Shown here piece by piece: positions 1-64,000 of a DNA stretch of 64,000 bases. The notes under the pieces were generated by a model. The model saw only the letters and a program-made list of their open reading frames with translations, ran no database searches and was not told the DNA's origin. The DNA lies in contig NZ_CP132480.1 of NCBI RefSeq assembly GCF_030770395.1, positions 4,954,323 to 5,018,322 on the forward strand, in the 5' to 3' direction. The translations under genes were made by a program, and so were the position numbers. The DNA is from Telluria beijingensis. GTDB taxonomy: Bacteria > Pseudomonadota > Gammaproteobacteria > Burkholderiales > Burkholderiaceae_D. The stretch's first letter is position 1. Every line of letters starts with the position of its first letter.

Positions 1-207
1 GCCGGCCTTGCCCGACACCGCCACGTGGAAGGTGGCGATATTGCCCTGGGTGGTGATCTTGGTGTGGACGATGTCGTACTCGGCCTTGACCCCCTTGGCG
101 GCGGCGCTCTGGATGCCGCCGGTGTGCGGCTTGCCGCCCTGGTGGGCGGCGGCCGTGCAGGTGGCGAGGGCGAGGGCGGCGGCGAGGATGGTGCGGATGG
201 CGGTCAT
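1..207 (-). CDS. Secreted hypothetical protein, N-terminal fragment
   Basis: A reading frame opens with ATG at 207 and runs leftward off the window, giving 69 residues without a stop. A GGAGCC-type ribosome site lies just upstream of the ATG. The first 25 residues form a signal peptide (MTAIRTILAAALALATCTAAA), and the Cys near residue 17 could be part of a degenerate lipobox. The visible mature part, about 45 residues, has a VKAEYDIVHTKITTQGN stretch followed by a beta-like segment. I do not recognise the family. It is transcribed away from the SDR gene, so the 208-475 gap holds both promoters. Truncation is only the window edge. Confidence 0.6.
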   Translation of the reverse strand, partial: MTAIRTILAAALALATCTAAAHQGGKPHTGGIQSAAAKGVKAEYDIVHTKITTQGNIATFHVAVSGKAG

Positions 208-475
208 GGAGGCTCCTGTCGGGTCTGGCGTGGTCGATGGTGTGTTGCAGTAACTGTCTTCGAGCTTAGTCGCGCCGTGCCATGCCGGTTGTAAAGACCT
301 GTGATGAGATGTGCCGGACGGGCACGGCCGCCACCTATGGGAGAGATGCGGCGCTTGCGCCGGATCGACTGGACGCCGTTTCACAAGGATTTACTGGGGC
401 GGCGCGCGGTCGCCACTTAGTATCGAGGCATCGTCCGGGCCGTGGTGCGCCCGGCGCACAATCACAGGAGCCAGC

Positions 476-1180
476 ATGAAAGTCAGGGATTCGGTCGTAC
501 TCGTTACCGGCGCCAACCGCGGACTCGGCCGCGCCTGGGCCCGCCTATTGCTCGAAGCCGGCGCGCGCAAGGTGTATGCCGCCGCGCGCGATCCGCGCAC
601 CATCGACCTGCCTGATGTGATCCCGATCGAACTCGACATCACCCGCGGGCAGCAGGTGCGGCATGCGGCCGCCGAATGCGGCGACGTGACCCTGCTGGTG
701 AACAATGCCGGCATCGTGCGCGGCGGCGGCCTGCTCGACGACGAAACGCCCGAGCGTGCCCGGCAAGAGCTCGACACCAACCTGTTCGGGACCCTGTCGA
801 TGTGCCGCGCCTTCGCGCCCATCCTGGCCGCCAACGGCGGTGGCGCCATCGTCAATGTGTTGTCGGTGCTGAGCTGGATCAGCATTCCGGGCGGCGCCAC
901 CTACAGCATCTCGAAGGCTGCGACCTGGTCGATGACAAATGGCGTGCGTATCGCGCTCAAGCCGCAGGGCACGCAGGTGGTGGGCCTGCACGTGGCCTTC
1001 ATGGACACCGACATGACGGCCGGAATCGATGCGCCGAAGGCGGCGCCGCTGGACGTCGTGGCCCAGGCCATCGCCGCCCTCGAGGCCGGGCAGGACGAAG
1101 TGCTGGCCGACGCCATGACGCGCGAGGTCAAGCGCGGACTGTCGCTCGAGCGCGGCGTCTACCTCGACGCGGCGGGTTGA
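476..1180 (+). CDS. SDR family NAD(P)-dependent oxidoreductase
   Basis: A 234-residue classical short-chain dehydrogenase/reductase, probably cytoplasmic. The Rossmann glycine motif TGANRGLG is at about residues 11-18, the structural NNAG motif lies near residue 78, and the catalytic YSISK (Tyr and Lys) near residue 144 follows a Ser in the VLSVLSW segment. This is the usual SDR length and order. The ATG at 476 was chosen because AGGAG lies 6 bases upstream; the frame stays open further upstream but has no ribosome site there. Substrate is unknown. It stands alone, with a 102-bp gap before the next small gene. Confidence 0.85.
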   Translation: MKVRDSVVLVTGANRGLGRAWARLLLEAGARKVYAAARDPRTIDLPDVIPIELDITRGQQVRHAAAECGDVTLLVNNAGIVRGGGLLDDETPERARQELDTNLFGTLSMCRAFAPILAANGGGAIVNVLSVLSWISIPGGATYSISKAATWSMTNGVRIALKPQGTQVVGLHVAFMDTDMTAGIDAPKAAPLDVVAQAIAALEAGQDEVLADAMTREVKRGLSLERGVYLDAAG

Positions 1181-1282
1181 TCCAGGCGCGGCGCGCAGCA
1201 GGCCTGGCGCCACGGCGTCCGGTGGACTAGAGTGAAACGGGGGCGCCGCCGAAGGCGCCCGCGGCTTGCAAGGAGGCAAGAC

Positions 1283-1441
1283 ATGATCCCGAACCAGTCA
1301 GTCCATGACGAGGAAGCGCTCGACGAAGCGCTGGACGAATCGTTTCCGGCCAGCGATCCGGTCGCCGTCGCCATCACGACCGCGGTCCCCGCTTCCGGCC
1401 CTGGCGTGCCGCGGGCGCCGTCGCGCGACATGCCTTCCTGA
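1283..1441 (+). CDS. Small acidic protein with DEALDESFPASDP motif
   Basis: A 52-residue ORF with ATG at 1283 preceded by a strong AAGGAGG ribosome site 5 bases upstream, so translation is likely. The protein has an acidic helix (HDEEALDEALDESFPASDP) followed by a flexible Ala/Pro tail, with no signal peptide or membrane segment. I recall very similar short proteins with the DESFPASDP motif in many proteobacteria, all of unknown function; this is from memory and not checked. It lies 122 bp upstream of the paoABC operon in the same direction, which does not prove a link. Confidence 0.65.
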   Translation: MIPNQSVHDEEALDEALDESFPASDPVAVAITTAVPASGPGVPRAPSRDMPS

Positions 1442-1563
1442 ACCCAAGCGTGCGCCCCCCGTCCACGGCCGACTCTACACTTGGTCGCTCATTAACGGAT
1501 ACCGCGCGGCGACCGCCTTCCTGGTGACTGGCGGCTGGCCGCACATCGACGAGGAGGCTGGCC

Positions 1564-2103
1564 GTGTCCCCGACCATCACCATCAATGGAAACGCCGTCG
1601 CGCTGCCCGCCGACCCGCGCGTTTCGCTGCTCGACCTGCTGCGCGAGCACCTGCACCTGAGCGGCACCAAGAAGGGCTGCGACCAGGGCGCCTGCGGCGC
1701 CTGCACCGTGCTGCTCGACGGCGAGCAGCGCATCCTGTCCTGCCTGGCGCTGGCCGTGCAATACCAGGACCGGGCGATCACCACGATCGAAGGCCTGGCC
1801 CACGAGGGCGCCCTGCATCCGCTGCAGCAAGCCTTCATCGAGCATGACGGCTTCCAGTGCGGCTACTGCACGCCGGGCCAGATCTGCTCGGCGCTGGGCA
1901 TGGAAGCCGAACTGCGGCGCGGCGTACCCAGTTATGTGACCGACGACCTGGCCGCCGAGTCGATCGCCTGCAGCGAAGACGAGGTGCGCGAGCGCATGAG
2001 CGGCAACCTGTGTCGTTGCGGCGCCTACAACGGCATCGTGGAAGCAGTCACCGAACACCATGTGCAGCTGAACGTCAGGGCCGGCAGGGGAGAGACGGCA
2101 TGA
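1564..2103 (+). CDS. paoA: PaoA-type [2Fe-2S] subunit of aldehyde oxidoreductase
   Basis: Iron-sulfur subunit (179 residues) of a molybdenum hydroxylase of the xanthine dehydrogenase family. It carries the ferredoxin-like ligands CDQGACGACTVLL near residue 40 and the second cluster CGYCTPGQICSA ... CRCGAY in the C-terminal half, so both [2Fe-2S] clusters are complete. Start is GTG at 1564 with GAGGAGG 7 bases upstream. The sequence resembles E. coli PaoA/YagT closely (RERMSGN-CRCGAY), but E. coli PaoA begins with a Tat signal that is absent here, so this enzyme is probably cytoplasmic. First gene of a tight operon; its stop overlaps the next ATG (ATGA). Confidence 0.9.
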   Translation: MSPTITINGNAVALPADPRVSLLDLLREHLHLSGTKKGCDQGACGACTVLLDGEQRILSCLALAVQYQDRAITTIEGLAHEGALHPLQQAFIEHDGFQCGYCTPGQICSALGMEAELRRGVPSYVTDDLAAESIACSEDEVRERMSGNLCRCGAYNGIVEAVTEHHVQLNVRAGRGETA

Positions 2104-3086
2104 ATCCATTTACGTTCGCACGCGCGCAGGATGCCGCGGACGCCGTGCGCCAGGGCGCGCTGTCCGGCAGCCGCTACCTGGGCGGCGGCACCAACCTGGT
2201 CGACCTGATGCGCGAAACCGTGGAGCGGCCCACCCAGCTGGTCGACGTCAGCGGCCTGGCGCACGACATCGAAGAGCGGCCGGACGGCAGCCTGCTGGTG
2301 GGCGCCGCCGTCAAGAACACGGCGCTGGCCGAGCACCGCGCCGTGCGCGAGCGTTTTCCGCTGCTGGCGCGCGCCATCGCCTCCGGCGCCTCGGGCCAGA
2401 TCCGCAATATGGCCACCGTCGCCGGCAATATGCTGCAGCGCACCCGCTGCAGCTATTTCTACGACCACGAAGGCGCCCACTGCAACAAGCGCAATCCGGG
2501 CGAGGGCTGCGACGCCATCGAGGGCGTGCACCGCATGCACGCGGTGCTGGGCGCCTCGAGCGCCTGCATCGCCACCCATCCGTCCGATATGTGCGTGGCG
2601 CTGGCCGCACTGGATGCCGTGGTACACCTGCAGGGCGCGGGCGGCGCGCGCCAGGTGCCGTTCAATGACTTCCACCTGCTGCCCGAGGACCATCCCGAGC
2701 GCGAGACCGTGCTGCAGCCGGGCGAACTGGTGACGGCAATCTGGATTCCGGCGCTGGCCTACGGCGCCAATTCCACCTATCGCAAGGTGCGCGACCGGGC
2801 CAGCTATGCCTTCGCGCTGGTGTCGGTGGCGGCCGCGCTCGAGGTGCGCGATGGCATCGTCGCCGACGTACGGCTGGCGCTGGGCGGCGTTGCCCACAAG
2901 CCGTGGCGCGCCAGGACGGCCGAGCGCATGCTGGTGGGACAGCCGGCCAGCGCGGCCCATTTCGAAGCGGCGGCAAAGGCCGAGATGGCCGGCGCCGCGC
3001 CGCTGCGCGACAACGCGTTCAAGATCCCGCTGGTCCAGCGCACGATGGTGGCCGTGCTCGACCGGCTGGCCACCGTGCATTCCTGA
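2100..3086 (+). CDS. paoB: PaoB-type FAD-binding subunit
   Basis: FAD subunit (328 residues) passing electrons between the iron-sulfur and molybdenum subunits. The flavin-binding GGGTNLVDLM motif is at about residue 30 and ATVAGNMLQRTRC near 110. After it comes a Cys-rich insertion with CNKRNPGEGC and later Cys residues. That matches the extra [4Fe-4S] cluster known from PaoB and absent in ordinary xanthine dehydrogenases. The ATG at 2100 overlaps the paoA stop, indicating translational coupling, and paoC follows after 10 bp. A start further upstream in the open frame would overlap paoA by over 200 bp and is rejected. Confidence 0.9.
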   Translation: MNPFTFARAQDAADAVRQGALSGSRYLGGGTNLVDLMRETVERPTQLVDVSGLAHDIEERPDGSLLVGAAVKNTALAEHRAVRERFPLLARAIASGASGQIRNMATVAGNMLQRTRCSYFYDHEGAHCNKRNPGEGCDAIEGVHRMHAVLGASSACIATHPSDMCVALAALDAVVHLQGAGGARQVPFNDFHLLPEDHPERETVLQPGELVTAIWIPALAYGANSTYRKVRDRASYAFALVSVAAALEVRDGIVADVRLALGGVAHKPWRARTAERMLVGQPASAAHFEAAAKAEMAGAAPLRDNAFKIPLVQRTMVAVLDRLATVHS

Positions 3087-3096
3087 GGAGCGATTG

Positions 3097-5418
3097 ATGA
3101 AGATCGTGCAGAACATCCAGAAGGCCGGCCAGGCCATCATGCAGAAGGCGATCGTGCATGCGCCCGACCGCTTCATCCCGGGCGGCCGGCCCGATCCGCT
3201 GACGTCCAGCGACGACGCGCTGATCGGTGCGCCGCTGTCGCGCATCGATGGCCCGCTGAAAGTGAAAGGCGAAGCGCAGTTCGCGGCCGAGTTCCCGCTC
3301 GCCGGGATGACCCATGCGGCGCTGGTGTGCAGCACGGTGGCGAAAGGCCGCATCGCCGCCATCGACAGCACTGCTGCCGAGGCGGCGCCCGGTGTGGTGC
3401 TGGTGATGACCCACCGCAACGCGCCGAAGATGGCGCCGCCGGCCGTCATGATGCGCGAGCCGCTGGGGGCGAGCGGCGACGACTTGCCGGTATTCCAGGA
3501 CGAGCGCGTGCACTGGAACGGCCAGCCGGTGGCGCTGGTGCTGGCCGAGACCCGCGAGCAGGCCGACCATGCCGCCAGCCTGGTGCGGGTGCGCTACGAC
3601 ATTGAAGACAGCGTCACGACCATGGAAGCCGCGCTGGCGGCCGGCGCCGAAGTCGCCGCCTTCATGGGCCAGCCGCTGCAGGACATCAAGGGCGACGCCG
3701 AAGCAGCCCTGGCGGCGGCAGCGCACCGGGTCGATGCGGTGTACCGCACGCCGCGCCAGAACCACAATGCGATCGAGCTGCATGCCGTAACCGTCGCCTG
3801 GGAAGGCGACACCCTGCAGGTGCATGACGCCAGCCAGGCCGTGGGCAACACGGCGTGGACGCTGGCCCAGGTGTTCGGCATCAAGCCGGAACAGGTGCGC
3901 GTGAGCTCGCCCTTCGTGGGCGGCGGCTTCGGCGGCAAGCTGCTGTGGCAGCACCACATCCTCGCCGCGGCCGCGGCCAGGCTGTCCGGGCGGCCGGTGC
4001 GCCTGATGCTGTCGCGCGCGGGCGTCTGTCGCCTCGTCGGCGGACGCTCCCTGACCGCGCAGCGGGTCGCCATCGGCGCCGACCGCGACGGCCGTTTCGG
4101 CGCGCTGATCCACGCCGGCATGACGGTGATGACCGAACATAACGCCTTCCCCGAGCCGTTCATCCACAACGCGCGCTGCCTGTACGCGGCCCGGACCATG
4201 AAGCTCGAGGTCAAGACGGTCACCATGGATATGGTGGCCAACGTCGCCATGCGCGCGCCGGGCGAGTCGGTGGGCTCGTTTGCCCTCGAGAGCGCGGTCG
4301 ACGAACTCGCCGATCAATTGGGGATCGACCCCATCGTGCTGCGCAGGCGCAACGAGCCGGTGCAAGACCCGACCAAGGGTACCCCGTTCTCGTCGCGCCA
4401 CCTGATCGAGGCCTACCGCGCCGGGGCCCAGGCCTTCGGCTGGCAGGAACGCCATGCCAAGCCCGGCATGCGGCAGGAAGGAGAATGGCTGGTCGGGCTG
4501 GGCTGCGCCAGCGCCGTGTTTCCGTATTATCGGATGGATGGCGGCGCGGCCCGCATCGTCCTCGACCGCGACGGCCATGCCCGGGTGACGGTCGCCGGCC
4601 ACGAGATGGGGATGGGCACGGCCACGGCCCAGACCCAGCTGTCCGCGGCCCGCCTCGGCCTGCCGCTGGACAAGGTCTCGTTCGGTTATGGCGACTCGAC
4701 GATGCCGGGCACGGTGATGGCGGGCGGTTCGCAGCAGACGGCGGTGATCGCGGCCGCGGTGCGCGCCGCGCACGGCGAACTATGCGCCGAGCTGCTCAAG
4801 CTCGCCGGGCGCGAATCGCCGCTGGCGGGACTGAAGGCCGAGCAGGTGCGGTCGCGCGATGGCGGCCTGTGCAAGTCCGACGACGCCGAGCGCTGGGAAA
4901 GCTATGCCGACATCCTGGCCCGCGCGGGACGCGACGAGGTCGACGTCATGGCCGAGGCGCCGGCGGCGCTGGAGAGCCAGCACTGGTCGATGCATTCGTA
5001 CGGCGCCATCTTCTGCGAGGCGCGGGTCAATGTCGTCACCGGCGAACCGCGCGTCACCCGCCTGCTGGGTTCGTTCGATTGCGGCCGCATCCTCAATCCC
5101 AAGACCGCCGCCAGCCAGCTACGGGGCGGGATGATCATGGGCCTGGGCGCGGCGCTGATGGAAGAAACGCATGTCGATGGACGGAACGGCCGCATCGCGA
5201 ACCCCAGCCTGTCGGAATACCACGTGCCGGCCCACCTCGACGTGCCGCAGGTCGAGGTGATGTGGCTGGACATCCCCGACCCGCATGCGCCGGCGGGAAT
5301 GCGCGGCATCGGCGAGATCGGCATCACGGGCACCATGGCGGCGATCGCGAACGCGATCTACAACGCCTGCGGCAAGCGGGTGCGGGAGTTGCCGATCACG
5401 CTCGACAAGTTGCTATAG
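3097..5418 (+). CDS. paoC: PaoC-type molybdopterin-binding catalytic subunit
   Basis: Large catalytic subunit (773 residues) of the aldehyde oxidoreductase, holding molybdopterin (in PaoC, the cytosine dinucleotide form). Seen: GAPLSRIDGPLKVKGEA near residue 47, the cofactor loop GGGFGGK near 275, GHEMGMGTATAQT near 503, and the C-terminal RGIGEIGITG containing the family's catalytic Glu near residue 737. ATG at 3097 follows TGAGGAG. No dedicated molybdenum insertion chaperone (paoD/xdhC type) is adjacent. Aromatic aldehydes are the PaoABC substrates; here that is inferred from homology only. The gene ends 15 bp from the convergent TadG-like gene. Confidence 0.9.
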   Translation: MKIVQNIQKAGQAIMQKAIVHAPDRFIPGGRPDPLTSSDDALIGAPLSRIDGPLKVKGEAQFAAEFPLAGMTHAALVCSTVAKGRIAAIDSTAAEAAPGVVLVMTHRNAPKMAPPAVMMREPLGASGDDLPVFQDERVHWNGQPVALVLAETREQADHAASLVRVRYDIEDSVTTMEAALAAGAEVAAFMGQPLQDIKGDAEAALAAAAHRVDAVYRTPRQNHNAIELHAVTVAWEGDTLQVHDASQAVGNTAWTLAQVFGIKPEQVRVSSPFVGGGFGGKLLWQHHILAAAAARLSGRPVRLMLSRAGVCRLVGGRSLTAQRVAIGADRDGRFGALIHAGMTVMTEHNAFPEPFIHNARCLYAARTMKLEVKTVTMDMVANVAMRAPGESVGSFALESAVDELADQLGIDPIVLRRRNEPVQDPTKGTPFSSRHLIEAYRAGAQAFGWQERHAKPGMRQEGEWLVGLGCASAVFPYYRMDGGAARIVLDRDGHARVTVAGHEMGMGTATAQTQLSAARLGLPLDKVSFGYGDSTMPGTVMAGGSQQTAVIAAAVRAAHGELCAELLKLAGRESPLAGLKAEQVRSRDGGLCKSDDAERWESYADILARAGRDEVDVMAEAPAALESQHWSMHSYGAIFCEARVNVVTGEPRVTRLLGSFDCGRILNPKTAASQLRGGMIMGLGAALMEETHVDGRNGRIANPSLSEYHVPAHLDVPQVEVMWLDIPDPHAPAGMRGIGEIGITGTMAAIANAIYNACGKRVRELPITLDKLL

Positions 5419-5433
5419 CCGCGTCTTATCCGA

Positions 5434-6822
5434 TCACTGCGAAATGCGCAGGATCGCCGAGGCCAGCCGCGAGAAGCAGGGCGTCAGGTCGGCGTCGGTC
5501 GCGGCGTAGCAGTACATGCCGACCGGCTGGTTCGGGTTCTGGCAGCGCTTCGGTGCATCGACCGCGTTGGCCATGCACTTGAGGATCATCTCGCCGGTAT
5601 CGGGGTCGAAGTCGCCCGACGTCTTGAGCTTGGCGCCCATGCCCAGCGTGAACACGACGATGCCCTGGTCGCGCGCGCTGGAGGCGATCGCCTCGGCCAG
5701 GTTGCGCGAGGCGCGTTCGACGTTGGTCCGGTAAATCTGGCTGCCGGCGCCGGCGCCGCTGCTGATGTCGCTCGTGACGACGCGCGGGAGCTTGGTGACG
5801 AGCGGGATTTCGCGCCGGGCCGGATCATTGGGGTTCTTCGGGTCGTTATGGGCGTTGTACCAGTCCGGCAGCCGTTTCACCGCATAGGCATTGTTGCGGT
5901 ACAGCCTGCAGCTCTCCTTGATGACGACGTTGTCGCTATCGTCCATCTTGCTCAAGCCGTAGCTTGCGCCGGCCGAGTCCATCGTGCCGGGGATGTCCCT
6001 GCCGAGCGTGTCCTTGCAGTCGGTCGCGTTGTTGAAGGTCATGTAAGAGCCGAATGCCGATGGCGCCCCGTCCGAGAAGAATACGATCACGCGCATGGTC
6101 GAGCGACTGGCCAGCGGCACCAGGTCGAGCTGTTCGCGCGCATTCCACATACCTTCGACCGACGCCGTGCCGCCAATGAAGGGGAAGCCGTTGATCCTGG
6201 TATTCATCGTCGTGCGGTCGAAGCCGCGCGCCGTGGGCTTGATGGGCACGTCGGTTTCGGCCCCGGAGGCGAAATGCACCAGCGCCACCCGGTCCTGCGT
6301 GACGTTGAACTTGCTCAGGAAACTCTTGGCCGAGGCGCGCACGGTCGCGGCCGACCCTTCCAGCGAGCCCGAGGTATCGATCACCAGCGCCATGTCCAGG
6401 TCGTTGCGGATCGTCTGCGCCTGGGCGACGGGGCTCAGCGACTCGAAGCCCATCACCTGCATGATCGATACCGGCATTTTCGCATCGGCCACGACGTCGA
6501 TGATCGCCTGGCCGCCCTTGAAGGTCACGTTGGTGCTCAGGATCCTGGGCGCCGACAGCAGGTAGTTGGTGGGTATGTTCGCAAGAAAGAAATCCGCCGC
6601 GGCGGTGCGCGCGCTGGCGGTCTGCTCGGCCTGGTTATTGCCGGTCGTGACGGCGCGGGCGCCGGCCAGGGCGGCCGAATCGACGGCCGCGTTCAGGCGC
6701 GCCTTGACCAGGTAGGCCAGGCCGGCGTCGATCGCCAGGCCGACCGCGCCGAGCAGCACGAGCATGGAGATGGCCACCATGATGGCGACAGCGCCGCGCT
6801 GCCGGTGTAGAAGCGGATGCAT
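5434..6822 (-). CDS. tadG: TadG-like Flp pilus protein with VWA domain
   Basis: A 462-residue pseudopilin-like protein. The N-terminal QRGAVAIMVAISMLVLLGAVG segment is a TadE/TadG-type membrane anchor with a possible prepilin-peptidase site after the Gly. A von Willebrand factor A domain begins near residue 140 with the MIDAS motif DTSGS and extends over most of the remainder. Such proteins are thought to act at the cell envelope during Flp pilus assembly. Last gene of the minus-strand tadE-tadF-tadG operon; its ATG lies 1 bp after the preceding stop. It converges on paoC. Confidence 0.8.
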   Translation of the reverse strand: MHPLLHRQRGAVAIMVAISMLVLLGAVGLAIDAGLAYLVKARLNAAVDSAALAGARAVTTGNNQAEQTASARTAAADFFLANIPTNYLLSAPRILSTNVTFKGGQAIIDVVADAKMPVSIMQVMGFESLSPVAQAQTIRNDLDMALVIDTSGSLEGSAATVRASAKSFLSKFNVTQDRVALVHFASGAETDVPIKPTARGFDRTTMNTRINGFPFIGGTASVEGMWNAREQLDLVPLASRSTMRVIVFFSDGAPSAFGSYMTFNNATDCKDTLGRDIPGTMDSAGASYGLSKMDDSDNVVIKESCRLYRNNAYAVKRLPDWYNAHNDPKNPNDPARREIPLVTKLPRVVTSDISSGAGAGSQIYRTNVERASRNLAEAIASSARDQGIVVFTLGMGAKLKTSGDFDPDTGEMILKCMANAVDAPKRCQNPNQPVGMYCYAATDADLTPCFSRLASAILRISQ

Positions 6823-6823
6823 A

Positions 6824-7468
6824 TCAGAACACGCTCATGGAATACAGGTCGGGCCCGAACGTGGGCAGGGCGTCCTTGCGGAAGGTGAAGGCATTGACCA
6901 GCATGTCGAACTTGTAGAAGGTTTCTACGACGTACACGATCTCGCCATCGTCGAGTTTGCCGGTCAGCACTTGCGCGGCCGGGCGCGAGGTGCTGCTGAT
7001 GCCGGTGCACTTGCCGGCGCTGTTCCACGAGCCGCAGGCATAAATGCGGCTGGCCGGCTGGTAGCTGCTCTTGCGGGCGCCCAGTCCGCGCGCGACGTCG
7101 TCCCAGCGGTACTGGTCGAGCACCACGCTGCGCGTCCCGCCGGTGCCGGGCACGCCCATCACCCGGGTGATGTACATCATGCCCTGCTGGTTGACGTTCA
7201 GGGGCGGCGCGCTCGACATGACCGCATAGATGATGTCCTGGCTGCCGTCCTCCAGGTCGGTGCCGCCGCGCGACGCCAGGTTGGCGCCCTCGCGCGCGAT
7301 ATTGGTCATGATGATGTTCGCTTGCAGGGCGCGCGCGCCGTCGATGGCGCACAGGGCCAGGATCACCAGCATCGGCATCAGTAAGGCGAGCTCGACCGCT
7401 GCAAGGCCGCGCTCCCGGCCCCGTCTTTTATGTAAAGTAGCGACTGCGCCGTCAGTCATGTCTTGCAT
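6824..7468 (-). CDS. TadE/TadF-like pilus assembly pseudopilin
   Basis: A 214-residue minor pseudopilin candidate. After a basic leader (HKRRGRERG) comes the hydrophobic LAAVELALLMPMLVILALCAI segment, with the Glu at the fifth position after the predicted cleavage Gly, as in Flp-type prepilins. The rest is a periplasmic domain with Cys residues that may pair. Two starts are possible: ATG at 7468, or ATG at 7459, which overlaps the tadE stop as ATGA and is attractive for coupling. The family is TadE-like; assigning it as TadF is by position and less certain. Confidence 0.75.
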   Translation of the reverse strand: MQDMTDGAVATLHKRRGRERGLAAVELALLMPMLVILALCAIDGARALQANIIMTNIAREGANLASRGGTDLEDGSQDIIYAVMSSAPPLNVNQQGMMYITRVMGVPGTGGTRSVVLDQYRWDDVARGLGARKSSYQPASRIYACGSWNSAGKCTGISSTSRPAAQVLTGKLDDGEIVYVVETFYKFDMLVNAFTFRKDALPTFGPDLYSMSVF

Positions 7469-7932
7469 GATTGGAAAATTTCGTTGCGCATCGTGGCGGC
7501 CACCGTGAAGCGGTAGACGCCATTGGTGAAGAAGCTCGACAGCATGGGCGTGCTGACGGGCCAGCTGGAGTCGAGCTGGATCACCAGGATGTCTCCCGCG
7601 GCGCCGAACATCGCATTGCCGTAGGTCTTCGTGGAATATTGGGTGCCGTTGACCGAAATGACGGGCGCCGTCCGGTCGTACATGCCCATGGAACTATCGC
7701 GAATCTTGGCGATGACGGTGTTGAAACGCTGCTGGTTGGCCGCCCCGGACTCGGAGCAGCGGCCCGTGATGGCGAAGCGTCCGCCCTCGCGTACGGCATA
7801 CTGCATGGTGAGCGTCGCGAAGAACATCATGCTCAGTTCAATGATGGCAATCAGCACCAGCAGGAATACCGGCGCGATGATCGCCATCTCGACGAGTGTG
7901 GCGCCGGATTGACGGCGAGGGATGGAATACAT
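7456..7932 (-). CDS. tadE: TadE-like pilus assembly pseudopilin
   Basis: A 158-residue protein opening with MYSIPRRQSGATLVEMAIIA, a class III prepilin-type signal: basic leader, cleavage after Gly, Glu at position +5, then a long hydrophobic helix. This matches TadE family minor pseudopilins processed by the TadV/CpaA peptidase, which is encoded at 11.1 kb. First gene of the minus-strand operon. It is divergent from the sensor kinase gene and shares a 129-bp upstream region containing an 8-bp inverted repeat. Confidence 0.8.
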   Translation of the reverse strand: MYSIPRRQSGATLVEMAIIAPVFLLVLIAIIELSMMFFATLTMQYAVREGGRFAITGRCSESGAANQQRFNTVIAKIRDSSMGMYDRTAPVISVNGTQYSTKTYGNAMFGAAGDILVIQLDSSWPVSTPMLSSFFTNGVYRFTVAATMRNEIFQSCKT

Positions 7933-8003
7933 CGTTAATCAGGCAATTTTACGGAAAGTGACAGATGGCATGCGGTAAGCTTCGGGGGATTCTACAGGGC
8001 AAA

Positions 8004-8035
8004 AATCATTTCCCGTGTCGCTTTTAAAAATGATT
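8004..8035. promoter_or_regulatory. Inverted repeat between tadE and sensor kinase gene
   Basis: AATCATTT at 8004-8011 and its complement AAATGATT at 8028-8035 are separated by 16 bp, centre to centre 24 bp. They sit in the AT-rich divergent region between tadE and the sensor kinase. No T-tract follows, so a protein-binding site is more likely than a terminator. It is weak and could be chance in AT-rich DNA. Confidence 0.3.
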
Positions 8036-8061
8036 CAACGCCTTTGTCGGCGCCACACAAC

Positions 8062-9780
8062 ATGACTTGGTTAGCTAGCATCGTTCCATCCTTCCTGCGG
8101 CCAGCCGCATCCAGCGGCAACGCGCCAGCCACCGGCCAGCGCGTCGCCTCGGCCGACGCCGAGGTGTGGATGGTGTTCGGCATGCGCGTGCTGCTGGCGG
8201 TGTCGGCGCTGCTCACGCTGTACATCGGCGCCGGCGGCGTCACCCTGTCGCGCCACTGGACCTGGCTGGTCTTCGCCGCCTATGCGCTGCACAGCCTGAC
8301 CCTGCTGGTGATCGCCTGCTACCGGGCCGGCTTCTGGCATGGCCCACGGGTGTACTGGATCGACATCGCCTGGTATGGCCTGATCATCTGGGCCAGCGGC
8401 GGCACCGCCAGTCCCTTCTTCTCGTTCTTCTTCTTCGCCATCCTGGCCACCTCGTTCCGGCACGGTTTCGATGCCGGCGCCAAGCTGACCCTCGGCTCGG
8501 TCGGCGTGGTGGCGGTCTCGGTGCTGGCGGCCCAGGGGCTGGCGACGCTGCAGATCCTGCTGCTGCGCGCGACCTTCGTGCTGGCGCTGGGCTATATGGT
8601 CGCGTTCTGGGGCGGACTGGCGGTCGACCAGCGCCGGCGCCTGGCGCTGCTGCGCGACGTCAGCCGCCTGTCGAATCCGCGCTTCGGGGTGCAGCATACG
8701 CTCGATTCGCTAATGGACAAGATCCTGCGCTTCTACGGCGCGGACAACTGCGTGCTGCTGATGAAGGACAGCCATGAACGCTGGACCATGAGCACGGCCC
8801 ACCATCCGAGAACCGGCCGCGCGATCGGCCGCAGCCGGCCCGATGCCGACGACATCCAGCCGCTGCTCGATCTCGAGAGCGGCGCCATCCTGTACCAGGC
8901 GCCACCACGCCACTTCGGCCTGTTCACCCTTGGTCCGGCCACCGCCGTGCGGCTGGAGACCGGCAAGCGCGACTGGCGCCAGGCCGATGCCGCTGCCTGC
9001 GGCCACGTGGCCGACCTGCTCGACAGCGAGGGCTTCATCAGCGTGTCGCTGCCGCTGCGCAAGGGCGCCGGCCGCATCTTCGTGAGCGGCGCGCGCTTCA
9101 AGCGGGGCGACGCCAGCTTCCTGAAGCACATCGTGCAGCAGGCCTTTCCGGTCATCGAGACCATCGACCTGCTCGACCGTTTGGCCTCCGAGGCCGCCTT
9201 CCGCGAGCGCCAGACCATTGCGCGCGACCTGCATGACAGCACGATCCAGCCCTACATCGGCCTGCGCCACGCGGTGGCGGCGATCCGCAACCAGGCCGGT
9301 GACGACAGCCCGGTGACGCCCGAACTCGACCGCCTGGTGGACATGTGTTCGGGCGTGATCGGCGACATGCGCGACTTCGCCCAGCGTTTTCGCAGCGGGC
9401 GCCAGGAGGAGCCAGAACTGTTGATCGCCTTGCGCCGCCAGCTGCGGCAGGTCGAATCGTTCTATGGCGTCGACGTGATGCTGGAAATGCATGCCGGCAG
9501 CGCGATCAACGACCGTATGGCGGCCGAGGTGTTTCAGATCGTCACCGAGGGCATCAGCAATATCTGCAAGCATACCCGCGCCCGCACGGCCGGCGTGGTG
9601 GTCGAAGAGGAGGGCGGCGCACTCTCCATCGATATCTTCAACCCGGCGGCCGTGCCCGGGCAGGCGCCGGCGCCATTCGTGCCCCGTTCGATCGCCGAGC
9701 GGGTCCAGGGGCTGGGCGGCCAGTTTGAGGTCGAGGCCGACGGCCGCCAGACCCTGCTGCGCATCCGTATTCCGATTTGA
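8062..9780 (+). CDS. Membrane sensor histidine kinase (NarX/DegS type)
   Basis: A 572-residue kinase. About six hydrophobic helices fill residues 30-190. A GAF-like region spans roughly 200-370. Next comes a HisKA_3 dimerisation domain with the phosphoacceptor in RDLHDST near residue 390, then an ATPase domain with the N-box EGISNICKHTRA. The usual G1 box DxGxG is not apparent; the equivalent place reads DIFNPAAVPG, so ATP binding may be altered. Starts: ATG at 8062 or TTG at 8044, neither with a clear ribosome site. It lies 24 bp before the response regulator and next to the Flp/Tad genes, so it probably controls pilus expression. Confidence 0.82.
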   Translation: MTWLASIVPSFLRPAASSGNAPATGQRVASADAEVWMVFGMRVLLAVSALLTLYIGAGGVTLSRHWTWLVFAAYALHSLTLLVIACYRAGFWHGPRVYWIDIAWYGLIIWASGGTASPFFSFFFFAILATSFRHGFDAGAKLTLGSVGVVAVSVLAAQGLATLQILLLRATFVLALGYMVAFWGGLAVDQRRRLALLRDVSRLSNPRFGVQHTLDSLMDKILRFYGADNCVLLMKDSHERWTMSTAHHPRTGRAIGRSRPDADDIQPLLDLESGAILYQAPPRHFGLFTLGPATAVRLETGKRDWRQADAAACGHVADLLDSEGFISVSLPLRKGAGRIFVSGARFKRGDASFLKHIVQQAFPVIETIDLLDRLASEAAFRERQTIARDLHDSTIQPYIGLRHAVAAIRNQAGDDSPVTPELDRLVDMCSGVIGDMRDFAQRFRSGRQEEPELLIALRRQLRQVESFYGVDVMLEMHAGSAINDRMAAEVFQIVTEGISNICKHTRARTAGVVVEEEGGALSIDIFNPAAVPGQAPAPFVPRSIAERVQGLGGQFEVEADGRQTLLRIRIPI

Positions 9781-9804
9781 GAATGACAAGATTTTAGGAG
9801 AGAA

Positions 9805-10458
9805 ATGACCATTCGCATCTTGCTGGTCGACGACCATAAAACCATGCTGTGGGGCCTTGAGCGCCTGATCCAGGCCGAGGGCGACGCGTTCGAGCTGGTC
9901 GGTAGCGCCAGCGACGGCATCCAGGCCACTGCCCTGTGCGCCGAGTTCAAGCCCGATATCGTGCTGCTCGACCTCGACCTGAAGGGCAGCAGCTCGATCG
10001 ATTTCCTGCCGGCCCTGGTGGAAAACGGCTGCACCCGGGTTGTGATCCTGAGCGCCAACCGCGACCAGGCGACACTGGCGGCCGCGGTCAAGGCTGGCGC
10101 GCGCGGCGTGGTCAGCAAGGAAGCGCCGACCGACGACGTCCTGATGGCGGTGAAGAAAGTTCATGGCGGCGAGCTGTGGCTCGACCAATCGTTGATGCAG
10201 GCATTGCTGGGCCAACTGGTGGCGCCGGCGCCCAAGGCCGATCCCGAGGCCGGGCGCATCGCCTCGCTCACGGCGCGCGAGCGCGAGGTGATCGGCATGA
10301 TCGTGCAGGGCAAAGGCGCCCTCAACAAGGACCTGGCCGAGCGCGCCTTCATCTCGGAGCGCACGCTGCGTAACCACCTGACCACCATTTACCAGAAGCT
10401 GGACGTGGCCAACCGCCTCGAACTCTACGTCTACGCCACCAAGCACGGCATCTCCTGA
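9805..10458 (+). CDS. LuxR/NarL-family response regulator
   Basis: A 217-residue two-domain regulator. The receiver has acidic Asp9-Asp10, the likely phosphoacceptor Asp56 in VLLDLDL and a conserved Lys in VVSKEAP. The C-terminal LuxR helix-turn-helix includes LTAREREVIGMI and ISERTLRNHLTTIYQKL, typical of NarL-type DNA binding. ATG at 9805 is preceded by TAGGAG. It forms a two-component pair with the upstream kinase. A 22-bp perfect palindrome lies 47 bp after its stop and upstream of flp, an obvious candidate target. Regulation of flp-tad by such pairs is known in other bacteria; here it is inferred. Confidence 0.88.
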   Translation: MTIRILLVDDHKTMLWGLERLIQAEGDAFELVGSASDGIQATALCAEFKPDIVLLDLDLKGSSSIDFLPALVENGCTRVVILSANRDQATLAAAVKAGARGVVSKEAPTDDVLMAVKKVHGGELWLDQSLMQALLGQLVAPAPKADPEAGRIASLTAREREVIGMIVQGKGALNKDLAERAFISERTLRNHLTTIYQKLDVANRLELYVYATKHGIS

Positions 10459-10505
10459 GCCAGCACTCCGCGACCACCCCCCCTGTAAGCCCCCTCCCAC
10501 AAGGC

Positions 10506-10527
10506 GTCTAGGACATATGTCCTAGAC
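10506..10527. promoter_or_regulatory. 22-bp perfect palindrome upstream of flp
   Basis: Both 11-base arms match exactly: GTCTAGGACAT followed directly by its reverse complement ATGTCCTAGAC. There is no loop and no T-run after it, so it is unlikely to be a terminator; a dimeric protein site is the better reading. It lies between the response regulator stop (10458) and the start of the small membrane protein/flp unit. The response regulator next door is the first candidate binder. Confidence 0.65.
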
Positions 10528-10657
10528 CGCCACGGCAATACCTCCCCCTCAAAAAGGTAGTTTTGACGGATGGCAACAAACCGGCCGATCCGTAAGATTC
10601 AACTCATGCGCTGCGTATCGCTTCACACGGTACGGCGGCAAGAGGACAGGAGCGAAC

Positions 10658-10804
10658 GTGTACGAAATCGATCAGAAGCGGGAAGACAATCCGGAGCAGC
10701 AGTATGAAAGAAGCGGCAGCCCGGCGATGTCGTACCTGGTCCTGAGCGTCCTGCTCGCAGTCGTCTGTTTCATCGCGGCGATGGCCGTGTGGACGAGCGC
10801 ATGA
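10658..10804 (+). CDS. Small single-pass membrane protein upstream of flp
   Basis: A 48-residue ORF starting with GTG at 10658 after a good GAGGACAGGAG ribosome site. The first half is charged (YEIDQKREDNPEQQYERSG); the second half is one hydrophobic helix (SYLVLSVLLAVVCFIAAMAV). Its TGA overlaps an in-frame ATG of the flp reading frame (ATGA at 10801-10804), which suggests translational coupling. I do not recognise it, and it is too short for family assignment. Conservation of the charge pattern and the stop-start overlap in relatives would settle whether it is real. Confidence 0.5.
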   Translation: MYEIDQKREDNPEQQYERSGSPAMSYLVLSVLLAVVCFIAAMAVWTSA

Positions 10805-10839
10805 AGCCCAACCCATTTAAAACCCTGAAAGGAAATACC

Positions 10840-11028
10840 ATGAACTTCATCGCTAACCTGATCAAAGAAGAAGACGGCGTCACCGCAATCGAGTACGCAC
10901 TGATTGCCTCGCTGATCGCCGGCGTCATCATTGCCGCAGTCAGCCTGCTGGGCGGCAACATCAGCACCCTGTTCAGCACCCTGGCAGCGCGTGTCTCGGC
11001 CAAGGCCCCGACCGCCACCACCCCGTAA
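10840..11028 (+). CDS. flp: Flp-type pilin
   Basis: Major pilin of the Flp/Tad type IVb pilus, 62 residues before processing. The leader MNFIANLIKEEDG ends in the cleavage Gly; the mature protein starts VTAIEYALIA, with the diagnostic Glu-Tyr pair, followed by one hydrophobic helix and a short Ala-rich tail. ATG at 10840 follows GAAAGGA. An in-frame ATG at 10801 would add 13 residues and overlaps the upstream small gene's stop. A strong terminator 31 bp downstream probably keeps flp mRNA abundant relative to the assembly genes. Confidence 0.92.
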   Translation: MNFIANLIKEEDGVTAIEYALIASLIAGVIIAAVSLLGGNISTLFSTLAARVSAKAPTATTP

Positions 11029-11059
11029 TCCCGCTGTAGCCGCCGCACGCGGCCTTACT

Positions 11060-11092
11060 TCCGGCACTGATCGTTCGTGCCGGATTTTTTTT
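11060..11092 (+). terminator. Intrinsic terminator after flp
   Basis: Stem TCCGGCAC / GTGCCGGA (8 bp) with a 9-base loop, followed by eight T residues. It lies between flp and the prepilin peptidase gene. Partial read-through would let the downstream tad genes be expressed at lower level than the pilin, a known layout in Flp loci. Confidence 0.9.
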
Positions 11093-11106
11093 GCCCGGAG
11101 CCCATC

Positions 11107-11682
11107 TTGACAAGCCTGCCACTCCTGCTGCTGTTTGCACTACTTGGCGCCGCCGTCTGGCACGACGTGCGCGCGCGCCGCATCCCGAATGCCATCGTGT
11201 TCCCTGGCATGCTGGCTGCGTTCGCGCTGCACGCGCTGCTGCCGGCGGGGCAGGGCCTGTTCGGCGCGGAGCCGGGCGGGCTGGGACTGCTGCAGTCGCT
11301 CTGCGGCTGGGGCCTGGGCCTGGCGCTGCTGCTGCCGATGTATGCGCTGCGCCTGATGGGCGCCGGCGACGTCAAGCTGCTGGCGATGGTCGGCGCTTTT
11401 GTCGGCGCGGGCCAGATCCTGACGGTCGGCATGTTCACCCTGGTGGCCGGCGGCGTGCTGGCGCTGGCCTTCGCGGCGTGGCAGGGCAGCCTGCGGCGCC
11501 TGGTGGCCAATGCCTACCACATGGCCATGCACACGACTTTCTCGGCGCTGGCCGGCAGCATCGCCGCGCCGGTGACGCCGCCCGAAGCCGCCAGCGGCCG
11601 CCTGCCGTACGCGGTGGCGATCGCAGTGGCGAGCGTCGGCTGCGTGCTGTGGATCCGCGTGCACGGGGAGCTGCCGCTGTGA
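11107..11682 (+). CDS. tadV: TadV/CpaA-type prepilin peptidase
   Basis: An inner-membrane aspartic protease of family A24, 191 residues, that cleaves the Flp leader and probably the TadE-like pseudopilins. The first catalytic Asp lies in the N-terminal WHDVRARRIPN segment, the second in GAGDVKLLAMVGA near residue 90. The N-terminal methylase domain of long prepilin peptidases is missing, as is normal for TadV. Start is taken as TTG at 11107, with GGAG 6 bases upstream; a GTG at 11077 lies inside the terminator stem and is unlikely. The stop overlaps the next gene as GTGA. Confidence 0.87.
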   Translation: MTSLPLLLLFALLGAAVWHDVRARRIPNAIVFPGMLAAFALHALLPAGQGLFGAEPGGLGLLQSLCGWGLGLALLLPMYALRLMGAGDVKLLAMVGAFVGAGQILTVGMFTLVAGGVLALAFAAWQGSLRRLVANAYHMAMHTTFSALAGSIAAPVTPPEAASGRLPYAVAIAVASVGCVLWIRVHGELPL

Positions 11683-13034
11683 GCAACGCCCTGCTGGCCC
11701 CGGCCAACGCCCGCGCCCCGCGCACGGTGGACGATACCGGCCTGCCGTTCCTGTTCCTGGCCGAGCTGATCTCGAAGGTGCTCTACCAGCGCGGCCAGCT
11801 GCGCCTGGCGGAACTGGCGCTGCACCTGAAACTCAACGTCAGCGTCATCGATCCGCTGGTCGCCTTCCTGCGCGCCGAAAAGCTGTGCGAGATCGCGCGC
11901 GTCGGCACCAGCGGCACCGATGCCGACCTGTCGTACATCCTGACCGACGCCGGCCGCGCGCGCGCCGCCAACGCCGTCGGCCGCAACGCCTATGCCGGCC
12001 CGGCGCCGGTGACGCTGGCCGCCTACACCGCCCAGGTGAAAGCCCAAAGCGTGGCGGCGATGCAGGTCACGCGCCAGGCCATGGCGGCCGCCTTCGATGG
12101 CATCGTGGTCAATCCGCTGGTGCTCGACCAGTTGGGCGCGGCGATGAACTCTAGCCGCGCCATCTTCTTGCACGGCCAAGCCGGCAGCGGCAAGACCTAC
12201 CTGGCCGAGCGCCTGCGCGACCTGCTGGTCGGGACGATCTCGGTGCCGTATGCGCTGATGGTGGACGGCGAAGTGATCCCGTTTTTCGACGCCGTGCAGC
12301 ACGTGGTGGCCGACGAGGGCATCGCCTCGGCGAATGGCCTGGACCGTGGCAGTGCGCCGGACGCGCGCTGGGTGCGCGGTGTGCGCCGTCCGGCGGCACT
12401 GGCCGGCGGCGAACTGACGCTGGACATGCTGGACCTGCGCTTCGATCCGCACACCCGCCTGTACCAGGCGCCGCCGCACCTGAAGTCGAACAACGGCATC
12501 TTCATCATCGACGACCTGGGGCGCCAGCGCTGCACCCCGGAAGCGCTGATGAACCGCTGGATCGTGCCGATGGACCGCAACGTCGACTATTTGACGCTGC
12601 ACACCGGCCACAGCTTCCAGATCCCGTTCGACGTGATCGTTGTGTTCTCGTCGAACTTCGTGCCGCAACGCCTGTCGGATGGCGCTTTTCTCCGCCGCCT
12701 TGGCTACAAGATCGAGGTGCCGGCGGCGTCCAGCGCCGAGTATGCGACGTTGTTCCGCCAGGCCTGCGCCGGCATCGGCGTGGAATTCGATGCCGCGGTG
12801 TTCGACTACCTGCTGGCGCGCCACGGCGAGCGCAAGGTGCCGCTGCTGGCCTGCTACCCGCGCGACCTGATGCGCCAGCTGCGCGACCTGGCGCGCTACG
12901 AGGAGCGCCGTCCCGAACTGTCCCGTCGCACCATCGACTGGGCCTGGGACAACTATTTCGCCGCCGGCGCCCCCGGCCGGCCTTTGGAGACTGAACGCCG
13001 CGACCGCGGCACCATGGAGTACAGCAATGCGTAA
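11679..13034 (+). CDS. AAA-family ATPase of the tad locus
   Basis: A 451-residue protein with an N-terminal winged-helix-like region (residues about 20-100) and a P-loop ATPase domain. Walker A is GQAGSGKT near residue 168; a Walker B-like FIIDDLGRQRCTPEAL follows near 275, and VVFSSNFVPQRLSDGAFLRR resembles a sensor/arginine-finger region. It is not one of the canonical Tad proteins, yet lies between the prepilin peptidase and rcpC with stop-start overlaps on both sides, so it is very likely part of the pilus operon. Start is GTG at 11679. Function unknown; a regulatory or remodelling ATPase is plausible. Confidence 0.8.
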   Translation: MSNALLAPANARAPRTVDDTGLPFLFLAELISKVLYQRGQLRLAELALHLKLNVSVIDPLVAFLRAEKLCEIARVGTSGTDADLSYILTDAGRARAANAVGRNAYAGPAPVTLAAYTAQVKAQSVAAMQVTRQAMAAAFDGIVVNPLVLDQLGAAMNSSRAIFLHGQAGSGKTYLAERLRDLLVGTISVPYALMVDGEVIPFFDAVQHVVADEGIASANGLDRGSAPDARWVRGVRRPAALAGGELTLDMLDLRFDPHTRLYQAPPHLKSNNGIFIIDDLGRQRCTPEALMNRWIVPMDRNVDYLTLHTGHSFQIPFDVIVVFSSNFVPQRLSDGAFLRRLGYKIEVPAASSAEYATLFRQACAGIGVEFDAAVFDYLLARHGERKVPLLACYPRDLMRQLRDLARYEERRPELSRRTIDWAWDNYFAAGAPGRPLETERRDRGTMEYSNA

Positions 13035-13875
13035 TTCGAAAGCGATCCTGATCATCGGCGTGGCCCTGGTGCTGGCGCTGGGCGCCGTCGTGATGGCCGC
13101 CAAGTGGATGGGCGAACAAGGCCCGGCCGGCACCCGCGTGGTGGTGGCGGTGGCGAACATCAACCAGGGTTCGCGCCTGGCGCCGACCAGCCTGCAACTG
13201 GCCGACTGGCCCGCGACCTCGGTTCCCCCCGGCGCGGTTACCGACATCAAGGCGCTCGAAGGCCGCATCGCCCGCAGCGAGATCCTGGTCGGCGAGCCGA
13301 TCCTCGAATCGAAGCTGGCCCCGAAAGGCACGCTGGGCGGCCTGTCGTCGGTGGTCACCGCCGGCAAGCGCGCCATGACGGTGCGCGTCAACGACGTGGT
13401 GGGTGTGGCGGGCTTCGCGCTGCCGGGCAATTACGTCGACATCCTGGTCAACCTGCAGGCGACCGGCAGCGACCTGGCCGCCTCGCCATCGATCTCGAAG
13501 ATCGTGCTGGAGCGGATCCTGGTGCTGGCCGTGGCCCAGGAATCGGCGGTCGACGACAGCAAGCCGCGCGTAGTGAACGCCGTGACCCTGGAGCTGACCC
13601 CGGAACAGGTCGAGAAGCTCGACCTGGCGCGCTCGATCGGCGAACTGTCGCTGGTACTGCGCAACCAGATCGATCCGCAGCCGGCCGCCACCAGCGGCGC
13701 CACCCGCGAGTCGGTGCTGGGCCTGCCGGAACGCGCGGCCGCCCAGCCCCAGCCGGCCCCCGAAGTCATCCACGAGCCGGCGCCGCGTGCGGCCGCCCCG
13801 GCGCGCCAGGGCGCCCCGCGCACCGACGGCGTGCTCGTGATCCGCGGCCTGGACGCCGCTTCGCAAAGCTTTTGA
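13027..13875 (+). CDS. rcpC: RcpC/CpaB Flp pilus assembly protein
   Basis: A 282-residue inner-membrane anchored periplasmic protein. One hydrophobic helix covers about residues 5-24. It is followed by a SAF-type domain (VVVAVANINQGSRLAPTSLQ) and the RcpC/CpaB core (AMTVRVNDVVGVAGF ... LPGNYVDILV), and the tail is Pro/Ala rich. RcpC-type proteins connect the secretin to the inner-membrane machinery. ATG at 13027 overlaps the upstream stop by 8 bp. The secretin gene follows after 14 bp. Confidence 0.9.
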   Translation: MRNSKAILIIGVALVLALGAVVMAAKWMGEQGPAGTRVVVAVANINQGSRLAPTSLQLADWPATSVPPGAVTDIKALEGRIARSEILVGEPILESKLAPKGTLGGLSSVVTAGKRAMTVRVNDVVGVAGFALPGNYVDILVNLQATGSDLAASPSISKIVLERILVLAVAQESAVDDSKPRVVNAVTLELTPEQVEKLDLARSIGELSLVLRNQIDPQPAATSGATRESVLGLPERAAAQPQPAPEVIHEPAPRAAAPARQGAPRTDGVLVIRGLDAASQSF

Positions 13876-13889
13876 TTGAAGACCCCATC

Positions 13890-15341
13890 ATGAATCCATC
13901 GTTCGACAAGACCCTGCTGGCCATGAGCCTGACCCTTGCACTGGCCATGCTTTCCGGCTCGGCTTCGGCCGCTGACTGCATCGACCTGCGCAGCGACACC
14001 AGCCCGCGCCTGGAACTGGTGCGCGGCAAATCGGTCATCAAGCGTTTCTGCACCCCGGCCAGCCAGGTCACGGTGGGCGACCCGAACGTCGCCAACGTGG
14101 TGGTCCCGAATTCGGGTGAGGTCGTGATCGTGGCGCGCAGCGTCGGCACCACCAACCTGATCGTGTCGAACCGCGACAAGAAGTCGACCGTCATCGACAT
14201 CGCCGTCGGTATCGACACCGCCGCGCTGCGCAGCCAGTTCGATGCGCTGTTCCCGCAAGAGAAGGACATCCGCATCGGCAGCAGCGGCAACGCCCTGATC
14301 CTGTCGGGCATGGTGAGCGACGCCGTCGTCGCCAGCCAGCTGATGGAACTGGCCGGCGCCTTCCAGGCCGCGGCGTCCGCCGGCGCCGAAGGCGGTGCCG
14401 GCGCGGGCAGCCCGTCGCCGGCCGGCGTCGGCGCTCCGCCGGCCGCGGCTGGCGCCGGTGCTGCCGCAGGAGCGCCTGCGACCGGTCCCAAGGTGCTCAA
14501 TATGCTGTCGGTGGCGGCACCGCAGCAGGTGATGCTCGAGGTGAAGATCGCCGAAGTGTCGAAGTCGCTGGTCGACCAGCTGGGCGCCAAGGCCGGCTAT
14601 ACCAAGACCAATGGCAGCTGGACCTATGGCGTGGTCTCGAGCCTGCTCAGCGGCGGCGCCGGCAGCATCGGCGGCGTCGGCAGCGGCATCAAGGAACTGA
14701 CGATCGACGGCGAGAAGCGCGACGGCCTGGTCAAGATCCTGGCCGAGCCGAACGTGATGGCCGTCAGCGGCCAGGAAGCGAGCTTCCTCGCCGGCGGCAA
14801 GATCTTCATCCCGGTCGCGCAGTCGAGCGGCACCGGCACCCCGACCATCACTCTCGAAGAGAAGGAATACGGCGTGGCCGTGAAATTCATGCCGACCGTG
14901 CTGGCCGGCGGCCGTATCAACCTGCGCGTGGCGCCGGAAGTGTCGGAACTGAACCGCGAAGGCATCGGCATCGCCGCCGGCAACGGCAGCGCGACCGCGA
15001 TCCTGCCGTCGTTCACCACCCGCCGCGCCTCGACCACGGTGCAGCTGCTGGACGGCCAGAGCTTCGCCATCGGTGGCCTGATCCGCAACAACGTGACCAG
15101 CAATATCAAGCGCTTCCCCTTCCTGGGCGAGGTGCCGGTGCTGGGCACGCTGTTCCGCAGCAGCGACTTCCAGAACGACCGCACCGAGCTGGTGTTCATC
15201 GTGACGCCGCGCCTGGCCAAGCCGATGGAAGCCGTGCCGGCGCTGCCGACCGACCATTACGTGCAGCCGACCCGCGCCGAGTTCCTGCTGGGCGGCCAGC
15301 ACGAAGGTAAACCTGCCGCCGCCGCCACGTCGAAGGAGTAA
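13890..15341 (+). CDS. rcpA: RcpA/CpaC outer-membrane secretin
   Basis: Outer-membrane secretin of the Flp pilus, 483 residues. The signal peptide ends at about residue 26 (SGSASAADC). The N-terminal domain has the pilus-specific GDPNVANVVVPNSGEVVI segment, then a BON-like domain. A long Ala/Gly/Pro linker (about residues 155-200) precedes the secretin core, which has EVKIAEVSK and the typical FPFLGEVPVLGTLFRS near the end. The linker is longer than usual. Start ATG 13890. Confidence 0.92.
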   Translation: MNPSFDKTLLAMSLTLALAMLSGSASAADCIDLRSDTSPRLELVRGKSVIKRFCTPASQVTVGDPNVANVVVPNSGEVVIVARSVGTTNLIVSNRDKKSTVIDIAVGIDTAALRSQFDALFPQEKDIRIGSSGNALILSGMVSDAVVASQLMELAGAFQAAASAGAEGGAGAGSPSPAGVGAPPAAAGAGAAAGAPATGPKVLNMLSVAAPQQVMLEVKIAEVSKSLVDQLGAKAGYTKTNGSWTYGVVSSLLSGGAGSIGGVGSGIKELTIDGEKRDGLVKILAEPNVMAVSGQEASFLAGGKIFIPVAQSSGTGTPTITLEEKEYGVAVKFMPTVLAGGRINLRVAPEVSELNREGIGIAAGNGSATAILPSFTTRRASTTVQLLDGQSFAIGGLIRNNVTSNIKRFPFLGEVPVLGTLFRSSDFQNDRTELVFIVTPRLAKPMEAVPALPTDHYVQPTRAEFLLGGQHEGKPAAAATSKE

Positions 15342-15343
15342 TC

Positions 15344-15589
15344 ATGAACACCACCATCCGCGCCAGCCTGCTGGCATCCCTGACGCTCCTGGCCGGCTGC
15401 GCCACCGAAGGCCCGGCCACCAACGGCGACAGCGTGCGCGCCATGTTCGCCGCGCAGACCGCGGCGCCGCAGCCGCGCGTGGAGCAGGGTAGCGACGCCC
15501 GCGCCGCCGTCTCGGCCTATGTCAACTACCAGGGTACCTACGCTAACCCGACGGCCCAGGCCGACGGCGGCGCGTTCGGCGGCAAATAA
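15344..15589 (+). CDS. Small lipoprotein of the tad operon
   Basis: An 81-residue protein with a clear lipoprotein signal: MNTTIRASLLASLTLLAGC, lipobox LAGC, Cys19. The mature part is short and probably unstructured, with AYVNYQGTYANP near the end. ATG at 15344 follows AAGGAG with 2 bp between the secretin stop and the start. A small lipoprotein next to the secretin may act as a pilotin-like factor, as in other Tad loci, but there is no sequence proof. Confidence 0.75.
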   Translation: MNTTIRASLLASLTLLAGCATEGPATNGDSVRAMFAAQTAAPQPRVEQGSDARAAVSAYVNYQGTYANPTAQADGGAFGGK

Positions 15590-15600
15590 GAGAAACGACC

Positions 15601-16779
15601 ATGAAGATCGCAGTCCTTTCGCGCGACGAGCGCCACCTGATCGAGCTGTCGCGCCAGTTGCGCGCCCGTCCCGGCAGCGACGAAGTCGACATGATCGCCG
15701 GCACCGCCGCGCGCCTGTCGACCATGGCCGACGAAGCCGTGCCCGACCTTTTGATCGTCGATGCCCCGCGTGCCGACGAAGGTGAACTCGACCAGCTCGA
15801 GCGCCTGGGCCACCTGTTCCCGCGCATGGCCTTCATCGTGCTGTCCGAAGACCTGTCGCAGGACTTCCTGCTGCGCGCGATGCGCGCCGGCGTGCGCGAA
15901 GTGCTGGCGGCGCGTCCGCAGCCGGCCGACCTGGTCGCCGCGGTCGACCACGTGGCCGAGAAACTGGGCAGCCAGGGCGCGGCCCAGGGCCGGGTGCTGG
16001 CCTTCATCTCGTGCAAGGGCGGCAGCGGCGCGACCTTCCTGGCGACCAACCTGGCTTACGCGCTGAGCGCCGGCGGCGCCAAGCGCGTGGCCCTGATCGA
16101 CATGAACCTGCAGTTCGGCGACGCTTCGCTGTTCGTCTCGGACAACAAGCCGCTGGCCACCCTGTCCGATGTCGCGACCCAGATCCACCGCCTGGACCCG
16201 TCCTTCCTGTCCTCGAGCATGGTCGCCGTCACGCCGAACTTCAGCGTGCTGGCCGCACCGTCCGATCCGGCCCACGCCAGCGACGTCAAGCCCGAGCACA
16301 TCGACGCCATCATCAAGCTGGCGCGCCGCCAGTACGACTTCGTCGTGCTCGACGTCGGCCGCAGCCTGGACCCGGTCAGCGTGCGCGCGCTGGACCATGC
16401 CGACACCATCTATCCGGTCCTGCAGACTACCTTGCCGTATATCCGTGACGGCAAGCGCCTGTTGACGGTGTTCCGCAACCTGGAGTACGGCAGCGACAAG
16501 GTCGAGCTGATCGTCAACCGCCACGACAATAACAGCGACATCCGCATGAAGGACCTGGAAGAGGCGTTCGACACCACGCACCTGCGCACGATGCCGAATC
16601 ACTACGACGCCGCCGCCAAGTCGGTCAACCAGGGCGTGCCGATCACGCGTCTGGCGCCGGACAGCCAGCTGAGCGCGGCCTTGATGACGATGGCGCGCGG
16701 CCTGACCGGCGAAGCCGCGCCTGTGCAGGGCGCGGGACTGATGGCGCGCCTGTTCAAGCGCCGCAAGACCGACGTATAA
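15601..16779 (+). CDS. tadZ: TadZ/CpaE pilus localisation ATPase
   Basis: A 392-residue cytoplasmic protein. The N-terminal 125 residues look like an atypical receiver domain, with no full phosphorylation site. A ParA/MinD-like ATPase follows: the deviant Walker A is CKGGSGATFLATNLA near residue 140 and Walker B-like segments are VALIDMNLQFGD and FVVLDVGRSLD. TadZ/CpaE proteins mark the pole or assembly site for the pilus. ATG at 15601 lies 11 bp after the lipoprotein stop. The alternative Thr/Ser at the end of the P-loop (GSGAT) is normal for this family. Confidence 0.9.
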   Translation: MKIAVLSRDERHLIELSRQLRARPGSDEVDMIAGTAARLSTMADEAVPDLLIVDAPRADEGELDQLERLGHLFPRMAFIVLSEDLSQDFLLRAMRAGVREVLAARPQPADLVAAVDHVAEKLGSQGAAQGRVLAFISCKGGSGATFLATNLAYALSAGGAKRVALIDMNLQFGDASLFVSDNKPLATLSDVATQIHRLDPSFLSSSMVAVTPNFSVLAAPSDPAHASDVKPEHIDAIIKLARRQYDFVVLDVGRSLDPVSVRALDHADTIYPVLQTTLPYIRDGKRLLTVFRNLEYGSDKVELIVNRHDNNSDIRMKDLEEAFDTTHLRTMPNHYDAAAKSVNQGVPITRLAPDSQLSAALMTMARGLTGEAAPVQGAGLMARLFKRRKTDV

Positions 16780-16795
16780 ATAGGGAAAGCCCGAG

Positions 16796-18151
16796 ATGAA
16801 CATGCTTCCACCATCCTCGCTGCGCGAGCGCCTTGCCAGCGGCAGCGCCGCGCCGAAGCCGGTCGCCCAGCGCGCCGGTCCAATCGACAACCGCGCCTAC
16901 CACCAGTTGAAGGCCCGCATCCACGAGGCGCTGCTCGACCGCGTCGACCTGGAAAGCATGCAGCGCCTGAACCAGGACCAGATCCGCCAGGAGCTGCGCC
17001 TGCTGGTCGAGCGCCTGCTCGAAGAAGAGATGGTCGTCATCAACGACGCCGAGCGCAAGACCCTGACCCGCGATATCCAGAACGAGATGCTGGGCTTCGG
17101 TCCGCTCGAGCCGCTGCTGGCAGATCCAAGCGTGTCGGATATCCTGGTCAATACGCATAAACAGGTGTACGTCGAGCGGCGCGGCAAGCTGGAGCTGACC
17201 GACGTCACCTTCACCGACGACGCCCACCTGATGAAGATCATCGACAAGATCGTCTCGCGCGTGGGCCGCCGCATCGACGAATCGAGCCCGATGGTCGACG
17301 CGCGCCTGCCGGACGGCTCGCGCGTGAACGCGATCATCCCGCCGCTGGCGATCGACGGCCCGGTGATGTCGATCCGCCGCTTCAGTGCCGACCCGCTGCG
17401 CCTGGCCGACCTGGTCTCCTACGGCAGCATGACGGCCGACATGGCCGAGGTGCTGCAGGGCCTGGGCAAGGCCAAGGTCAATATCCTGATCTCGGGCGGC
17501 ACCGGCAGCGGCAAGACCACCATGCTGAACGTGATCTCGGGCTTCATCAGCCACTATGAGCGCGTGGTGACGGTCGAAGACGCGGCCGAGCTGCAGCTGC
17601 AGCAGCCGCACGTCGTGCGCCTGGAAACCCGTCCGGCGAACATCGAGGGCAAGGGCGAAGTGAGCCAGCGCGCGCTGGTCAAGAACGCGCTGCGGATGCG
17701 CCCCGACCGCATCATCCTGGGCGAGGTGCGCGGCGAAGAGGCGATGGACATGCTGGGCGCCATGAACACCGGCCACGAAGGCTCGATGGCGACTATCCAC
17801 GCCAACACCCCGCGCGACGCCCTGACTCGCCTGGAAAATATGATCAGCATGGCGGCGCCGAACCTGCCCCCAAAAGCCATGCGCCAGCAGATCGCGTCTG
17901 CGGTGGGCGTGGTGGTGCAGGTATCGCGCCTGACCGACGGCAAGCGCAAGGTGCTGTCGATCTCGGAAGTGACGGGCATGGAGGGTGAAGTCATCACGAT
18001 GCAGGAGATCTTCACGTTCCGCCAGACCGGCGTGGCCGACGACGGCGCCGTGATCGGCCATTCGACCGCCACCGGCGTGCGCCCGCACTTCGCCGAGCGC
18101 CTGCGCACCTTCGGCGTGAACCTGGCGCCGCACATCTTCGAGCCGCGCTGA
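16796..18151 (+). CDS. tadA: TadA/CpaF secretion ATPase
   Basis: The motor ATPase that powers Flp pilus assembly, 451 residues, GspE/VirB11 superfamily. Walker [13 protein letters not shown] lies near residue 233. The Asp box [13 protein letters not shown], the [20 protein letters not shown]alker B region and the His box with [12 protein letters not shown] all follow in the expected order. The N-terminal domain has the CpaF-type [21 protein letters not shown] segment. ATG 16796 is 16 bp after tadZ. TadA acts with TadB and TadC at the inner membrane. Confidence 0.95.
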
Positions 18152-18158
18152 GCCCCCC

Positions 18159-19133
18159 ATGGACACCACTTTCATCCTGTTCGTCCTGATGCTGTTCGCG
18201 GCCGTGGTGCTGCTGGTGTGGGGCGTGGTCGCCGTCTGGCAGGCCAGCCGCGACCCCGAGGCCGAGCGCATCGCGCGCCGCCTGCGCGGCGTGATCAGGA
18301 GCGACACGCGCCAGGAAGACGTCACCATCACCAAGGACCGCCGGCTGTCCGACAACCCCGAGCTCGAGCCGCTGCTGCGCCGCCTGCCGGGCGCCCGTCG
18401 CCTGGACCGGATGCTGATGCAGGCCGGCAGCGCGCAACTGGTGGCCTCGCTGCTGGCGGTGTGCGCGGCCTGTTTCGGCGCCGGCCTGGTGGTGGCGCTG
18501 GTGCTGCGCCTGCCGCTGCCGGCGCTGCTCGGCTGCGCGCTGGGCGCGGCCGCTCTTCCCCTGCTGCGCCTGGTGCGCGCGCGCGACGCGCGCATGGTGC
18601 GCTTCGAGCGCCAGCTGCCCGAGGCCTTGGACATGATGAGCCGCGCGATGCGCGCCGGCCACGCCTTCCCGACCGCGCTGAAACTGGTGGCCGACGAAGT
18701 GGCGGCGCCGCTGGGCGAGGAATTCAAGATCGCGTTCGACGAGGTGAATTTCGGCGTGTCGATGGCCGACGCCCTGAACAACCTGGCGCAGCGCGTGCCG
18801 AGCATGGACCTGCAGTATTTCGTGGTCGCGGTGCTGATCCAGCGCGAGAGCGGCGGCAACCTGACCGAGCTCCTGACCTCGATCTCCAACATCATCCGCG
18901 ACCGCCAGAAGCTGGCCGGCCAGGTGCGGGTGCTGTCGGCCGAAGGCCGCATCTCGGCCTGGGTGCTGTGCCTGCTGCCCTTTGGCGCCGGCGCGATGAT
19001 GTACGCGGTGAACCCGGAAACGATGGGTGTGCTGATCAACGACCCGGTGGGCCGCCAGCTGAGCGGCGCGGCGCTGGGCATGATGGCGTTCGGGGTGCTG
19101 GCGATCCGCAAGATCGTGCGCATCCGCATGTAA
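18159..19133 (+). CDS. tadB: TadB inner-membrane platform protein
   Basis: A 324-residue type II secretion F-like membrane protein. Hydrophobic helices lie at about residues 3-25, 95-130 and two near the C-terminus. The cytoplasmic T2SSF domain starts around residue 150, with [20 protein letters not shown]. TadB pairs with TadC to form the platform driven by TadA. ATG 18159 is 7 bp after the tadA stop, consistent with co-expression. Confidence 0.92.
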
Positions 19134-19146
19134 CAAGGACAATCCA

Positions 19147-20076
19147 ATGACAATGCCTCAAATCCTGATGCTGGCGGCGATGTTCGTGCTGGTCTTCGGC
19201 GTGGCCGTGGGCGCCATGCTGCTGCTCACGCGCGACCCGGTCAAGGCGCGCCTGGTAGCGCTCGACGAGCGCGACTCCCCACGGACCGCGCGCAGCGACG
19301 GCTGGCGCGAGCGCCTGGCGCGCCTGGCCGAGCCGCTGGCCAAACTGTCGGTCCCGGCCGACGGCTGGGAGACTTCGCCGGTGCGCCTGCGCTTCATCAA
19401 CGCCGGCTGGCGCTCACCGTCGGTGCCGGGCCTGTTCCACGCCGGTAAGACGGCCTTGACGATCGGCCTGCCGCTGCTGGTGTATATCGCGCTGCCGCAC
19501 GATAACGAGCGTCCGCTGGTGCTGACTTTCCTGTTCCTGGTCGGCTCGGCCGCGATCGGCTACTACGTGCCGGACATCGCGCTCAAGCGCCGCATCGCCA
19601 ATCGCCAGCGCGAGATCTTCGAGAGCTTCCCGGACGCGCTGGACCTGATGACGGTGTGCGTGGAGGCGGGCCTGGCGATGGACGCCGCGCTGGCGCGGGT
19701 GGGCAACGAGATCGGGCTGAAAAGCCCGGTGCTGGCCGAGGAACTGCAGCTGGTGACGCTGGAACTGCGCGCCGGCAGCAGCAAGGAAAAGGCGCTGCGC
19801 AACCTGGCGCTGCGCACCGGCGTCGAGGACGTCGATGCGCTGGCCAAGATGCTGATCCAGGCCGAGCGCTTCGGCACCAGCGTCGGCACCGCGCTGCGCG
19901 TGCAATCGGACCAGTTGCGAACGCGCCGGCGCCAGCTGATCGAGGAGAAGGCGGCCAAAATCGCGACCAAATTGCTGTTTCCGCTGATCTTCTGCATCTT
20001 CCCGGCGCTGCTGGTGGTGTTGCTGGGGCCGGCGGTGTTGCAGATCATGCGGTCGGTGATGACGGTCGCGACGTGA
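19147..20076 (+). CDS. tadC: TadC inner-membrane platform protein
   Basis: A 309-residue protein with a T2SSF domain (ESFPDALDLMTVCVEAGLAMD near residue 160) and hydrophobic helices at the N-terminus, the middle (about 95-140) and the C-terminus. It is the partner of TadB. ATG 19147 follows ACAAGGAC, 13 bp after tadB. It is the last recognisable tad gene here: no TadD-like TPR protein follows, and no clear terminator is visible in the 181 bp after it. Confidence 0.92.
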   Translation: MTMPQILMLAAMFVLVFGVAVGAMLLLTRDPVKARLVALDERDSPRTARSDGWRERLARLAEPLAKLSVPADGWETSPVRLRFINAGWRSPSVPGLFHAGKTALTIGLPLLVYIALPHDNERPLVLTFLFLVGSAAIGYYVPDIALKRRIANRQREIFESFPDALDLMTVCVEAGLAMDAALARVGNEIGLKSPVLAEELQLVTLELRAGSSKEKALRNLALRTGVEDVDALAKMLIQAERFGTSVGTALRVQSDQLRTRRRQLIEEKAAKIATKLLFPLIFCIFPALLVVLLGPAVLQIMRSVMTVAT

Positions 20077-20257
20077 TCTGGAACACAAGGTGTTGGTCGG
20101 CTTTCATGGGGCGATGACCGCCATACAGGAAACGTATGACTGAAGACATTCTGAGATAGTTGATTCGTGAATGACGAACATCATGAATCGCAATTTGATT
20201 TCTATCTTGGAGAGCCCATACTGGAGTCATACCAGATCACACACGAAAGAGAACATC

Positions 20258-20473
20258 ATGTCCACCCTGTCGCTCCGCCCAACCTTCGCTGCCCAACTGT
20301 CGGCCTTCGCCACCACCCTCGCGAACTTCGTGCGTGCGAAAGCGGCTCCAGTCTCGGTCGCACGCAGCGCCGATGCCGGCGACGTCTGGGCCCTGTACCG
20401 CATGACCCGCGGCGCCGATGCCGTCTCGCCTGCCGTTGCCCGCCGCCTGGAAGCGCACGCGCAGACGAACTAA
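20258..20473 (+). CDS. Small hypothetical protein
   Basis: A 71-residue protein. ATG at 20258 follows AAAGAGA; the frame is open to 20171, but the upstream residues look non-coding. The first half is Ala-rich (FAAQLSAFATTLANFVRAKAA) and could form an amphipathic helix. The second half has DVWALYRMTRGADAVSPAVARRL. I do not recognise the family, though the arrangement resembles short DUF1127-like proteins of proteobacteria. It has a 180-bp upstream region of its own and a strong terminator 26 bp after the stop. Confidence 0.55.
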   Translation: MSTLSLRPTFAAQLSAFATTLANFVRAKAAPVSVARSADAGDVWALYRMTRGADAVSPAVARRLEAHAQTN

Positions 20474-20499
20474 GCCGCCTTCCTGCAAGTGCCTGGAAT

Positions 20500-20526
20500 A
20501 AACGCCCTGCCTCGAGCAGGGCGTTT
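20500..20526. terminator. Bidirectional terminator
   Basis: An 11-bp perfect stem, AAACGCCCTGC / GCAGGGCGTTT, with a 5-base loop. T-rich tails exist on both strands (GTTTT rightward, TTTATT leftward). It separates the small plus-strand gene (stop 20473) from the convergent transporter gene (stop 20530), so it can end both transcripts. Confidence 0.88.
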
Positions 20527-20529
20527 TGC

Positions 20530-21600
20530 TTACTGGGTCTCGGCCGGCTCGTGGAATTCGTCGGCGCGCGAGAAGAGGTCCCAGGCTGCGATGAACAGCG
20601 CAGCGATCACCGGCCCGATGACGAAGCCGTTGAGGCCAAACAGCGCCATCCCGCCCAGGGTCGACAGCAGGATCACGTAGTCGGGCAGCTTAGTGTCCTT
20701 GCCGACCAGGATCGGGCGCAGGATGTTGTCGACCAGGCCAATCACCAGCACTCCGTAGGCGGCAAGCACGATGCCTTGCCAGATATCGCCGGTCGCCAGG
20801 AAGTAGATCGCCACCGGCCCCCATACCAGCGCCGCGCCGACTGCCGGCAGCAGCGACAGGAAGGCCATCACCACGCCCCACAGCAGGGCGCCGCTGACGT
20901 CCAGCAGCCAGAAGATCAGGCCGCCAAGCGCGCCTTGCGCCATCGCGACCAGCACATTGCCCTTGACCGTGGCGCGGATCACGGTCGTGAAGTTCTGGAA
21001 CAGGCGTCCCTTGTATTCCACGGACAGCGGCACCGCGCGCTGGATGCGCGCCGCCAGGATGCGGCCGTCGCGCAGCAGGAAGAACAGCAGGTACAGCATG
21101 ATGGTCATGCTGACCACGAAGTCGAGCGTGTTGCGGCCGATGTTGAGCGCGTAGTGGGCCGTGGCCTGGCTGATCTGGGCCGCGCCCTGGGTGATCTTTT
21201 CTTGCAGCGACGCCAGGTTGGTCAGTTCGAAGCGCTCGAGCAGGGAAATCGCCCAATCGGGCAGGGCGCGGATCACCAGGTTGAAGTAAGAAGCGAAATT
21301 GACTTCGCCGGAGCTGACCCGGGCGTAGATGGCGGTGACTTCGTTGACCAGCGAGGCCGTGATGAGGGCCAGCGGCAGCAGCACCATCAGAATGATCACG
21401 AGCAGCGACAACAGGGCCGAGACAGTCGGCTTGCCTTTGGTTGCGCGCAGCAGGCGGGTCTGCAGCGGCGCAAAGATGATGGCGAACACCACGCCCCAGA
21501 ACACCGCGCCCGAATAGGGCAGCAGGATCCAGATGAAAGCGATGGTGACGATCGCCAGTAACAGGAGGAAGGAGTTCTGCGGCAGTGTGTATTGCTTCAT
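20530..21600 (-). CDS. AI-2E family transporter
   Basis: A 356-residue inner-membrane protein of the AI-2E transporter family (PF01594, PerM/TqsA type). About eight hydrophobic helices are seen: paired helices at the N-terminus, then two soluble-looking stretches (residues about 85-150), then the C-terminal helix bundle. The family includes exporters of AI-2 and of ions; the substrate here cannot be read from sequence. ATG at 21600 is preceded by weak purines. It converges on the small gene through a shared terminator. Confidence 0.85.
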   Translation of the reverse strand: MKQYTLPQNSFLLLLAIVTIAFIWILLPYSGAVFWGVVFAIIFAPLQTRLLRATKGKPTVSALLSLLVIILMVLLPLALITASLVNEVTAIYARVSSGEVNFASYFNLVIRALPDWAISLLERFELTNLASLQEKITQGAAQISQATAHYALNIGRNTLDFVVSMTIMLYLLFFLLRDGRILAARIQRAVPLSVEYKGRLFQNFTTVIRATVKGNVLVAMAQGALGGLIFWLLDVSGALLWGVVMAFLSLLPAVGAALVWGPVAIYFLATGDIWQGIVLAAYGVLVIGLVDNILRPILVGKDTKLPDYVILLSTLGGMALFGLNGFVIGPVIAALFIAAWDLFSRADEFHEPAETQ

Positions 21601-21859
21601 CGGCGAGAAAGAGGGCGGGGTGGTAAATGGATTAATGTTTCCAGATCATAAACCATGGCAATGCCGGTACGTCTGTCCTTTTTCACGGCGCGGTACGGCA
21701 TCTAACAGATGCTTTGACTTTTCAACATATGTCGCTTGCTGACCACAGAGTCAATTCAATCGTGCGCATTGTTTAAATGACATCTTGCGATAATAAATTG
21801 TTGCCGCGTCAAGACACAGTCTGGCGGGCACTTGAACAACATTTTTTATCGGAGCCACC

Positions 21860-22711
21860 ATGTCCCGTTACGCACCGCGCGCCTTTCCGTCCCGTACCAC
21901 CATCGTCACCGCCCTGAAGGGCGCCATCCTGCTCGGCGCGGCAAGCGCCGGCATGGCCCAGGCCCAGCAGTCGCCGGCCCTCGACCGCATGAGCATTTCG
22001 GCCGGCGCATTCTACGCCGAGCCAAAAATCCACCTGGGCGGCGACACCAACTACGGCCGGATCGATACCCCGGATGAGAAGATCGACGACGTTACCCTGC
22101 CGCGCGTGAAGGCCGAACTGCTGATCGGCGACAGCCACGGCCTGTCGTTCGACTACTTCCGCTTCGACGAAGACTGGGCCGGCACCGCCAGCGGCGACAC
22201 CGTCTACGAAGGCCGTCCGGTGAGCGGCACCATCAGCGCCGACGCCGACCTGCGCCTCGAGATGGCGCGCTTCTCGTATAAATGGTGGCTGGGCAAGGAA
22301 AAGAATGCCTTCGGCATCGGCCTGGGCGCCGCCTACCTGCGCGCCAAGATCTCCGGTTCGGTCGACGCCAACCTGAGCGCGTCGAACCCGGTCGAGAATT
22401 ATTCGTGGAGCGGTTCGGCATCGGGCAGCGACAGCGTCTGGGCCCCGACCGTCGAACTCGCATGGCGTCATTCGCTGAACGAGCAATGGCGCCTGTACGC
22501 TGAAGCCTCGGGCATCAAGAAGAATGGCGGCACGGTCGAAGGCCATGTCTGGAACGGCTCGGTGGGCGTCGAATGGTTCCCGCACAAGAACGTCGGCCTG
22601 GTGCTCGACTACAACGTCCAGAAGATCGACCTGCACCGCAATGGCGACCGCACGGCCGACCTCGACCTGAAACTGAAGGGACCGTCGGCCTTCGTCAAGG
22701 TCCGCTTCTGA
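21860..22711 (+). CDS. Outer-membrane beta-barrel protein
   Basis: A 283-residue protein with a long signal peptide (cleavage after about residue 35, GMAQAQ|QSP). It then shows alternating amphipathic strands, for example RLEMARFSYKWWLGKE and NAFGIGLGAAYLRAKISG, ending in FVKVRF. A terminal Phe is typical of proteins inserted by the BAM machinery. About 12 strands seem possible, but the exact family is not recognised. ATG 21860 follows GGAGCC. The upstream 259 bp (21601-21859) is AT-rich and holds its promoter and that of the divergent AI-2E gene. Confidence 0.7.
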   Translation: MSRYAPRAFPSRTTIVTALKGAILLGAASAGMAQAQQSPALDRMSISAGAFYAEPKIHLGGDTNYGRIDTPDEKIDDVTLPRVKAELLIGDSHGLSFDYFRFDEDWAGTASGDTVYEGRPVSGTISADADLRLEMARFSYKWWLGKEKNAFGIGLGAAYLRAKISGSVDANLSASNPVENYSWSGSASGSDSVWAPTVELAWRHSLNEQWRLYAEASGIKKNGGTVEGHVWNGSVGVEWFPHKNVGLVLDYNVQKIDLHRNGDRTADLDLKLKGPSAFVKVRF

Positions 22712-22813
22712 CCCGCCTTGCGCACGGAACGCCGATCGAAAGACGTACTCAATTGCTTCCGGTCATAATACATAGTGTAGAAGCACTGATGTAGGGTGAC
22801 ACTGGGAGAACGA

Positions 22814-24100
22814 TTGAACGCGGAACACCTGATCGGCTGTCATGACTGCGGTTGCCTGTACCACCGGGAACCGCTGAACTCGTGCGAGCGTGCGCGTTGC
22901 ACCCGCTGCCGTCACGAGCTGTACCGCTGGCATGCCGGCGGGCCGCTGCGCCGGGCCGATTCGCTGGTGGCGCTGACGCTGGGCGCGGTGCTGGTATTCC
23001 TGCTGGCCCAGAGCTTCCCGATCGTCACGCTCGAGATGGGCGGCATCACGTCCGGCGCCACCCTGTTCCAGGCGGTGGGCGTGCTGTGGGCCGAAGGCAT
23101 GCAGGTGATCGCGGCGATGGTGCTCTTGTGCGCGATCGTGTTTCCCGGCCTCGAACTCACCTCGCTGCTGTACGTCGCCATCGGCTTGCGCCGGGGCCGG
23201 CGCGTACCGGGCTTCAATCTCGTGCTGCGCGTGGTGCAGGGAGCGCGCCACTGGGCGATGACCGAGGTGCTGATGATCGGCATCCTGATCACGGTCATCA
23301 AGATGGCCGGCATGGCGCGGGTGGTGCCGCATCCGGGCCTGTTCGCGTTCGGCGTATTGACGGTCTTGTGCGCGCTCGTCATGCGCTACGAACCCAAGGC
23401 CTTGTGGGAACTGGCCGACCGCCTGGCGCCGCGCCCGAAGGCCGACGCCGGCCATCACGCCATCGCCCACGCCCCGGACAACCTGGTGTCCTGCGGCGCC
23501 TGCGGCCTGGTCAACGCCTACCCCTGGCAGCGCGCGGCCAACGGCGCGGCCCACTGCCGCCGCTGCGGCGCCGGCCTGCACCGCCGGATCCCGAACAGCA
23601 TCGGCTGGACCTGGGGCATGCTGGCCGCGGCGACGCTGCTCTACGTCCCGGCGATGATGCTGCCCGTGATGTATACCCGCACCATCGGCGGCGGCGCTGA
23701 GGGCGACACCATCATGAGCGGCGTGGTGCTGTTCTGGAATACCGGCTCGCCGGGGCTGGCCGTCATCATCTTCATCGCCAGCGTGGTGGTGCCGGTGTCG
23801 AAGCTGGTGGCGCTGGCCTGGCTCAACGCGACCGCCCAGCTGCGTTCGCGCGCGGCGCCGCTGGCGCGCACCCGCGCCTACCGGGTGGTGGAATTCGTCG
23901 GCCGCTGGTCGATGCTGGACATCTTCGTGGTCACGCTGACCGTGGCGCTGGTGCGCTTCGAGGCGCTGGCGACGATCACCGCCGGCCCGGGGGCGATCGC
24001 CTTCGGCTGCGTGGTGATCGTCACCATGGTCGCCTCGCACCAGTTCGACCCGCGCCTGATCTGGGACCCTATCGAATCGAATGGAGAAAAGCATGTCTGA
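22814..24100 (+). CDS. pqiA: PqiA inner-membrane protein
   Basis: A 428-residue inner-membrane partner of the PqiB lipid-transport tunnel. Two repeated modules are visible. Each has a zinc-ribbon-like Cys motif (CHDCGCLYHREP ... CTRCRHEL near residue 10; CGACGLVNAYPW ... CRRCGAGL near residue 230) followed by four membrane helices. Start is taken as TTG 22814, with GGGAGA 4 bases upstream; a GTG at 22796 is the alternative. Its end overlaps pqiB by 8 bp. PqiABC is thought to move lipids between membranes and is stress-inducible in E. coli. Confidence 0.9.
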   Translation: MNAEHLIGCHDCGCLYHREPLNSCERARCTRCRHELYRWHAGGPLRRADSLVALTLGAVLVFLLAQSFPIVTLEMGGITSGATLFQAVGVLWAEGMQVIAAMVLLCAIVFPGLELTSLLYVAIGLRRGRRVPGFNLVLRVVQGARHWAMTEVLMIGILITVIKMAGMARVVPHPGLFAFGVLTVLCALVMRYEPKALWELADRLAPRPKADAGHHAIAHAPDNLVSCGACGLVNAYPWQRAANGAAHCRRCGAGLHRRIPNSIGWTWGMLAAATLLYVPAMMLPVMYTRTIGGGAEGDTIMSGVVLFWNTGSPGLAVIIFIASVVVPVSKLVALAWLNATAQLRSRAAPLARTRAYRVVEFVGRWSMLDIFVVTLTVALVRFEALATITAGPGAIAFGCVVIVTMVASHQFDPRLIWDPIESNGEKHV

Positions 24101-25718
24101 ACAGGACGGCGCGAATGCGCCGCAGCGGCCGGCCACCCAGGGGCCATCCTCGCCCGACGTGGACCGGCCGAGCCGCTGGCTGCCGTCGCTGATCTGGCTG
24201 ATCCCGCTGCTGGCGGCCGTCATCGGCGCCGGGCAGGTGGTGCACTGGATGACCAACAAGGGCCCGACCGTGTACGTGTATTTCGCCACCGGCGAGGGCC
24301 TGGAGGCCGGCACCACGCGGGTCAAGTACAAGGACGTCGACATCGGTCGCGTGGTCGCGGTGACCCTGGCCGAGGACGGCAACCGGGTGATGGCCAGGAT
24401 CGAGATGGCCAAGGAGGCCGAGCGCTTCACCGCGAAGGATTCGCGCTTCTGGGTGGTGCGGCCGCAGATCGGCGCCAGCGGCGTGTCGGGACTGGGCACC
24501 CTGCTGTCCGGTCCCTACATCGGCGCCGCGCCCGGCACGTCGGAAGACAGCAGCAATGCCTTCACCGGCCTGGAAGCGGCGCCGGCGATCCCGATCGGAC
24601 TCAAGGGCCGCGAATACCTGCTGCACGCCGACAGCCTCGGCTCGGTGTCGCCGGGTTCTCCGGTCTTCTTCCGGCGCGTGCGCGTCGGCCAGGTAGCCAA
24701 GGTGGAGCTGGACAAGGCCGGCCAGGGCATCGACATGTCGGTGTTCGTCGAGGAACCGTATATCGGCTTCGTCGGCCCGGACACGCGCTGGTACCACGCC
24801 AGCGGCGTCGACCTGCGCCTGGACGCCAGCGGACTGAAACTCAATACGCAGTCGCTGGCGGCGCTGGCCACCGGCGGCATCGCCTTCGAATCGACCGACG
24901 GACGCAAGCCCACCGTGCCGGCGCCGGCCGGCAGCCGCTACCTGCTGGCCGAGGACCGCGCGGCGGCCCTGCGCCCGCCGGACGGCCCGGCCACCACCGC
25001 GGTGCTGTACTTCGACCAGTCGCTGCGCGGCCTGGCGCCGGGCGCGCCGGTCGACTTCCGCGGCGTGGCGCTGGGCGAGGTGCGCAGCGTCGGCATCGAA
25101 TGGGACCGCGAGCGCCGGCGCTTCAATATGCCCGTCGTCATCGACATGTACCCGGGCCGCCTGGGCCAGGATTTCATGACCGCCCTGAACCAGGGCCGCG
25201 AGGGCAGCGACATGATGGGCATGATGGTGGGCCGCGGCCTGCGCGCCCAGCTGCGCAACGGGAACATCCTGACCGGCCAGTTGTACGTGGCGCTCGACTT
25301 CTTCCCGAACGCGCGCAAGGCCGCCATCGGCCAGCAGGGCGAGCTGGTGGTGCTGCCGACCGTGCCGGGCCAGCTCGACGAGTTGCAGAGCCAGGTGGCG
25401 CGCATCGCCAATAAACTCGACAAGGTGCCGTTCGACGAGATCGGCGCCAACCTGAACCGCACCCTGGCGCAGGCGAATGCGACCCTGGCGCGCCTGGAGG
25501 GACAAGTGCTGCCGGAAATGACGGACACGCTCACGGCCGCCAAGGGCACCTTCGCGCGCGCCGAAAACCTGCTGGCGCAGGATTCGCCGCTGCAGTCCGA
25601 CCTGCGCCAGGCGCTGCAGGAAGTGTCGGACACGATGGCCAAGCTGAACGCGCTGGCCGATTACCTCGAACGCAATCCCCAATCGCTCATCCGCGGCAAA
25701 CCCCAGGAGAAGAATTGA
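24093..25718 (+). CDS. pqiB: PqiB MCE-domain lipid transport protein
   Basis: A 541-residue protein with one N-terminal membrane helix (LIWLIPLLAAVIGAGQVV, about residues 33-50) and three MCE/MlaD domains: TVYVYFATGEGLEAGTTRVKYKDVDIG, then GSVSPGSPVFFRRVRVGQV, then TTAVLYFDQSLRGLAPGAPVDFRG. A C-terminal helical region (residues about 440-540) should form the needle-like tunnel described for PqiB. ATG 24093 has GGAG 6 bases upstream; a start at 24081 is possible but lies over that site. It is coupled to pqiA and pqiC by overlaps. Confidence 0.92.
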   Translation: MSEQDGANAPQRPATQGPSSPDVDRPSRWLPSLIWLIPLLAAVIGAGQVVHWMTNKGPTVYVYFATGEGLEAGTTRVKYKDVDIGRVVAVTLAEDGNRVMARIEMAKEAERFTAKDSRFWVVRPQIGASGVSGLGTLLSGPYIGAAPGTSEDSSNAFTGLEAAPAIPIGLKGREYLLHADSLGSVSPGSPVFFRRVRVGQVAKVELDKAGQGIDMSVFVEEPYIGFVGPDTRWYHASGVDLRLDASGLKLNTQSLAALATGGIAFESTDGRKPTVPAPAGSRYLLAEDRAAALRPPDGPATTAVLYFDQSLRGLAPGAPVDFRGVALGEVRSVGIEWDRERRRFNMPVVIDMYPGRLGQDFMTALNQGREGSDMMGMMVGRGLRAQLRNGNILTGQLYVALDFFPNARKAAIGQQGELVVLPTVPGQLDELQSQVARIANKLDKVPFDEIGANLNRTLAQANATLARLEGQVLPEMTDTLTAAKGTFARAENLLAQDSPLQSDLRQALQEVSDTMAKLNALADYLERNPQSLIRGKPQEKN

Positions 25719-26341
25719 TGACGTCGTCCGCTATCCCGCGCCGCCTGCTTGCCGCCGCCTTGCTTGCATCCGCCCTGGCGGCGTGCAGCAGCACGCCGGT
25801 CGACCGGTTCTACACGCTCAGCGGCGGCCCGGCCACCGTCGTGCCGGCGTTGGCGACGGCCGCGCCGCTGTACTTCGAGATGCGTCCGGTGACCTTGCCG
25901 GGCCAGCTGCGCCGTCCGCAGATGGTGGTGAGCGGTGGCGACGGGCGCATCGACCTGGAAGAGCACCACCGCTGGGCCGGCCCCTTGGCCGAGGAGATCG
26001 GCAACAGCCTGTCGTTCGGGATCGCAGCCCAGCTGGGCGCGGTGGATGTCTACCGCAGCGCGGCGCCGAAAGGCAGCACGCTGTACCGGATCGGCGCGGA
26101 CGTCCAGCGTTTCGAGTCGGCGCCGGGCAGCTACGCCCTGGTCGATGCGGTATGGAGCGTGCGCCGGCTCGACGATGGAGAAATCCAGACCTGCCGCAGC
26201 GTGTTCCAGGAACCGGTGGGGCCAGGCCACGACGCACTGGTGGCGGGCCATCGCGCGGCGCTGGCGAAGCTGTCGGCCACGATCGCGGCCGCGGTGCGCG
26301 GCCAGGCGGCGGGCGCCGCGCCCGCCTGTCCGGCCGCCTGA
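25718..26341 (+). CDS. pqiC: PqiC/YmbA-type lipoprotein
   Basis: A 207-residue ABC-type transport auxiliary lipoprotein. The signal ends in lipobox LAAC (Cys near residue 22), and the mature protein has RFYTLSG, the usual start of the PqiC/YmbA domain, and RIGADVQRFESAPG later. It should anchor the PqiB tunnel at the outer membrane. The ATG at 25718 shares a base with the pqiB stop (TGATG). An insertion sequence begins 24 bp after its stop and separates it from its original downstream terminator. Confidence 0.9.
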   Translation: MTSSAIPRRLLAAALLASALAACSSTPVDRFYTLSGGPATVVPALATAAPLYFEMRPVTLPGQLRRPQMVVSGGDGRIDLEEHHRWAGPLAEEIGNSLSFGIAAQLGAVDVYRSAAPKGSTLYRIGADVQRFESAPGSYALVDAVWSVRRLDDGEIQTCRSVFQEPVGPGHDALVAGHRAALAKLSATIAAAVRGQAAGAAPACPAA

Positions 26342-26356
26342 ACGGGTCGCAGCCAC

Positions 26357-26364
26357 AAGAATAA
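26357..26364. repeat. Left target-site duplication of the IS
   Basis: AAGAATAA directly abuts the left end of the insertion sequence. The same 8 bases are present at 27435-27442 immediately after the right end. Eight bases is the usual duplication length for the IS1595 family. Confidence 0.93.
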
Positions 26365-27434
26365 GGCGCTGTTCGCGTTAATTCGGCAGCCACCAGTGCT
26401 CAGCCTGGTTTGACTGTGACTACTAGCAATTGTGCTGGCGTAAGCATGGGCCCAGCGTCGAGCACCCGCCGCCAGCCCGAATAATGGATCAGATAGCGGC
26501 TGGCAACGCCGTGGAAGCGTACCAGCCAGCGCTTGAAACGGCTGTGCCAGCCATTGACATGGTTCAGGTGGATGGCGCCGCGCGCCCGCTCGCCAGCGCG
26601 CAGGTTGATCGCTTGATGGGCGATATTGTTTCGCATGGCGAAGACTGGATAGGCGGCAGCCCCGTCGCTGATCAAGAGGCAGTCCGGCGCCAGCACTGGC
26701 CCAAGGCATTCCCCGAGTTGCGCGCTGCTGACCGGACCGCGGCCGCAATGAAAATCCAGTGCTGCGCCGCCGCGCGCGCAGGCGACCAGGAGGCAATCGT
26801 GGTCGCGGCCGATGCCGCGATGGCTGGCCACGCCGCCGCGCCGCCGGGCAGGACGGGTCAGCGTGCGCGATCCCTTTTGCGATTCCAGCAAGTACGTCTC
26901 GTCCGCTTCGACCATGCCAGCCAGAGGCGCCGGCCGTTCGCGCGTGAAGCCGGACACCATGCGGTGACGCCAGCGAAAACTGGTGGTGCGGTGAACCTGG
27001 ACCGCCTCGGCGCTGGCGCGCACGGTGCGCGACTCGAGCAGGCACCGCAAATAGGGGAGCCAGCATGCCCTGTTGCGCAGGCGCGCCAGCTTCGTGCCGG
27101 TCAGTGCGTTGTAGCTGCGACCGCAGGCGAGGCAACGCCAACGCTGCAGGTCGCTGGCCCGACCGCAACGATGGGAACGCGCGCCGCCGCAGCGAGGGCA
27201 ACATTTGCCGGCAGCCGCCTGTTCGATCAACGCGATGCAGGCGTCCGCATCGTCGGCGCTGCCTAGCCACGTGCGCAATTGCTCACGCTCTTCATCGTGT
27301 AGAGGCAGGCCGCGCAAGGCGGCAAACAATGTCTCAAAGTCCAAACTGTCCACGGCCGCCCCTTCCGGATGACTCGACAGTGGTTGAGACCAGGCTGGAC
27401 AGGAAAGGTTCGCGGAATTAACGCGAACAGCGCC
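26365..27434 (-). mobile_element. IS1595-family insertion sequence, intact, 1070 bp
   Basis: The ends carry a perfect 20-bp inverted repeat, GGCGCTGTTCGCGTTAATTC, at 26365-26384 and 27415-27434. It is flanked by an 8-bp direct duplication. One transposase gene fills the interior on the minus strand. Ends, duplication and transposase are all intact, so the copy looks recent. It landed between the pqiC stop and a shared terminator; the duplicated 8 bp is the T-rich tail (TTATTCTT) of that terminator on the minus strand. Confidence 0.93.
26400..27353 (-). CDS. IS1595-family (ISXO2-like) transposase
   Basis: A 317-residue transposase. An N-terminal zinc ribbon (CPRCGG ... CGRASDLQRWRCLACGRSY, about residues 50-85) is followed by the ISXO2-like DDE domain. 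It contains EADETYLLESQKG, LISDGAAAYPVF and HLNHVNGWHSRFKRWL, the last typical of this family. Start is GTG at 27353 with GGAAGGGG upstream. The longer open frame to 27455 crosses the terminal repeat and leaves the element, so it is rejected. No frameshift is seen. Confidence 0.92.
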   Translation of the reverse strand: MDSLDFETLFAALRGLPLHDEEREQLRTWLGSADDADACIALIEQAAAGKCCPRCGGARSHRCGRASDLQRWRCLACGRSYNALTGTKLARLRNRACWLPYLRCLLESRTVRASAEAVQVHRTTSFRWRHRMVSGFTRERPAPLAGMVEADETYLLESQKGSRTLTRPARRRGGVASHRGIGRDHDCLLVACARGGAALDFHCGRGPVSSAQLGECLGPVLAPDCLLISDGAAAYPVFAMRNNIAHQAINLRAGERARGAIHLNHVNGWHSRFKRWLVRFHGVASRYLIHYSGWRRVLDAGPMLTPAQLLVVTVKPG

Positions 27435-27442
27435 AAGAATAA
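27435..27442. repeat. Right target-site duplication of the IS
   Basis: AAGAATAA, identical to 26357-26364, directly follows the right terminal repeat. It is also the A-rich flank of the adjoining terminator hairpin, and its last two bases are the first two of the stem. Confidence 0.93.
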
Positions 27443-27472
27443 CGGGGCGCCGCATCGCTGCGGCGCCCCGTT
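27441..27472. terminator. Terminator hairpin shared by the TonB receptor and, before IS insertion, pqiC
   Basis: A perfect 14-bp stem, AACGGGGCGCCGCA / TGCGGCGCCCCGTT, with a 4-base TCGC loop. On the minus strand it follows the receptor stop (27493) and leads into TTATTCTT, a T-rich tail. Before the IS arrived it lay about 15 bp after the pqiC stop, so it probably served both genes. Confidence 0.85.
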
Positions 27473-27492
27473 CGGCATGACGCTTCAGGACA

Positions 27493-29721
27493 TCAGAAGC
27501 GGTAACGCAGGGTCAGCGAGGTGTCGCGTGGTGCGCCATAGGTGATCTGGTTGAAGGCGGCGAACATCGCGAAGTGGGTCTTGTCGGTGGCGTTGCGGAC
27601 GTTGAGCTGGGCCGACAGTTGCTTGTTGAAGTCGTAGCGCGCCATCAGGTTGACCAGCGCGAACGATCCCTGCTCCATGCGGCCGTCGAGGCCCGGCGCC
27701 ACGGTGCCGTCGACCGTGTAGGTGCTGCCTTCCCAGTTGACGCCGCCGCCGACGGTCAGCTTGTTCCATGCGCCCGGCAGGCGGTAGGTAGCGAAGGCGC
27801 GCAGGGTCTTGCGCGGGTAGATCGAGTTGAAATCGACGTCGTTGGCATCCTTGGCGCGGAAGATCGCGTAGCCGATGCTGGCGTTCAGGCCAGGGATGAT
27901 CTCGCCCGAAACGTCCAGTTCGATGCCCTTGCTGGTGGCGCCGTCGACGCCGCGATAGTAGGCTTCCGGCAGCAGCGGGCCGGTCGGGCCGTCGCGGTCG
28001 ATCATGCCGGCCGCCTGGGCCAGGCCATCCTGCTTGAGGTGGAACACGGCCAGCGAGGCGTTGACGCGGCGGTCGAAGAACTCGCCCTTGATGCCGGCCT
28101 CGGACGCCTTGCCCTCGATCGGATCGAGCAGGTTGCCGGCGAAGTCCTTGTTGTTCTGCGGCTGGAAGATGCTGGTGTAGCTGCCGTACAGCGAGTAGGT
28201 GTCGTTCAGGTCGAACACCAGGCCGGCGTACGGGGTGACTTCGTTCGAGTACTCGATCGAGTACGGATCCTGCCACTGGCCGCCGCCTTCCTTCTCGTAC
28301 TTGGTGATGCGCGCGCCGACGATCGCCTTGAGCTGGTCGGTGACCGAGAAGCGCGCCATGCCGTACAGGCCCTGCTGGGTGGTCTCGCTGGTCTCGTAGC
28401 GGGCTTGCGGGCCCCACACCGGCACCGGATAGCTGGCCGGATCCCAGGTATTGAAGTTGGCGACCGCCGGCGCGAAGCCGCCCGGCTGGCCGGGGAAATC
28501 GGCCAGGCGGTTGTTCGAGTAGAAGTCGGTATTCGCGTGCAGGTAGCCGATGGCGGCCTGGTGTTCGCGGCCGAAGGCCGAGAACGGACCGCTGGCGTGG
28601 ATGCCGAAGTCCTTCTGCTTGGTCTGGATGACGTAGGAGCCCGCGAACGCGCCGAGGCCGGCGCCGGTGGTGCGGTCAGGCACGCCCGACAGGTACAGCA
28701 GGCGCGAGTCGCCGTCGCGGGTGGCGTCGGTGTAGGTGAAGCGCAGGTTCCAGCCGTTGGCGAAGCGGTGTTCGTAGTCGGCGAAGAAGTTGTCGTACTG
28801 GTTGTCGTAGCCGGTCCATGGGGTGCCGGTGGTCAGCGCACGGTTCTCGGGGATGATCGAGCCGTCGGTGAAGCGGTATGGCAGGCCGCCCCACATCGGG
28901 CCGCGCGGGCTCATTTTCTGGCGGCTGAAGCCGGCCGAGAAGGTGCCGTCGCGGCCGATGTCGGCTTCGATCGTGCCGTAGAAGGTGCGGTCCTTGTTCT
29001 CCAGGTAGCGCACCCAGCTGTCGCCTTCGCCGTATTCGCCGACGAAGCGGCCGCGGATGCTGCCCGATTCGTTCAGCGGCGTCGAGACGTCGGCCATGAC
29101 GTGGCGCTTGTCCCAGCGGCCGACGGTGGCTTCGACGCGGCCGCCCAGCTTCTTGCTGAAGGCGCGCTTGCGCACCAGGTTCAGGGCGGCGGACGGGGTG
29201 CCGGCGCCGGTCATCAGGCCGGTCGCGCCGCGCACGACTTCGACGCGGTCGTACAGGGCCAGGCTGCCCAGCACTTCGCCCGCGCTCCAGGCGGCGTCCC
29301 AGGTGGTCGGGATGTTGTCGATCTGCAGGTTGGTGACTTCGAAGCCGCGCGCCGTGAAGCTGCCGCGGTGGGTTTCATACTGGTTGACCGAGACGCCGGT
29401 GACGTTGTTGGCGACGTCGGTGATGCTGATCAGGCCCTGGTCTTCGATGCGCTGCTGGGTGATGACGGAGACCGATTGCGGGGTGTCGCGCAGCGACATG
29501 TCGAGCGGGGTCGCGGTGCGGGTGCGGCCGATGGTGTACGAACCGACGTCGTCGGCCAGCTTCTGGGCCTGGACCTGCACCTGCGGCATCGACGTGGTGC
29601 CGGCGGCGGTGTTGCTGCTCTCGGTGGACTGCGCCTGGGCGACCAAGGGGAGTGCGAGACCCACGCAGACCGTCAGGGTCTTCAGTTTGCGACGTCCGTT
29701 GGGGCTGACCTGCTTTTCCAT
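27493..29721 (-). CDS. TonB-dependent siderophore receptor
   Basis: A 742-residue outer-membrane receptor for ferric siderophore uptake. The signal peptide ends near residue 30 (LVAQAQ). The plug domain has DTPQSVSVITQQRIEDQG near residue 80 and RVEVVRGATGLMTGAGTPSAALNLVRKR near 160. The barrel fills the rest and ends in TLRYRF. There is no N-terminal signalling domain, so it is not a FecA-type transducer. ATG at 29719-29721 follows AGGAATAAAG. A Fur-box-like sequence lies 90 bp upstream. Substrate unknown; the plug resembles hydroxamate/catecholate receptors. Confidence 0.9.
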   Translation of the reverse strand: MEKQVSPNGRRKLKTLTVCVGLALPLVAQAQSTESSNTAAGTTSMPQVQVQAQKLADDVGSYTIGRTRTATPLDMSLRDTPQSVSVITQQRIEDQGLISITDVANNVTGVSVNQYETHRGSFTARGFEVTNLQIDNIPTTWDAAWSAGEVLGSLALYDRVEVVRGATGLMTGAGTPSAALNLVRKRAFSKKLGGRVEATVGRWDKRHVMADVSTPLNESGSIRGRFVGEYGEGDSWVRYLENKDRTFYGTIEADIGRDGTFSAGFSRQKMSPRGPMWGGLPYRFTDGSIIPENRALTTGTPWTGYDNQYDNFFADYEHRFANGWNLRFTYTDATRDGDSRLLYLSGVPDRTTGAGLGAFAGSYVIQTKQKDFGIHASGPFSAFGREHQAAIGYLHANTDFYSNNRLADFPGQPGGFAPAVANFNTWDPASYPVPVWGPQARYETSETTQQGLYGMARFSVTDQLKAIVGARITKYEKEGGGQWQDPYSIEYSNEVTPYAGLVFDLNDTYSLYGSYTSIFQPQNNKDFAGNLLDPIEGKASEAGIKGEFFDRRVNASLAVFHLKQDGLAQAAGMIDRDGPTGPLLPEAYYRGVDGATSKGIELDVSGEIIPGLNASIGYAIFRAKDANDVDFNSIYPRKTLRAFATYRLPGAWNKLTVGGGVNWEGSTYTVDGTVAPGLDGRMEQGSFALVNLMARYDFNKQLSAQLNVRNATDKTHFAMFAAFNQITYGAPRDTSLTLRYRF

Positions 29722-29810
29722 CTTTATTCCTGTTGTTGAGCGATGAGTGAGTGGCGGACCGGTCCCGAAAAACGCGCGTCGGCCTATGACAGTTGAATAA
29801 CAACTTGGAA

Positions 29811-29825
29811 TGATAACTATTCTCA
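29811..29825 (-). promoter_or_regulatory. Fur box upstream of the siderophore receptor
   Basis: On the minus strand the sequence reads TGAGAATAGTTATCA, matching 12 of the 14 defined positions of the 7-1-7 Fur consensus TGATAATnATTATCA. It lies about 90 bp before the receptor ATG and fits iron-repressed expression. It could also affect the divergent RidA gene. Confidence 0.75.
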
Positions 29826-29982
29826 TCTATTTATGTCAATGTGTGGCAAACACTTATTGTCAAATCTTGTGGCGGATTGTGCATCCGCATGGACGGTATT
29901 GGCAGCGAACGGCTCTGTTTCCTTGCCACCGAATTGGCTAAGCTGGCGTCATCTCAACGAAACACACCTGAAAGGCAGGGCA

Positions 29983-30384
29983 ATGGAAAAGGCAGAATTT
30001 TTTGTGACACCTGGCTATGGCGAGAAGTTCTACGGGAAGTTGGGCTATTCGCAGGCGGTGAAGGTGGGCAATCGGGTGGAAATCTCGGGCCAGGGTGGCT
30101 GGTCGGACGATCTCGAGTTCCCCGACCGTCTCGAGGACGAGATCGAAGTCGCCTTCAAGAACGTCGAGCGTGTGCTGGCCGCTGCGGGCGCCACCTGGGA
30201 GCACGTCATTCATGTGAATTCCTACCATGTGGGTGGTTTCCCGCCGGAGGCCAACGAGACGATGGCGAGGTTGTTCCGCCAATACATGCCGAACCGCGGA
30301 CCGGTGTGGACCGAAGTGGGCGTGGCGGTGCTCGCCGACCCGCGCATGCGCATCGAGATCCGGGTCACCGCGATCATCGAGTGA
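29983..30384 (+). CDS. RidA family protein
   Basis: A 133-residue RidA/YjgF/YER057c family protein. Characteristic parts are YSQAVKVGNRVEISGQGGW near residue 23, an EVAFKNVERVLAAAGATWEHV helix, and PNRGPVWTEVGVAVLADPRMRIEIRVTAI at the end. The Arg of PNRG corresponds to the conserved ligand Arg. RidA proteins hydrolyse reactive enamines/imines, but many homologues act on other substrates. ATG 29983 follows GGCAGGG. It converges on the LysR gene with a 1-bp gap, and lies divergent from the siderophore receptor. Confidence 0.88.
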   Translation: MEKAEFFVTPGYGEKFYGKLGYSQAVKVGNRVEISGQGGWSDDLEFPDRLEDEIEVAFKNVERVLAAAGATWEHVIHVNSYHVGGFPPEANETMARLFRQYMPNRGPVWTEVGVAVLADPRMRIEIRVTAIIE

Positions 30385-30385
30385 T

Positions 30386-31273
30386 TCAGTCGCGGAAGGT
30401 GTCGATCAGCCAGTCGACGAAGACCGTCAACCGCGCGTTCTGGTGACGGTTTTGTGGGTAGAGGATGTGGAAGGGCATGGCCGGCCGGCGCCACTCCTGC
30501 AGGATCGGCACCAGTTCGCCGGTGTCGATGGCCGGCTGCACCATCCGCGTGAAATGCTGGCCGATGCCCATGCCGGCCCGCAGCAGCGCCAGCAGGCCAT
30601 TGCCGTCGTTGGTCGAGAGCTCGCTCGCCTCGATGTCGAGGCGCACACCGTCGCGTTCGAAGACAAGGGGATTCGGCTTCGTGGTCGCAGCAAAAAAGTA
30701 GCCCAGGCGAACGTGCTGGGCCAGGTCGGCGGGTTCGCGCGGCGTTCCCTCCCTTTCCAGGTAGGCCGGCGCGGCGAAGGTGCCGTAGTACAGGTCGAGC
30801 AGCTTGCGGCCGACCATCGACATCTCGTTGATCTCGCCCGCGCGGATCACGCAGTCGACGCCTTCGCCGACGATATTGGCCGGACGGTCGCTGATGCCCA
30901 GGCCCAAGGTGATGTCCGGGTATTCGCGATGGAATTCAGGCAGCGCTGGGATCAAGAGGGAGGTCGCGAACGAGGCCGGGGCGTCGATCCGCAGGTGCCC
31001 GCGCGGCTTGCGTTTCTGGCCGCGCATGCCGTGGTCCAGCGCGTCGATTTCCGCCAGCAGCCGCACCGATTGCTCGTAATACGCCAGGCCGTCGGCGGTA
31101 GCCGCCACCGTGCGCGTCGTCCGGTGCATCAGCTTGTTGCCGAGATGGGCTTCGAGGTCGCCGATCGGCTTGCTGACCGTGGAGCGGGGCAGGTTGAGCT
31201 GGTCGGATGCCCGGCTGAACGAGCCGGAGTCGATCACGCGGACGAAGGCGCGCATGGCGAGGAGCTGGTTCAT
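30386..31273 (-). CDS. LysR family transcriptional regulator
   Basis: A 295-residue LysR regulator. The winged helix-turn-helix is residues 1-60 (MNQLLAMRAFVRVIDSGSFSRA ... LPRSTVSKPIGDLEAHLG). The C-terminal substrate-binding domain follows, with RGHLRIDAPASFATSLLIPALPEF near residue 92, typical of the CrgA-like subgroup. The ATG at 31273 was chosen as the usual LysR N-terminus; a start 9 codons upstream is less likely. Its target is unknown: the adjacent genes are convergent, so there is no classic divergent partner. Confidence 0.88.
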   Translation of the reverse strand: MNQLLAMRAFVRVIDSGSFSRASDQLNLPRSTVSKPIGDLEAHLGNKLMHRTTRTVAATADGLAYYEQSVRLLAEIDALDHGMRGQKRKPRGHLRIDAPASFATSLLIPALPEFHREYPDITLGLGISDRPANIVGEGVDCVIRAGEINEMSMVGRKLLDLYYGTFAAPAYLEREGTPREPADLAQHVRLGYFFAATTKPNPLVFERDGVRLDIEASELSTNDGNGLLALLRAGMGIGQHFTRMVQPAIDTGELVPILQEWRRPAMPFHILYPQNRHQNARLTVFVDWLIDTFRD

Positions 31274-31404
31274 GGGCGGATGATCGTATCGGGATTCCAC
31301 ATGGCCAACAATTATCCATCAAAGTGCATAATGTGGTGTGGAATGGACGAGATCGATCAGCCGCCCCGAATGCTCTCGTGAGCGGAGTGGCGCTTTGCTG
31401 TAGG

Positions 31405-31995
31405 TCAGGCTACCTCTTTCTTGTTCGCCTCAGTAATGGTCCAGTAGTAAATCGTCCGGCCATCGACCTCGACCGTCTTCTCGGCCGGCCATTCCGACCC
31501 CATGTCGAAGGCATGCGACACCACGCGCGTGCCGACCTTGAGCTGCTTCCACAGTTGCGGACGCAGCTTGGCGTTGATGGTCGGCAGCAGGTACAGGGTC
31601 ACCACGGTTGCGCTCGAGAAATCGGTCTTGAACAGGTCGCCGACACGGAACTGGGCGCGGTCCGAGACGCCGGCCTTCTTGGCGTTTTCCTTGGCTTCCG
31701 CGATGCGCTCCGGATCGATGTCGATCCCGGTACCGCGCGCGCCACGCACCTTGGCGGCGGTGACGACGATGCGGCCGTCGCCGCAACCCAGGTCGAACAG
31801 CGTGTCGTTCTTGCCGACCTTGGCGAGGTCGAGCATCTTGTCGACCACTTCCTGCGGGGTCGGGACATATGGCACGTCGAGGCGTGGCGTGGCGGCAGTG
31901 GCCTGGGCCAGCGCGCGGCCGAACGGGAACATCATCATGCCGCCCGCGGCGGCGGCGGACAGCAGCAGGGTACGGCGGCGGGGTTGCAGGTTCAT
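31405..31995 (-). CDS. Tat-signal SAM-dependent methyltransferase-like protein
   Basis: A 196-residue protein. It begins with a twin-arginine signal (QPRRRTLLLSAAAAGGMMMF), cleavage expected after about residue 30 (ALAQA). A class I methyltransferase-like fold follows: DTLFDLGCGDGRIVVTAAK is the SAM-binding motif I, GTGIDIDPERIAEAKENA motif II, and SATVVTLYLLPTIN the post-motif strand. An exported methyltransferase would lack SAM outside the cytoplasm, so either the signal is not used or the fold binds something else. ATG 31995 lies 8 bases after AAGGAG. Confidence 0.8.
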   Translation of the reverse strand: MNLQPRRRTLLLSAAAAGGMMMFPFGRALAQATAATPRLDVPYVPTPQEVVDKMLDLAKVGKNDTLFDLGCGDGRIVVTAAKVRGARGTGIDIDPERIAEAKENAKKAGVSDRAQFRVGDLFKTDFSSATVVTLYLLPTINAKLRPQLWKQLKVGTRVVSHAFDMGSEWPAEKTVEVDGRTIYYWTITEANKKEVA

Positions 31996-32049
31996 CGGCA
32001 CAGCTCCTTGGGTCAGGTGGGGACTTCGGTGGAATAAGGCTTGGAATAT

Positions 32050-33450
32050 TTATCGATCGCTCTTCGAGCGCAGCAGCAGCAGCAGGACCACGCCGATGGC
32101 CAGCACCGCGACGCCGATCCAGGCGGCGTTCAGCCCGCCGAGCTGCTGGCTGTACACGTACGACAGGCTCGACCACAGCATATAGGCGCAGCTGGCGCAG
32201 AACAGCAGGGGCAGCACCGGATACAGCGGCACCTTGAACGGCCGCGGCGCGTTTGGCTCGCGCCGGCGCAGCACGAAGAGCGAAATACCCGTCAGCAGGA
32301 AGAACAGCCAGAATACGGGCGCCGTGAATTCGACCATGGACTTGAAGCCGCCGCCGAGCGCGGCGCCGGTGGCGACGAGTAGCAGGGCCGCCACGCACTG
32401 CACCGTCATGGCGACCGTCGGGGTGCCGCGCTCGCTATCCCATTCGGCCAGGCGGTCCAGTTTTTTCCAGTCGAGGCCCATGGCATAGCTGGTGCGCGCG
32501 CCGACGATCATGGTGGCGTTGATCGAGGTGAGGGCCGAGACGGCCACCAGTACCGAGATGATCTTTTCGCCGGCCGGGCCGAACACGACCTTCATCACGT
32601 CCGCCGCCACCGCCTCGGAGGCGGCCATGCCTTCCATGCCCAGCACTTTCCAGTAGGCCCAGGTCACCATCAGGTAGAGGACCGTGATGATGACGATGCC
32701 CAGGGTCAGGGCCTTGACCATGTCGCGCGGGCCGCCGCGCATCTCGGCGCTGATGTAGGCCGCCTCGTTCCAGCCGCCGTAGGTGAGCAGGACGAATACC
32801 ATCGCCATGCCGAGGGCGGCGCTGGCCGGTCCCGCGGGCGCGGCCCCGGAAGCCGTCGCGGACACCGGGGCCGGATCGCTGAACAGGGCGGCGGCGCCGA
32901 CGATGAGCAGCAGGCCGAGGATCTCGGCGACCGTCAGGAAGGTCTGGGCGCCGGTGCCGGTGCGGATGCCGCGCAGGTTCAGTGCGGACAGCCCGACGAT
33001 CACCGCGACGGCGTAGACGGTGCTGCCCCAGCCGGCCGGCAGCATGGTCAGCGGCACCGCCTGCTGCATGTAGTCGCCGAACACGAAGCCGAGCAGGGCG
33101 ATCGAACCGGTGGTGATGACTGAAAAACGCGCCCAGCCGAACAGGAAGGCGACCGAACGGCCGTAGGCGCGGTGCAGGTAGTGATAGTCGCCGCCGGCGT
33201 GCGGATACGAAGTGGTCAGCTCGGCGTAGCACAAGGCGCCGATCAGCGACACCACGCCCCCAAGGACCCACAGGGTAAACATGGCGGTGGCGCCGCCGCT
33301 CATGCCGGCGACCAGGGATGGGGCCTTGAAGATGCCGGCGCCGATGACGACACCGACAATGACGGCGACCGCCTCGCGCAGGCCGATCGTCGGCCGCGGT
33401 CGGGTGTCGTGGGGGGCGGAGACAGTGCGTTCGGCTTCGATGGCGTCCAT
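32050..33450 (-). CDS. APC-family amino acid permease
   Basis: A 466-residue inner-membrane transporter with about 12 helices. The N-terminal motif VIVGVVIGAGIFKAPSLVAG (near residue 30) and the FGWARFSVITTGSIALLGF region are typical of the LAT-like/APC superfamily. The substrate is probably an amino acid or polyamine but is not defined by the sequence. ATG 33450. It lies 54 bp upstream of the methyltransferase-like gene on the same strand, so the two may share a transcript. Confidence 0.85.
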   Translation of the reverse strand: MDAIEAERTVSAPHDTRPRPTIGLREAVAVIVGVVIGAGIFKAPSLVAGMSGGATAMFTLWVLGGVVSLIGALCYAELTTSYPHAGGDYHYLHRAYGRSVAFLFGWARFSVITTGSIALLGFVFGDYMQQAVPLTMLPAGWGSTVYAVAVIVGLSALNLRGIRTGTGAQTFLTVAEILGLLLIVGAAALFSDPAPVSATASGAAPAGPASAALGMAMVFVLLTYGGWNEAAYISAEMRGGPRDMVKALTLGIVIITVLYLMVTWAYWKVLGMEGMAASEAVAADVMKVVFGPAGEKIISVLVAVSALTSINATMIVGARTSYAMGLDWKKLDRLAEWDSERGTPTVAMTVQCVAALLLVATGAALGGGFKSMVEFTAPVFWLFFLLTGISLFVLRRREPNAPRPFKVPLYPVLPLLFCASCAYMLWSSLSYVYSQQLGGLNAAWIGVAVLAIGVVLLLLLRSKSDR

Positions 33451-33627
33451 GTCGTGATCGGTGAGGCACGTCGACGGCCGCCGAGCGCCGCGTCATGCGA
33501 GGTTGCACATGGGAAGCGCGTAAACACACTGTCGCTCACCCGCTTTTCGGAACTGGATGTTATCCAGACTGTAGAGCAGGTGGCGCGCGATTGAGATGTC
33601 AGAAAGATAAATACGGGGCAGCAGGAG

Positions 33628-34755
33628 TCATGCCGATGGCGCCACAGCGCGCGCATCGTTCGACGCATTCGCCATCGCCGGCGCGCCGAGCCAGTCGAAG
33701 ATGGCCGGCCAGATGGTGGCATGGGCGCTGCGGCCCACCAGCACGCCGACATGCTGCAGGTTGACACCGACGTCGCCCTGGTAGGAGAACACCTGCCGGC
33801 GCTCGCTGCCGGTGGCTTCGTGGAAGGGCAGGACGGCGTCGGGCGGGATCACCTTGCTGCGGAAATCGACCACGCTGACGAGCGGTGCGCGCAGGTCGCG
33901 CGGACCGATCGTGCGCCCGCCGATGTCGAGCGTGCCCTGCATGAATTCGTCGTTGCGGTACAGCGATTCGACGATCTCGGTGAACAGGCGGCCGGGCAGC
34001 GGGAATTCGTCATGGGTCCAGCGCTCGACCCGCATATGGGTGGCCAGCGCCTTGGGGTCGAGCAGCGACAGCCAGCGGTCGGCGATGCGTTCCCACCCGA
34101 AGGCCTGCGGCTCGGCCAGGGCGCTCATCATGTTGAGATAGACGCCCGGCACGTGGCGGAAGGCGTCGGCGATGCCGCGCGCATGCGGGGTTGCGTTGAC
34201 CAGCGGCGAAAAGCAGCAGGTGGCCTGCTCGAAATGCAGCGGCGATTCGAGCAGCACGGTGGCCGCCACGCGCTCGGGATGCCTGCAGCTGTAGATGGCG
34301 GCCAGGATGCCGCCCAGCGAGTGGCCGACGATGGTCAGCCGTTCTTGCCCGCTGTCTTGCGCTATCGCGCGCTGGCAGGCCGACAGCAGGCGGTCGCCGT
34401 AGTCGTCCAGGCCGACGTCGGGGTCGCCGTCGGGCATCGGCAGCCATTCGGCCAGGTAGACCCGGTATCCGCGCTCGCTCCAGCGGCGCACCACGCTGAT
34501 GTCGGGCGCCAGGTCCCAGATATAGGCGCGCTTGATCGGGGCCGGCACCAGCAGCACTGCCGGGCCACCGCCGGGCGCATCCTGGAAGCGCCGCAGGTTC
34601 AGGCCGGGCTGGTCGAGGATGACGGTCGACGGCGTCTGCTGCGGCCCATAGCCAGCCCGCTCGAGCATCCTGCCGCGCGCCTGGCGGCTGCGGTCCATCC
34701 GCTTGAGCGCTTGCGCGCCGAAGGCCCCGAATGCGTTCCAGTTACTGGCGTACAT
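33628..34755 (-). CDS. PhaC-like alpha/beta hydrolase
   Basis: A 375-residue alpha/beta hydrolase resembling class III PHA synthases: LLVPAPIKRAYIWDLAPDISVVRRW and YGDRLLSACQRA are PhaC-type segments. The nucleophile box near residue 143 is GHSLGG with Ser, whereas PHA synthases have Cys (GxCxG), so polymerase activity is doubtful and a hydrolase/esterase role is more likely. Candidate Asp (SVVDFRSKVIPPDA) and His (NLQHVGVLVG) positions match the family. ATG 34755. Confidence 0.75.
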   Translation of the reverse strand: MYASNWNAFGAFGAQALKRMDRSRQARGRMLERAGYGPQQTPSTVILDQPGLNLRRFQDAPGGGPAVLLVPAPIKRAYIWDLAPDISVVRRWSERGYRVYLAEWLPMPDGDPDVGLDDYGDRLLSACQRAIAQDSGQERLTIVGHSLGGILAAIYSCRHPERVAATVLLESPLHFEQATCCFSPLVNATPHARGIADAFRHVPGVYLNMMSALAEPQAFGWERIADRWLSLLDPKALATHMRVERWTHDEFPLPGRLFTEIVESLYRNDEFMQGTLDIGGRTIGPRDLRAPLVSVVDFRSKVIPPDAVLPFHEATGSERRQVFSYQGDVGVNLQHVGVLVGRSAHATIWPAIFDWLGAPAMANASNDARAVAPSA

Positions 34756-34981
34756 GAATGGCGATCCCGTCGAATTGGCAATCCGGAGACTCTACGCCAA
34801 CTGCCGTCCGGCTCCAACCGCGCACGCTTCGAATCGCATGCCTGTTTGCGCTAGGTAAAACCTGGCGCATCGCCGCGTCGGCCAGTTGGTCGTCGCCCGC
34901 TCGTCGCCGGCGGCGTGGATTGCTCTGGAATCTGGCATACTCGAACCATCGTTCACGATCGACAAGACCAGGTATTTACTG

Positions 34982-35926
34982 ATGAAACCAGAGATTCTCG
35001 TATTGGGCGGCATGTGGTCGCAAGAGCTTCGCGCCAGGCTGGAGCACGCATTCGAATGCCGCTACCTGCCGGCGATTCCGCCTGCCGGCGACGCCGTGTT
35101 GACACCGGTCGCGGCGCGTATCCGCGCGGTCCTCACCACTGGCATGCTCGGCGTGACGCCGGAGCTGGTAGCCGCCTTGCCGGCGCTCGAGATCGTGTCG
35201 GTGAATGGGGTCGGCGTCGATGCGGTGCCGCTGGCGCTGCTGGCCGAACATGGCATCCACGTGACCAATACGCCCGACGTGCTGACCGACGACGTGGCCG
35301 ACCTGGCCGTCACCCTGCTGCTGTCCACTGTGCGCCGCCTGCCGATGCTCGACCGCTATGTGCGCGCCGGCCAGTGGCCGGCAAAAGCGCCCCTGGGGCC
35401 GGCGCGCAGCCTGAAGGGCAAGGTGGCCGGCATCGTCGGCTTCGGCCGTATCGGCCAGGCGGTGGCGCAGCGCCTGCAGGGCTTCGGCATGGAGATTCGC
35501 TATTACCAGCGCAATCCGGGCCCGGCGCCGGAGCGGCGCAGCGCATCGCTGCTGGCGCTGGCCGATGAAAGCGATGTGCTGGTGCTGTGCATGCCCGGCG
35601 GCGCTGCCACCCGGCACATCGTCGACGGTGGGGTGCTCGACGCGCTCGGCCCGGAAGGCACGCTGGTGAACATCGCACGCGGCTCGGTGGTCGACGAGGC
35701 GGCGCTGGTCGCGGCGCTGCAGGATGGGCGACTGGGCGCGGCGGGGCTGGACGTGTTCGAGGACGAACCGAACGTGCCGGCGGCGCTGTTCGCGTTCGAC
35801 AACGTGGTACTCACGCCCCACGTCGGCAGCTTCACGGTGGAGACGCGGCGCGCGATGGGCGAGCTGGCAGTGGCCAACCTGCTGGCCCACTTCAACGGCG
35901 AGCCCTTGCCCACGCCGGTCGTCTAG
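34982..35926 (+). CDS. 2-hydroxyacid dehydrogenase (GhrB/HPR type)
   Basis: A 314-residue D-isomer-specific 2-hydroxyacid dehydrogenase, probably reducing glyoxylate or hydroxypyruvate with NAD(P)H. The nucleotide-binding motif VGFGRIGQAVAQRLQGFG is near residue 148. The catalytic triad is Arg in NIARGSVVDEAALV, Glu in VFEDEPNVPAALF and His in LTPHVGSFT. The ATG at 34982 starts MKPEILVLGG, the usual N-terminus; an upstream in-frame start would add 32 residues of non-coding appearance. It is convergent with the siderophore-interacting protein gene. Confidence 0.88.
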   Translation: MKPEILVLGGMWSQELRARLEHAFECRYLPAIPPAGDAVLTPVAARIRAVLTTGMLGVTPELVAALPALEIVSVNGVGVDAVPLALLAEHGIHVTNTPDVLTDDVADLAVTLLLSTVRRLPMLDRYVRAGQWPAKAPLGPARSLKGKVAGIVGFGRIGQAVAQRLQGFGMEIRYYQRNPGPAPERRSASLLALADESDVLVLCMPGGAATRHIVDGGVLDALGPEGTLVNIARGSVVDEAALVAALQDGRLGAAGLDVFEDEPNVPAALFAFDNVVLTPHVGSFTVETRRAMGELAVANLLAHFNGEPLPTPVV

Positions 35927-35929
35927 CGT

Positions 35930-36670
35930 TTAGTCGAGATGCTCGTGGTGGTCGGCCACGCCCTGCTTCCAGTAGGCCGAGATCCGGGCCGCCTGGCGCG
36001 GCAGGCCCTTGTCGACCAGGAGCTGGCGCACCTGCGCCATCAGCGCGGCTTCGCCGCCGCCCCAGGCCAGGCCCGCGCCTTGCTGCAGCGGCAAGTCCTT
36101 CAACACCTGCAGCAGTTCCTCGTTCGACGCCACCCAATGGATGTCTACACTGGCCTGGGTGGCGAACTCGCGCCGGTCGGCCGCGTCCACCAGCATTACC
36201 ACCTGCGCGCGGGCGGCCGGCGGCAATTCTTCCAGGCGCCGGGTCACGGCCGGCAGCGCGCTGGCGTCGCCCAGCAGCAGGTGCCAGTCCATCGCCAGCG
36301 GCAGGATCATCGAGCCGCGCGGGCCGCCGATGATGGCCTTGTCGCCGACTTTCGCGTCGCGCGCCCATTCGGCGGCGCCGCCGTGGCCGTGCAGGGCGAA
36401 CTCGAGGTCGACCTCGCAGGCTTGTTGGTCGAAGCGGCGTGGCGTATAGTCGCGCCGAACCTGCTGGCCGTCGGCCCCGTCGAGCATGAATTTGACATGG
36501 TCGTCGAACGACAGCGAGGTGAAATCCCAGAGTGCGGCGCCCTTGAACGTGATGCTGGCGAAGCCGGGGCTCAGCCGTTCGATGCGTGTGACCTCGACTT
36601 CGCGAATCTTGAGATCGTGGCGGACGCGCTCGATCGCGGGAATTTGTGCGGGAATGCGGGATTCAGGCAT
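35930..36670 (-). CDS. Siderophore-interacting FAD protein (ViuB/SIP family)
   Basis: A 246-residue flavoprotein that reduces ferric siderophores in the cytoplasm to release iron. The FAD-binding motif R-x-Y-T-P-R is present in VRRDYTPRRFDQ near residue 72, followed by GGPRGSMILP and the NADPH-side segments WHLLLGDASALPAVTRRLEEL and WGGGEAALMAQVRQLL. This is the normal SIP length. ATG 36670 follows GGAG. It is divergent from a MarR regulator with two operator-like boxes between them, so it is probably repressed by that regulator. Confidence 0.9.
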   Translation of the reverse strand: MPESRIPAQIPAIERVRHDLKIREVEVTRIERLSPGFASITFKGAALWDFTSLSFDDHVKFMLDGADGQQVRRDYTPRRFDQQACEVDLEFALHGHGGAAEWARDAKVGDKAIIGGPRGSMILPLAMDWHLLLGDASALPAVTRRLEELPPAARAQVVMLVDAADRREFATQASVDIHWVASNEELLQVLKDLPLQQGAGLAWGGGEAALMAQVRQLLVDKGLPRQAARISAYWKQGVADHHEHLD

Positions 36671-36687
36671 GCTACACTCCAGAATTA

Positions 36688-36702
36688 GTTGATAGTGTCC
36701 AC
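36688..36702. promoter_or_regulatory. MarR box 1 between SIP and marR genes
   Basis: GTTGATAGTGTCCAC, an imperfect dyad (GTTGA ... TCCAC) whose left part repeats box 2. It lies directly upstream of the SIP start (36670), in its promoter region. Confidence 0.55.
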
Positions 36703-36706
36703 CATT

Positions 36707-37180
36707 ATGCGAAAAGAAGTTGATAGAGTCAACCAAAATCAGGGCAATCGTGTGGACGATCCGTTGGAGACGATGCACGCGATCGTGCATCTGTACCGGT
36801 CACAGCAGTTGAAGGGATTGCGCAACGGGCCGCACGAGCTGGCGCATATGGAGGTGAGGGCGCTCGGCTATTTCGCGCGCCATCCAGGCGCCACCCAGAG
36901 CGACCTGGTCGCGCATTCTGGCAGGGACAAGGCGCAAGTGGCGCGCATCATCCGGGCTCTGCGCGACGGAGACCTGCTGGAGGCGACGCCGGACGAGGCC
37001 GACCGGCGCAGCACGCGGCTGATGCTCAGCGCGGCCGGGAAGGAAGTATTCGAGGGGCTGCACCGCCAGAGCGGAGCGCTGGGCGCCGTCGCCCTGGCGG
37101 GATTGTCGGACGACGAGCAGGCGGTATTATTGGACCTGCTGGCGCGCGTGCGCGCCAATCTGGAGGCGCGGGCTGGGTAG
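36707..37180 (+). CDS. MarR family transcriptional regulator
   Basis: A MarR-type winged-helix repressor, 157 residues from ATG 36707. The helix-turn-helix is ATQSDLVAHSGRDKAQVARIIRAL near residue 64, with the wing LEATPDEADRRSTRLMLSAAG. There is no ribosome site before 36707. GTG at 36752 has AGGG 7 bases upstream, would give 142 residues, and would leave both operator boxes outside the gene, so it may be the true start. Divergent from the SIP gene; likely autoregulated and responsive to an iron or siderophore-related signal (inference). Confidence 0.82.
   Translation: MRKEVDRVNQNQGNRVDDPLETMHAIVHLYRSQQLKGLRNGPHELAHMEVRALGYFARHPGATQSDLVAHSGRDKAQVARIIRALRDGDLLEATPDEADRRSTRLMLSAAGKEVFEGLHRQSGALGAVALAGLSDDEQAVLLDLLARVRANLEARAG
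36719..36733. promoter_or_regulatory. MarR box 2
   Basis: GTTGATAGAGTCAAC, with perfect 5-bp arms GTTGA / TCAAC. It starts 31 bp after box 1, close to three helical turns, so two dimers could bind the same face. If the gene starts at ATG 36707 the box is within codons; with GTG 36752 it is in the leader. Confidence 0.6.
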
Positions 37181-37201
37181 GGGTGGCCCGCGCTCGATCG
37201 C

Positions 37202-38680
37202 TTACTCGACCCAACCAAACCCATCCCGCGCCAGCAGCGCGAACGATTCCGCCGGCCCCCACGAACCCGCCGCATAGCCATGCGGCTTCTCGTTCAGGGT
37301 TTCCCAGCCATTGATGATCGGCTCGACCCATTCCCAGGCCGCTTCGAGTTCGTCGCGGCGCATGAAGTGGGTCAGGCGGCCGCGCACCACGTCGATCAGC
37401 AGGCGTTCGTAGGCTTCGGCGCGGCGTTGCTGGAAGGCCGATTGCAGGTCGAGGTTGAGCGCTACCTGCTGCATCATCATGCCACTGCCGGGCTGCTTGG
37501 CGAAGATCTGCAGCTTGATCGCTTCTTCGGGCTGCAACTCGATCACCAGCCGATTCGCGACGCCGCCCGGGGTCTCCGGGAACAGCGGGAACGGCGGATT
37601 GGCGAACTCCACCACGATCTTGGACGAGCGGCGCTGCATGCGCTTGCCGGTGCGCAGGTAGAACGGCACCTTGGACCAGCGCCAGGTATCGATATGTGCG
37701 CGCAGGGCGACGAAGGTTTCCGTGTGGCTGTCCGCCGGCACGTTGCTCTCCTCGTGATAACCCTTGACTTCCTGGTTGCCGCTCACGCCATGCGTGTACT
37801 GGCCGCGCACGGTGTCGCGTGCGATGTCGGCCAGGGTCATGCGGCGCAGCGAGCGGATCACCTTCAGTTTTTCGTCGCGCACCGCGTCAGGCGACAGCGA
37901 GGTTGGCGGCTCCATGGCGACGATGCACAGCAGTTGCATCAGGTGGTTCTGCACCATGTCGCGCATCGCGCCGGCGCTGTCGTAGAAGCCGGCGCGGCTG
38001 CCCACGCCCACTTCTTCGGCCACCGTGATCTGTACGCTCGCGATGTTCGGCGCGCGCCACAGCGGTTCCAGGATCGAGTTCCCGAAGCGCAGCACCATCA
38101 GGTTCTGCACGGTTTCCTTGCCCAGGTAGTGGTCGATGCGGTAGATCTGCGATTCGGCGAAGTGTTTGCCGACCGCCTCGTTGATCTCCACCGCCGACGC
38201 CAGGTCGCGGCCCAGCGGCTTCTCGAGCACCACGCGCGCATTGGCGTCGACCAGGCCGGTGGCGGCCAGCTTGTCGCAGATGGTGGTGAACAGCGATGGC
38301 GCGGTGGCCAGGTAGAACACGCGCTGGGCGCCTTCGCGCGAAGAGTCCTTCAGCGTGTCGAAGATGGGCGCGCTCGAGACGTCCAGGCGCACATAGACCA
38401 GCAGGTCGAGGAAGCCGGCCCAGCTCTTGTCATTGAAATTGTCGGCGCTGATGAACGAGCGCGAATGCTCCTCGACGAAGGCCAGGTAACTGGCGCGATC
38501 GTAATCCTGGCGGCCGGTCGACAGGATGCGGGTCGACGCCGGCAGGTTACCGTGCAGGAAGGCCATGTACAGGGCCGGCAGCAGCTTGCGCATGGCAAGG
38601 TCGCCCATGCCGCCGAAGATGGTCATGTCGAGGGGAAGGCCGTCATTGTGCTGATTCGCGTGCTCGTTCGAGGTACTCAT
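37202..38680 (-). CDS. zwf: Glucose-6-phosphate dehydrogenase
   Basis: A 492-residue glucose-6-phosphate 1-dehydrogenase, the first enzyme of the oxidative pentose phosphate and Entner-Doudoroff routes. The cofactor loop reads GGMGDLAMRKLLPALY near residue 23, a variant of the usual GASGDL. The active-site RIDHYLGKETVQNLMVLRFGN is intact near residue 185, and the C-terminal domain includes VPFYLRTGKRM. Length is normal. It is not adjacent to pgl or edd genes, and is divergent from nothing nearby; the 176 bp upstream separate it from the pectin locus. Confidence 0.93.
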   Translation of the reverse strand: MSTSNEHANQHNDGLPLDMTIFGGMGDLAMRKLLPALYMAFLHGNLPASTRILSTGRQDYDRASYLAFVEEHSRSFISADNFNDKSWAGFLDLLVYVRLDVSSAPIFDTLKDSSREGAQRVFYLATAPSLFTTICDKLAATGLVDANARVVLEKPLGRDLASAVEINEAVGKHFAESQIYRIDHYLGKETVQNLMVLRFGNSILEPLWRAPNIASVQITVAEEVGVGSRAGFYDSAGAMRDMVQNHLMQLLCIVAMEPPTSLSPDAVRDEKLKVIRSLRRMTLADIARDTVRGQYTHGVSGNQEVKGYHEESNVPADSHTETFVALRAHIDTWRWSKVPFYLRTGKRMQRRSSKIVVEFANPPFPLFPETPGGVANRLVIELQPEEAIKLQIFAKQPGSGMMMQQVALNLDLQSAFQQRRAEAYERLLIDVVRGRLTHFMRRDELEAAWEWVEPIINGWETLNEKPHGYAAGSWGPAESFALLARDGFGWVE

Positions 38681-38808
38681 GTCTCTTTCGCTGACAGGTT
38701 GTATAGATCGCTTGCGTCGTGCGCTCGCCTGGTTGGTCTTTGATTGTAGCCTACATGACGAAAAAGAACTGGCAAAAGGGGCAAGATTGCCAGGCCCGGC
38801 GTACGGAC

Positions 38809-38834
38809 AAAAAAAAGCCCGCGCAAGCGCGGGC
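38809..38834 (-). terminator. Intrinsic terminator of the pectin TonB receptor
   Basis: On the minus strand GCCCGCG / CGCGGGC forms a 7-bp stem with a 4-base loop followed by eight T residues. It lies 23 bp after the receptor stop (38857). Confidence 0.92.
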
Positions 38835-38856
38835 CCGAAGCCACCAGGAGAGGAGC

Positions 38857-41808
38857 TTAGAACTTGTAACGCAGGCCGAACAGGTACTCGCGCCCGGTCA
38901 CGTTGTTCACCACCACGCTGTCGCGCTGGCGGCTGATGAACTGGTCGTTTTCCTCGTTGGTCAGGTTGACGCCCTCGAGCGTGAACTCGAGGTTCTCGTT
39001 GACCTTGTACGACAGCGACAGGTCGACGTTGAACGTTTCGTTCTTGCCCTCGACATCGTTGTTGTTCTGGCCCGGTACGCGGGTCACGAAGCCCGAGCGC
39101 TTGGCGCCCGAGATGCGCGCGCTAAACTTGCCGTCGTCATAGAAGAAGGTCGCGTTCCACGATTTCGGCGACAGGTTCAGCAGGTCGTCGGTGATGGTGG
39201 CGCCACCGGTCGGCGAGACCAGGTATTCGATTTTCGAGCTCACCTTGGTGTAGTTCAGCAGGGTGCCGAAGTTCTTGCCCCAGCCCGGCAGGAAGGTGAA
39301 CGGCTGCTGGTAGCTGATCTCGAAGCCCTTCAGCTTGCCGCCATCGGTATTCACCGGCAGCGTTTGCTGGAACACTTCCTCACCCGTGAAGTTGGCCGGC
39401 AGCAGCGACAGCGGCAGGCCCGACTCGCGGAACGGCACATTGGTGCGCAGGCTCTGGATATAGGTGTCGATGTTCTTCTGGAACAGGCCCAGGCCCACGA
39501 AGGCCTTGTTCGCGAAGTAGTATTCGAAGCTGCTGTCGAAGGTCTTGGCGCGGAACGGTTTCAGGAACGGGTTGCCCGAGTTGATCGACAGGTTGCCGGT
39601 GGTGGCGATGCTGCCGCCCGGCGACAGGAAGCCCAGTTGCGGACGGGTCATCACCTTGGCCGCGCCGAAGCGCACGATGAACTCGTCGGTCACGTTGGCG
39701 GTCAGGTTGAACGATGGCAGCGTGTCGGTGTAGTCGTGGTTGACCTTGACCTGGGTGCCGCCGCCGGCCGCCTGGTAGCCGATGGTTTCCAGGTCGGTCT
39801 TCACGTAGCGCACGCCGATGTTGCCGCGCACCGGAATATTCCACAGGTCGTGGCGGAACTCGCCCATCAGGTAGACGCCGTCGCTCTTCTCGGTGACCGC
39901 GCGGTTGTTGCCGCGCGCATTGCCGTTCTCGATCGACGACAGGGTGAAGTCGCCCGGGCCGCCGGCAGGGCCGCTCTTGATGCAGTTGCAGTAGATGTCG
40001 TAGGCGGCGGCGATCGCCTGCAGGTTCGGCATCACCCAGCCGGTGGCGTTCCCGGCCGGCATGCCGAGCTGGCTGCCGAAGCCGGTCATGGTCGAGGTCA
40101 GGCCGGTGGCGCCGGCAGGCGGGGCGAAGATCGTGTCGTTCTGGTTGACGCGACGGAACTCGTAGGTCTCCGAGGTGTACTTCTTGCTGTTGATGCCGCC
40201 CTTGAAGGTCAGGCTGTCGCTCGCTTCCCAGGCCAGGTCGAACTGGGCGACGTTGTTGACGTTGTCGGTGCCCTGCGGACGGATGCGGATCTCGCTGGTG
40301 GTGGTGTTCGGCACGGTCGTCGGCTGGGTGCCGCTGGCGACCTGCGGAACGCCGATCAGGCCGAGCGGGCCTCCGTTCACGTCGAACGGATAGGTGATCA
40401 ATGGACGACGGCTGTCGTTACGGAAGTCGATGCTGTAGCCGTCGACATTCAGTGCGTCGAGGGTGACCGTGGTCTGGATCGGGTTGCGGAACTTCGATTC
40501 GGCGCGGCCATACCTGGCGCTCATGCTCCAGGTGTCGCTCAGCTTGTGTTCCAGGGTCAGTGTCGGCTGGGTGAAGGTGGTCTTCAGTTCGTCGAAGCGC
40601 TGTTCGGAGCGGATGTCGACGTTGTTGTAGCGGCCGTACAGCAGCGAACCGTTCGGCGCGTACTGCGCTTCCAGCACGCCGACCTGCGGCTTGCCGCCCT
40701 GGCTGGCGCTGCGGCTGAACGAAGTCGCCTGCAAAAAGTCTTCCTGGCGGGTCGCGTCGAGCTTCGAGTACAGCATGTCGAAGGTCAGCAGCGTGCCCTG
40801 GCGTGGACGCCATTGCACCGAACCGGTCAGGCCGAGGCGGTCCTGGTCGTGGGTCAGGCGGCCGTAGCGCGGCAGGCGCGGGTGGAAGTTGTTCGGATCG
40901 CTGGCCGCGTTGTAGGCGGCGATATTCTCCGGCGTGCCGGGCAGGCGTTCGGCGCCTTGCGCGGCCGGGCCGCAGGTGGTCGCGGTCGAGTTGCTAGGGT
41001 TGGCGGCCATGCCCTGCGGGGCGCACCAGCCGCCTGACGATGGGCCGTTATCCCAGCGCACCGTGCTGAAACCGTCTTCCAGCACGCGACGCTTGGAGTA
41101 GGCGCCCGAGAACAGCACGCCCACTTTGCGGTCGAAGAAGGTGTTCGACACCATGAAGGCCGCGCGCGGATCGGTCTTTTCCGAGCCGTCGTTGTATTTG
41201 CCTTTCAGGGCCACGGTGGCGTTGAAGCCGCGCAGGTCGAACGGACGCAGGGTCTGCAGGTCGACGGTGGCGCCCAACGAGCCTTCGTCGACGTCGGCCG
41301 ACGAGCTCTTGCGCACCGTCAGGGCGCTGAACAGCTCCGAGGCGAACACGTTGAAGTCGAAGCCGCGGCCGCGGTTGGTGCCGCCCGAGCTGTCGGTGCC
41401 GCCGGTGGTGGCCAGGCCCTCGATGCCGTTGATGCGCACGCGGGTGAAGTCCTGCCCCAGGCCGCGCACCGTGATGCTGCGGCCTTCGCCGGCGTCACGG
41501 TCGATCACCACGCCCGGCACGCGCTGCAGCGATTCGGCCAGGTTGGTGTCGGGGAATTTGCCCATGTCTTCGGACTTGATGACGTCGACGATGCCGTTGT
41601 CCTGGCGCTTGGCGTTCAGTGCGCTTTCCAGCGAGGCGCGCAGGCCGGTCACGACCACAGTCTGGGCAGTGGCAGTCTCGGCGCCGGTCGGCGTGGCGGC
41701 GACTTCCTGGGCAAAAGCGGGCCCGAGCGACAGCGCGGAGACCGAAGCGGTACCGAGCAGGCAGAGGGTGAGTTTGCGCAGGGCTGCGCGGTGCGGGTAT
41801 TGGTTCAT
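38857..41808 (-). CDS. TonB-dependent receptor, probably for pectin oligosaccharides
   Basis: A 983-residue outer-membrane receptor of the large proteobacterial carbohydrate type. The signal peptide ends near residue 33 (GPAFAQ). The TonB box region TVVVTG precedes a plug with IVDVIKSEDMGKFPDTNLAESLQRVPGVVIDRD and ITVRGLGQDFTRVRINGIEG. The barrel ends in YLFGLRYKF. This plug type is typical of receptors in Xanthomonas- and Caulobacter-like CUT loci. ATG 41808 follows GGAGACAGC. Three copies of the 13-bp operator lie in its upstream 159 bp, tying it to the pectin regulon. Substrate is inferred from context. Confidence 0.9.
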   Translation of the reverse strand: MNQYPHRAALRKLTLCLLGTASVSALSLGPAFAQEVAATPTGAETATAQTVVVTGLRASLESALNAKRQDNGIVDVIKSEDMGKFPDTNLAESLQRVPGVVIDRDAGEGRSITVRGLGQDFTRVRINGIEGLATTGGTDSSGGTNRGRGFDFNVFASELFSALTVRKSSSADVDEGSLGATVDLQTLRPFDLRGFNATVALKGKYNDGSEKTDPRAAFMVSNTFFDRKVGVLFSGAYSKRRVLEDGFSTVRWDNGPSSGGWCAPQGMAANPSNSTATTCGPAAQGAERLPGTPENIAAYNAASDPNNFHPRLPRYGRLTHDQDRLGLTGSVQWRPRQGTLLTFDMLYSKLDATRQEDFLQATSFSRSASQGGKPQVGVLEAQYAPNGSLLYGRYNNVDIRSEQRFDELKTTFTQPTLTLEHKLSDTWSMSARYGRAESKFRNPIQTTVTLDALNVDGYSIDFRNDSRRPLITYPFDVNGGPLGLIGVPQVASGTQPTTVPNTTTSEIRIRPQGTDNVNNVAQFDLAWEASDSLTFKGGINSKKYTSETYEFRRVNQNDTIFAPPAGATGLTSTMTGFGSQLGMPAGNATGWVMPNLQAIAAAYDIYCNCIKSGPAGGPGDFTLSSIENGNARGNNRAVTEKSDGVYLMGEFRHDLWNIPVRGNIGVRYVKTDLETIGYQAAGGGTQVKVNHDYTDTLPSFNLTANVTDEFIVRFGAAKVMTRPQLGFLSPGGSIATTGNLSINSGNPFLKPFRAKTFDSSFEYYFANKAFVGLGLFQKNIDTYIQSLRTNVPFRESGLPLSLLPANFTGEEVFQQTLPVNTDGGKLKGFEISYQQPFTFLPGWGKNFGTLLNYTKVSSKIEYLVSPTGGATITDDLLNLSPKSWNATFFYDDGKFSARISGAKRSGFVTRVPGQNNNDVEGKNETFNVDLSLSYKVNENLEFTLEGVNLTNEENDQFISRQRDSVVVNNVTGREYLFGLRYKF

Positions 41809-41873
41809 GCTGTCTCCATGCGTTTTTGTCGGGGCGGTGGGTTGTGGGGTCCGCCGGCGCTGCATTTGTTTAT

Positions 41874-41886
41874 CTGGTCAGGCCAG
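41874..41886. promoter_or_regulatory. GntR-type operator A1 (receptor promoter)
   Basis: CTGGTCAGGCCAG, arms CTGGTC/GGCCAG, one T/C asymmetry. It lies 66 bp before the receptor start, the most downstream of the three copies in this gap. Confidence 0.7.
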
Positions 41887-41899
41887 TTGTTGAATTCTA

Positions 41900-41905
41900 T
41901 GTCAA
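41900..41905 (-). promoter_or_regulatory. Possible -35 element of the receptor gene
   Basis: TTGACA on the minus strand is an exact sigma-70 -35 hexamer lying between operators A2 and A1. No good -10 is seen at 16-18 bp; operator A1 occupies that place. A TAGAAT follows it directly but is too close to pair with it. Confidence 0.35.
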
Positions 41906-41916
41906 CTTTTGTGTTT

Positions 41917-41929
41917 TTGGTCAGGCCAA
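41917..41929. promoter_or_regulatory. GntR-type operator A2
   Basis: TTGGTCAGGCCAA, the consensus form of the repeated 13-bp palindrome. It is centred 43 bp from A1 and 31 bp from A3. Confidence 0.75.
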
Positions 41930-41947
41930 TTGAAAAATATTTTTGAA

Positions 41948-41960
41948 CTGGCCTGACCTG
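41948..41960. promoter_or_regulatory. GntR-type operator A3
   Basis: CTGGCCTGACCTG; the reverse complement CAGGTCAGGCCAG matches the repeated palindrome with one outer mismatch. It lies 8 bp before the end of the GH28 gene. Confidence 0.65.
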
Positions 41961-41967
41961 TTGCTAT

Positions 41968-43794
41968 TCAGGTCTTTGCGTTCAGCACCTGCTTGTAGCG
42001 TTTGCCGCCAATCGTGACGTTGTCGAGAGTGACATCGACGGCGTTATGCATGAACCATGGCTGCGCGCCATTCGCCGGGGTGCCGAAATCCGAGTCGCTG
42101 ATGCGCACGCGGGCGATCGGCGGGATGGGCGTGCCAGGCTTGCCGTTGAAGCTCGACGCCACGGGCCCGAGCAGCACGAAGGCCTGGTAGCACGAGAACT
42201 TGCCCTTGCCGGCATCGACATTGCTGGCGCGGACGTTGCGGATGTCGATGTCCGATACCTGCGGCGGACGGATGCGCATGGTGTCGTCGCCCGGTACGTA
42301 GTCGCAGTCGATGGTGACGATGGCGCCGGCACTGGACGCCACCGGCACGGTGATCTCGCGCATGCCGGGCAGCGGCTTGTACAGCATCGGCTCGATCGAC
42401 ACGCCATTGGGCAGCGTCACGTCGCGCACGTACAGGTGGCGCAGGAAGCCGCCGCGGTTCATATTTGTCTTGAGCCGGATCGCCGTGTTCAGCGGGTCGT
42501 TCTTCCAGTGGATATTGCGGAACTCGAGCTTCTCGGCAAACACATACTCGATGCCGCCCGCCATCTCGCTGCCCAGCGTGACGCCGCCATGCCCGCTATT
42601 CATCACGCAGTTCTGGATCACGATATTGCGCGTCGGTCCATGCTGGGTGTCGAGGTTCTTGCCGGCCTTGATCGCGATGCAGTCGTCACCGTTGTTGAAC
42701 AGGCAGTCGTCGACCAGCACGCCGTCGCAGGCTTCCGGATCGAAGCCGTCGCTGTTCGGGCCCAGGCTTTCCATGTTCACGCGGCGAATCAGGAGATCGC
42801 GGCAGGCGACTGGATGGTGCAGCCAGAACGGCGCCGCATTGACCTGGTAGCCCTGCAGCAGCACCTTCTCGCAGCCGATCAGTTCGATCATGCAGGGCCG
42901 CAGGAAGTGGCCATGGCCGAACACGCGCTTCTCGACCGGCACGCCGGCTTCGGACAGCGCCGGCAGGTAGCGCGAATCGGTCTGCCAGCGGTCTCCCTGG
43001 CCCTGGATCGCGGCCTGTCGCCGCGCATCGATGCCTGGCACGACCTTGTCCAGCGAGGGGTTATTGGGATTGGCATACACCTCGGTGCGCTTGCGTACCG
43101 GCTTGCCGCGGCCCTTCCAGTCCCACCAGCATTCGGGACCGTCCGCGAAACCCGGCTCGAACGGCACTCCGCCCTGGCCATTGAGGATGCTGGTCCAGTC
43201 CTCGCCGGTCAGCGCGATATTGGTTTGATTGATCGCGTACACCATCGGCGAGTAGTTCAGGCAGTCGTTGCCCTGCCAGCGCGACAGTACCAGCTTGCCG
43301 TTGTCGCCGCAGTCATGCTCGCCGTGGCGGGCATAGTGCGCGGGATTGGCGGCGAAGTGCACGCGCGCGCCGGCGGCCAGGTGCACGTGCACGTTCGAGC
43401 GCAGCACGATCGGGCCGGCGCAATACCATTCTCCCTTCGGGATCACGACCCGGCCACCGCCCTTGGCGTGGCAGGCCGCGATCGCCGCTGCGATGGCCGG
43501 ATAGGCGTCGGGGGAACCCGGCGCCGGGGTGTCCAGCATGCCCTCGACCAGCGATTCGGTCTGGCCGTTCACCTTCACCAGCGTGCATGGCTTGGCGCCG
43601 TGGGCGGTGATCGGGAAATCCTCGTCGCGGAAAGTCAGGGGCGTGGCGAAGCGCGCCACGATGGCGGCGGCCCGCTGCCAGGGATCGGCCGGCTTGGCGG
43701 CGGCGCTGGCGCTATTCACGCCGCCCAGCATCAACGAGGCCGCGGGAACGGTGCGCAGCAGGGCGCGGCGCTTGGCTTGGAAAGTCATCGCCAT
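41968..43794 (-). CDS. GH28 polygalacturonase (exo-type), Tat signal
   Basis: A 608-residue secreted glycoside hydrolase family 28 enzyme that cuts polygalacturonate. The N-terminus AKRRALLRTVPAASLMLGG is a Tat-like signal. The catalytic core shows GPNSDGFDPEACDGVLVDDC, then NGDDCIAIKAG and GHGGVTLGSE, containing the three GH28 aspartates and the His, and RLKTNMNRGG supplies the conserved substrate-binding residues. The long N-terminal part and these loops resemble exo-polygalacturonases. ATG 43794 or 43788 are both possible; the latter has AAGGA 5 bases upstream. It lies 2 bp after the DUF4861 gene. Confidence 0.9.
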   Translation of the reverse strand: MAMTFQAKRRALLRTVPAASLMLGGVNSASAAAKPADPWQRAAAIVARFATPLTFRDEDFPITAHGAKPCTLVKVNGQTESLVEGMLDTPAPGSPDAYPAIAAAIAACHAKGGGRVVIPKGEWYCAGPIVLRSNVHVHLAAGARVHFAANPAHYARHGEHDCGDNGKLVLSRWQGNDCLNYSPMVYAINQTNIALTGEDWTSILNGQGGVPFEPGFADGPECWWDWKGRGKPVRKRTEVYANPNNPSLDKVVPGIDARRQAAIQGQGDRWQTDSRYLPALSEAGVPVEKRVFGHGHFLRPCMIELIGCEKVLLQGYQVNAAPFWLHHPVACRDLLIRRVNMESLGPNSDGFDPEACDGVLVDDCLFNNGDDCIAIKAGKNLDTQHGPTRNIVIQNCVMNSGHGGVTLGSEMAGGIEYVFAEKLEFRNIHWKNDPLNTAIRLKTNMNRGGFLRHLYVRDVTLPNGVSIEPMLYKPLPGMREITVPVASSAGAIVTIDCDYVPGDDTMRIRPPQVSDIDIRNVRASNVDAGKGKFSCYQAFVLLGPVASSFNGKPGTPIPPIARVRISDSDFGTPANGAQPWFMHNAVDVTLDNVTIGGKRYKQVLNAKT

Positions 43795-43796
43795 CC

Positions 43797-45008
43797 TTAT
43801 TTCGCCCCCTGGATGGTCACGCGCACCGGGCTGGCGTCGCGCGCGGCGATGTCCTGGGCCTGGCGTTCCCATTGGGCGCGGCTGGTGATCTCGCCGGCGC
43901 GGCTCCAGGCGGCGCCGGCGTAGTAGCGCAGCGGCTGGCCCGGTGTGGATTTCGCGAACACAAGTTCGTTCAGCGTGTCTTGCGCGAAGCCCTCGGCATT
44001 CGGCAGCACGATGGCGGTGCCGAAGGCGTCGTTGCTCTTCTGCTCGACCCACTGCAGCAGCACTTTGCCGTCGCGGCCGACCTGGATCTTCGCATCCTGG
44101 CCCTTGTCGCTCGGCGTCTTGTTCAGGCCCACGGCCACCGTGAGCGGCGTAGTGTCGCCAGCTGTGGTGGTGAAGGTGCTGTCGATGCGGTCCAGCCAGT
44201 GGCCGGCGTCGACCGTGAAGCGCTTGACTTCGCTCACCTGGCGGCCACCGGCATCCCACGGCGCGTAGTGCAGCTCGAAGATGGCGCGGATCGGTCCATT
44301 GGCCAGGATCTTGTAGCTGGCGTAGTTCACGCCCGTGTACAGCGTCTTGCCGTCCCAGATGCCGGCGCCGCCGGCGCCGCGGGACTTGCCGACGTTGTAC
44401 ATGTCCATGCCTTCCCCCTGGTCCTTGTGGTAATGGTCATGGCCCTTGTTGTACCAGCGGTCGACGATCGGATAATCCACGCGCTTGAACCAGATATCGA
44501 GGCCGCTGGTCACCAGCACCTCCTTGACCACGCCGGCTGGCGCCGGCGCCGCCAGCGCGGGGCCATAGGTGCGGTGCGCGACCTTGTCGTTTTCCCACGC
44601 GAAGTCGTCGAGGCGCTCCGGTACATGGCGCGCGAAGGCCTTGATGGGGAAGGGCGGCGCCACGCCGTCGATGCGCTCGACGGTGAAGCTGGCGCTCTTT
44701 TCTCCAGCCTTGAAGCTGTGCTGGAACAGCAGTTCGCCATAGGCGATGCCTTCGTTTTTCGGGTCCTTGGCCTGCGGCGCGATATTCGTCACCTGGTGCG
44801 GCAGCACCCGGCCACTGGCGTCCTTGACGGCGATCTTCTGGATCATCGCGCCGGGCATGGCGGCGTTGACGTCCTTCCATGGGATCGAGATGGTTTCCGA
44901 CGGACGGGCGATGGCCAGGTCGTGCTGCACGGTGACGCCAAACCTGTCCTGGGCGTGGCCTGGCGCGAATGCCGCCGCCAGCGTGGCTGCGAGTACGAGT
45001 CGTTGCAT
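43797..45008 (-). CDS. DUF4861 domain protein (secreted)
   Basis: A 403-residue secreted protein. The signal ends near residue 19 (APGHAQ). The rest matches the DUF4861 pattern I know from pectin/rhamnogalacturonan loci of Bacteroidetes and proteobacteria: HYHKDQGEGMDMYNVGKSRGAGGAGIWDG in the middle and EVKRFTVDAGHWLDRIDSTF after it. It is probably a beta-sandwich enzyme or binding protein acting on galacturonan, but no activity can be read from the sequence. Middle gene of the GH105-DUF4861-GH28 operon, 13 bp after GH105. Confidence 0.75.
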   Translation of the reverse strand: MQRLVLAATLAAAFAPGHAQDRFGVTVQHDLAIARPSETISIPWKDVNAAMPGAMIQKIAVKDASGRVLPHQVTNIAPQAKDPKNEGIAYGELLFQHSFKAGEKSASFTVERIDGVAPPFPIKAFARHVPERLDDFAWENDKVAHRTYGPALAAPAPAGVVKEVLVTSGLDIWFKRVDYPIVDRWYNKGHDHYHKDQGEGMDMYNVGKSRGAGGAGIWDGKTLYTGVNYASYKILANGPIRAIFELHYAPWDAGGRQVSEVKRFTVDAGHWLDRIDSTFTTTAGDTTPLTVAVGLNKTPSDKGQDAKIQVGRDGKVLLQWVEQKSNDAFGTAIVLPNAEGFAQDTLNELVFAKSTPGQPLRYYAGAAWSRAGEITSRAQWERQAQDIAARDASPVRVTIQGAK

Positions 45009-45021
45009 GGTATCCCCTTGA

Positions 45022-46419
45022 TCAGTGGTGTTCGCGGTAGTCGGTCTGGCCGCCCTTGGGCATGTAGTGGTAGGTGCGCACTTTGTGCTGCACCTCGAAT
45101 GCCGGATTCTTCACCAGGCGGATGATCTCGGCGCCGGCCATCAGCATCGGGCCGTAGCCGTGCAGCGCGTCGACGCTGGTCGGGCGGTGGTAGTAATAGA
45201 CCATGTCGCTGGCCAGGGTCGTGCCCACGCACGTGCCTTCGACCTGGCCCAGCGAATTGATGCGGGTCGACAGCGCGTTCCAGCCGGCCTGCGCGATCGA
45301 ACCATAGGTGGTGGGGCTGATCCAGCCTTCGTTGACCGCGTGCGCGAACACATAGGTGAACATGGCGCTGGCCGAGGTTTCAAGATACGAGTCGTTCCGG
45401 TCCAGCATCTGGTGCCACAGGCCGCTGCCGCTTTGCAGCTCGGCGATGCCTTTCAGCGAGGCGCGCAGCTGGGCCAGCACTTTCGGGTAGCCCGGATGGT
45501 CCATCGGCAGCACGTCGAGCAGGTCGGACATCGCCAGCACCGCCCAGCCATTGGCGCGCGCCCAGTAGAAGCGCGGCGCGTCCTGGTGGTTGGCGTGCCA
45601 GCCGTGGGTGTACAGGCCCAGCTGCGGATTGAACATGCGGCTCGACATGCCCAGTACATTGTTGACGGCGTCGTCGAAGTGCTCGCGCTTGCCGGTCAGG
45701 CGGCCCATCTCGGCCAGCGCCGGGATGCTCATATACATATCGTCGGCCCACAGCGAGACTTCCTGCGGACGCTTGCGCGCCATGGTGCCGTCTTCCAGCC
45801 GGAACTGGCGCTTGGCGACCCAGTCGCTGCAGGTGTCGATCATGTTCTTCAGGTCGGGGCCGACCTTGGCCAGGCGCGCCCGGATCAGGGCCGCGCACAT
45901 CGAGCCGCTGTCGTCCAGCGAGCGCGGATCGAGGAAGCGCGAGAAGCTGTTGGCGCGTTCGAGCTTGAACTTCTGTTCTTGGGCGCTGAAGTATGGGAGG
46001 GTCTCGGAGAAGAACTGGAAGTGGCGGCGGGTCATGGCAGTGAAGCCGTTGTCGCCGGTGGCCTGGGCGGCTTTGAGCAGGCCCGAATGGACGACGCCCA
46101 TTTCATACACCTGGATGCCGTAGTCGCCGGCGCTGCGCTCGAAGATGGCGTCCGCATTGGGCGTACGGAGATCGGTGATCGGCTGGCCGGTGCGCTTGCT
46201 GACGATGCGGGTCGGCGTGGCGCGGTCCATGAATGCGCGGATCGCATTCAGCTGGGCCGTCACTTCGGCCACCACCGGCATCTTGTAGGGGATCGGGTAG
46301 GTTCCCTCTCCCGCATCGCCCAGGTTCGTGTTGTCGGGATTACGGTACTTGCCCTCGGCGAGGGCGGGCCCGCAAGCGAGCGCGCAGCCCAGCAGGGCTG
46401 CCAGCAAATGCAGTTTCAT
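45022..46419 (-). CDS. GH105 unsaturated rhamnogalacturonyl hydrolase
   Basis: A 465-residue secreted GH88/GH105 enzyme that removes unsaturated galacturonyl ends produced by lyases. The signal ends near residue 21 (GPALA). The (alpha/alpha)6 barrel shows VSLWADDMYMSIPALAEMG near residue 220, HGWHANHQDAPRFYWARANGWA near 275 (the WARANGW signature) and HQMLDRNDSYLETSASAMF near 345. The Asp of WADD is the likely acid. First gene of its operon, with the palindromic operators B1 and B2 in its upstream gap shared with garD. Confidence 0.9.
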   Translation of the reverse strand: MKLHLLAALLGCALACGPALAEGKYRNPDNTNLGDAGEGTYPIPYKMPVVAEVTAQLNAIRAFMDRATPTRIVSKRTGQPITDLRTPNADAIFERSAGDYGIQVYEMGVVHSGLLKAAQATGDNGFTAMTRRHFQFFSETLPYFSAQEQKFKLERANSFSRFLDPRSLDDSGSMCAALIRARLAKVGPDLKNMIDTCSDWVAKRQFRLEDGTMARKRPQEVSLWADDMYMSIPALAEMGRLTGKREHFDDAVNNVLGMSSRMFNPQLGLYTHGWHANHQDAPRFYWARANGWAVLAMSDLLDVLPMDHPGYPKVLAQLRASLKGIAELQSGSGLWHQMLDRNDSYLETSASAMFTYVFAHAVNEGWISPTTYGSIAQAGWNALSTRINSLGQVEGTCVGTTLASDMVYYYHRPTSVDALHGYGPMLMAGAEIIRLVKNPAFEVQHKVRTYHYMPKGGQTDYREHH

Positions 46420-46478
46420 GTGTCTCCAATCGGCGTTGTTGTGTTACCCGTGTTGCTTAAACTTCAGGCGATGCTCTT

Positions 46479-46491
46479 TTGGTCAGGCCAT
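46479..46491. promoter_or_regulatory. GntR-type operator B1
   Basis: TTGGTCAGGCCAT, centred 19 bp from B2. On the minus strand it overlaps the -10/start region of the GH105 promoter. Confidence 0.72.
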
Positions 46492-46518
46492 TTTAATTTG
46501 GTCAGACCAAAATCGCAA
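46490..46518 (-). promoter_or_regulatory. Predicted GH105 promoter with operator in the spacer
   Basis: On the minus strand, -35 TTGCGA (46513-46518) and -10 TAAAAT (46490-46495) are separated by exactly 17 bp. The spacer contains operator B2. Binding would directly block RNA polymerase. Confidence 0.6.
46498..46510. promoter_or_regulatory. GntR-type operator B2 (perfect palindrome)
   Basis: TTGGTCAGACCAA, the only copy with perfect arms on both sides of the central base. It fits TNGTNNNACNA. It lies in the divergent GH105/garD region. Confidence 0.78.
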
Positions 46519-46583
46519 GGTGGACTAGCCACTTTTGATTTTTGTGTGGCATACTGAAAAAGAACATCCAGACAAGGCAGACC

Positions 46584-48125
46584 ATGAACCAGCTCGTCCC
46601 CCGTATCATTCGCATGCAGGCCAGCGACAACGTAGCGATCGTCGCCAACGATGGCGGCCTGCCCGCCGGCACCGTCCTGGCCGATGGACTGGTGCTGGTC
46701 GAAGGGGTGCCGCAGGGGCACAAGGTTGCATTGGTCGACCTGCTCGACAACGATCCAGTGATCCGCTATGGCGTCATCATCGGTTACGCCAATGGCGCCA
46801 TCCCGCGCGGCAGCTGGATCTCGGAGAAAGTGCTGCACATGCCGGCTGCGCGTTCGCTCGAGGACCTGCCGATCGGCACCCGCGCCGTGACCGATTTCCC
46901 GCCGCTCGAAGGCTATACCTTCGAGGGCTACCGCAATGCCGACGGTTCGGTGGGGACGCGCAACCTGCTGGCGATCACCAGCACCGTCCAGTGCGTGTCG
47001 GGCGTGATCGAGTATGCCGTCAAGCGCATCCGCGACGAACTGCTGCCACGTTATCCGAACGTCGACGACGTGGTCTCGCTCGAGCACGTGTATGGGTGCG
47101 GGGTGGCGATCGACGCGCCCGGCGCCGACATCCCGATCCGGACCATCCGCAACCTGTCCAGGAATCCGAATTTCGGCGACGACGTCATGGTCGTCAGCCT
47201 GGGCTGCGAGAAGCTGCCGCCCACACGCCTGTTCCCGGCCGGTGCGATCCCGATCGGGTCGGCCCAGCCCTCGGTCGTCACCTTGCAGGACCAGCAGCAC
47301 GTCGGCTTCATGTCGATGATCGACAACCTGATGGCGACCGCCGAGCGCCACCTGCAAAAACTGGATGCCCGTCGCCGCGAGACCTGCCCGGCGTCCGAGC
47401 TGGTGGTGGGCGTGCAGTGCGGCGGCAGCGACGCCTTTTCGGGCGTGACCGCCAACCCGGCCGTGGGCTTCGCCACCGACCTGATCGTGCGCGCCGGCGG
47501 CGCCGTGATGTTCTCCGAAGTGACCGAGGTGCGCGACGGGATCGACCAGCTGACCGCCCGCGCGGCGTCGCCCGACATCGCCGAGGCCATGGTGCGCGAG
47601 ATGCAGTGGTACGATGACTACCTGGTGCGGGGGGGCGTGGATCGCAGCGCGAACACGACGCCGGGGAACAAGAAGGGCGGTTTGTCCAATATCGTCGAGA
47701 AGGCGATGGGATCGATCGTCAAGTCGGGCAGCACGGCCATCACCGGCGTGCTCTCGCCCGGCGACAAGCTCAAGCAGAAGGGCCTGATCTATGCCGCCAC
47801 GCCGGCCAGCGACTTCATTTGCGGTACCCTGCAGATGGCCGCCGGGATGAACGTGCACATCTTCACCACCGGCCGCGGCACGCCGTATGGCCTGGCCGCG
47901 GTCCCGGTGATCAAGATGGCGACCCGTTCCGAACTGGCGCGCCGCTGGCACGACCTGATGGACGTCGACGCCGGGCGCATCGCCACTGGCGAAGCGAGCA
48001 TCGAGGAAGTGGGTTGGGAGCTGTTCCACCTGATCCTCGACGTGGCCAGCGGCCGCCGCACCTGGGCCGAGCAGTGGAAGCTGCATAATTCGCTGGCGCT
48101 GTTCAATCCGGCGCCGGTGACGTAA
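46584..48125 (+). CDS. garD: Galactarate dehydratase
   Basis: A 513-residue UxaA/GarD family dehydratase converting galactarate to 5-dehydro-4-deoxy-D-glucarate. It matches E. coli GarD along its length as I recall it: [16 protein letters not shown] and [13 protein letters not shown] segments, [57 protein letters not shown] and [17 protein letters not shown], with conserved Cys residues. ATG 46584 follows AAGGCAG. First gene of a plus-strand operon garD-udh-mutarotase-esterase/GH43. Confidence 0.93.
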
Positions 48126-48150
48126 CTAATAGAGATAGAGGAGTGGTGGT

Positions 48151-48972
48151 ATGAGTGATGGTGTTAAGGTGGGCAAGCCGTTCAAGCGCATCCTGCTGAC
48201 CGGCGCGGCGGGCGGCCTGGGCAAGGTGCTGCGCGACCGTATCAAGCCATGGGCCGAGGTGGTGCGCCTGTCGGACGTGGCCGACCTGGGCGAGGCGCGC
48301 GAAGGTGAGGAACTGGTCCAGTGCGACCTGGCCGACAAGGAAGCGGTGCTCAAGCTCCTCGAGGGCGTCGACGCGGTGCTGCACTTCGGCGGCATCTCCA
48401 CCGAGAAGCCGTTCGAACCGATCATGCAGGCCAATATCCTGGGCGTCGCCAACCTGTACGAGGCGCTGCACAAGGCCGGCACCCGGCGCGTGGTGTTCGC
48501 CAGCTCGAACCACGCGATCGGCTACCACCGCACCACCGAAGTGCTCGACGCGAACTCGCCGACCCGTCCCGACAGCTACTATGGCCTGTCGAAGGTGTTC
48601 GGCGAGCAGATGGGGCGTTACTATTTTGATCGCTTCGGCATCGAGACGGTCTGCATCCGCATTGGTTCGAGCTTCCCGGAGCCGGCCAACAAGCGCATGA
48701 TGTCCACCTTCCTGTCCTACGACGACCTGACCGAACTCCTGCGCTGCTCGCTGTTCGCGCCGCGCGTGGGCCATACGATCGTTTACGGCCAGTCCGACAA
48801 CGACAGCACCTGGTGGGACAACCGCTTGGCCTCGCACCTGGGCTACAAGCCGAAGGACAGCTCGAGCAAGTTCGCCCACCTGTTCCCGGATACCTCCGAA
48901 TTCCCGGCCCAGGACGACGTGACCACGATGTACCAGGGCGGGAAGTTCCTGCTCGACGGCCCGCAGTATTGA
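48151..48972 (+). CDS. udh: Uronate dehydrogenase
   Basis: A 273-residue NAD-dependent SDR-type enzyme that oxidises D-galacturonate (and glucuronate) to the aldarolactone. LLTGAAGGLGKVLRDR near residue 14 binds NAD; ASSNHAIGYHR holds catalytic residues and SYYGLSKVFGEQM has the Tyr/Lys pair; IRIGSSFPEP and HTIVYG...DNDSTWWDNR match characterised Pseudomonas and Agrobacterium enzymes as I recall them. It lies 25 bp after garD with a GAGGAG site, so the two steps to galactarate breakdown are co-expressed. Confidence 0.93.
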   Translation: MSDGVKVGKPFKRILLTGAAGGLGKVLRDRIKPWAEVVRLSDVADLGEAREGEELVQCDLADKEAVLKLLEGVDAVLHFGGISTEKPFEPIMQANILGVANLYEALHKAGTRRVVFASSNHAIGYHRTTEVLDANSPTRPDSYYGLSKVFGEQMGRYYFDRFGIETVCIRIGSSFPEPANKRMMSTFLSYDDLTELLRCSLFAPRVGHTIVYGQSDNDSTWWDNRLASHLGYKPKDSSSKFAHLFPDTSEFPAQDDVTTMYQGGKFLLDGPQY

Positions 48973-48974
48973 GC

Positions 48975-49850
48975 ATGGCCGACCGCCTGCGCTTGCACAA
49001 TGGACGCCTGCTGGCCGAGATCGTGCCGCAGGCGGGCGGCGGGCTAGCCCGCCTCGACTGGGTCGCCGGATCTTCGCCGCAGCCTTTGTTGCGGGCGCTG
49101 GCGCCGGATGCGCCGGAGGTGCCGCTGCCGTCGCAACTGGCCTGCTTTCCACTCGTGCCATGGTCGAACCGCATGGCGCCAGGCGGCTTCGAGTTCGATG
49201 GCAGGCGCCACGTGCCGGCGCCGAACCGCGCCGGCGAACCCTGTCCGATCCATGGCGATGGCTGGCAGCAGGCGTGGCAGGTGGAGTCGCATACGCCTGA
49301 TGCGTTGATGTTGCGGCTCGAGCGCCACGCCGCGGCGCCGTTCTCGTACGAGGCGGCATTGCGCTATGCGCTCGAAGACGATGCCTTGGCGGTGGAGCTC
49401 GAGGTGCGCAATGCGGGCCACTTCCCCTTGCCCTTTGGCCTCGGCCTGCATCCCTGGCTGCCGGATCCGCAAGGCGCCCGGCTGCAGGCGAGGGCCACCC
49501 AGGTGTGGCTGTCAGGCGCCGACAAGCTGCCGTCGGTGTGCAGCCTGCTGCCGCCGAACTGGAATTTCGTCGAGCCGTCGCCGTTGCCGGAAGATGGCGT
49601 CGACAACGTCTTCGAGGGCTGGGACGGCGTGGCCGATATCGCCTGGCCTGCGCGCGGGCTCGGCCTGTCCATCGAGGCGAATATGGATTACTTCATCCTG
49701 TATGCGCCGCCGGGTCGCGATTTCTTCTGCTTCGAGCCGGTCGACCATCCGATCAATGCCCACAATATGACGGGCTATCCGGGCTTGAGCATTCTCCCGC
49801 CCGGGGCCAGCCTGCGCCGCCGCGTCCTATTTCGGGGGCGCGCGCTGTGA
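48975..49850 (+). CDS. Aldose 1-epimerase (mutarotase)
   Basis: A 291-residue galactose-mutarotase-like protein. The first catalytic His is in CPIHGDGWQQAW near residue 90, the second in FGLGLHPWLPDP near 160, and a Glu in FCFEPVDHPINAHN near 257. The ATG at 48975 is 2 bp after the udh stop. In this operon it probably speeds anomer exchange of galacturonate or of arabinose/galactose released from pectin side chains; substrate is inferred. Confidence 0.85.
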   Translation: MADRLRLHNGRLLAEIVPQAGGGLARLDWVAGSSPQPLLRALAPDAPEVPLPSQLACFPLVPWSNRMAPGGFEFDGRRHVPAPNRAGEPCPIHGDGWQQAWQVESHTPDALMLRLERHAAAPFSYEAALRYALEDDALAVELEVRNAGHFPLPFGLGLHPWLPDPQGARLQARATQVWLSGADKLPSVCSLLPPNWNFVEPSPLPEDGVDNVFEGWDGVADIAWPARGLGLSIEANMDYFILYAPPGRDFFCFEPVDHPINAHNMTGYPGLSILPPGASLRRRVLFRGRAL

Positions 49851-52270
49851 GGCTGCAGTTGCCGGCACTGCTGGCGCTGTTGCCGCTGGCCGCGGCGGCG
49901 CAGCCCTACAATGCCGAGACCACCTACCGCAAGCTAGCCGCCGACTATCCGTTCATCCGCATCGCGGCCAGCACGGCGCCGGGCCCGGTGCAGGTGCGCA
50001 AGGACGTGGTGTACGCGCGTCGCGGCGACCTCGATCTGGCGCTGGACCTGTACCTGCCAGGCCCGGCCCGCCAGGCGGCGCCGCTGGTCGTGCTGGTCCA
50101 TGGCGGAGGGTGGCGCAGCGGAGATCGCAGCGAGATGGCGCCGCTGGCGGCGCGCCTGGCCGCGCGCGGCTATGCGGCGGCCAGCGTCAGCTACCGCCTG
50201 TCCGGCCAGGCGCGCTATCCGGCGGCGGTCGATGACGTCCGGGATGCCGTGGCCTGGCTGCGCGCGAATGCCGCGCGTTTCAATCTCGATCCGGGCCGCG
50301 TGGCGATCGCAGGCGGTTCGGCAGGCGGACAGATCGCCTCGCTGGTCGGCATGACGGATGCCGGCGCCCTGCGCGCGGTCGTGAATATCGACGGACTGTC
50401 CGACTTCACGTCCACCGAAGCGCTGCGCCACGAAGACGATCCCGCCAAGAATCCGTCGGCGGCCGGCGCCTGGTTCGGTGGACGCTATGCCGAACAACGC
50501 GCGCTGTGGCATGCGGCCTCGCCGATCGCCCATGTCGACAAGGCGAGCCCGCCGGTGCTGTTCATCGTCAGCGGCGCGCCGCGCTTTTCGGCCGGGCGCG
50601 AGGCAATGAGCGCGAAACTGCAGGGCCATGGCATCCTGGCCGAGACCGTGGCGCTGCCGGGCACCCCGCATGCATTCTGGCTGTTCGATCCGTGGCTGGC
50701 GCCGACCGTCGATGCGATGGACGATTTCCTCGGCCGCGTGCTCGGCAAGCCGCCGGCGCGCGCGCCGTGGTCGCCCGACCTGGGCAATGGCCGCTACCGC
50801 AATCCGATCCTGCACGCCGACTATTCCGATCCGGACGTGATCCGCGTCGGCGACACCTACTACATGGTGGCGTCGAGCTTCGCCAATGCGCCCGGCCTGC
50901 CGCTATTGACCTCGAAGGACATGGTCAACTGGGAGCTGGTGGGCCATGCGCTGCCGCGCCTCGTGCCCGTGGCGGCGTTCGCGGCGCCGCAGCACGGCAA
51001 GGGCGTGTGGGCGCCATGCCTGCGCTATCACGACGGCAAATTCTGGATCTTTTATCCGGACCCTGACCAGGGCGTGTTCGTCACCACTTCTACCAGTTTC
51101 ACCGGGCCATGGAGCGCGCCGCATTTGATCTTGCCGGGCAAGGGCATCATCGACCCCACCCCGCTGTGGGACGACGATGGCCAGGCGTGGCTGCTGCACG
51201 CCTGGGCCGAGAGTCGCGCCGGATTTAACAACGTGCTGACCCTGCGTCGCATGGCGCCGGACGGACGCAGCCTGCTCGACGAGGGCGGCAAGGTGGTCAT
51301 CGACGGCAACCGCCTGCCGGCCTACCGCACGCTGGAAGGGCCGAAGCTGTACAAGAAGGATGGCTGGTACTACGTGTTCGCGCCTGCCGGTGGCGTGGAA
51401 CACGGCTGGCAATCGGTGTTCCGTTCGCGCTCGATCGAGGGGCCTTACGAAGACCGCATCGTGCTGGCCCAGTCGACCACCGATATCAATGGCCCGCACC
51501 AGGGCGCCTGGGTCTCGACGCCGGAAGGGACAGACTGGTTCTTCCACTTCCAGGACAAGCGCGCCTATGGCCGCGTGGTGCACTTGCAGCCGATGCGCTG
51601 GCAGGACGGCTGGCCGCTGATCGGCGCGCCGTCAAGCGCGCCGGGTGTCGGACAGCCGGTGCTGGAGCATGCCAAGCCGGTAGCGGGCGCCTTCGCGCGG
51701 CGCGAGCCTGCCGTTGGCGATGAATTCGATGGCAGCAAGCTCGGACCCCAGTGGCAATGGGCGGGCAACTGGCAGGCCGACTGGTATGCGATCGGCGACG
51801 GCAAGCTGCGCCTGATGGCCCAGCCGTCGGCGCCGCTGCGCCAGCTGGCGTCGGTGCTGACCCATAAATTCGTGGCGCCGACCTTCAGCGCGACGGCCAG
51901 CGTCAGCCTGGATGCATTGCGCGACGGCGACCAGGCCGGCTTCGGGATTGCCGGGCTGGCAGACAACTGGTTCGGCGTGCGCCGCGTCGATGGCGCCGCA
52001 CGCATCGTGATGGTGCGCTGTGGGGAAGGCGGGCCGTGCGTTGACGAGGTGGGCCCGGTGCTGCCGCGTTTTGACGCCCGCCTGCGCATCGACGTAACGG
52101 ATGGCGCAAGGGTCGCGTTTTCGTATAGTCCCGATGGTGGGCGCTTCGTACCGCTCGGCGCGCCGTTCGAAGCACGCATGGGGCGCTGGGTCGGTGCGCA
52201 ACTGGCCTTGTTCGCCACCGGGGCGCCCGGCGCGCAAGCCGCGATCGACTACGTGCGGATCACGCCCTGA
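49847..52270 (+). CDS. Bifunctional secreted esterase-GH43 hydrolase
   Basis: An 807-residue two-enzyme fusion. A signal peptide covers about residues 1-18. The N-terminal BD-FAE/carboxylesterase-like alpha/beta hydrolase has HGGGWRSGDRSE (oxyanion hole, near 85), the nucleophile GGSAGG (near 157) and GTPHAFW with the His (near 275). A GH43 five-bladed propeller starts near residue 318 (ADYSDPDVI with the base Asp), with IIDPTPLWDDDG and LEGPKLYKKDGWYY (acid Glu near 496). A beta-sandwich (DEFDGSKLGPQWQW onward) ends the protein. It probably removes acyl groups and arabinose/xylose from pectin side chains. Start GTG overlaps the epimerase stop. Confidence 0.87.
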   Translation: MRLQLPALLALLPLAAAAQPYNAETTYRKLAADYPFIRIAASTAPGPVQVRKDVVYARRGDLDLALDLYLPGPARQAAPLVVLVHGGGWRSGDRSEMAPLAARLAARGYAAASVSYRLSGQARYPAAVDDVRDAVAWLRANAARFNLDPGRVAIAGGSAGGQIASLVGMTDAGALRAVVNIDGLSDFTSTEALRHEDDPAKNPSAAGAWFGGRYAEQRALWHAASPIAHVDKASPPVLFIVSGAPRFSAGREAMSAKLQGHGILAETVALPGTPHAFWLFDPWLAPTVDAMDDFLGRVLGKPPARAPWSPDLGNGRYRNPILHADYSDPDVIRVGDTYYMVASSFANAPGLPLLTSKDMVNWELVGHALPRLVPVAAFAAPQHGKGVWAPCLRYHDGKFWIFYPDPDQGVFVTTSTSFTGPWSAPHLILPGKGIIDPTPLWDDDGQAWLLHAWAESRAGFNNVLTLRRMAPDGRSLLDEGGKVVIDGNRLPAYRTLEGPKLYKKDGWYYVFAPAGGVEHGWQSVFRSRSIEGPYEDRIVLAQSTTDINGPHQGAWVSTPEGTDWFFHFQDKRAYGRVVHLQPMRWQDGWPLIGAPSSAPGVGQPVLEHAKPVAGAFARREPAVGDEFDGSKLGPQWQWAGNWQADWYAIGDGKLRLMAQPSAPLRQLASVLTHKFVAPTFSATASVSLDALRDGDQAGFGIAGLADNWFGVRRVDGAARIVMVRCGEGGPCVDEVGPVLPRFDARLRIDVTDGARVAFSYSPDGGRFVPLGAPFEARMGRWVGAQLALFATGAPGAQAAIDYVRITP

Positions 52271-52276
52271 TGCAGG

Positions 52277-55200
52277 TCAGGGCTGGGGTTTCCATCCAGC
52301 GCCGCCATTGAAACGACCGAATACGGCGCCACGGTTCGACCGCCGGCGCGCTTCTTCCTCCCCCATGCGGTAGGCGCCGAATTCGACCGACCTGCCGTCC
52401 GGCGCCACGTTGCCGTGTTCGCGCCAGCCCGATACCACGTCGCCGGTGCGTGGATTCGGCAACGGCTGGCGCAGCCAGGCATCCTTGGCGATATGGTCAT
52501 CGACCGTGTTGCCGATGAAGGTCACATTGTCCCAGGTGTGGGCAGTGCCTGGCGAACGCGCCAGGTAGACGCTCCCTGTCGCAGGCCGATTGCCGGTAGG
52601 CCCGGTACCGTGCGTCAGCCGCGAGCGCAGGAAGACGAAGCCGGGGTCGTTGCGTTCCACGGTCCTGGCCTGCACCAGGTAGCCGCTGTTGTCCGGTGAC
52701 GCGCTGTCGCCCACGCTGCGGATCTCGCTCTCCTCGAACAGCGCTGCGCGGTTGTGTCCCCAGATGAAGTCGACGTTGCCCTCGACCAGCGAGCGGTAGA
52801 CCCAGGCATAGCCGGTCAGCTGCAAGGTGTCCTGCTCGCTGACGAAGGCGGCGTTGCGGGCGATGAAGCGGCCCTGGTCGTTGCTGAAGAATAGCGTCTC
52901 GGCCTGGGCCGAGTGGCCGTCGCTGCGGCGGGTCGTGTTGTGCAGGGTCAGGTCGCGGATTTCGAGCAGGTCGCTACCCTGGGCCAGGAACAGCGCCCGG
53001 CCTTCGGAGCCTGGATTGCGCGCGTCGCTGTTGGCGGCGCGGACGATCGTGGATTCGCGACTCTGGCCGCGCACCATCACATTGTCCTTGTCGCGCAGGT
53101 AGAGCAGTTCGGGATAGACGCCATCGCGCACGTGGACGGTCACCGTTTTCGCCCGTGGCAGCGTCATCGCATGGTCCAGCGCTCCCTGCACGGTACGGAA
53201 ATCGGCGCGGCCGTCGTCGTCCACCGTCACGCTGTCGCCCACCGGCGCGAAGGCGGTAGTGCGGAAGGTCCAGCGCGCGCCCCGGAACCCTCGAATGCGC
53301 AGAAGGGCAGGATCGACCACCGCCTCGTACTCCACCCCATGGTCGAGCAGCAAGGGCAGGCGCACGCGCACGGCATCGCCATCGACCGTGATCGCATGGT
53401 GACGCAGCAGGCGTTCCTTTCCCTTGGGACCGAGGGCGATGACCGTCTCGCCCGGGCGGATGGTCGCAACCAGGGCCCGGTCGTGACGCCGTACGATGCG
53501 CACGCTGCCGGCGCCGCTCAGGACGGGCGTCTGCTTGAATGTCATCAGCAGCGGCGTGTCGGGCGGCACGCCGCGCTCCGCGTGGGCTGGACGCAGGCGG
53601 GCCGCCGGCAGCGCGGTGCGCGCGGGGCCAGCGAAGGACTGGCCGACCTCGAGTGCGAATGCCACCTGGCTCCACGCGGGATCGGCGCCGCCGACCGTGA
53701 TGGCGGCGTGGCCCGGCCGGTGCGGAGTCACCAGCAAACCGCCATCGGACAGCGCGACCGAGGCGATGGCGGGATCGCTCGAGGTGGCTGAGGTGGCATG
53801 GCCGGCGATGACGATGCGCTCGGCTTCGTCGCCAGCCTGCAGCGCCAGCGTGTTGGCGCCAAGCCGCAGCGCGATGCGTTCGGCGGGCAGGTCGGCCGGA
53901 CCGTCGCGCAGCCCGAGCAGCGTGTGTCCTGCGACATCCCATGCCGCCGGCGCACTGGCCGCGAGCGGCGCGACCTGGCTCGACGTCACCCGTTCGCCAT
54001 CGATCCAGGCCGACAGCAGCCCGTCCTGGTTCTGCACGCGCAGCACCAGCGGCGTGCCCGCCAGCGGCGCGCGGCGCCGCACCTGCTTCAGGCGCACCGG
54101 CGCGCCGCCACGCGCTTCGAGCAGTTCAATCTGGAGCGTGGCGCCGCCGTCGATGGCGCGCACGCTGGCGCCATGCCAGTCGTCTCGGTCATCGCGCCGG
54201 GCCTGCAGCACGAACGGCGCGTCTCCCGCGCCCAGCACCAGCCTGGCCTCGACGAAGCCGCTCGCCGGATCGAGCGGGCGAGGTCCTGCATGGTCCAGCA
54301 CGTGCCGCGGCACCGCCTGCGCGGGCAGGGCCTCGAAACGGTAGGGAACGCGCCAGCCGACGTCGCCGCCGTAGGCGCAGCCGGCAAGCGGCTGGCCGTT
54401 GAGGATCGATCCTTCGTCGACGTACACGCCGGCCGTACCGCCCGGCGCCCGCACCACGTGGGCGCAGTCGCGCGCGCCCTGGACCTCATACGCATTGGCA
54501 TGCGAGACGATATGGGCTTCGGTGCCGACGCCCACGCTGTAGGCGTGCGCGTACACGGGATGCTTGCGGTCCCCGATATGGTAGTTGTTCAGCAGGTGCA
54601 CCTGGCCGTAGCGCACGCGCGGCGCACGCTCGCTGACGTGCTCGAACAGATTGGCCTTGAAGGTCACGCGCAGGTGTTCGCGGTCGCCGACGGCGCGGTC
54701 GCTGCCACCCACCAGCGTATTCTTCTCATGCAGGGCGAAACGGTTATAGGTGACGCTGACGAAGTCCGATCCATTGGTGATGTCCAGCGCGCCGTCATGG
54801 CACTGCTTCGGCATGCCGTTCTCGACCGGCTGGGTATCGTCGGTCACCGGGGCGTCCGTGAAGCTGTTGTGGTCGATCCAGACGTGGTGGGCATTCGAGA
54901 CGCTGATGCCGTCGTAGCGCGAGTTCCAGTTGCCCTTCGCGCCATCCTTCGGATCCCATTTCGGTTCGACGTCGCAGGGATTGCGCAGTTGCAGGTTGCG
55001 CACGATGACCTGCGACACGCCGGACACGCTCAGGCTGGCGTTGACGAAGCCGGCGTCCGGCGTCACGCCGACCAGTGTCGTGTTCGACGGTATGCGCACC
55101 ACGCTGCGCCGCGCCTGGTCGGCGCTGTCGCTGAACGGGCGGTCCCCACGCATGTCGATGCTGGCCGCCACGCGCACGATGCGGGCGGGCGCCTGGGCGC

Positions 55201-55369
55201 CCAGCGCCGCCAGCAATTCTTCCGGGCTGCGCACCGTGTAGACATGGCCTGGCGCCGCCATTGCGCCGCCGCGCGTGCCGCCGTCCTGCGAAGCCCATCC
55301 GTCAAAGGGCGCATGCTGGCGTTCGCCAACAACTGCTGCCAGCGCCAGCGCTGCCAGAGTGGCGCTCAT
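52277..55369 (-). CDS. Multidomain pectate lyase (PL1)-pectin methylesterase (CE8)
   Basis: A 1030-residue fusion. Residues about 40-370 are a PL1 pectate lyase, with HHVWIDHNSFTDAP, DGALDITNGSDFVSVTYNRF, HEKNTLVGGSD and RAPRVRYGQVHLLNNYH. A linker of about 340 residues has a laminin-G-like region (RLVLGAGDAPFVLQARRDD) and Ig-like parts. From about 712 is a CE8 methylesterase: QAETLFFSNDQGRF, EQDTLQLTG and the active-site GNVDFIWG near 863. One protein could thus de-esterify and cleave pectin. The signal peptide is weak (MSATLAALALAAVVG). The ATG overlaps the CE12 stop. It is convergent with the GH43 fusion, 6 bp apart. Confidence 0.9.
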   Translation of the reverse strand: MSATLAALALAAVVGERQHAPFDGWASQDGGTRGGAMAAPGHVYTVRSPEELLAALGAQAPARIVRVAASIDMRGDRPFSDSADQARRSVVRIPSNTTLVGVTPDAGFVNASLSVSGVSQVIVRNLQLRNPCDVEPKWDPKDGAKGNWNSRYDGISVSNAHHVWIDHNSFTDAPVTDDTQPVENGMPKQCHDGALDITNGSDFVSVTYNRFALHEKNTLVGGSDRAVGDREHLRVTFKANLFEHVSERAPRVRYGQVHLLNNYHIGDRKHPVYAHAYSVGVGTEAHIVSHANAYEVQGARDCAHVVRAPGGTAGVYVDEGSILNGQPLAGCAYGGDVGWRVPYRFEALPAQAVPRHVLDHAGPRPLDPASGFVEARLVLGAGDAPFVLQARRDDRDDWHGASVRAIDGGATLQIELLEARGGAPVRLKQVRRRAPLAGTPLVLRVQNQDGLLSAWIDGERVTSSQVAPLAASAPAAWDVAGHTLLGLRDGPADLPAERIALRLGANTLALQAGDEAERIVIAGHATSATSSDPAIASVALSDGGLLVTPHRPGHAAITVGGADPAWSQVAFALEVGQSFAGPARTALPAARLRPAHAERGVPPDTPLLMTFKQTPVLSGAGSVRIVRRHDRALVATIRPGETVIALGPKGKERLLRHHAITVDGDAVRVRLPLLLDHGVEYEAVVDPALLRIRGFRGARWTFRTTAFAPVGDSVTVDDDGRADFRTVQGALDHAMTLPRAKTVTVHVRDGVYPELLYLRDKDNVMVRGQSRESTIVRAANSDARNPGSEGRALFLAQGSDLLEIRDLTLHNTTRRSDGHSAQAETLFFSNDQGRFIARNAAFVSEQDTLQLTGYAWVYRSLVEGNVDFIWGHNRAALFEESEIRSVGDSASPDNSGYLVQARTVERNDPGFVFLRSRLTHGTGPTGNRPATGSVYLARSPGTAHTWDNVTFIGNTVDDHIAKDAWLRQPLPNPRTGDVVSGWREHGNVAPDGRSVEFGAYRMGEEEARRRSNRGAVFGRFNGGAGWKPQP

Positions 55370-56082
55370 CGTGCGCTCCCGAAGGCGGCGACGATGGCAG
55401 GCACACGCCGCCGCAACTCGCCGGCCACCATGCCGGCGTAGCGTTCGGCGCCGGCCGGCCCCACGTGCGTGTGGTCGAAGTTGGCGCCGGCGCGGGCCAG
55501 GGCATCGGCCTTGTCCGGCCCCATGGCCTGGATGTCGGCCATCGACAGTGCGTTCAGGTCGAGCAGCGGGGCGTTCGTCTCGCGCGCGACCTGGCGCACG
55601 GCGGCCGACCAGGGGGCGAGGTCGTCATGCACCCAGGCGCCGCGGAAGCTGCGGCGGCTCAGGGGCGTCACCAGCACAGGAATGCCGCCGGCCGCGCGCG
55701 CCTCCATCACGTAGCGCCGCATATTGGCCGGGAATTCATGCACGTAGTCGGTCGAACGCCCCGGCTTGCCCGGCTGGTCGTTGTGGCCGAACTGGATCAG
55801 TACATAGCTTGCCGCGAAGCCGTCGGTCGCCGAGAGCAGCGATCGCACCTCGTCCCAGCGCCCCTCGACGCGAAAGCTCCCCGAACTGCGCCCACCGCGC
55901 GCCAGGTTGTGGCAGGCGGTGTCAGGCGTGAGGCGCGCGCACAGGGCGTCGCCATAGCCGGTGCTGCTGGCCATGGTGGAGTCGCCGACGAGGATCACGC
56001 GCAGCGGCTTGTCGGGCGCGGCGATGGCGCCGGCCGCGAAGAGAGACAGCAGGAGGGGGCGGGCACGAGGAAATACAGGCAT
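55366..56082 (-). CDS. Rhamnogalacturonan acetylesterase (CE12, SGNH)
   Basis: A 238-residue secreted deacetylase for rhamnogalacturonan or pectin. The signal peptide ends near residue 22. SGNH blocks are intact: GDSTMAS (Ser35), ARGGRSSGSF (Gly), IQFGHNDQPG (Asn) and NFDHTHVGPAGAE (Asp/His). This set is typical of RhgT/YesT-like enzymes. ATG 56082 has GGAG 7 bases upstream; a TTG two codons earlier is rejected. It leads a two-gene operon with the PL1-CE8 fusion and has operator C1 within its promoter. Confidence 0.9.
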   Translation of the reverse strand: MPVFPRARPLLLSLFAAGAIAAPDKPLRVILVGDSTMASSTGYGDALCARLTPDTACHNLARGGRSSGSFRVEGRWDEVRSLLSATDGFAASYVLIQFGHNDQPGKPGRSTDYVHEFPANMRRYVMEARAAGGIPVLVTPLSRRSFRGAWVHDDLAPWSAAVRQVARETNAPLLDLNALSMADIQAMGPDKADALARAGANFDHTHVGPAGAERYAGMVAGELRRRVPAIVAAFGSAR

Positions 56083-56106
56083 GGGCAAACTCCAGGGGTT
56101 TGCCCG

Positions 56107-56135
56107 ATTCTATTTTGGCCTGACCAATTAAGCAA
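56107..56135 (-). promoter_or_regulatory. Predicted CE12 promoter with operator in the spacer
   Basis: On the minus strand, -35 TTGCTT (56130-56135) and -10 TAGAAT (56107-56112) are 17 bp apart, and the spacer holds operator C1. Same arrangement as the GH105 and GntR promoters. Confidence 0.62.
56115..56127. promoter_or_regulatory. GntR-type operator C1
   Basis: TTGGCCTGACCAA, the reverse complement of the consensus TTGGTCAGGCCAA. Centred in the CE12 promoter spacer, 21 bp from C2. Confidence 0.76.
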
Positions 56136-56148
56136 GCGGTCAGGCCAT
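56136..56148. promoter_or_regulatory. GntR-type operator C2 (weaker)
   Basis: GCGGTCAGGCCAT: right half intact, left two bases changed. It sits just upstream of the CE12 -35 and 9 bp from the end of the GntR gene. Confidence 0.55.
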
Positions 56149-56156
56149 TTGAATGC

Positions 56157-56855
56157 TCAGCCGCGTGAGAAGGTGCGCGTGACGCGCTCGAGGTGGGCGC
56201 GCATCGCGGCGCGCGCTCCCGGCGCGTCGTGGGAGGCGATGGCGGCCAGGATGTTGCGGTGGTCGAGCAGGGTCTGCTTGCGCAATTCCTCGGTCTGGAA
56301 GTGTTCCTTCAGCTTGTGCCACAGGCTGCCGCGCTGGTTCCACAGGTATTCGATCACCCCGACCATGGCGGTATTGCCGGTGGCGCGCGCCAGCGCCAGG
56401 TGGAAGTTGCGGTCGGCGTTTTCGTTGCTGGCGCGGTCGTCGTGCTGGCGTTCCATCTCTTCGACCGCCTTCAGGATGGCGTCGATGGCCGAATCGGTGG
56501 CGTTCTTGGCGGCCAGTGCCGCGATCTCGGATTCGATCATGCGGCGCGCGGCCAGCACTTCGAACGGGCCGGGGCCGGCCTCGGGCACGTCGGACGGCGC
56601 GACCGCCTTCTCGCTGACATAGACACCGGAGCCGCCGCGCACCTCGACGATCTCGGACAGTTCCAGCACGATCAGCGCCTCGCGCAGCGACGCCCGGCTG
56701 ACCTCGAGCTTGGCGGCCAGTTCGCGTTCCGCCGGCAGCCGGGTGCCGGGCTGGATGTTCTCATCCCGGATCAGGTCCTGGATGCGCGCGGCGACGACGC
56801 GGTAGAGTCGTGGTTCGCCCTGGCTAGTCTCGGTGCTGGCTGGTGCTTTTTTCAT
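56157..56855 (-). CDS. FadR-type GntR regulator (FCD domain) 1
   Basis: A 232-residue regulator. The N-terminal GntR winged helix (residues about 15-80) has GTRLPAERELAAKLEVSRASLREALIVLELSEIVEVRGGSG-type features. The C-terminal FCD helical domain follows, with NFHLALARATGN and LDHRNILAAIASHDAPGARAAM supplying the usual metal or ligand His/Asp set. It probably senses galacturonate, galactarate or a pathway intermediate. Its own promoter contains operator D, so autoregulation is likely. It is divergent from the second GntR gene. Confidence 0.88.
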   Translation of the reverse strand: MKKAPASTETSQGEPRLYRVVAARIQDLIRDENIQPGTRLPAERELAAKLEVSRASLREALIVLELSEIVEVRGGSGVYVSEKAVAPSDVPEAGPGPFEVLAARRMIESEIAALAAKNATDSAIDAILKAVEEMERQHDDRASNENADRNFHLALARATGNTAMVGVIEYLWNQRGSLWHKLKEHFQTEELRKQTLLDHRNILAAIASHDAPGARAAMRAHLERVTRTFSRG

Positions 56856-56907
56856 GTGGCGAATGCGCTCTCGGCTCGATGACCGGTGGGTAAGTGACGG
56901 TCACACG

Positions 56908-56936
56908 ATTCTAATTTGGCCAGACCAATCCCGCAA
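56908..56936 (-). promoter_or_regulatory. Predicted promoter of GntR gene 1 with operator in the spacer
   Basis: On the minus strand, -35 TTGCGG (56931-56936) and -10 TAGAAT (56908-56913) are 17 bp apart, with operator D in the spacer. Sequence around it is nearly the same as at 46490-46518. Confidence 0.62.
56916..56928. promoter_or_regulatory. GntR-type operator D
   Basis: TTGGCCAGACCAA, one T/C change from the perfect copy B2. It lies between the two divergent GntR genes and could control both. Confidence 0.75.
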
Positions 56937-56949
56937 GGTGGACATACCA

Positions 56950-56986
56950 ATGTCTGGAGAAAAGACGTCTGCTCATAAGATGTCTG
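56950..56986. repeat. Three AYGTCTG direct repeats, 15-bp period
   Basis: ATGTCTG at 56950-56956, ACGTCTG at 56965-56971 and ATGTCTG at 56980-56986 start exactly 15 bp apart. They lie upstream of a TATAAT and before the second GntR gene. They may be protein-binding repeats. Confidence 0.45.
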
Positions 56987-57002
56987 ACGACTTGTTGTGG
57001 GG

Positions 57003-57008
57003 TATAAT
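57003..57008 (+). promoter_or_regulatory. -10 hexamer of GntR gene 2
   Basis: An exact TATAAT 38 bp before the ATG at 57046. No convincing -35 lies at 16-18 bp, so the promoter may need an activator; the three AYGTCTG repeats end 16 bp upstream. Confidence 0.5.
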
Positions 57009-57045
57009 CCAAGGACTTTTCCATATTTATTCACCGTATCCAATC

Positions 57046-57774
57046 ATGGTTCCTCCGCAGCGTAAGCACCGCAGTCTGGCCCAGGGCGTGGTCGAGCAGG
57101 TCACCGCCATCATCCGCGACGGCGTTCTCAAGCCGGGCGACAAGCTGCCCACCGAATCGTCGCTAATGGCGCAGCATGGCGTCAGCCGCACCGTGGTGCG
57201 CGAGGCGATCTCGCACCTGCAGGCCGCCGGCCTGGTGCAGACCCGGCATGGCATCGGCACCTTCGTGCTGGACCGTCCGAACTCCAGCCTGGGCCTGGAT
57301 GCCGAGAACATCCTGACCCTGCGCGACGTGCTGTCCATCCTCGAGCTGCGCATCGGCGTCGAGACCGAAACGGCCGGCCTGGCGGCCAGCCGCCGCAGCG
57401 AGTTGCAGGTGACGGAGCTGGCCGGCGCACTGGCCGAGATGCAGCAGGCGATGGCCGAGGGCAGGTCGGCGGTGGAGGCCGACAAGCGCTTCCACCTCTT
57501 GATCGCCCAGGCCACCGGCAACCGCTATTTCGTCGATATCCTGGCCCAGCTGGGCAATGCCATCATCCCGCGCGCGCGCCTGAACACGCCGGTGCTGGAG
57601 CAGGACAAGCCGGCCGCGTTCAACGAGCGCGTCAGTCGCGAACACGACGATATCTTCCGCGCCGTCGAGCGCCAGGATCCCGAGGCGGCGCGCGCGGCGA
57701 TGCGCACCCATCTGTCCAACAGCCGCGAGCGGCTGGTGCAGGCCCAGCGCCGGCTGGAGGGCAAGGTGGCCTGA
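57046..57774 (+). CDS. FadR-type GntR regulator (FCD domain) 2
   Basis: A 242-residue GntR regulator. The winged helix shows SLAQGVVEQVTAIIRDGVLKPGD and GVSRTVVREAISHLQAAGLV; the FCD domain has RFHLLIAQATGNRYF and REHDDIFRAVERQDPEAARAAM. The protein is clearly different from regulator 1. Start is uncertain: ATG 57046 gives a normal N-terminus and follows a TATAAT, but has no ribosome site. ATG 56950 is in frame with AAGGTGG before it and would add 32 atypical residues. It lies 110 bp upstream of kdgD in the same direction and may control that operon. Confidence 0.85.
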   Translation: MVPPQRKHRSLAQGVVEQVTAIIRDGVLKPGDKLPTESSLMAQHGVSRTVVREAISHLQAAGLVQTRHGIGTFVLDRPNSSLGLDAENILTLRDVLSILELRIGVETETAGLAASRRSELQVTELAGALAEMQQAMAEGRSAVEADKRFHLLIAQATGNRYFVDILAQLGNAIIPRARLNTPVLEQDKPAAFNERVSREHDDIFRAVERQDPEAARAAMRTHLSNSRERLVQAQRRLEGKVA

Positions 57775-57810
57775 GGCCATCCATATTTTGCTTGCGGGTC
57801 TGCCGTTTAG

Positions 57811-57830
57811 GTTGTACGATGACTTACAAC
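57811..57830. promoter_or_regulatory. Dyad operator upstream of kdgD
   Basis: GTTGTA and TACAAC separated by 8 bp, a 6-bp arm dyad; one further inner pair (G/C) is also symmetric. It differs from the TTGGTC palindrome, suggesting that a different regulator, perhaps GntR 2, controls kdgD. It ends 54 bp before the ATG. Confidence 0.6.
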
Positions 57831-57884
57831 ATGCTTCATCGACACAACATAAATCAATCAACCTGGACCTGAACGGAGACCCGA

Positions 57885-58796
57885 ATGCATCCTCTTGAAC
57901 TCAAACAAACCCTGTCGCACGGCCTGCTGTCCTTCCCGATCACCGACTTCGACGCCCAGGGCGACTTCGATCCGAAGGGCTATGCGGCGCGCCTCGAGTG
58001 GCTGGCGCCGTTCGGCGCGACCGCGCTGTTCGCGGCCGGCGGCACCGGCGAATACTTCTCGCTGCACGGCGAAGAATATGGCCAGATCATCAAGACCGCG
58101 GTCGACACCTGCGCTGGCGTGGTGCCGATCCTTGCCGGCTGCGGCGGCCCGACCCGCACCGCCATCGCCCATGCCCAGGAGGCCGAGCGCCAGGGCGCCA
58201 AGGGCTTGCTGCTGCTGCCGCACTACCTGACCGAAGCAAGCCAGGACGGCCTGATCGCCCACGTCGAAGCGGTGTGCCGCTCGGTCAAGATCGGCGTCGT
58301 GGTCTACAACCGCGCCAACTGCCGCCTGACCCCGGATTCGCTGGAAAAGCTGGCGGATCGTTGCCCGAACCTGATCGGCTTCAAGGACGGCAATGGCGAC
58401 ATCGAACTGATGGTCTCGATCTGGCGCCGCATGGGCGACCGCTTCAGCTACCTGGGCGGCCTGCCGACCGCGGAGGTGTATGCCGGCGCCTATAAGGCCC
58501 TGGGCACCCCGGTGTACTCGTCGGCCGTGTTCAACTTCGTGCCGCAACTGGCGATGGACTTCTATCACGCCACCGCCGCCGGCGATACCGACACCACCAA
58601 CCGCCTGATCGACGATTTCTTCCTGCCCTACCTCGAGATCCGCAACCGCAAGGCCGGCTACGCGGTCAGCATCATCAAGGCCGGCGCGCGCCTGGTCGGC
58701 CATGGCGCCGGTCCCGTGCGTCCACCACTGACCGACCTGACGGCCGAAGAAGACCAGATGCTGCTGGATCTGCTGAAAAAGAACGGAGTGCTGTGA
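57885..58796 (+). CDS. kdgD: 5-dehydro-4-deoxyglucarate dehydratase
   Basis: A 303-residue DapA-superfamily enzyme that dehydrates and decarboxylates 5-dehydro-4-deoxy-D-glucarate to 2,5-dioxopentanoate. The substrate-binding [13 protein letters not shown] is near residue 48, the Tyr in VVVYNRANC near 145 and the Schiff-base Lys in IGFKDGNGD near 167. Length is normal. ATG 57885 follows CGGAGAC. The product is passed to the dehydrogenase encoded 2 bp downstream. Confidence 0.92.
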
Positions 58797-58798
58797 TC

Positions 58799-60385
58799 AT
58801 GACGATTCTCGGTGAAATGATCATTGGCCAGCAGTGCCTGCGCGGCACAGCCGGCGAAGCCTTCGGCTTCAACCCGTCGACCCGCGCCAATCTGGAGCCG
58901 GGCTTCGGCCAGGCCACCGCTGACGACGTCGAGCGCGCCTGCGCGCTGGCGGCCCAAGCCTTCGACCCCTACCGTGCCTTGCCGCTCGAGCAGCGCGCGC
59001 AATTCCTGGAAGCGATCGCCGAGCAGATCCTGGCCGTCGGCCCGGCGCTGATCGAGCGTGCCACGCTGGAGACCGGCCTGCCGCAGGCTCGCCTGGAAGG
59101 CGAACGGATGCGCACCGTGACCCAATTGCGCCTGTTCGCCAAGGTGGTGCGCGACGGTTACTTCATGGATGCGACCATCGACAGCGCGCTGCCCGAGCGC
59201 GCGCCGCCGCGGCCCGACCTGCGCCTGCGCAAGATCGGGCTCGGCCCGGTGGCCGTGTTCGGCGCCAGTAACTTCCCGCTGGCGTTCTCGGTGGCTGGCG
59301 GCGACACTGCCTCGGCGCTGGCCGCCGGCTGCCCGGTGGTGGTCAAGGCCCATGCCGCCCACCCCGGCACCTCGGAGCTGGTCGGCCGCGCCGTCCAGCG
59401 CGCGGCGAAGGAAACCGGCATGCCCGAAGGCGTGTTCTCGATGCTGTACGGCGACGGCCGTACGGTCGGCCAGCAACTGGTGGCGCATCCCGCGATCAAG
59501 GCGGTCGGCTTCACCGGTTCGCGCCAGGGCGGCACCGCGCTGATGCGCACCGCCGCCGGCCGCGACGAACCGATCCCCGTGTATGCCGAGATGAGCAGCG
59601 TGAACCCGGTGTTCCTGTTGCCGGGCGCGCTGCAGGCTGGCGGCGCCGGCCTGGCGCAGGGCTTCGTCGACTCGCTGACGCTCGGCGTCGGCCAGTTCTG
59701 CACCAACCCGGGCCTGGTGTTCGCGCTCGACGGCGCCGACCTGGACGCCTTCGTCAAGTCGGCCGGCGAAGCACTGGCAGGCAAGGGCGCCGGCACCATG
59801 CTGACCGCCGGCATCCATGAAGCCTACAACACTGGCGTGGCCAAGTTCGGCCAGGTCGAGGGCCTGCAACTGGTGGCCCAGGGCGGCGAGCAGGGCGTCG
59901 GTTGCGCCGCGCGCGCCGCACTGTACCTGTGCGACGCCGACACCTACCTCGGCAACGCGGCGCTCGAAGACGAGGTGTTCGGTCCGGCCGCGGTGCTGGT
60001 GCGCTTCAAGGACGCCGACCAGCTGAAACAGGCGGCCGAACGCCTGCACGGCCAGCTGACCGCCACCGTCCACGCCCAGGCGCAAGACCACGTGCTGGCC
60101 GGCGCACTGCTCCCGATCCTGGAGCGCAAGGCGGGCCGGGTGCTGTTCAACGGCTTCCCGACCGGCGTCGAGGTATCTCACGCGATGGTCCACGGCGGCC
60201 CGTTCCCGGCCACCAGCGACAGCCGCACGACCTCGGTCGGCGCCAGCGCGATCGACCGCTTCCTGCGGCCGGTGTGCTACCAGAACGTGCCCGCCAACCT
60301 GCTGCCCGAAGCGCTGCGCGACGAGAATCCGCTGGGCCTCGCGCGCCTGCAGGACGGCACGCTGCAATCTGGAGGAAAAGCGTAA
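58799..60385 (+). CDS. 2-oxoglutarate semialdehyde dehydrogenase
   Basis: A 528-residue aldehyde dehydrogenase of the KGSADH type, oxidising 2,5-dioxopentanoate to 2-oxoglutarate with NAD(P)+. Motifs: [33 protein letters not shown] (near 150), [12 protein letters not shown] with the general base Glu, and [11 protein letters not shown] with the catalytic Cys near residue 300. This matches the longer KGSADH class of aldarate pathways. ATG 58799; a GTG at 58793 is possible. It completes the route from galacturonate to the citric acid cycle. Confidence 0.9.
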
Positions 60386-60391
60386 CGCCTC

Positions 60392-60549
60392 AGAGCCTAT
60401 CCCGGTAGGTAGGGGGAAGCTCATGGTGATGCATGGCAGGCGTGGGCAAGGCGCGAGGAGGCCGCATGGCGAGCCATGCAACGACGAGCAACGCAGCACA
60501 CGCCTGCCAGGCGCGCCAGGAGCGACTCCCACCTACCGGGATAGGCTCT
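60392..60549. repeat. 158-bp triple-nested hairpin element
   Basis: Outer arms AGAGCCTATCCCGGTAGGT (19 bp) at 60392-60410 and 60531-60549 are perfect inverted copies. Inside are a second pair, TGGCAGGCGTG (60434-60444) with its complement at 60499-60509, and an apical stem GCATGGC/GCCATGC at 60464-60470 and 60473-60479. The whole can fold as one long structured arm. It lies between the semialdehyde dehydrogenase and transporter genes. It could be a non-autonomous repeat family element, an RNA structure or both; no open frame is in it. Confidence 0.75.
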
Positions 60550-60615
60550 TAGCCTTGTTCGCAGTACCAGCCGGGGGAGACACCGGCTGCATTCACTTGT
60601 AAAGAACTGATCACC

Positions 60616-62010
60616 ATGAATCAGCAAGTCATCGACCTCGCACCGGCACAAACGGTGGTGGGCAAGTATCGCTGGACGATTTGCGCACTGTTGTTCTTCG
60701 CCACCACCATCAACTACCTGGACCGCCAGGTCCTCAGCCTGCTCGCGCCGATGTTGTCCGCCGAATTCGGCTGGTCCAACACCGACTACGCGAACATCGC
60801 GGCCACCTTCCAGTTCGTCTACGCCATCTCGATGCTGTTTGCCGGCCGCGTGATCGACCGCATGGGCACCAAGCGCGCCTACGTGCTGGCGATCGTGGTC
60901 TGGTCGATCGGCGCCATCGCCCACGCCTACGCGATCTGGCTCGGCGAAGCCGTCAACACCGTGTTCAGTGCGATCGGCCTGGCCGTGGTGCCGGTCTCGA
61001 TCGCCGGCTTCATGATCGGCCGCGCGGTGCTCGCCATCGGCGAGGCCGGCAACTTCCCGGCCGCGATCAAGGCCACCGCCGAATACTTCCCCAAGCGCGA
61101 GCGTTCGTTCGCGACCGGCATTTTCAATTCCGGCGCCAACGTCGGCGCCATCCTGGCGCCGCTGACGGTGCCGGTGATCGCCGAGGTATGGGGCTGGCAG
61201 ATGGCCTTCATCGTGATCGGCGCGATCGGCTTCCTGTGGATGGGCGTCTGGATCTGGCTGTACGACGTGCCGGAGCGCTCGCCACGCGTGGGCGCCGCCG
61301 AACTGGCGTACATCAACAGCGACGCCGGCGTCTCGCCCGCCGCGGTCGACAACACGCAGGTGGCCAGGAGCTCGTGGTTCAAGCTGCTGGGCTACCGCCA
61401 GACCTGGGCCTTCGTCGCCGGTAAATTCCTGACCGACGGCGTATGGTGGTTCTTCCTGTTCTGGCTACCGAAATACATGTCGGCGCAATACGGCATGTCG
61501 GCCACGGCGATGATCCTGCCGCTCGCGGTCCTGTACAGCATGACGATGGTGGGCAGCATCGGCGGCGGCTGGCTGCCGACCTACTTCCTGAACCGCGGCG
61601 CCGACATCTATCATGGCCGCATGCGCGCCATGCTCTTGATTGCCCTGTTCCCACTGGTGGTGCTGCTGGCGCAGCCGCTGGGCTACCTCGGCTTCTGGAT
61701 TCCCGTGATCCTGATCGGCATCGGCGCCTCGGCCCACCAGGCCTGGTCGGCCAACCTGTTCACGACGGTGTCGGACATGTTCCCGAAACACAGCGTCGGC
61801 TCGGTGGTCGGCATCGGCGGCATGGCCGGTGGCCTGGGCGGCGTGCTGCTGACCAAGCTCGGTGGCTGGCTGTTCGACTACTATGGCGCGCTGGGCCAGC
61901 TGTCGACCGGGTACATGATCATGTTCTCGATCTGCGCCTTGGCCTACCTGGTGGCCTGGTGCGTGATGAAGGCACTGGTGCCGCAACACCGCGAAATCAA
62001 GGACCTGTAA
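60616..62010 (+). CDS. exuT: MFS hexuronate transporter (ExuT-like)
   Basis: A 464-residue major facilitator protein of the anion:cation symporter type with 12 predicted helices. The N-terminal INYLDRQVLSLLAPMLSAEFGWS, GRVIDRMGTKRAYVLAIVVWS and GEAGNFPAAIKATAEYFPKRERS motifs are typical of hexuronate/sugar acid carriers. It probably imports galacturonate across the inner membrane. ATG 60616 lies after a 230-bp gap filled largely by a structured repeat, so its link to the kdgD transcript is uncertain. The SMP-30 gene follows after 2 bp. Confidence 0.88.
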   Translation: MNQQVIDLAPAQTVVGKYRWTICALLFFATTINYLDRQVLSLLAPMLSAEFGWSNTDYANIAATFQFVYAISMLFAGRVIDRMGTKRAYVLAIVVWSIGAIAHAYAIWLGEAVNTVFSAIGLAVVPVSIAGFMIGRAVLAIGEAGNFPAAIKATAEYFPKRERSFATGIFNSGANVGAILAPLTVPVIAEVWGWQMAFIVIGAIGFLWMGVWIWLYDVPERSPRVGAAELAYINSDAGVSPAAVDNTQVARSSWFKLLGYRQTWAFVAGKFLTDGVWWFFLFWLPKYMSAQYGMSATAMILPLAVLYSMTMVGSIGGGWLPTYFLNRGADIYHGRMRAMLLIALFPLVVLLAQPLGYLGFWIPVILIGIGASAHQAWSANLFTTVSDMFPKHSVGSVVGIGGMAGGLGGVLLTKLGGWLFDYYGALGQLSTGYMIMFSICALAYLVAWCVMKALVPQHREIKDL

Positions 62011-62012
62011 GG

Positions 62013-62894
62013 ATGTCGATGGAAATGGAAATCGTCGCCGGCGTGCATTGCGCGACCGGTGAGAGCCCGATGTGGCACGCGGGGGAGCAGGCCTGGTACT
62101 GGGTCGACATTCCCGCGCGCCGCGTCTGGCGGCTGGACCACGCCAGCGGCGAACTGCGCCGCTGGCTGGCGCCGGAGATGGTGGCCTGCATCGCCGCCCA
62201 CGGTGGCGGTGGATTGATCGCCGGGATGGAAACCGGCATCTTCCACCTCGACCTGAAAGACGACGGCACAGTTGTCGCGCGCCGCCTCGATGCGCCGCCG
62301 GCCGCCGAACTGGGCGAGGGCATGCGGTTCAACGACGGCCGCTGCGACCGCCAGGGGCGTTTCTGGAGCGGCACCATGTTCATGGACATGGGCGCGGCGC
62401 GCGCGGTCGGCGGGCTGTATCGCTATTCGTCCAGGGAGGGCCTGCACGGGCCGGTGGTGTCGAACATGCTGACCCAGAACGGGCTGGCCTGGTCGCCCGA
62501 TGGGAAGACGATGTACCTGTCCGATTCCCATCCGCAGCGGCGCATGGTGTGGGCGTATGACTACGACATCGACGCCGGGCTGCCGCATGGGGAGCGCGTG
62601 TTCCTCGACCTGAATGGGCAGAAGGGCCGGCCGGATGGGGCGGCGGTCGATGCCGACGGTTGCTACTGGACCTGCGCCAACGATGGCGGCGTGGTGCAGC
62701 GGTATACGCCGGCGGGCAAGCTCGATCGCGAGCTGGAGCTGCCGATGGCCAAGCCGTCGATGTGCGCCTTCGGCGGGCCGGATCTCGACTTGCTGCTGGT
62801 GACGTCGATCGATCCGGGGGCCGGGGGCGATGCCGGCGCGGTGGTGTTGCTGCGGCCGGGTGTCAAGGGCGTGGCGGAGACGCCGTTCGGGTAG
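62013..62894 (+). CDS. SMP-30/gluconolactonase family lactonase
   Basis: A 293-residue six-bladed propeller hydrolase. The divalent metal ligands are recognisable: Glu in TGESPMWH near residue 13, Asn in LTQNGLAWSPDG near 157 and Asp in YLSDSHPQRR near 170. In this locus it probably opens the galactaro-1,4- or 1,5-lactone made by uronate dehydrogenase, giving galactarate for GarD; this is inference. Starts ATG 62013 and ATG 62019 are both possible; AAGG sits right before the first, favouring the second. Its last 32 bp overlap the convergent DUF4380 gene. Confidence 0.87.
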   Translation: MSMEMEIVAGVHCATGESPMWHAGEQAWYWVDIPARRVWRLDHASGELRRWLAPEMVACIAAHGGGGLIAGMETGIFHLDLKDDGTVVARRLDAPPAAELGEGMRFNDGRCDRQGRFWSGTMFMDMGAARAVGGLYRYSSREGLHGPVVSNMLTQNGLAWSPDGKTMYLSDSHPQRRMVWAYDYDIDAGLPHGERVFLDLNGQKGRPDGAAVDADGCYWTCANDGGVVQRYTPAGKLDRELELPMAKPSMCAFGGPDLDLLLVTSIDPGAGGDAGAVVLLRPGVKGVAETPFG

Positions 62895-63912
62895 GGTATT
62901 CCAGCTGCGCCGCGTGGCGGCGCAGAAATGCCAGATGGGCCTCGCGGGTCGCGGGTCCATCGTACGGGAGAATCGTCCACGACTCCGACGCCTTCATTGT
63001 CTGCTCTGGCGCCAGTTCGACATACGGCGCGTGCACTTCCAGTTCCAGCATCCCCTTGCCCGGCGCCTCCGCATCGACATCCTGATACAACTCGACTTGC
63101 CCTTGCGCCGGATGGATCGCCGAGCGCGGTTGATGGGCGAACCGGATCACCAGCGCCTGGCCGTCACGAAACGCCGCCAGCCAGCCTTTTGATGGTTGGA
63201 CGAACAGCTTGCCCTTGCGCGCGGCCTGCCCCGACGCAGGCAGGTCCAGCGACATCAGGCCGCCTTCCAATGTATAGCGCAGCGCCCCTGCCGGCTCGAT
63301 GCGAATGTCTTCTTCTGCCGCCACCGGCACATACGCCATCGTATGCGCCGGCACCCGCGTATTGAACCAGATATCGCGTCCCGCCACTTTTCCGCTGCGA
63401 TTGGTGGCCTCGGCGTCCAACCGCAGGCTGTTCGGCTTGTCCGCGACTAGTGCATAGCGCTTGCGCAGCTGCATGCCTGACACCGGGCTGGCCGGGCTGT
63501 CGAGGGCAATCTCATCCCGGCGTTTGTCGACCAGCGTGTACTTCGCGAGGCTCAGCCACGGATCCGGTGGCCAGGTCGCCTTCGCCGCCGCCCGTGCCGG
63601 ATTCAGGTCCTGGTGCACCCACCATTCGCGCTGCGGTCCGATCCATATCTCATGGCCTTGATAGCGGATATAGCCCGATGTCGCGTCCGGCGGCAAGGCG
63701 GGATCGCCGGCATCCTCATCGATCAGCAGGAAATTGGGCTTGCCACTAAGCGAGAACGACAGCAGGCGGCCGCCGGCCACCTCGGAGATCCGCGCCTGGA
63801 CGACGCCATTGTCGAAACAATGTGCGGGAAGCTGGTCGAATGCGGCGATGGGGATGCAGGTGAAGGCGCAGGCCAGGCCGAGGGCGAGGCGAGACTGGGA
63901 CGAACGTGGCAT
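62863..63912 (-). CDS. DUF4380-like secreted protein
   Basis: A 349-residue protein with a signal peptide (cleavage near residue 24, PIAA|FDQ). It is beta-rich, with EIWIGPQREWWVHQDLNP near residue 90 and WTILPYDGPATREAHLAFLRRH at the end; the overall pattern resembles DUF4380 proteins found in carbohydrate-use loci. No catalytic motif is obvious; a mutarotase-like sandwich fold is plausible. It overlaps the SMP-30 gene by 32 bp tail to tail, probably fortuitous. The 88 bp upstream to the window edge contain one hairpin. Confidence 0.65.
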   Translation of the reverse strand: MPRSSQSRLALGLACAFTCIPIAAFDQLPAHCFDNGVVQARISEVAGGRLLSFSLSGKPNFLLIDEDAGDPALPPDATSGYIRYQGHEIWIGPQREWWVHQDLNPARAAAKATWPPDPWLSLAKYTLVDKRRDEIALDSPASPVSGMQLRKRYALVADKPNSLRLDAEATNRSGKVAGRDIWFNTRVPAHTMAYVPVAAEEDIRIEPAGALRYTLEGGLMSLDLPASGQAARKGKLFVQPSKGWLAAFRDGQALVIRFAHQPRSAIHPAQGQVELYQDVDAEAPGKGMLELEVHAPYVELAPEQTMKASESWTILPYDGPATREAHLAFLRRHAAQLEYPTRTASPPRP

Positions 63913-63961
63913 GTAGGCAGGCGCTTGCTGGTCGTTGGGAGTTCCAGCATAGCAGAGGAGG

Positions 63962-63993
63962 GCGCGGCCTGGCAGAGCACAAACAGGCCGCGC
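63962..63993. terminator. Possible hairpin terminator at the window edge
   Basis: GCGCGGCCTG and CAGGCCGCGC form a perfect 10-bp stem with a 12-base loop. No T-tract is visible to the right before the window ends, so terminator status is unproven. It could close a gene lying beyond the edge. Confidence 0.4.
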
Positions 63994-64000
63994 GACCGGT

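Follow-up and report, generated by a model that had tools for sequence, protein, structure and literature searches.

A probable palindromic operator in the pectin locus of Telluria beijingensis and its proposed regulator, a UxuR-related GntR protein

Results and Discussion

In this study, we report the analysis of a palindrome that recurs in the pectin locus of Telluria beijingensis, in a window of 64,000 nucleotides (the whole stretch of DNA analyzed). The palindrome is probably bound as an operator by GntR1, a GntR protein of the FCD type that is related to UxuR and would repress the pectin genes. Most likely, GntR1 represses the genes for pectin uptake and depolymerisation, garD and, here, its own gene, until it is released by a pectin-derived uronate. 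From the sites, their geometry, their conservation and their linkage with GntR1, all of them read from sequence, we infer binding, repression and an inducer for this protein. The GntR/FadR type of regulon is already known; the GntR1 regulon and its promoter module were not found in our literature search, in which no paper on pectin regulation in Massilia was found. With them, pectin use in Massilia and its kin would have a regulator, an operator and a regulon open to testing, and two neighbouring GntR regulators would be told apart by a single base of the operator and a single residue of the HTH.

In the mechanism proposed, one GntR1 dimer would occupy TTGGTCNGACCAA between the −35 and −10 boxes of the CE12-PL1/CE8, GH105-DUF4861-GH28 and gntR1 promoters. 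Further dimers would sit on a weaker box of the form GG-N5-CC, immediately upstream of the −35, and in the GH105 promoter also on a second operator overlapping the −10. Three operators at 31 and 43 bp would do the same job in the TonB-receptor promoter. RNA polymerase would be excluded until the repressor is released by a pectin uronate bound to its FCD domain. The same module would govern garD, which is divergent from GH105, and GntR2, acting separately at a box of its own, would control its kdgD-lactonase operon.

Proposed operator sites in the window and in the genome

The first-pass annotation had listed eight copies of TTGGTCAGRCCAA. A palindrome of this type lies at all eight places, but only those at 41917, 46498 and 56115 (the last on the minus strand) are exact. 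Those at 46479 and 56916 have one mismatch, and those at 41874, 41948, and 56136 have two or three. Loose matches are common in the window, since up to three mismatches gave 32 strand matches against 16.9 expected (largest among 100 shuffles, 28). A matrix was built from sites of relatives chosen by the consensus (at most two mismatches to it), this genome and its nearest relative being excluded. It ranked 46498, 41917, 56115, 56916, and 46479 first to fifth in the window, followed by a genic site at 8930 and by 41874, while 56136 (8.1) and 41948 (7.7) scored at background level. At a score of 12 the window had 8 hits against a mean of 0.93 in 100 Markov sequences (largest 5), and at a score of 8 it had 11 against 5.5 (largest 11). 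The weak sites are retained at similar spacing in relatives. No further copies had been seen by eye in the earlier reading, which overlooked the weak boxes at 46520-46532 and 56938-56950; both are part of the same promoter modules.

A scan of the full genome had also been proposed. In the 6.0-Mb genome the core TGGTCNGRCCA occurs at 27 places, 6 of them at the pectin locus and all of these 6 intergenic. The other 21 places comprise 19 inside genes called by a codon-usage script trained on the genes of the window, 1 intergenic place and 1 in a stretch without a called gene. Taken by itself, the core is not enriched genome-wide, with 29 strand matches compared with 85 for the backward control. 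The 13-mer at two mismatches or fewer gave 246 strand matches (control 110), and the first 30 loci among the matches listed were examined. A wider regulon was considered and rejected, given that just one of the 21 other core matches is clearly intergenic; its flanking genes, judged by eye, presumably encode a Kef-type antiporter and Hsp20. Among the looser matches examined, one at 415515 (score 14.1) is intergenic, and two that overlap, 1368626/1368637, lie at the end of a gene.

Organization of the promoters

The annotation of the locus is provided in Table 1. The sequence suggests a rigid promoter module, put forward here, consisting of box I (GG-N5-CC), −35, operator TTGGTCNGACCAA, −10 and a second operator. 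Two operators in tandem, 19 bp apart, were found 47 times, in 45 of the 80 named GntR1 loci (the best 80 of 536), compared with at most 2 times for any one spacing of 15 control palindromes. Thirty-seven promoters were preselected for operator plus TA[AG]AAT, genes without this combination upstream having been dropped. The counts for the −35 and for box I alone do not depend on this selection: the TTG of the −35 was kept in 36, and GG-N5-CC was kept 19 or 20 bp upstream in 36 (background, 0.8% per position). Operator plus TA[AG]AAT was present upstream of 16 of 24 CE12 and 16 of 18 GH105 genes, but of only 5 of 33 GntR1 genes, and this last count speaks against the reading proposed. The fixed spacings recur in Massilia, Duganella, and Undibacterium. 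A search for box I as GGCTAGTCCRNNTTGC in 81 genomes gave 33 matches (36 for the backward control), of which 30 were fetched; the module was present at 29.

Table 1. Features of the pectin locus and of the adjoining GntR2 region (window coordinates).
Feature	Position	Strand	Remark
TonB-dependent receptor	38857..41808	-	start taken at ATG 41808
Operator of TonB-receptor promoter (CTGGCCTGACCAG)	41874..41886	-	downstream of −10
−10-like TAGAAT, TonB-receptor promoter	41894..41899	-	read from sequence
Main operator of TonB-receptor promoter	41917..41929	+	exact match
Weak upstream operator of TonB-receptor promoter	41948..41960	-	just behind GH28 gene
GH105, DUF4861, GH28 genes	41968..46419	-	leftward from module 46479-46532
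Operator III of GH105 module (ATGGCCTGACCAA)	46479..46491	-	overlaps −10; 19 bp from operator II
GH105 promoter: TTGCGA (46518-46513), 17 bp, TAAAAT (46495-46490)	46490..46518	-	consensus scan and conservation
Operator II of GH105 module	46498..46510	-	in −35/−10 spacer; exact match on + strand
Box I of GH105 module (GTGGCTAGTCCAC)	46520..46532	-	GG-N5-CC type; adjoins −35
garD (galactarate dehydratase), udh-like, aldose epimerase, BD-FAE/GH43 genes	46584..52270	+	
CE12-like (GDSL) and PL1-CE8 (pectate lyase plus pectinesterase) genes	52277..56082	-	
Likely CE12 promoter: TTGCTT (56135-56130), 17 bp, TAGAAT (56112-56107)	56107..56135	-	sequence, conservation
Operator II of CE12 module	56115..56127	-	in spacer; exact match
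Box I of CE12 module (ATGGCCTGACCGC)	56136..56148	-	score low, yet conserved
GntR1 (P0001), UxuR-like FCD regulator	56157..56855	-	proposed repressor
Likely GntR1 promoter: TTGCGG (56936-56931), 17 bp, TAGAAT (56913-56908)	56908..56936	-	sequence, conservation
Operator II of GntR1 module	56916..56928	-	proposed autoregulation
Box I of GntR1 module (TTGGTATGTCCAC)	56938..56950	-	
GntR2-type (GguR-like) box GATGTCTGACGAC	56979..56991	+	before GntR2 −10-like TATAAT (57003-57008)
GntR2 (P0002), GguR-like FCD regulator	57046..57774	+	
kdgD, aldehyde dehydrogenase, MFS transporter, SMP-30 lactonase-like gene	57885..62894	+	aldarate catabolism behind GntR2

The consensus promoter scan reported the GH105 promoter alone, and none at the TonB-receptor, CE12 and GntR1 promoters, a result that also counts against the proposed reading. 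Box I of GH105 overlaps the likely −35 region of the divergent garD. At the TonB receptor, the 43-bp spacing from 41874 to 41917 was seen in 8 of the 59 pieces compared, counting the window, and the spacing of the 41948 operator is 30-33 bp in those relatives that show an operator of this type. The site that had been placed between the two GntR genes falls in the likely GntR1 promoter and not in that of GntR2.

Linkage of the palindrome with GntR1 in relatives

Exact TTGGTCNGRCCAA sites numbered 69 in the 34 same-genus genomes with GntR1. For 45 of them, from 16 of the 34 genomes, a GntR1 is found no more than 30 kb away, compared with 0.9 expected. The other 24 are not near GntR1 and count against the linkage, as do the 6 genomes without an exact site and the 12 with exact sites only elsewhere. 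No exact site was found in the same-genus genomes with GntR2 only (n = 5), 5 were found in genomes with neither regulator (n = 10) and 25 in genomes of other families (n = 32), none of these near a GntR1, a regulator being considered absent when there was no match at E 1e-40.

In the best 80 of 536 GntR1 loci, sites with at most one mismatch were intergenic in 90 cases and genic in 1, compared with a mean of 0.85 intergenic (largest 5) and 2.9 in genes for 59 same-base control palindromes in the same loci; in Undibacterium loci the script missed likely genes, so that "intergenic" is uncertain there for sites and controls alike. Such a site was present in 66 of these 80 loci and lacking in 14, which count against, in a set that includes some species twice and several metagenome bins, with genus labels assigned by hand, and in which loci are not independent, as relatives share ancestry. 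Eight of 12 GntR2 loci without GntR1 had no intergenic match of at least 11.5; the other 4 had one match each (11.5-14.1), equal to some accepted sites. This counts against the linkage, and so do three loci with sites up to kilobases away from GntR1 (L138, L140, L151), three with GntR1 and its own site beside non-pectin genes (L142, L144, L146), and two in which no site was seen (L149, L101).

GntR1 and its known relatives

Pfam domains PF00392 (GntR HTH, N-terminal) and PF07729 (FCD, C-terminal) were above cut-off in both regulators. In GntR1, D148, H152, H199, and H221 are invariant, and we take them to be the FCD metal ligands. The data support the proposal that an FCD GntR regulator lies beside a pectin regulon whose operator is of the FadR type (TKGT-N3-ACMA); they do not support the sharing of this operator by both GntR proteins. 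TKGT-N3-ACMA is the operator frame of the FadR subfamily (PMC4494728), and the form TKGT-N2/3-ACMA was found for GntR1 (TGGT-CNG-ACCA) and for GntR2, mostly as [AT][TC]GT-CNN-AC[AG]. FadR of E. coli shares this frame with GntR1 but differs in genes and effector, and the sequence match is weak (E 0.0009). In a reported residue code, Arg at HTH position 28 pairs with the G in TKGT (PMC4494728). By our own mapping, for which Pfam coordinates and the common P-x-E-R stretch were used, the equivalent of position 28 is Arg44 in 10 of 10 GntR1 proteins, and no Arg was found there in 16 of 16 GntR2 proteins, whose boxes carry mostly T or C, not G, at the K position. The two regulators share 31% identity.

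When two E. coli hexuronate regulators were compared with GntR1, UxuR was the closer (41.6% identity); it belongs to the same FCD GntR family and has TGGT/ACCA half-sites upstream of uxuA and uxuR. Nevertheless, GntR1 reached 158.8 bits against the UxuR NCBIfam equivalog, under the cut-off of 442, and, unlike those of UxuR, its sites precede pectin genes and garD. ExuR of E. coli is 38% identical (142.5 bits against its equivalog, under the cut-off of 396), and its sites are reported to have a 3-nt centre (PMC4494728), as has the GntR1 operator. TGGT-N1..4-ACCA at one mismatch or fewer was absent between E. coli uxaC and exuT, and one such place was found upstream of exuR. The palindrome had been described as different from the E. 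coli operators; this applies to the centre, one base wider here (N3) than in uxuA/uxuR upstream DNA (N2), but not to the half-site TGGT/ACCA, which is common to both. Among solved structures compared by sequence, the best match of GntR1 was 6az6 (1.3e-18), followed by NanR (6on4), and that of GntR2 was PdhR 9jpj (1.8e-27), all of them distant relatives.

GntR2 and garD

GntR2 appears to use at its own promoter a box other than that of GntR1, GATGTCTGACGAC, which resembles the site of GguR. This box was first found by reading upstream regions by eye, and as a fixed pattern it occurs in 22 of 32 of them, one being doubtful. Dyad counting upstream of GntR2 was discarded, as it gave the GntR1 motif because the regions overlap. 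The GguR site of Polaromonas is GTCATCAGACAAC (PMC8376909). It scores 11.6 by the GntR2 matrix, for which the 95th and 99th percentiles of the best hits in random 200-bp windows are 8.3 and 12.2, and −7.8 by the GntR1 matrix. The GguR regulon is described as comprising galactarate/glucarate genes (PMC5507952). Box and gene neighbourhood, from which the likeness to GguR derives, fit GntR2 and not GntR1.

The garD promoters are divided. Fourteen of 19 have a GntR1-type site (at least 16.9) and no GntR2-type box above 7.4. Three, beside GntR2 alone, have a GntR2-type box (at least 17.7) and no GntR1-type site, by a matrix that includes the garD/GntR2 intergenic sites of L152 and L155 but not of L150. 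The remaining 2 have neither within 200 bp. garD would be a natural case of a gene seemingly switched to another regulator. A shared sequence upstream of garD and GntR2, GCAAGGTGGAC, was rejected as a GntR2 site, being the −35 plus box I of the opposite-strand promoter.

Alternative explanations and the promoter clamp

Palindromes arising by chance in GC-rich DNA, together with common ancestry, would agree with the abundance of loose matches in the window, the background-like scores of 56136 and 41948 and the bare-pattern backward controls, which are equally or more frequent. It is extremely improbable, however, that they account for 90 sites between genes, compared with 0.85 for control palindromes, and only 1 in genes, or for spacings fixed across three genera. 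It is also rather unlikely that box I (GGCTAGTCCAC) belongs to a separate activator, which would bind at about −42, the module then combining repressor and activator. Class II activators do bind at this position relative to the promoter, box I is conserved more strictly than a degenerate operator requires, and the −35 beside it is weak. Box I nonetheless retains the GG-N5-CC frame of the operators, its centre varies among CE12, GH105, and gntR1 promoters, and a separate box I regulon was not seen among the matches fetched, 29 of 30 (33 in 81 genomes) carrying the module.

Binding of the palindrome by both GntR proteins, or by a GntR1-GntR2 heterodimer, would be in keeping with two adjacent genes for FCD GntR proteins with FadR-type boxes, and with the weak match in 4 of 12 GntR2 loci without GntR1. 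It would also have a precedent in E. coli ExuR and UxuR, which are reported to cross-regulate and for which heterodimers are proposed (PMC9369180). With no exact site in 5 GntR2-only genomes, garD promoters split between the two site types (14 and 3 of 19, with neither in 2), and a different position-28 residue at 31% identity, we consider this improbable. A role of GntR1 as activator or dual regulator seems just as doubtful: the operators also lie far upstream for the divergent garD, but at three promoters the operator fills the −35/−10 spacer, where a bound dimer would block the polymerase.

Tentatively, a UxuR-type repressor may have evolved a hard-wired promoter clamp, with three dimers on palindromes at 22- and 19-bp steps and the −35 and the −10 each in a gap of its own. 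The cassette precedes GH105 in loci of the Massilia type and gntR1 in most of the Duganella loci; garD would have moved to it from a GguR-type regulator by operator exchange. Such a promoter, with its three boxes at fixed positions, would be well suited to the study of cooperative repression in the GntR family. NanR of E. coli, also a GntR repressor, is described as binding its triple-repeat operator cooperatively as three dimers (PMC8012715). Its repeats are direct (GGTATA), whereas the GntR1 boxes are each palindromic, at steps of 21-22 and 19 bp. Helical phasing was considered and set aside, since 31, 43, and 22 bp are near whole turns but 19 bp is not.

Palindrome sites in the window and in the genome

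The genome holding the window consisted of a single contig of 6,017,275 bases. The first-pass annotation had reported eight copies of the palindrome as marks of a pectin regulon. These places were real in substance, but TTGGTCAGRCCAA was exact on one strand at only three of them, with one mismatch at two others and two or three mismatches at the remaining three. Loose matches were common (at up to three mismatches, 32 strand matches in the window vs. 16.9 expected), and in the whole genome the strict core was not enriched as such (29 strand matches vs. 85 for the backward control). The full-genome scan for the core TGGTCNGRCCA gave 27 distinct places, and all six in the pectin locus were intergenic; 19 of the other 21 were inside called genes, one was intergenic and one had no gene called there.

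The GntR1 matrix was derived from 49 distinct, consensus-picked sites of relatives, the window's genome and its nearest relative being left out. It ranked 46498, 41917, 56115, 56916 and 46479 first to fifth, the genic site 8930 sixth and 41874 seventh, while 56136 and 41948 scored near background. At a score of at least 12, it gave 8 hits in the window vs. a mean of 0.93 (maximum 5) in 100 Markov sequences.

Features of the pectin locus and its surroundings (window positions)
Feature	Position	Direction
Glucose-6-phosphate dehydrogenase gene	37202-38680	same as TonB receptor
TonB receptor, GH28, DUF4861, GH105 genes	within 38857-62894	leftward
garD, udh-like gene, aldose epimerase, BD-FAE/GH43 gene	within 38857-62894	rightward
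PL1-CE8, CE12-like gene	within 38857-62894	leftward
GntR1 gene	within 38857-62894	leftward
GntR2, kdgD, aldehyde dehydrogenase, MFS transporter, SMP-30 lactonase-like gene	within 38857-62894	rightward
DUF4861	43797-44930	leftward
garD upstream region considered	46500-46600	
GntR2-type box	56979-56991	
DUF4380	62863-63912	

The regulator of the palindrome

Two FCD GntR regulators had been placed beside the palindrome. The linkage supported GntR1 (UxuR-like), while GntR2 (GguR-like) had a box of its own and the five same-genus genomes with GntR2 only were devoid of exact sites. The palindrome's regulator narrows to GntR1, as a prediction from sequence comparison. With E up to 1e-40 as the orthologue criterion, GntR1 was present in 35 and GntR2 in 41 of the 81 genomes compared, and 33 of the 34 same-genus genomes with GntR1 had both. 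These 34 genomes contained 69 exact TTGGTCNGRCCAA sites, 45 of which were within 30 kb of a GntR1 vs. 0.9 expected; the 45 stemmed from 16 genomes, another 12 had exact sites only elsewhere and six had none. No exact site was found in the five same-genus genomes with GntR2 only, five were found in the ten with neither regulator, and the 32 genomes of other families had 25, none of them near a GntR1.

When intergenic sites scoring at least 11.5 with a looser matrix were considered, at least one was present in 19 of the 20 fetched loci that carry both regulators and in 7 of 8 where GntR1 stands apart from GntR2; among 12 GntR2 loci without GntR1, eight had none and four had one each (11.5 to 14.1). 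For the named GntR1 loci, the best 80 of 536 were taken with flanks of up to 8 kb on either side. An intergenic site at up to one mismatch was present in 66 of these 80, with 90 such sites between genes vs. 1 in genes. In the same loci, 59 control palindromes with permuted half-sites averaged 0.85 between genes (maximum 5) and 2.9 in genes. By label, sites were present in 32/37 Massilia, 15/15 Duganella, 9/11 Undibacterium, 1/4 Pseudoduganella, 0/1 Herbaspirillum, 1/1 Telluria and 8/11 other or metagenome-derived loci of these best 80.

When 32 regions upstream of GntR2 were searched with a fixed pattern, 22 showed the GntR2-type box (doubtful in one case), commonly as GAYGTCNNACRWC and usually ahead of a TATAAT; the box of the window, GATGTCTGACGAC, was the top match of the GntR2 matrix. 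The GntR2 matrix gave a score of 11.6 to the Polaromonas GguR site printed in PMC8376909, cagtcatcagacaacct, and the GntR1 matrix gave it −7.8, so that GntR2 is probably a GguR-type regulator. According to PMC4494728, Arg at HTH position 28 pairs with a G/C in second place of TKGT. In our own mapping, this Arg was present in 10/10 GntR1 and 0/16 GntR2 sequences, and the second base was G in the GntR1 operator and T or C in GntR2 boxes.

GntR1 was 41.6% identical to UxuR and 38% to ExuR of E. coli, far below both equivalog cut-offs, and its operator has an N3 centre, unlike the TGGT-N2-ACCA upstream of E. coli uxuA and uxuR. A literature search, which did not include the main hexuronate-regulon study, found no paper on a pectin/GntR1 regulon. 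GntR1 paralogues (54-57% identity) in genomes G037 and G042 were located no more than about 12 kb from an operator of this type (L158:7663-8470, L158:19810, L160:16969), near an FGGY kinase and an isomerase-like gene in locus L158 and a XylR-type regulator in locus L160; cross-talk is possible there. In genome G045, TTGGTCAGACCAA was found where a permease gene diverges from uxaC, a glucuronate isomerase gene (L175:7986), in the stretch between the two.

Predicted promoter module and tandem operators

The new part of the finding is a predicted fixed promoter module. At CE12, GH105 and gntR1, the operator occupies the 17 bp that separate a TTG-type −35 from TAGAAT/TAAAAT. The operator (up to three mismatches) with TA[AG]AAT at a fixed distance was found upstream of 16/24 CE12, 16/18 GH105, 5/33 GntR1 and 1/12 TonB-receptor genes. 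Among the 37 CE12, GH105 and GntR1 promoters with this arrangement, 36 retained the TTG at −35, and 36 had box I (GG-N5-CC) 19 or 20 bp upstream (background 0.8% per position). A consensus promoter scan detected the GH105 promoter (TTGCGA-17-TAAAAT) and reported no promoter for CE12, gntR1 or the TonB receptor. The TonB-receptor promoter had operators at 31 and 43 bp, and 11 of 12 such genes had an operator within 320 bp.

This geometry suggests that GntR1 would repress by keeping RNA polymerase off the promoter and, in the window's genome, would autoregulate its own gene. In several relatives (e.g., loci L100 to L112), GntR1 is co-oriented with CE12 and PL1-CE8, lies downstream of them and could be transcribed from the CE12 promoter. 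Four residues, candidate metal ligands that we take to be those of the FCD domain, were invariant in GntR1. From these residues and the response of the relatives UxuR and ExuR to galacturonate and glucuronate (PMC9369180), we infer that the inducer would be a pectin-derived uronate.

A second operator 19 bp after the first was present in 45 of the 80 named loci (best 80 of 536; 47 pairs), while 15 control palindromes gave at most three pairs in all and two of any single spacing. The consensus of the 47 pairs was atttGGCTAGTCCACaTTGC.tAt-TTGGtCtgACCAc-aTTAgA-ATGGcCTGACCAa. Where the target gene was identified, the tandem module preceded GH105 in the loci of Massilia and Pseudoduganella; of the 15 Duganella loci, it preceded GH105 in 2 and GntR1 in 13; in Undibacterium the target was mostly unclear. 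Across the 81 genomes, GGCTAGTCCRNNTTGC had 33 matches in 29 genomes, all GntR1-positive, and its backward control had 36 by our own sum, other genomes included. Among the 30 matches fetched of these 33, a second operator followed at +20 in 29 and a third at +39 in 28. A triple operator bound by three dimers is described for NanR (PMC8012715). Upstream of E. coli uxuR (L259:7388-7420), two TGGT-N2-ACCA-like places, one of them mismatched, are 20 bp apart, which resembles the tandem spacing at GntR1 loci.

The garD promoter and neighboring genes

Among the 19 garD promoters examined, a GntR1-type site was present and a GntR2-type box absent in 14 (window, L162, L164 to L174 and L114). Where garD is beside GntR2 alone (L150, L152 and L155 among them), three of four had a GntR2/GguR-type box and no GntR1-type site. 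Neither type was found within 200 bp of garD in L117 and L141, and L117 had a GntR1-type site at 209 bp. This split suggests that garD may have changed regulator.

In the window as in relatives L163, L164 and L174, the TonB receptor is followed by the glucose-6-phosphate dehydrogenase gene. The DUF4861 and DUF4380 genes, of unknown function, are retained close to the genes for pectin or galactarate use in several relatives. In L106 (11392-12955), a gene pair for a BlaI-like repressor and a BlaR1-like peptidase adjoins GntR1 within the pectin locus, and several other relatives have genes at the corresponding position.
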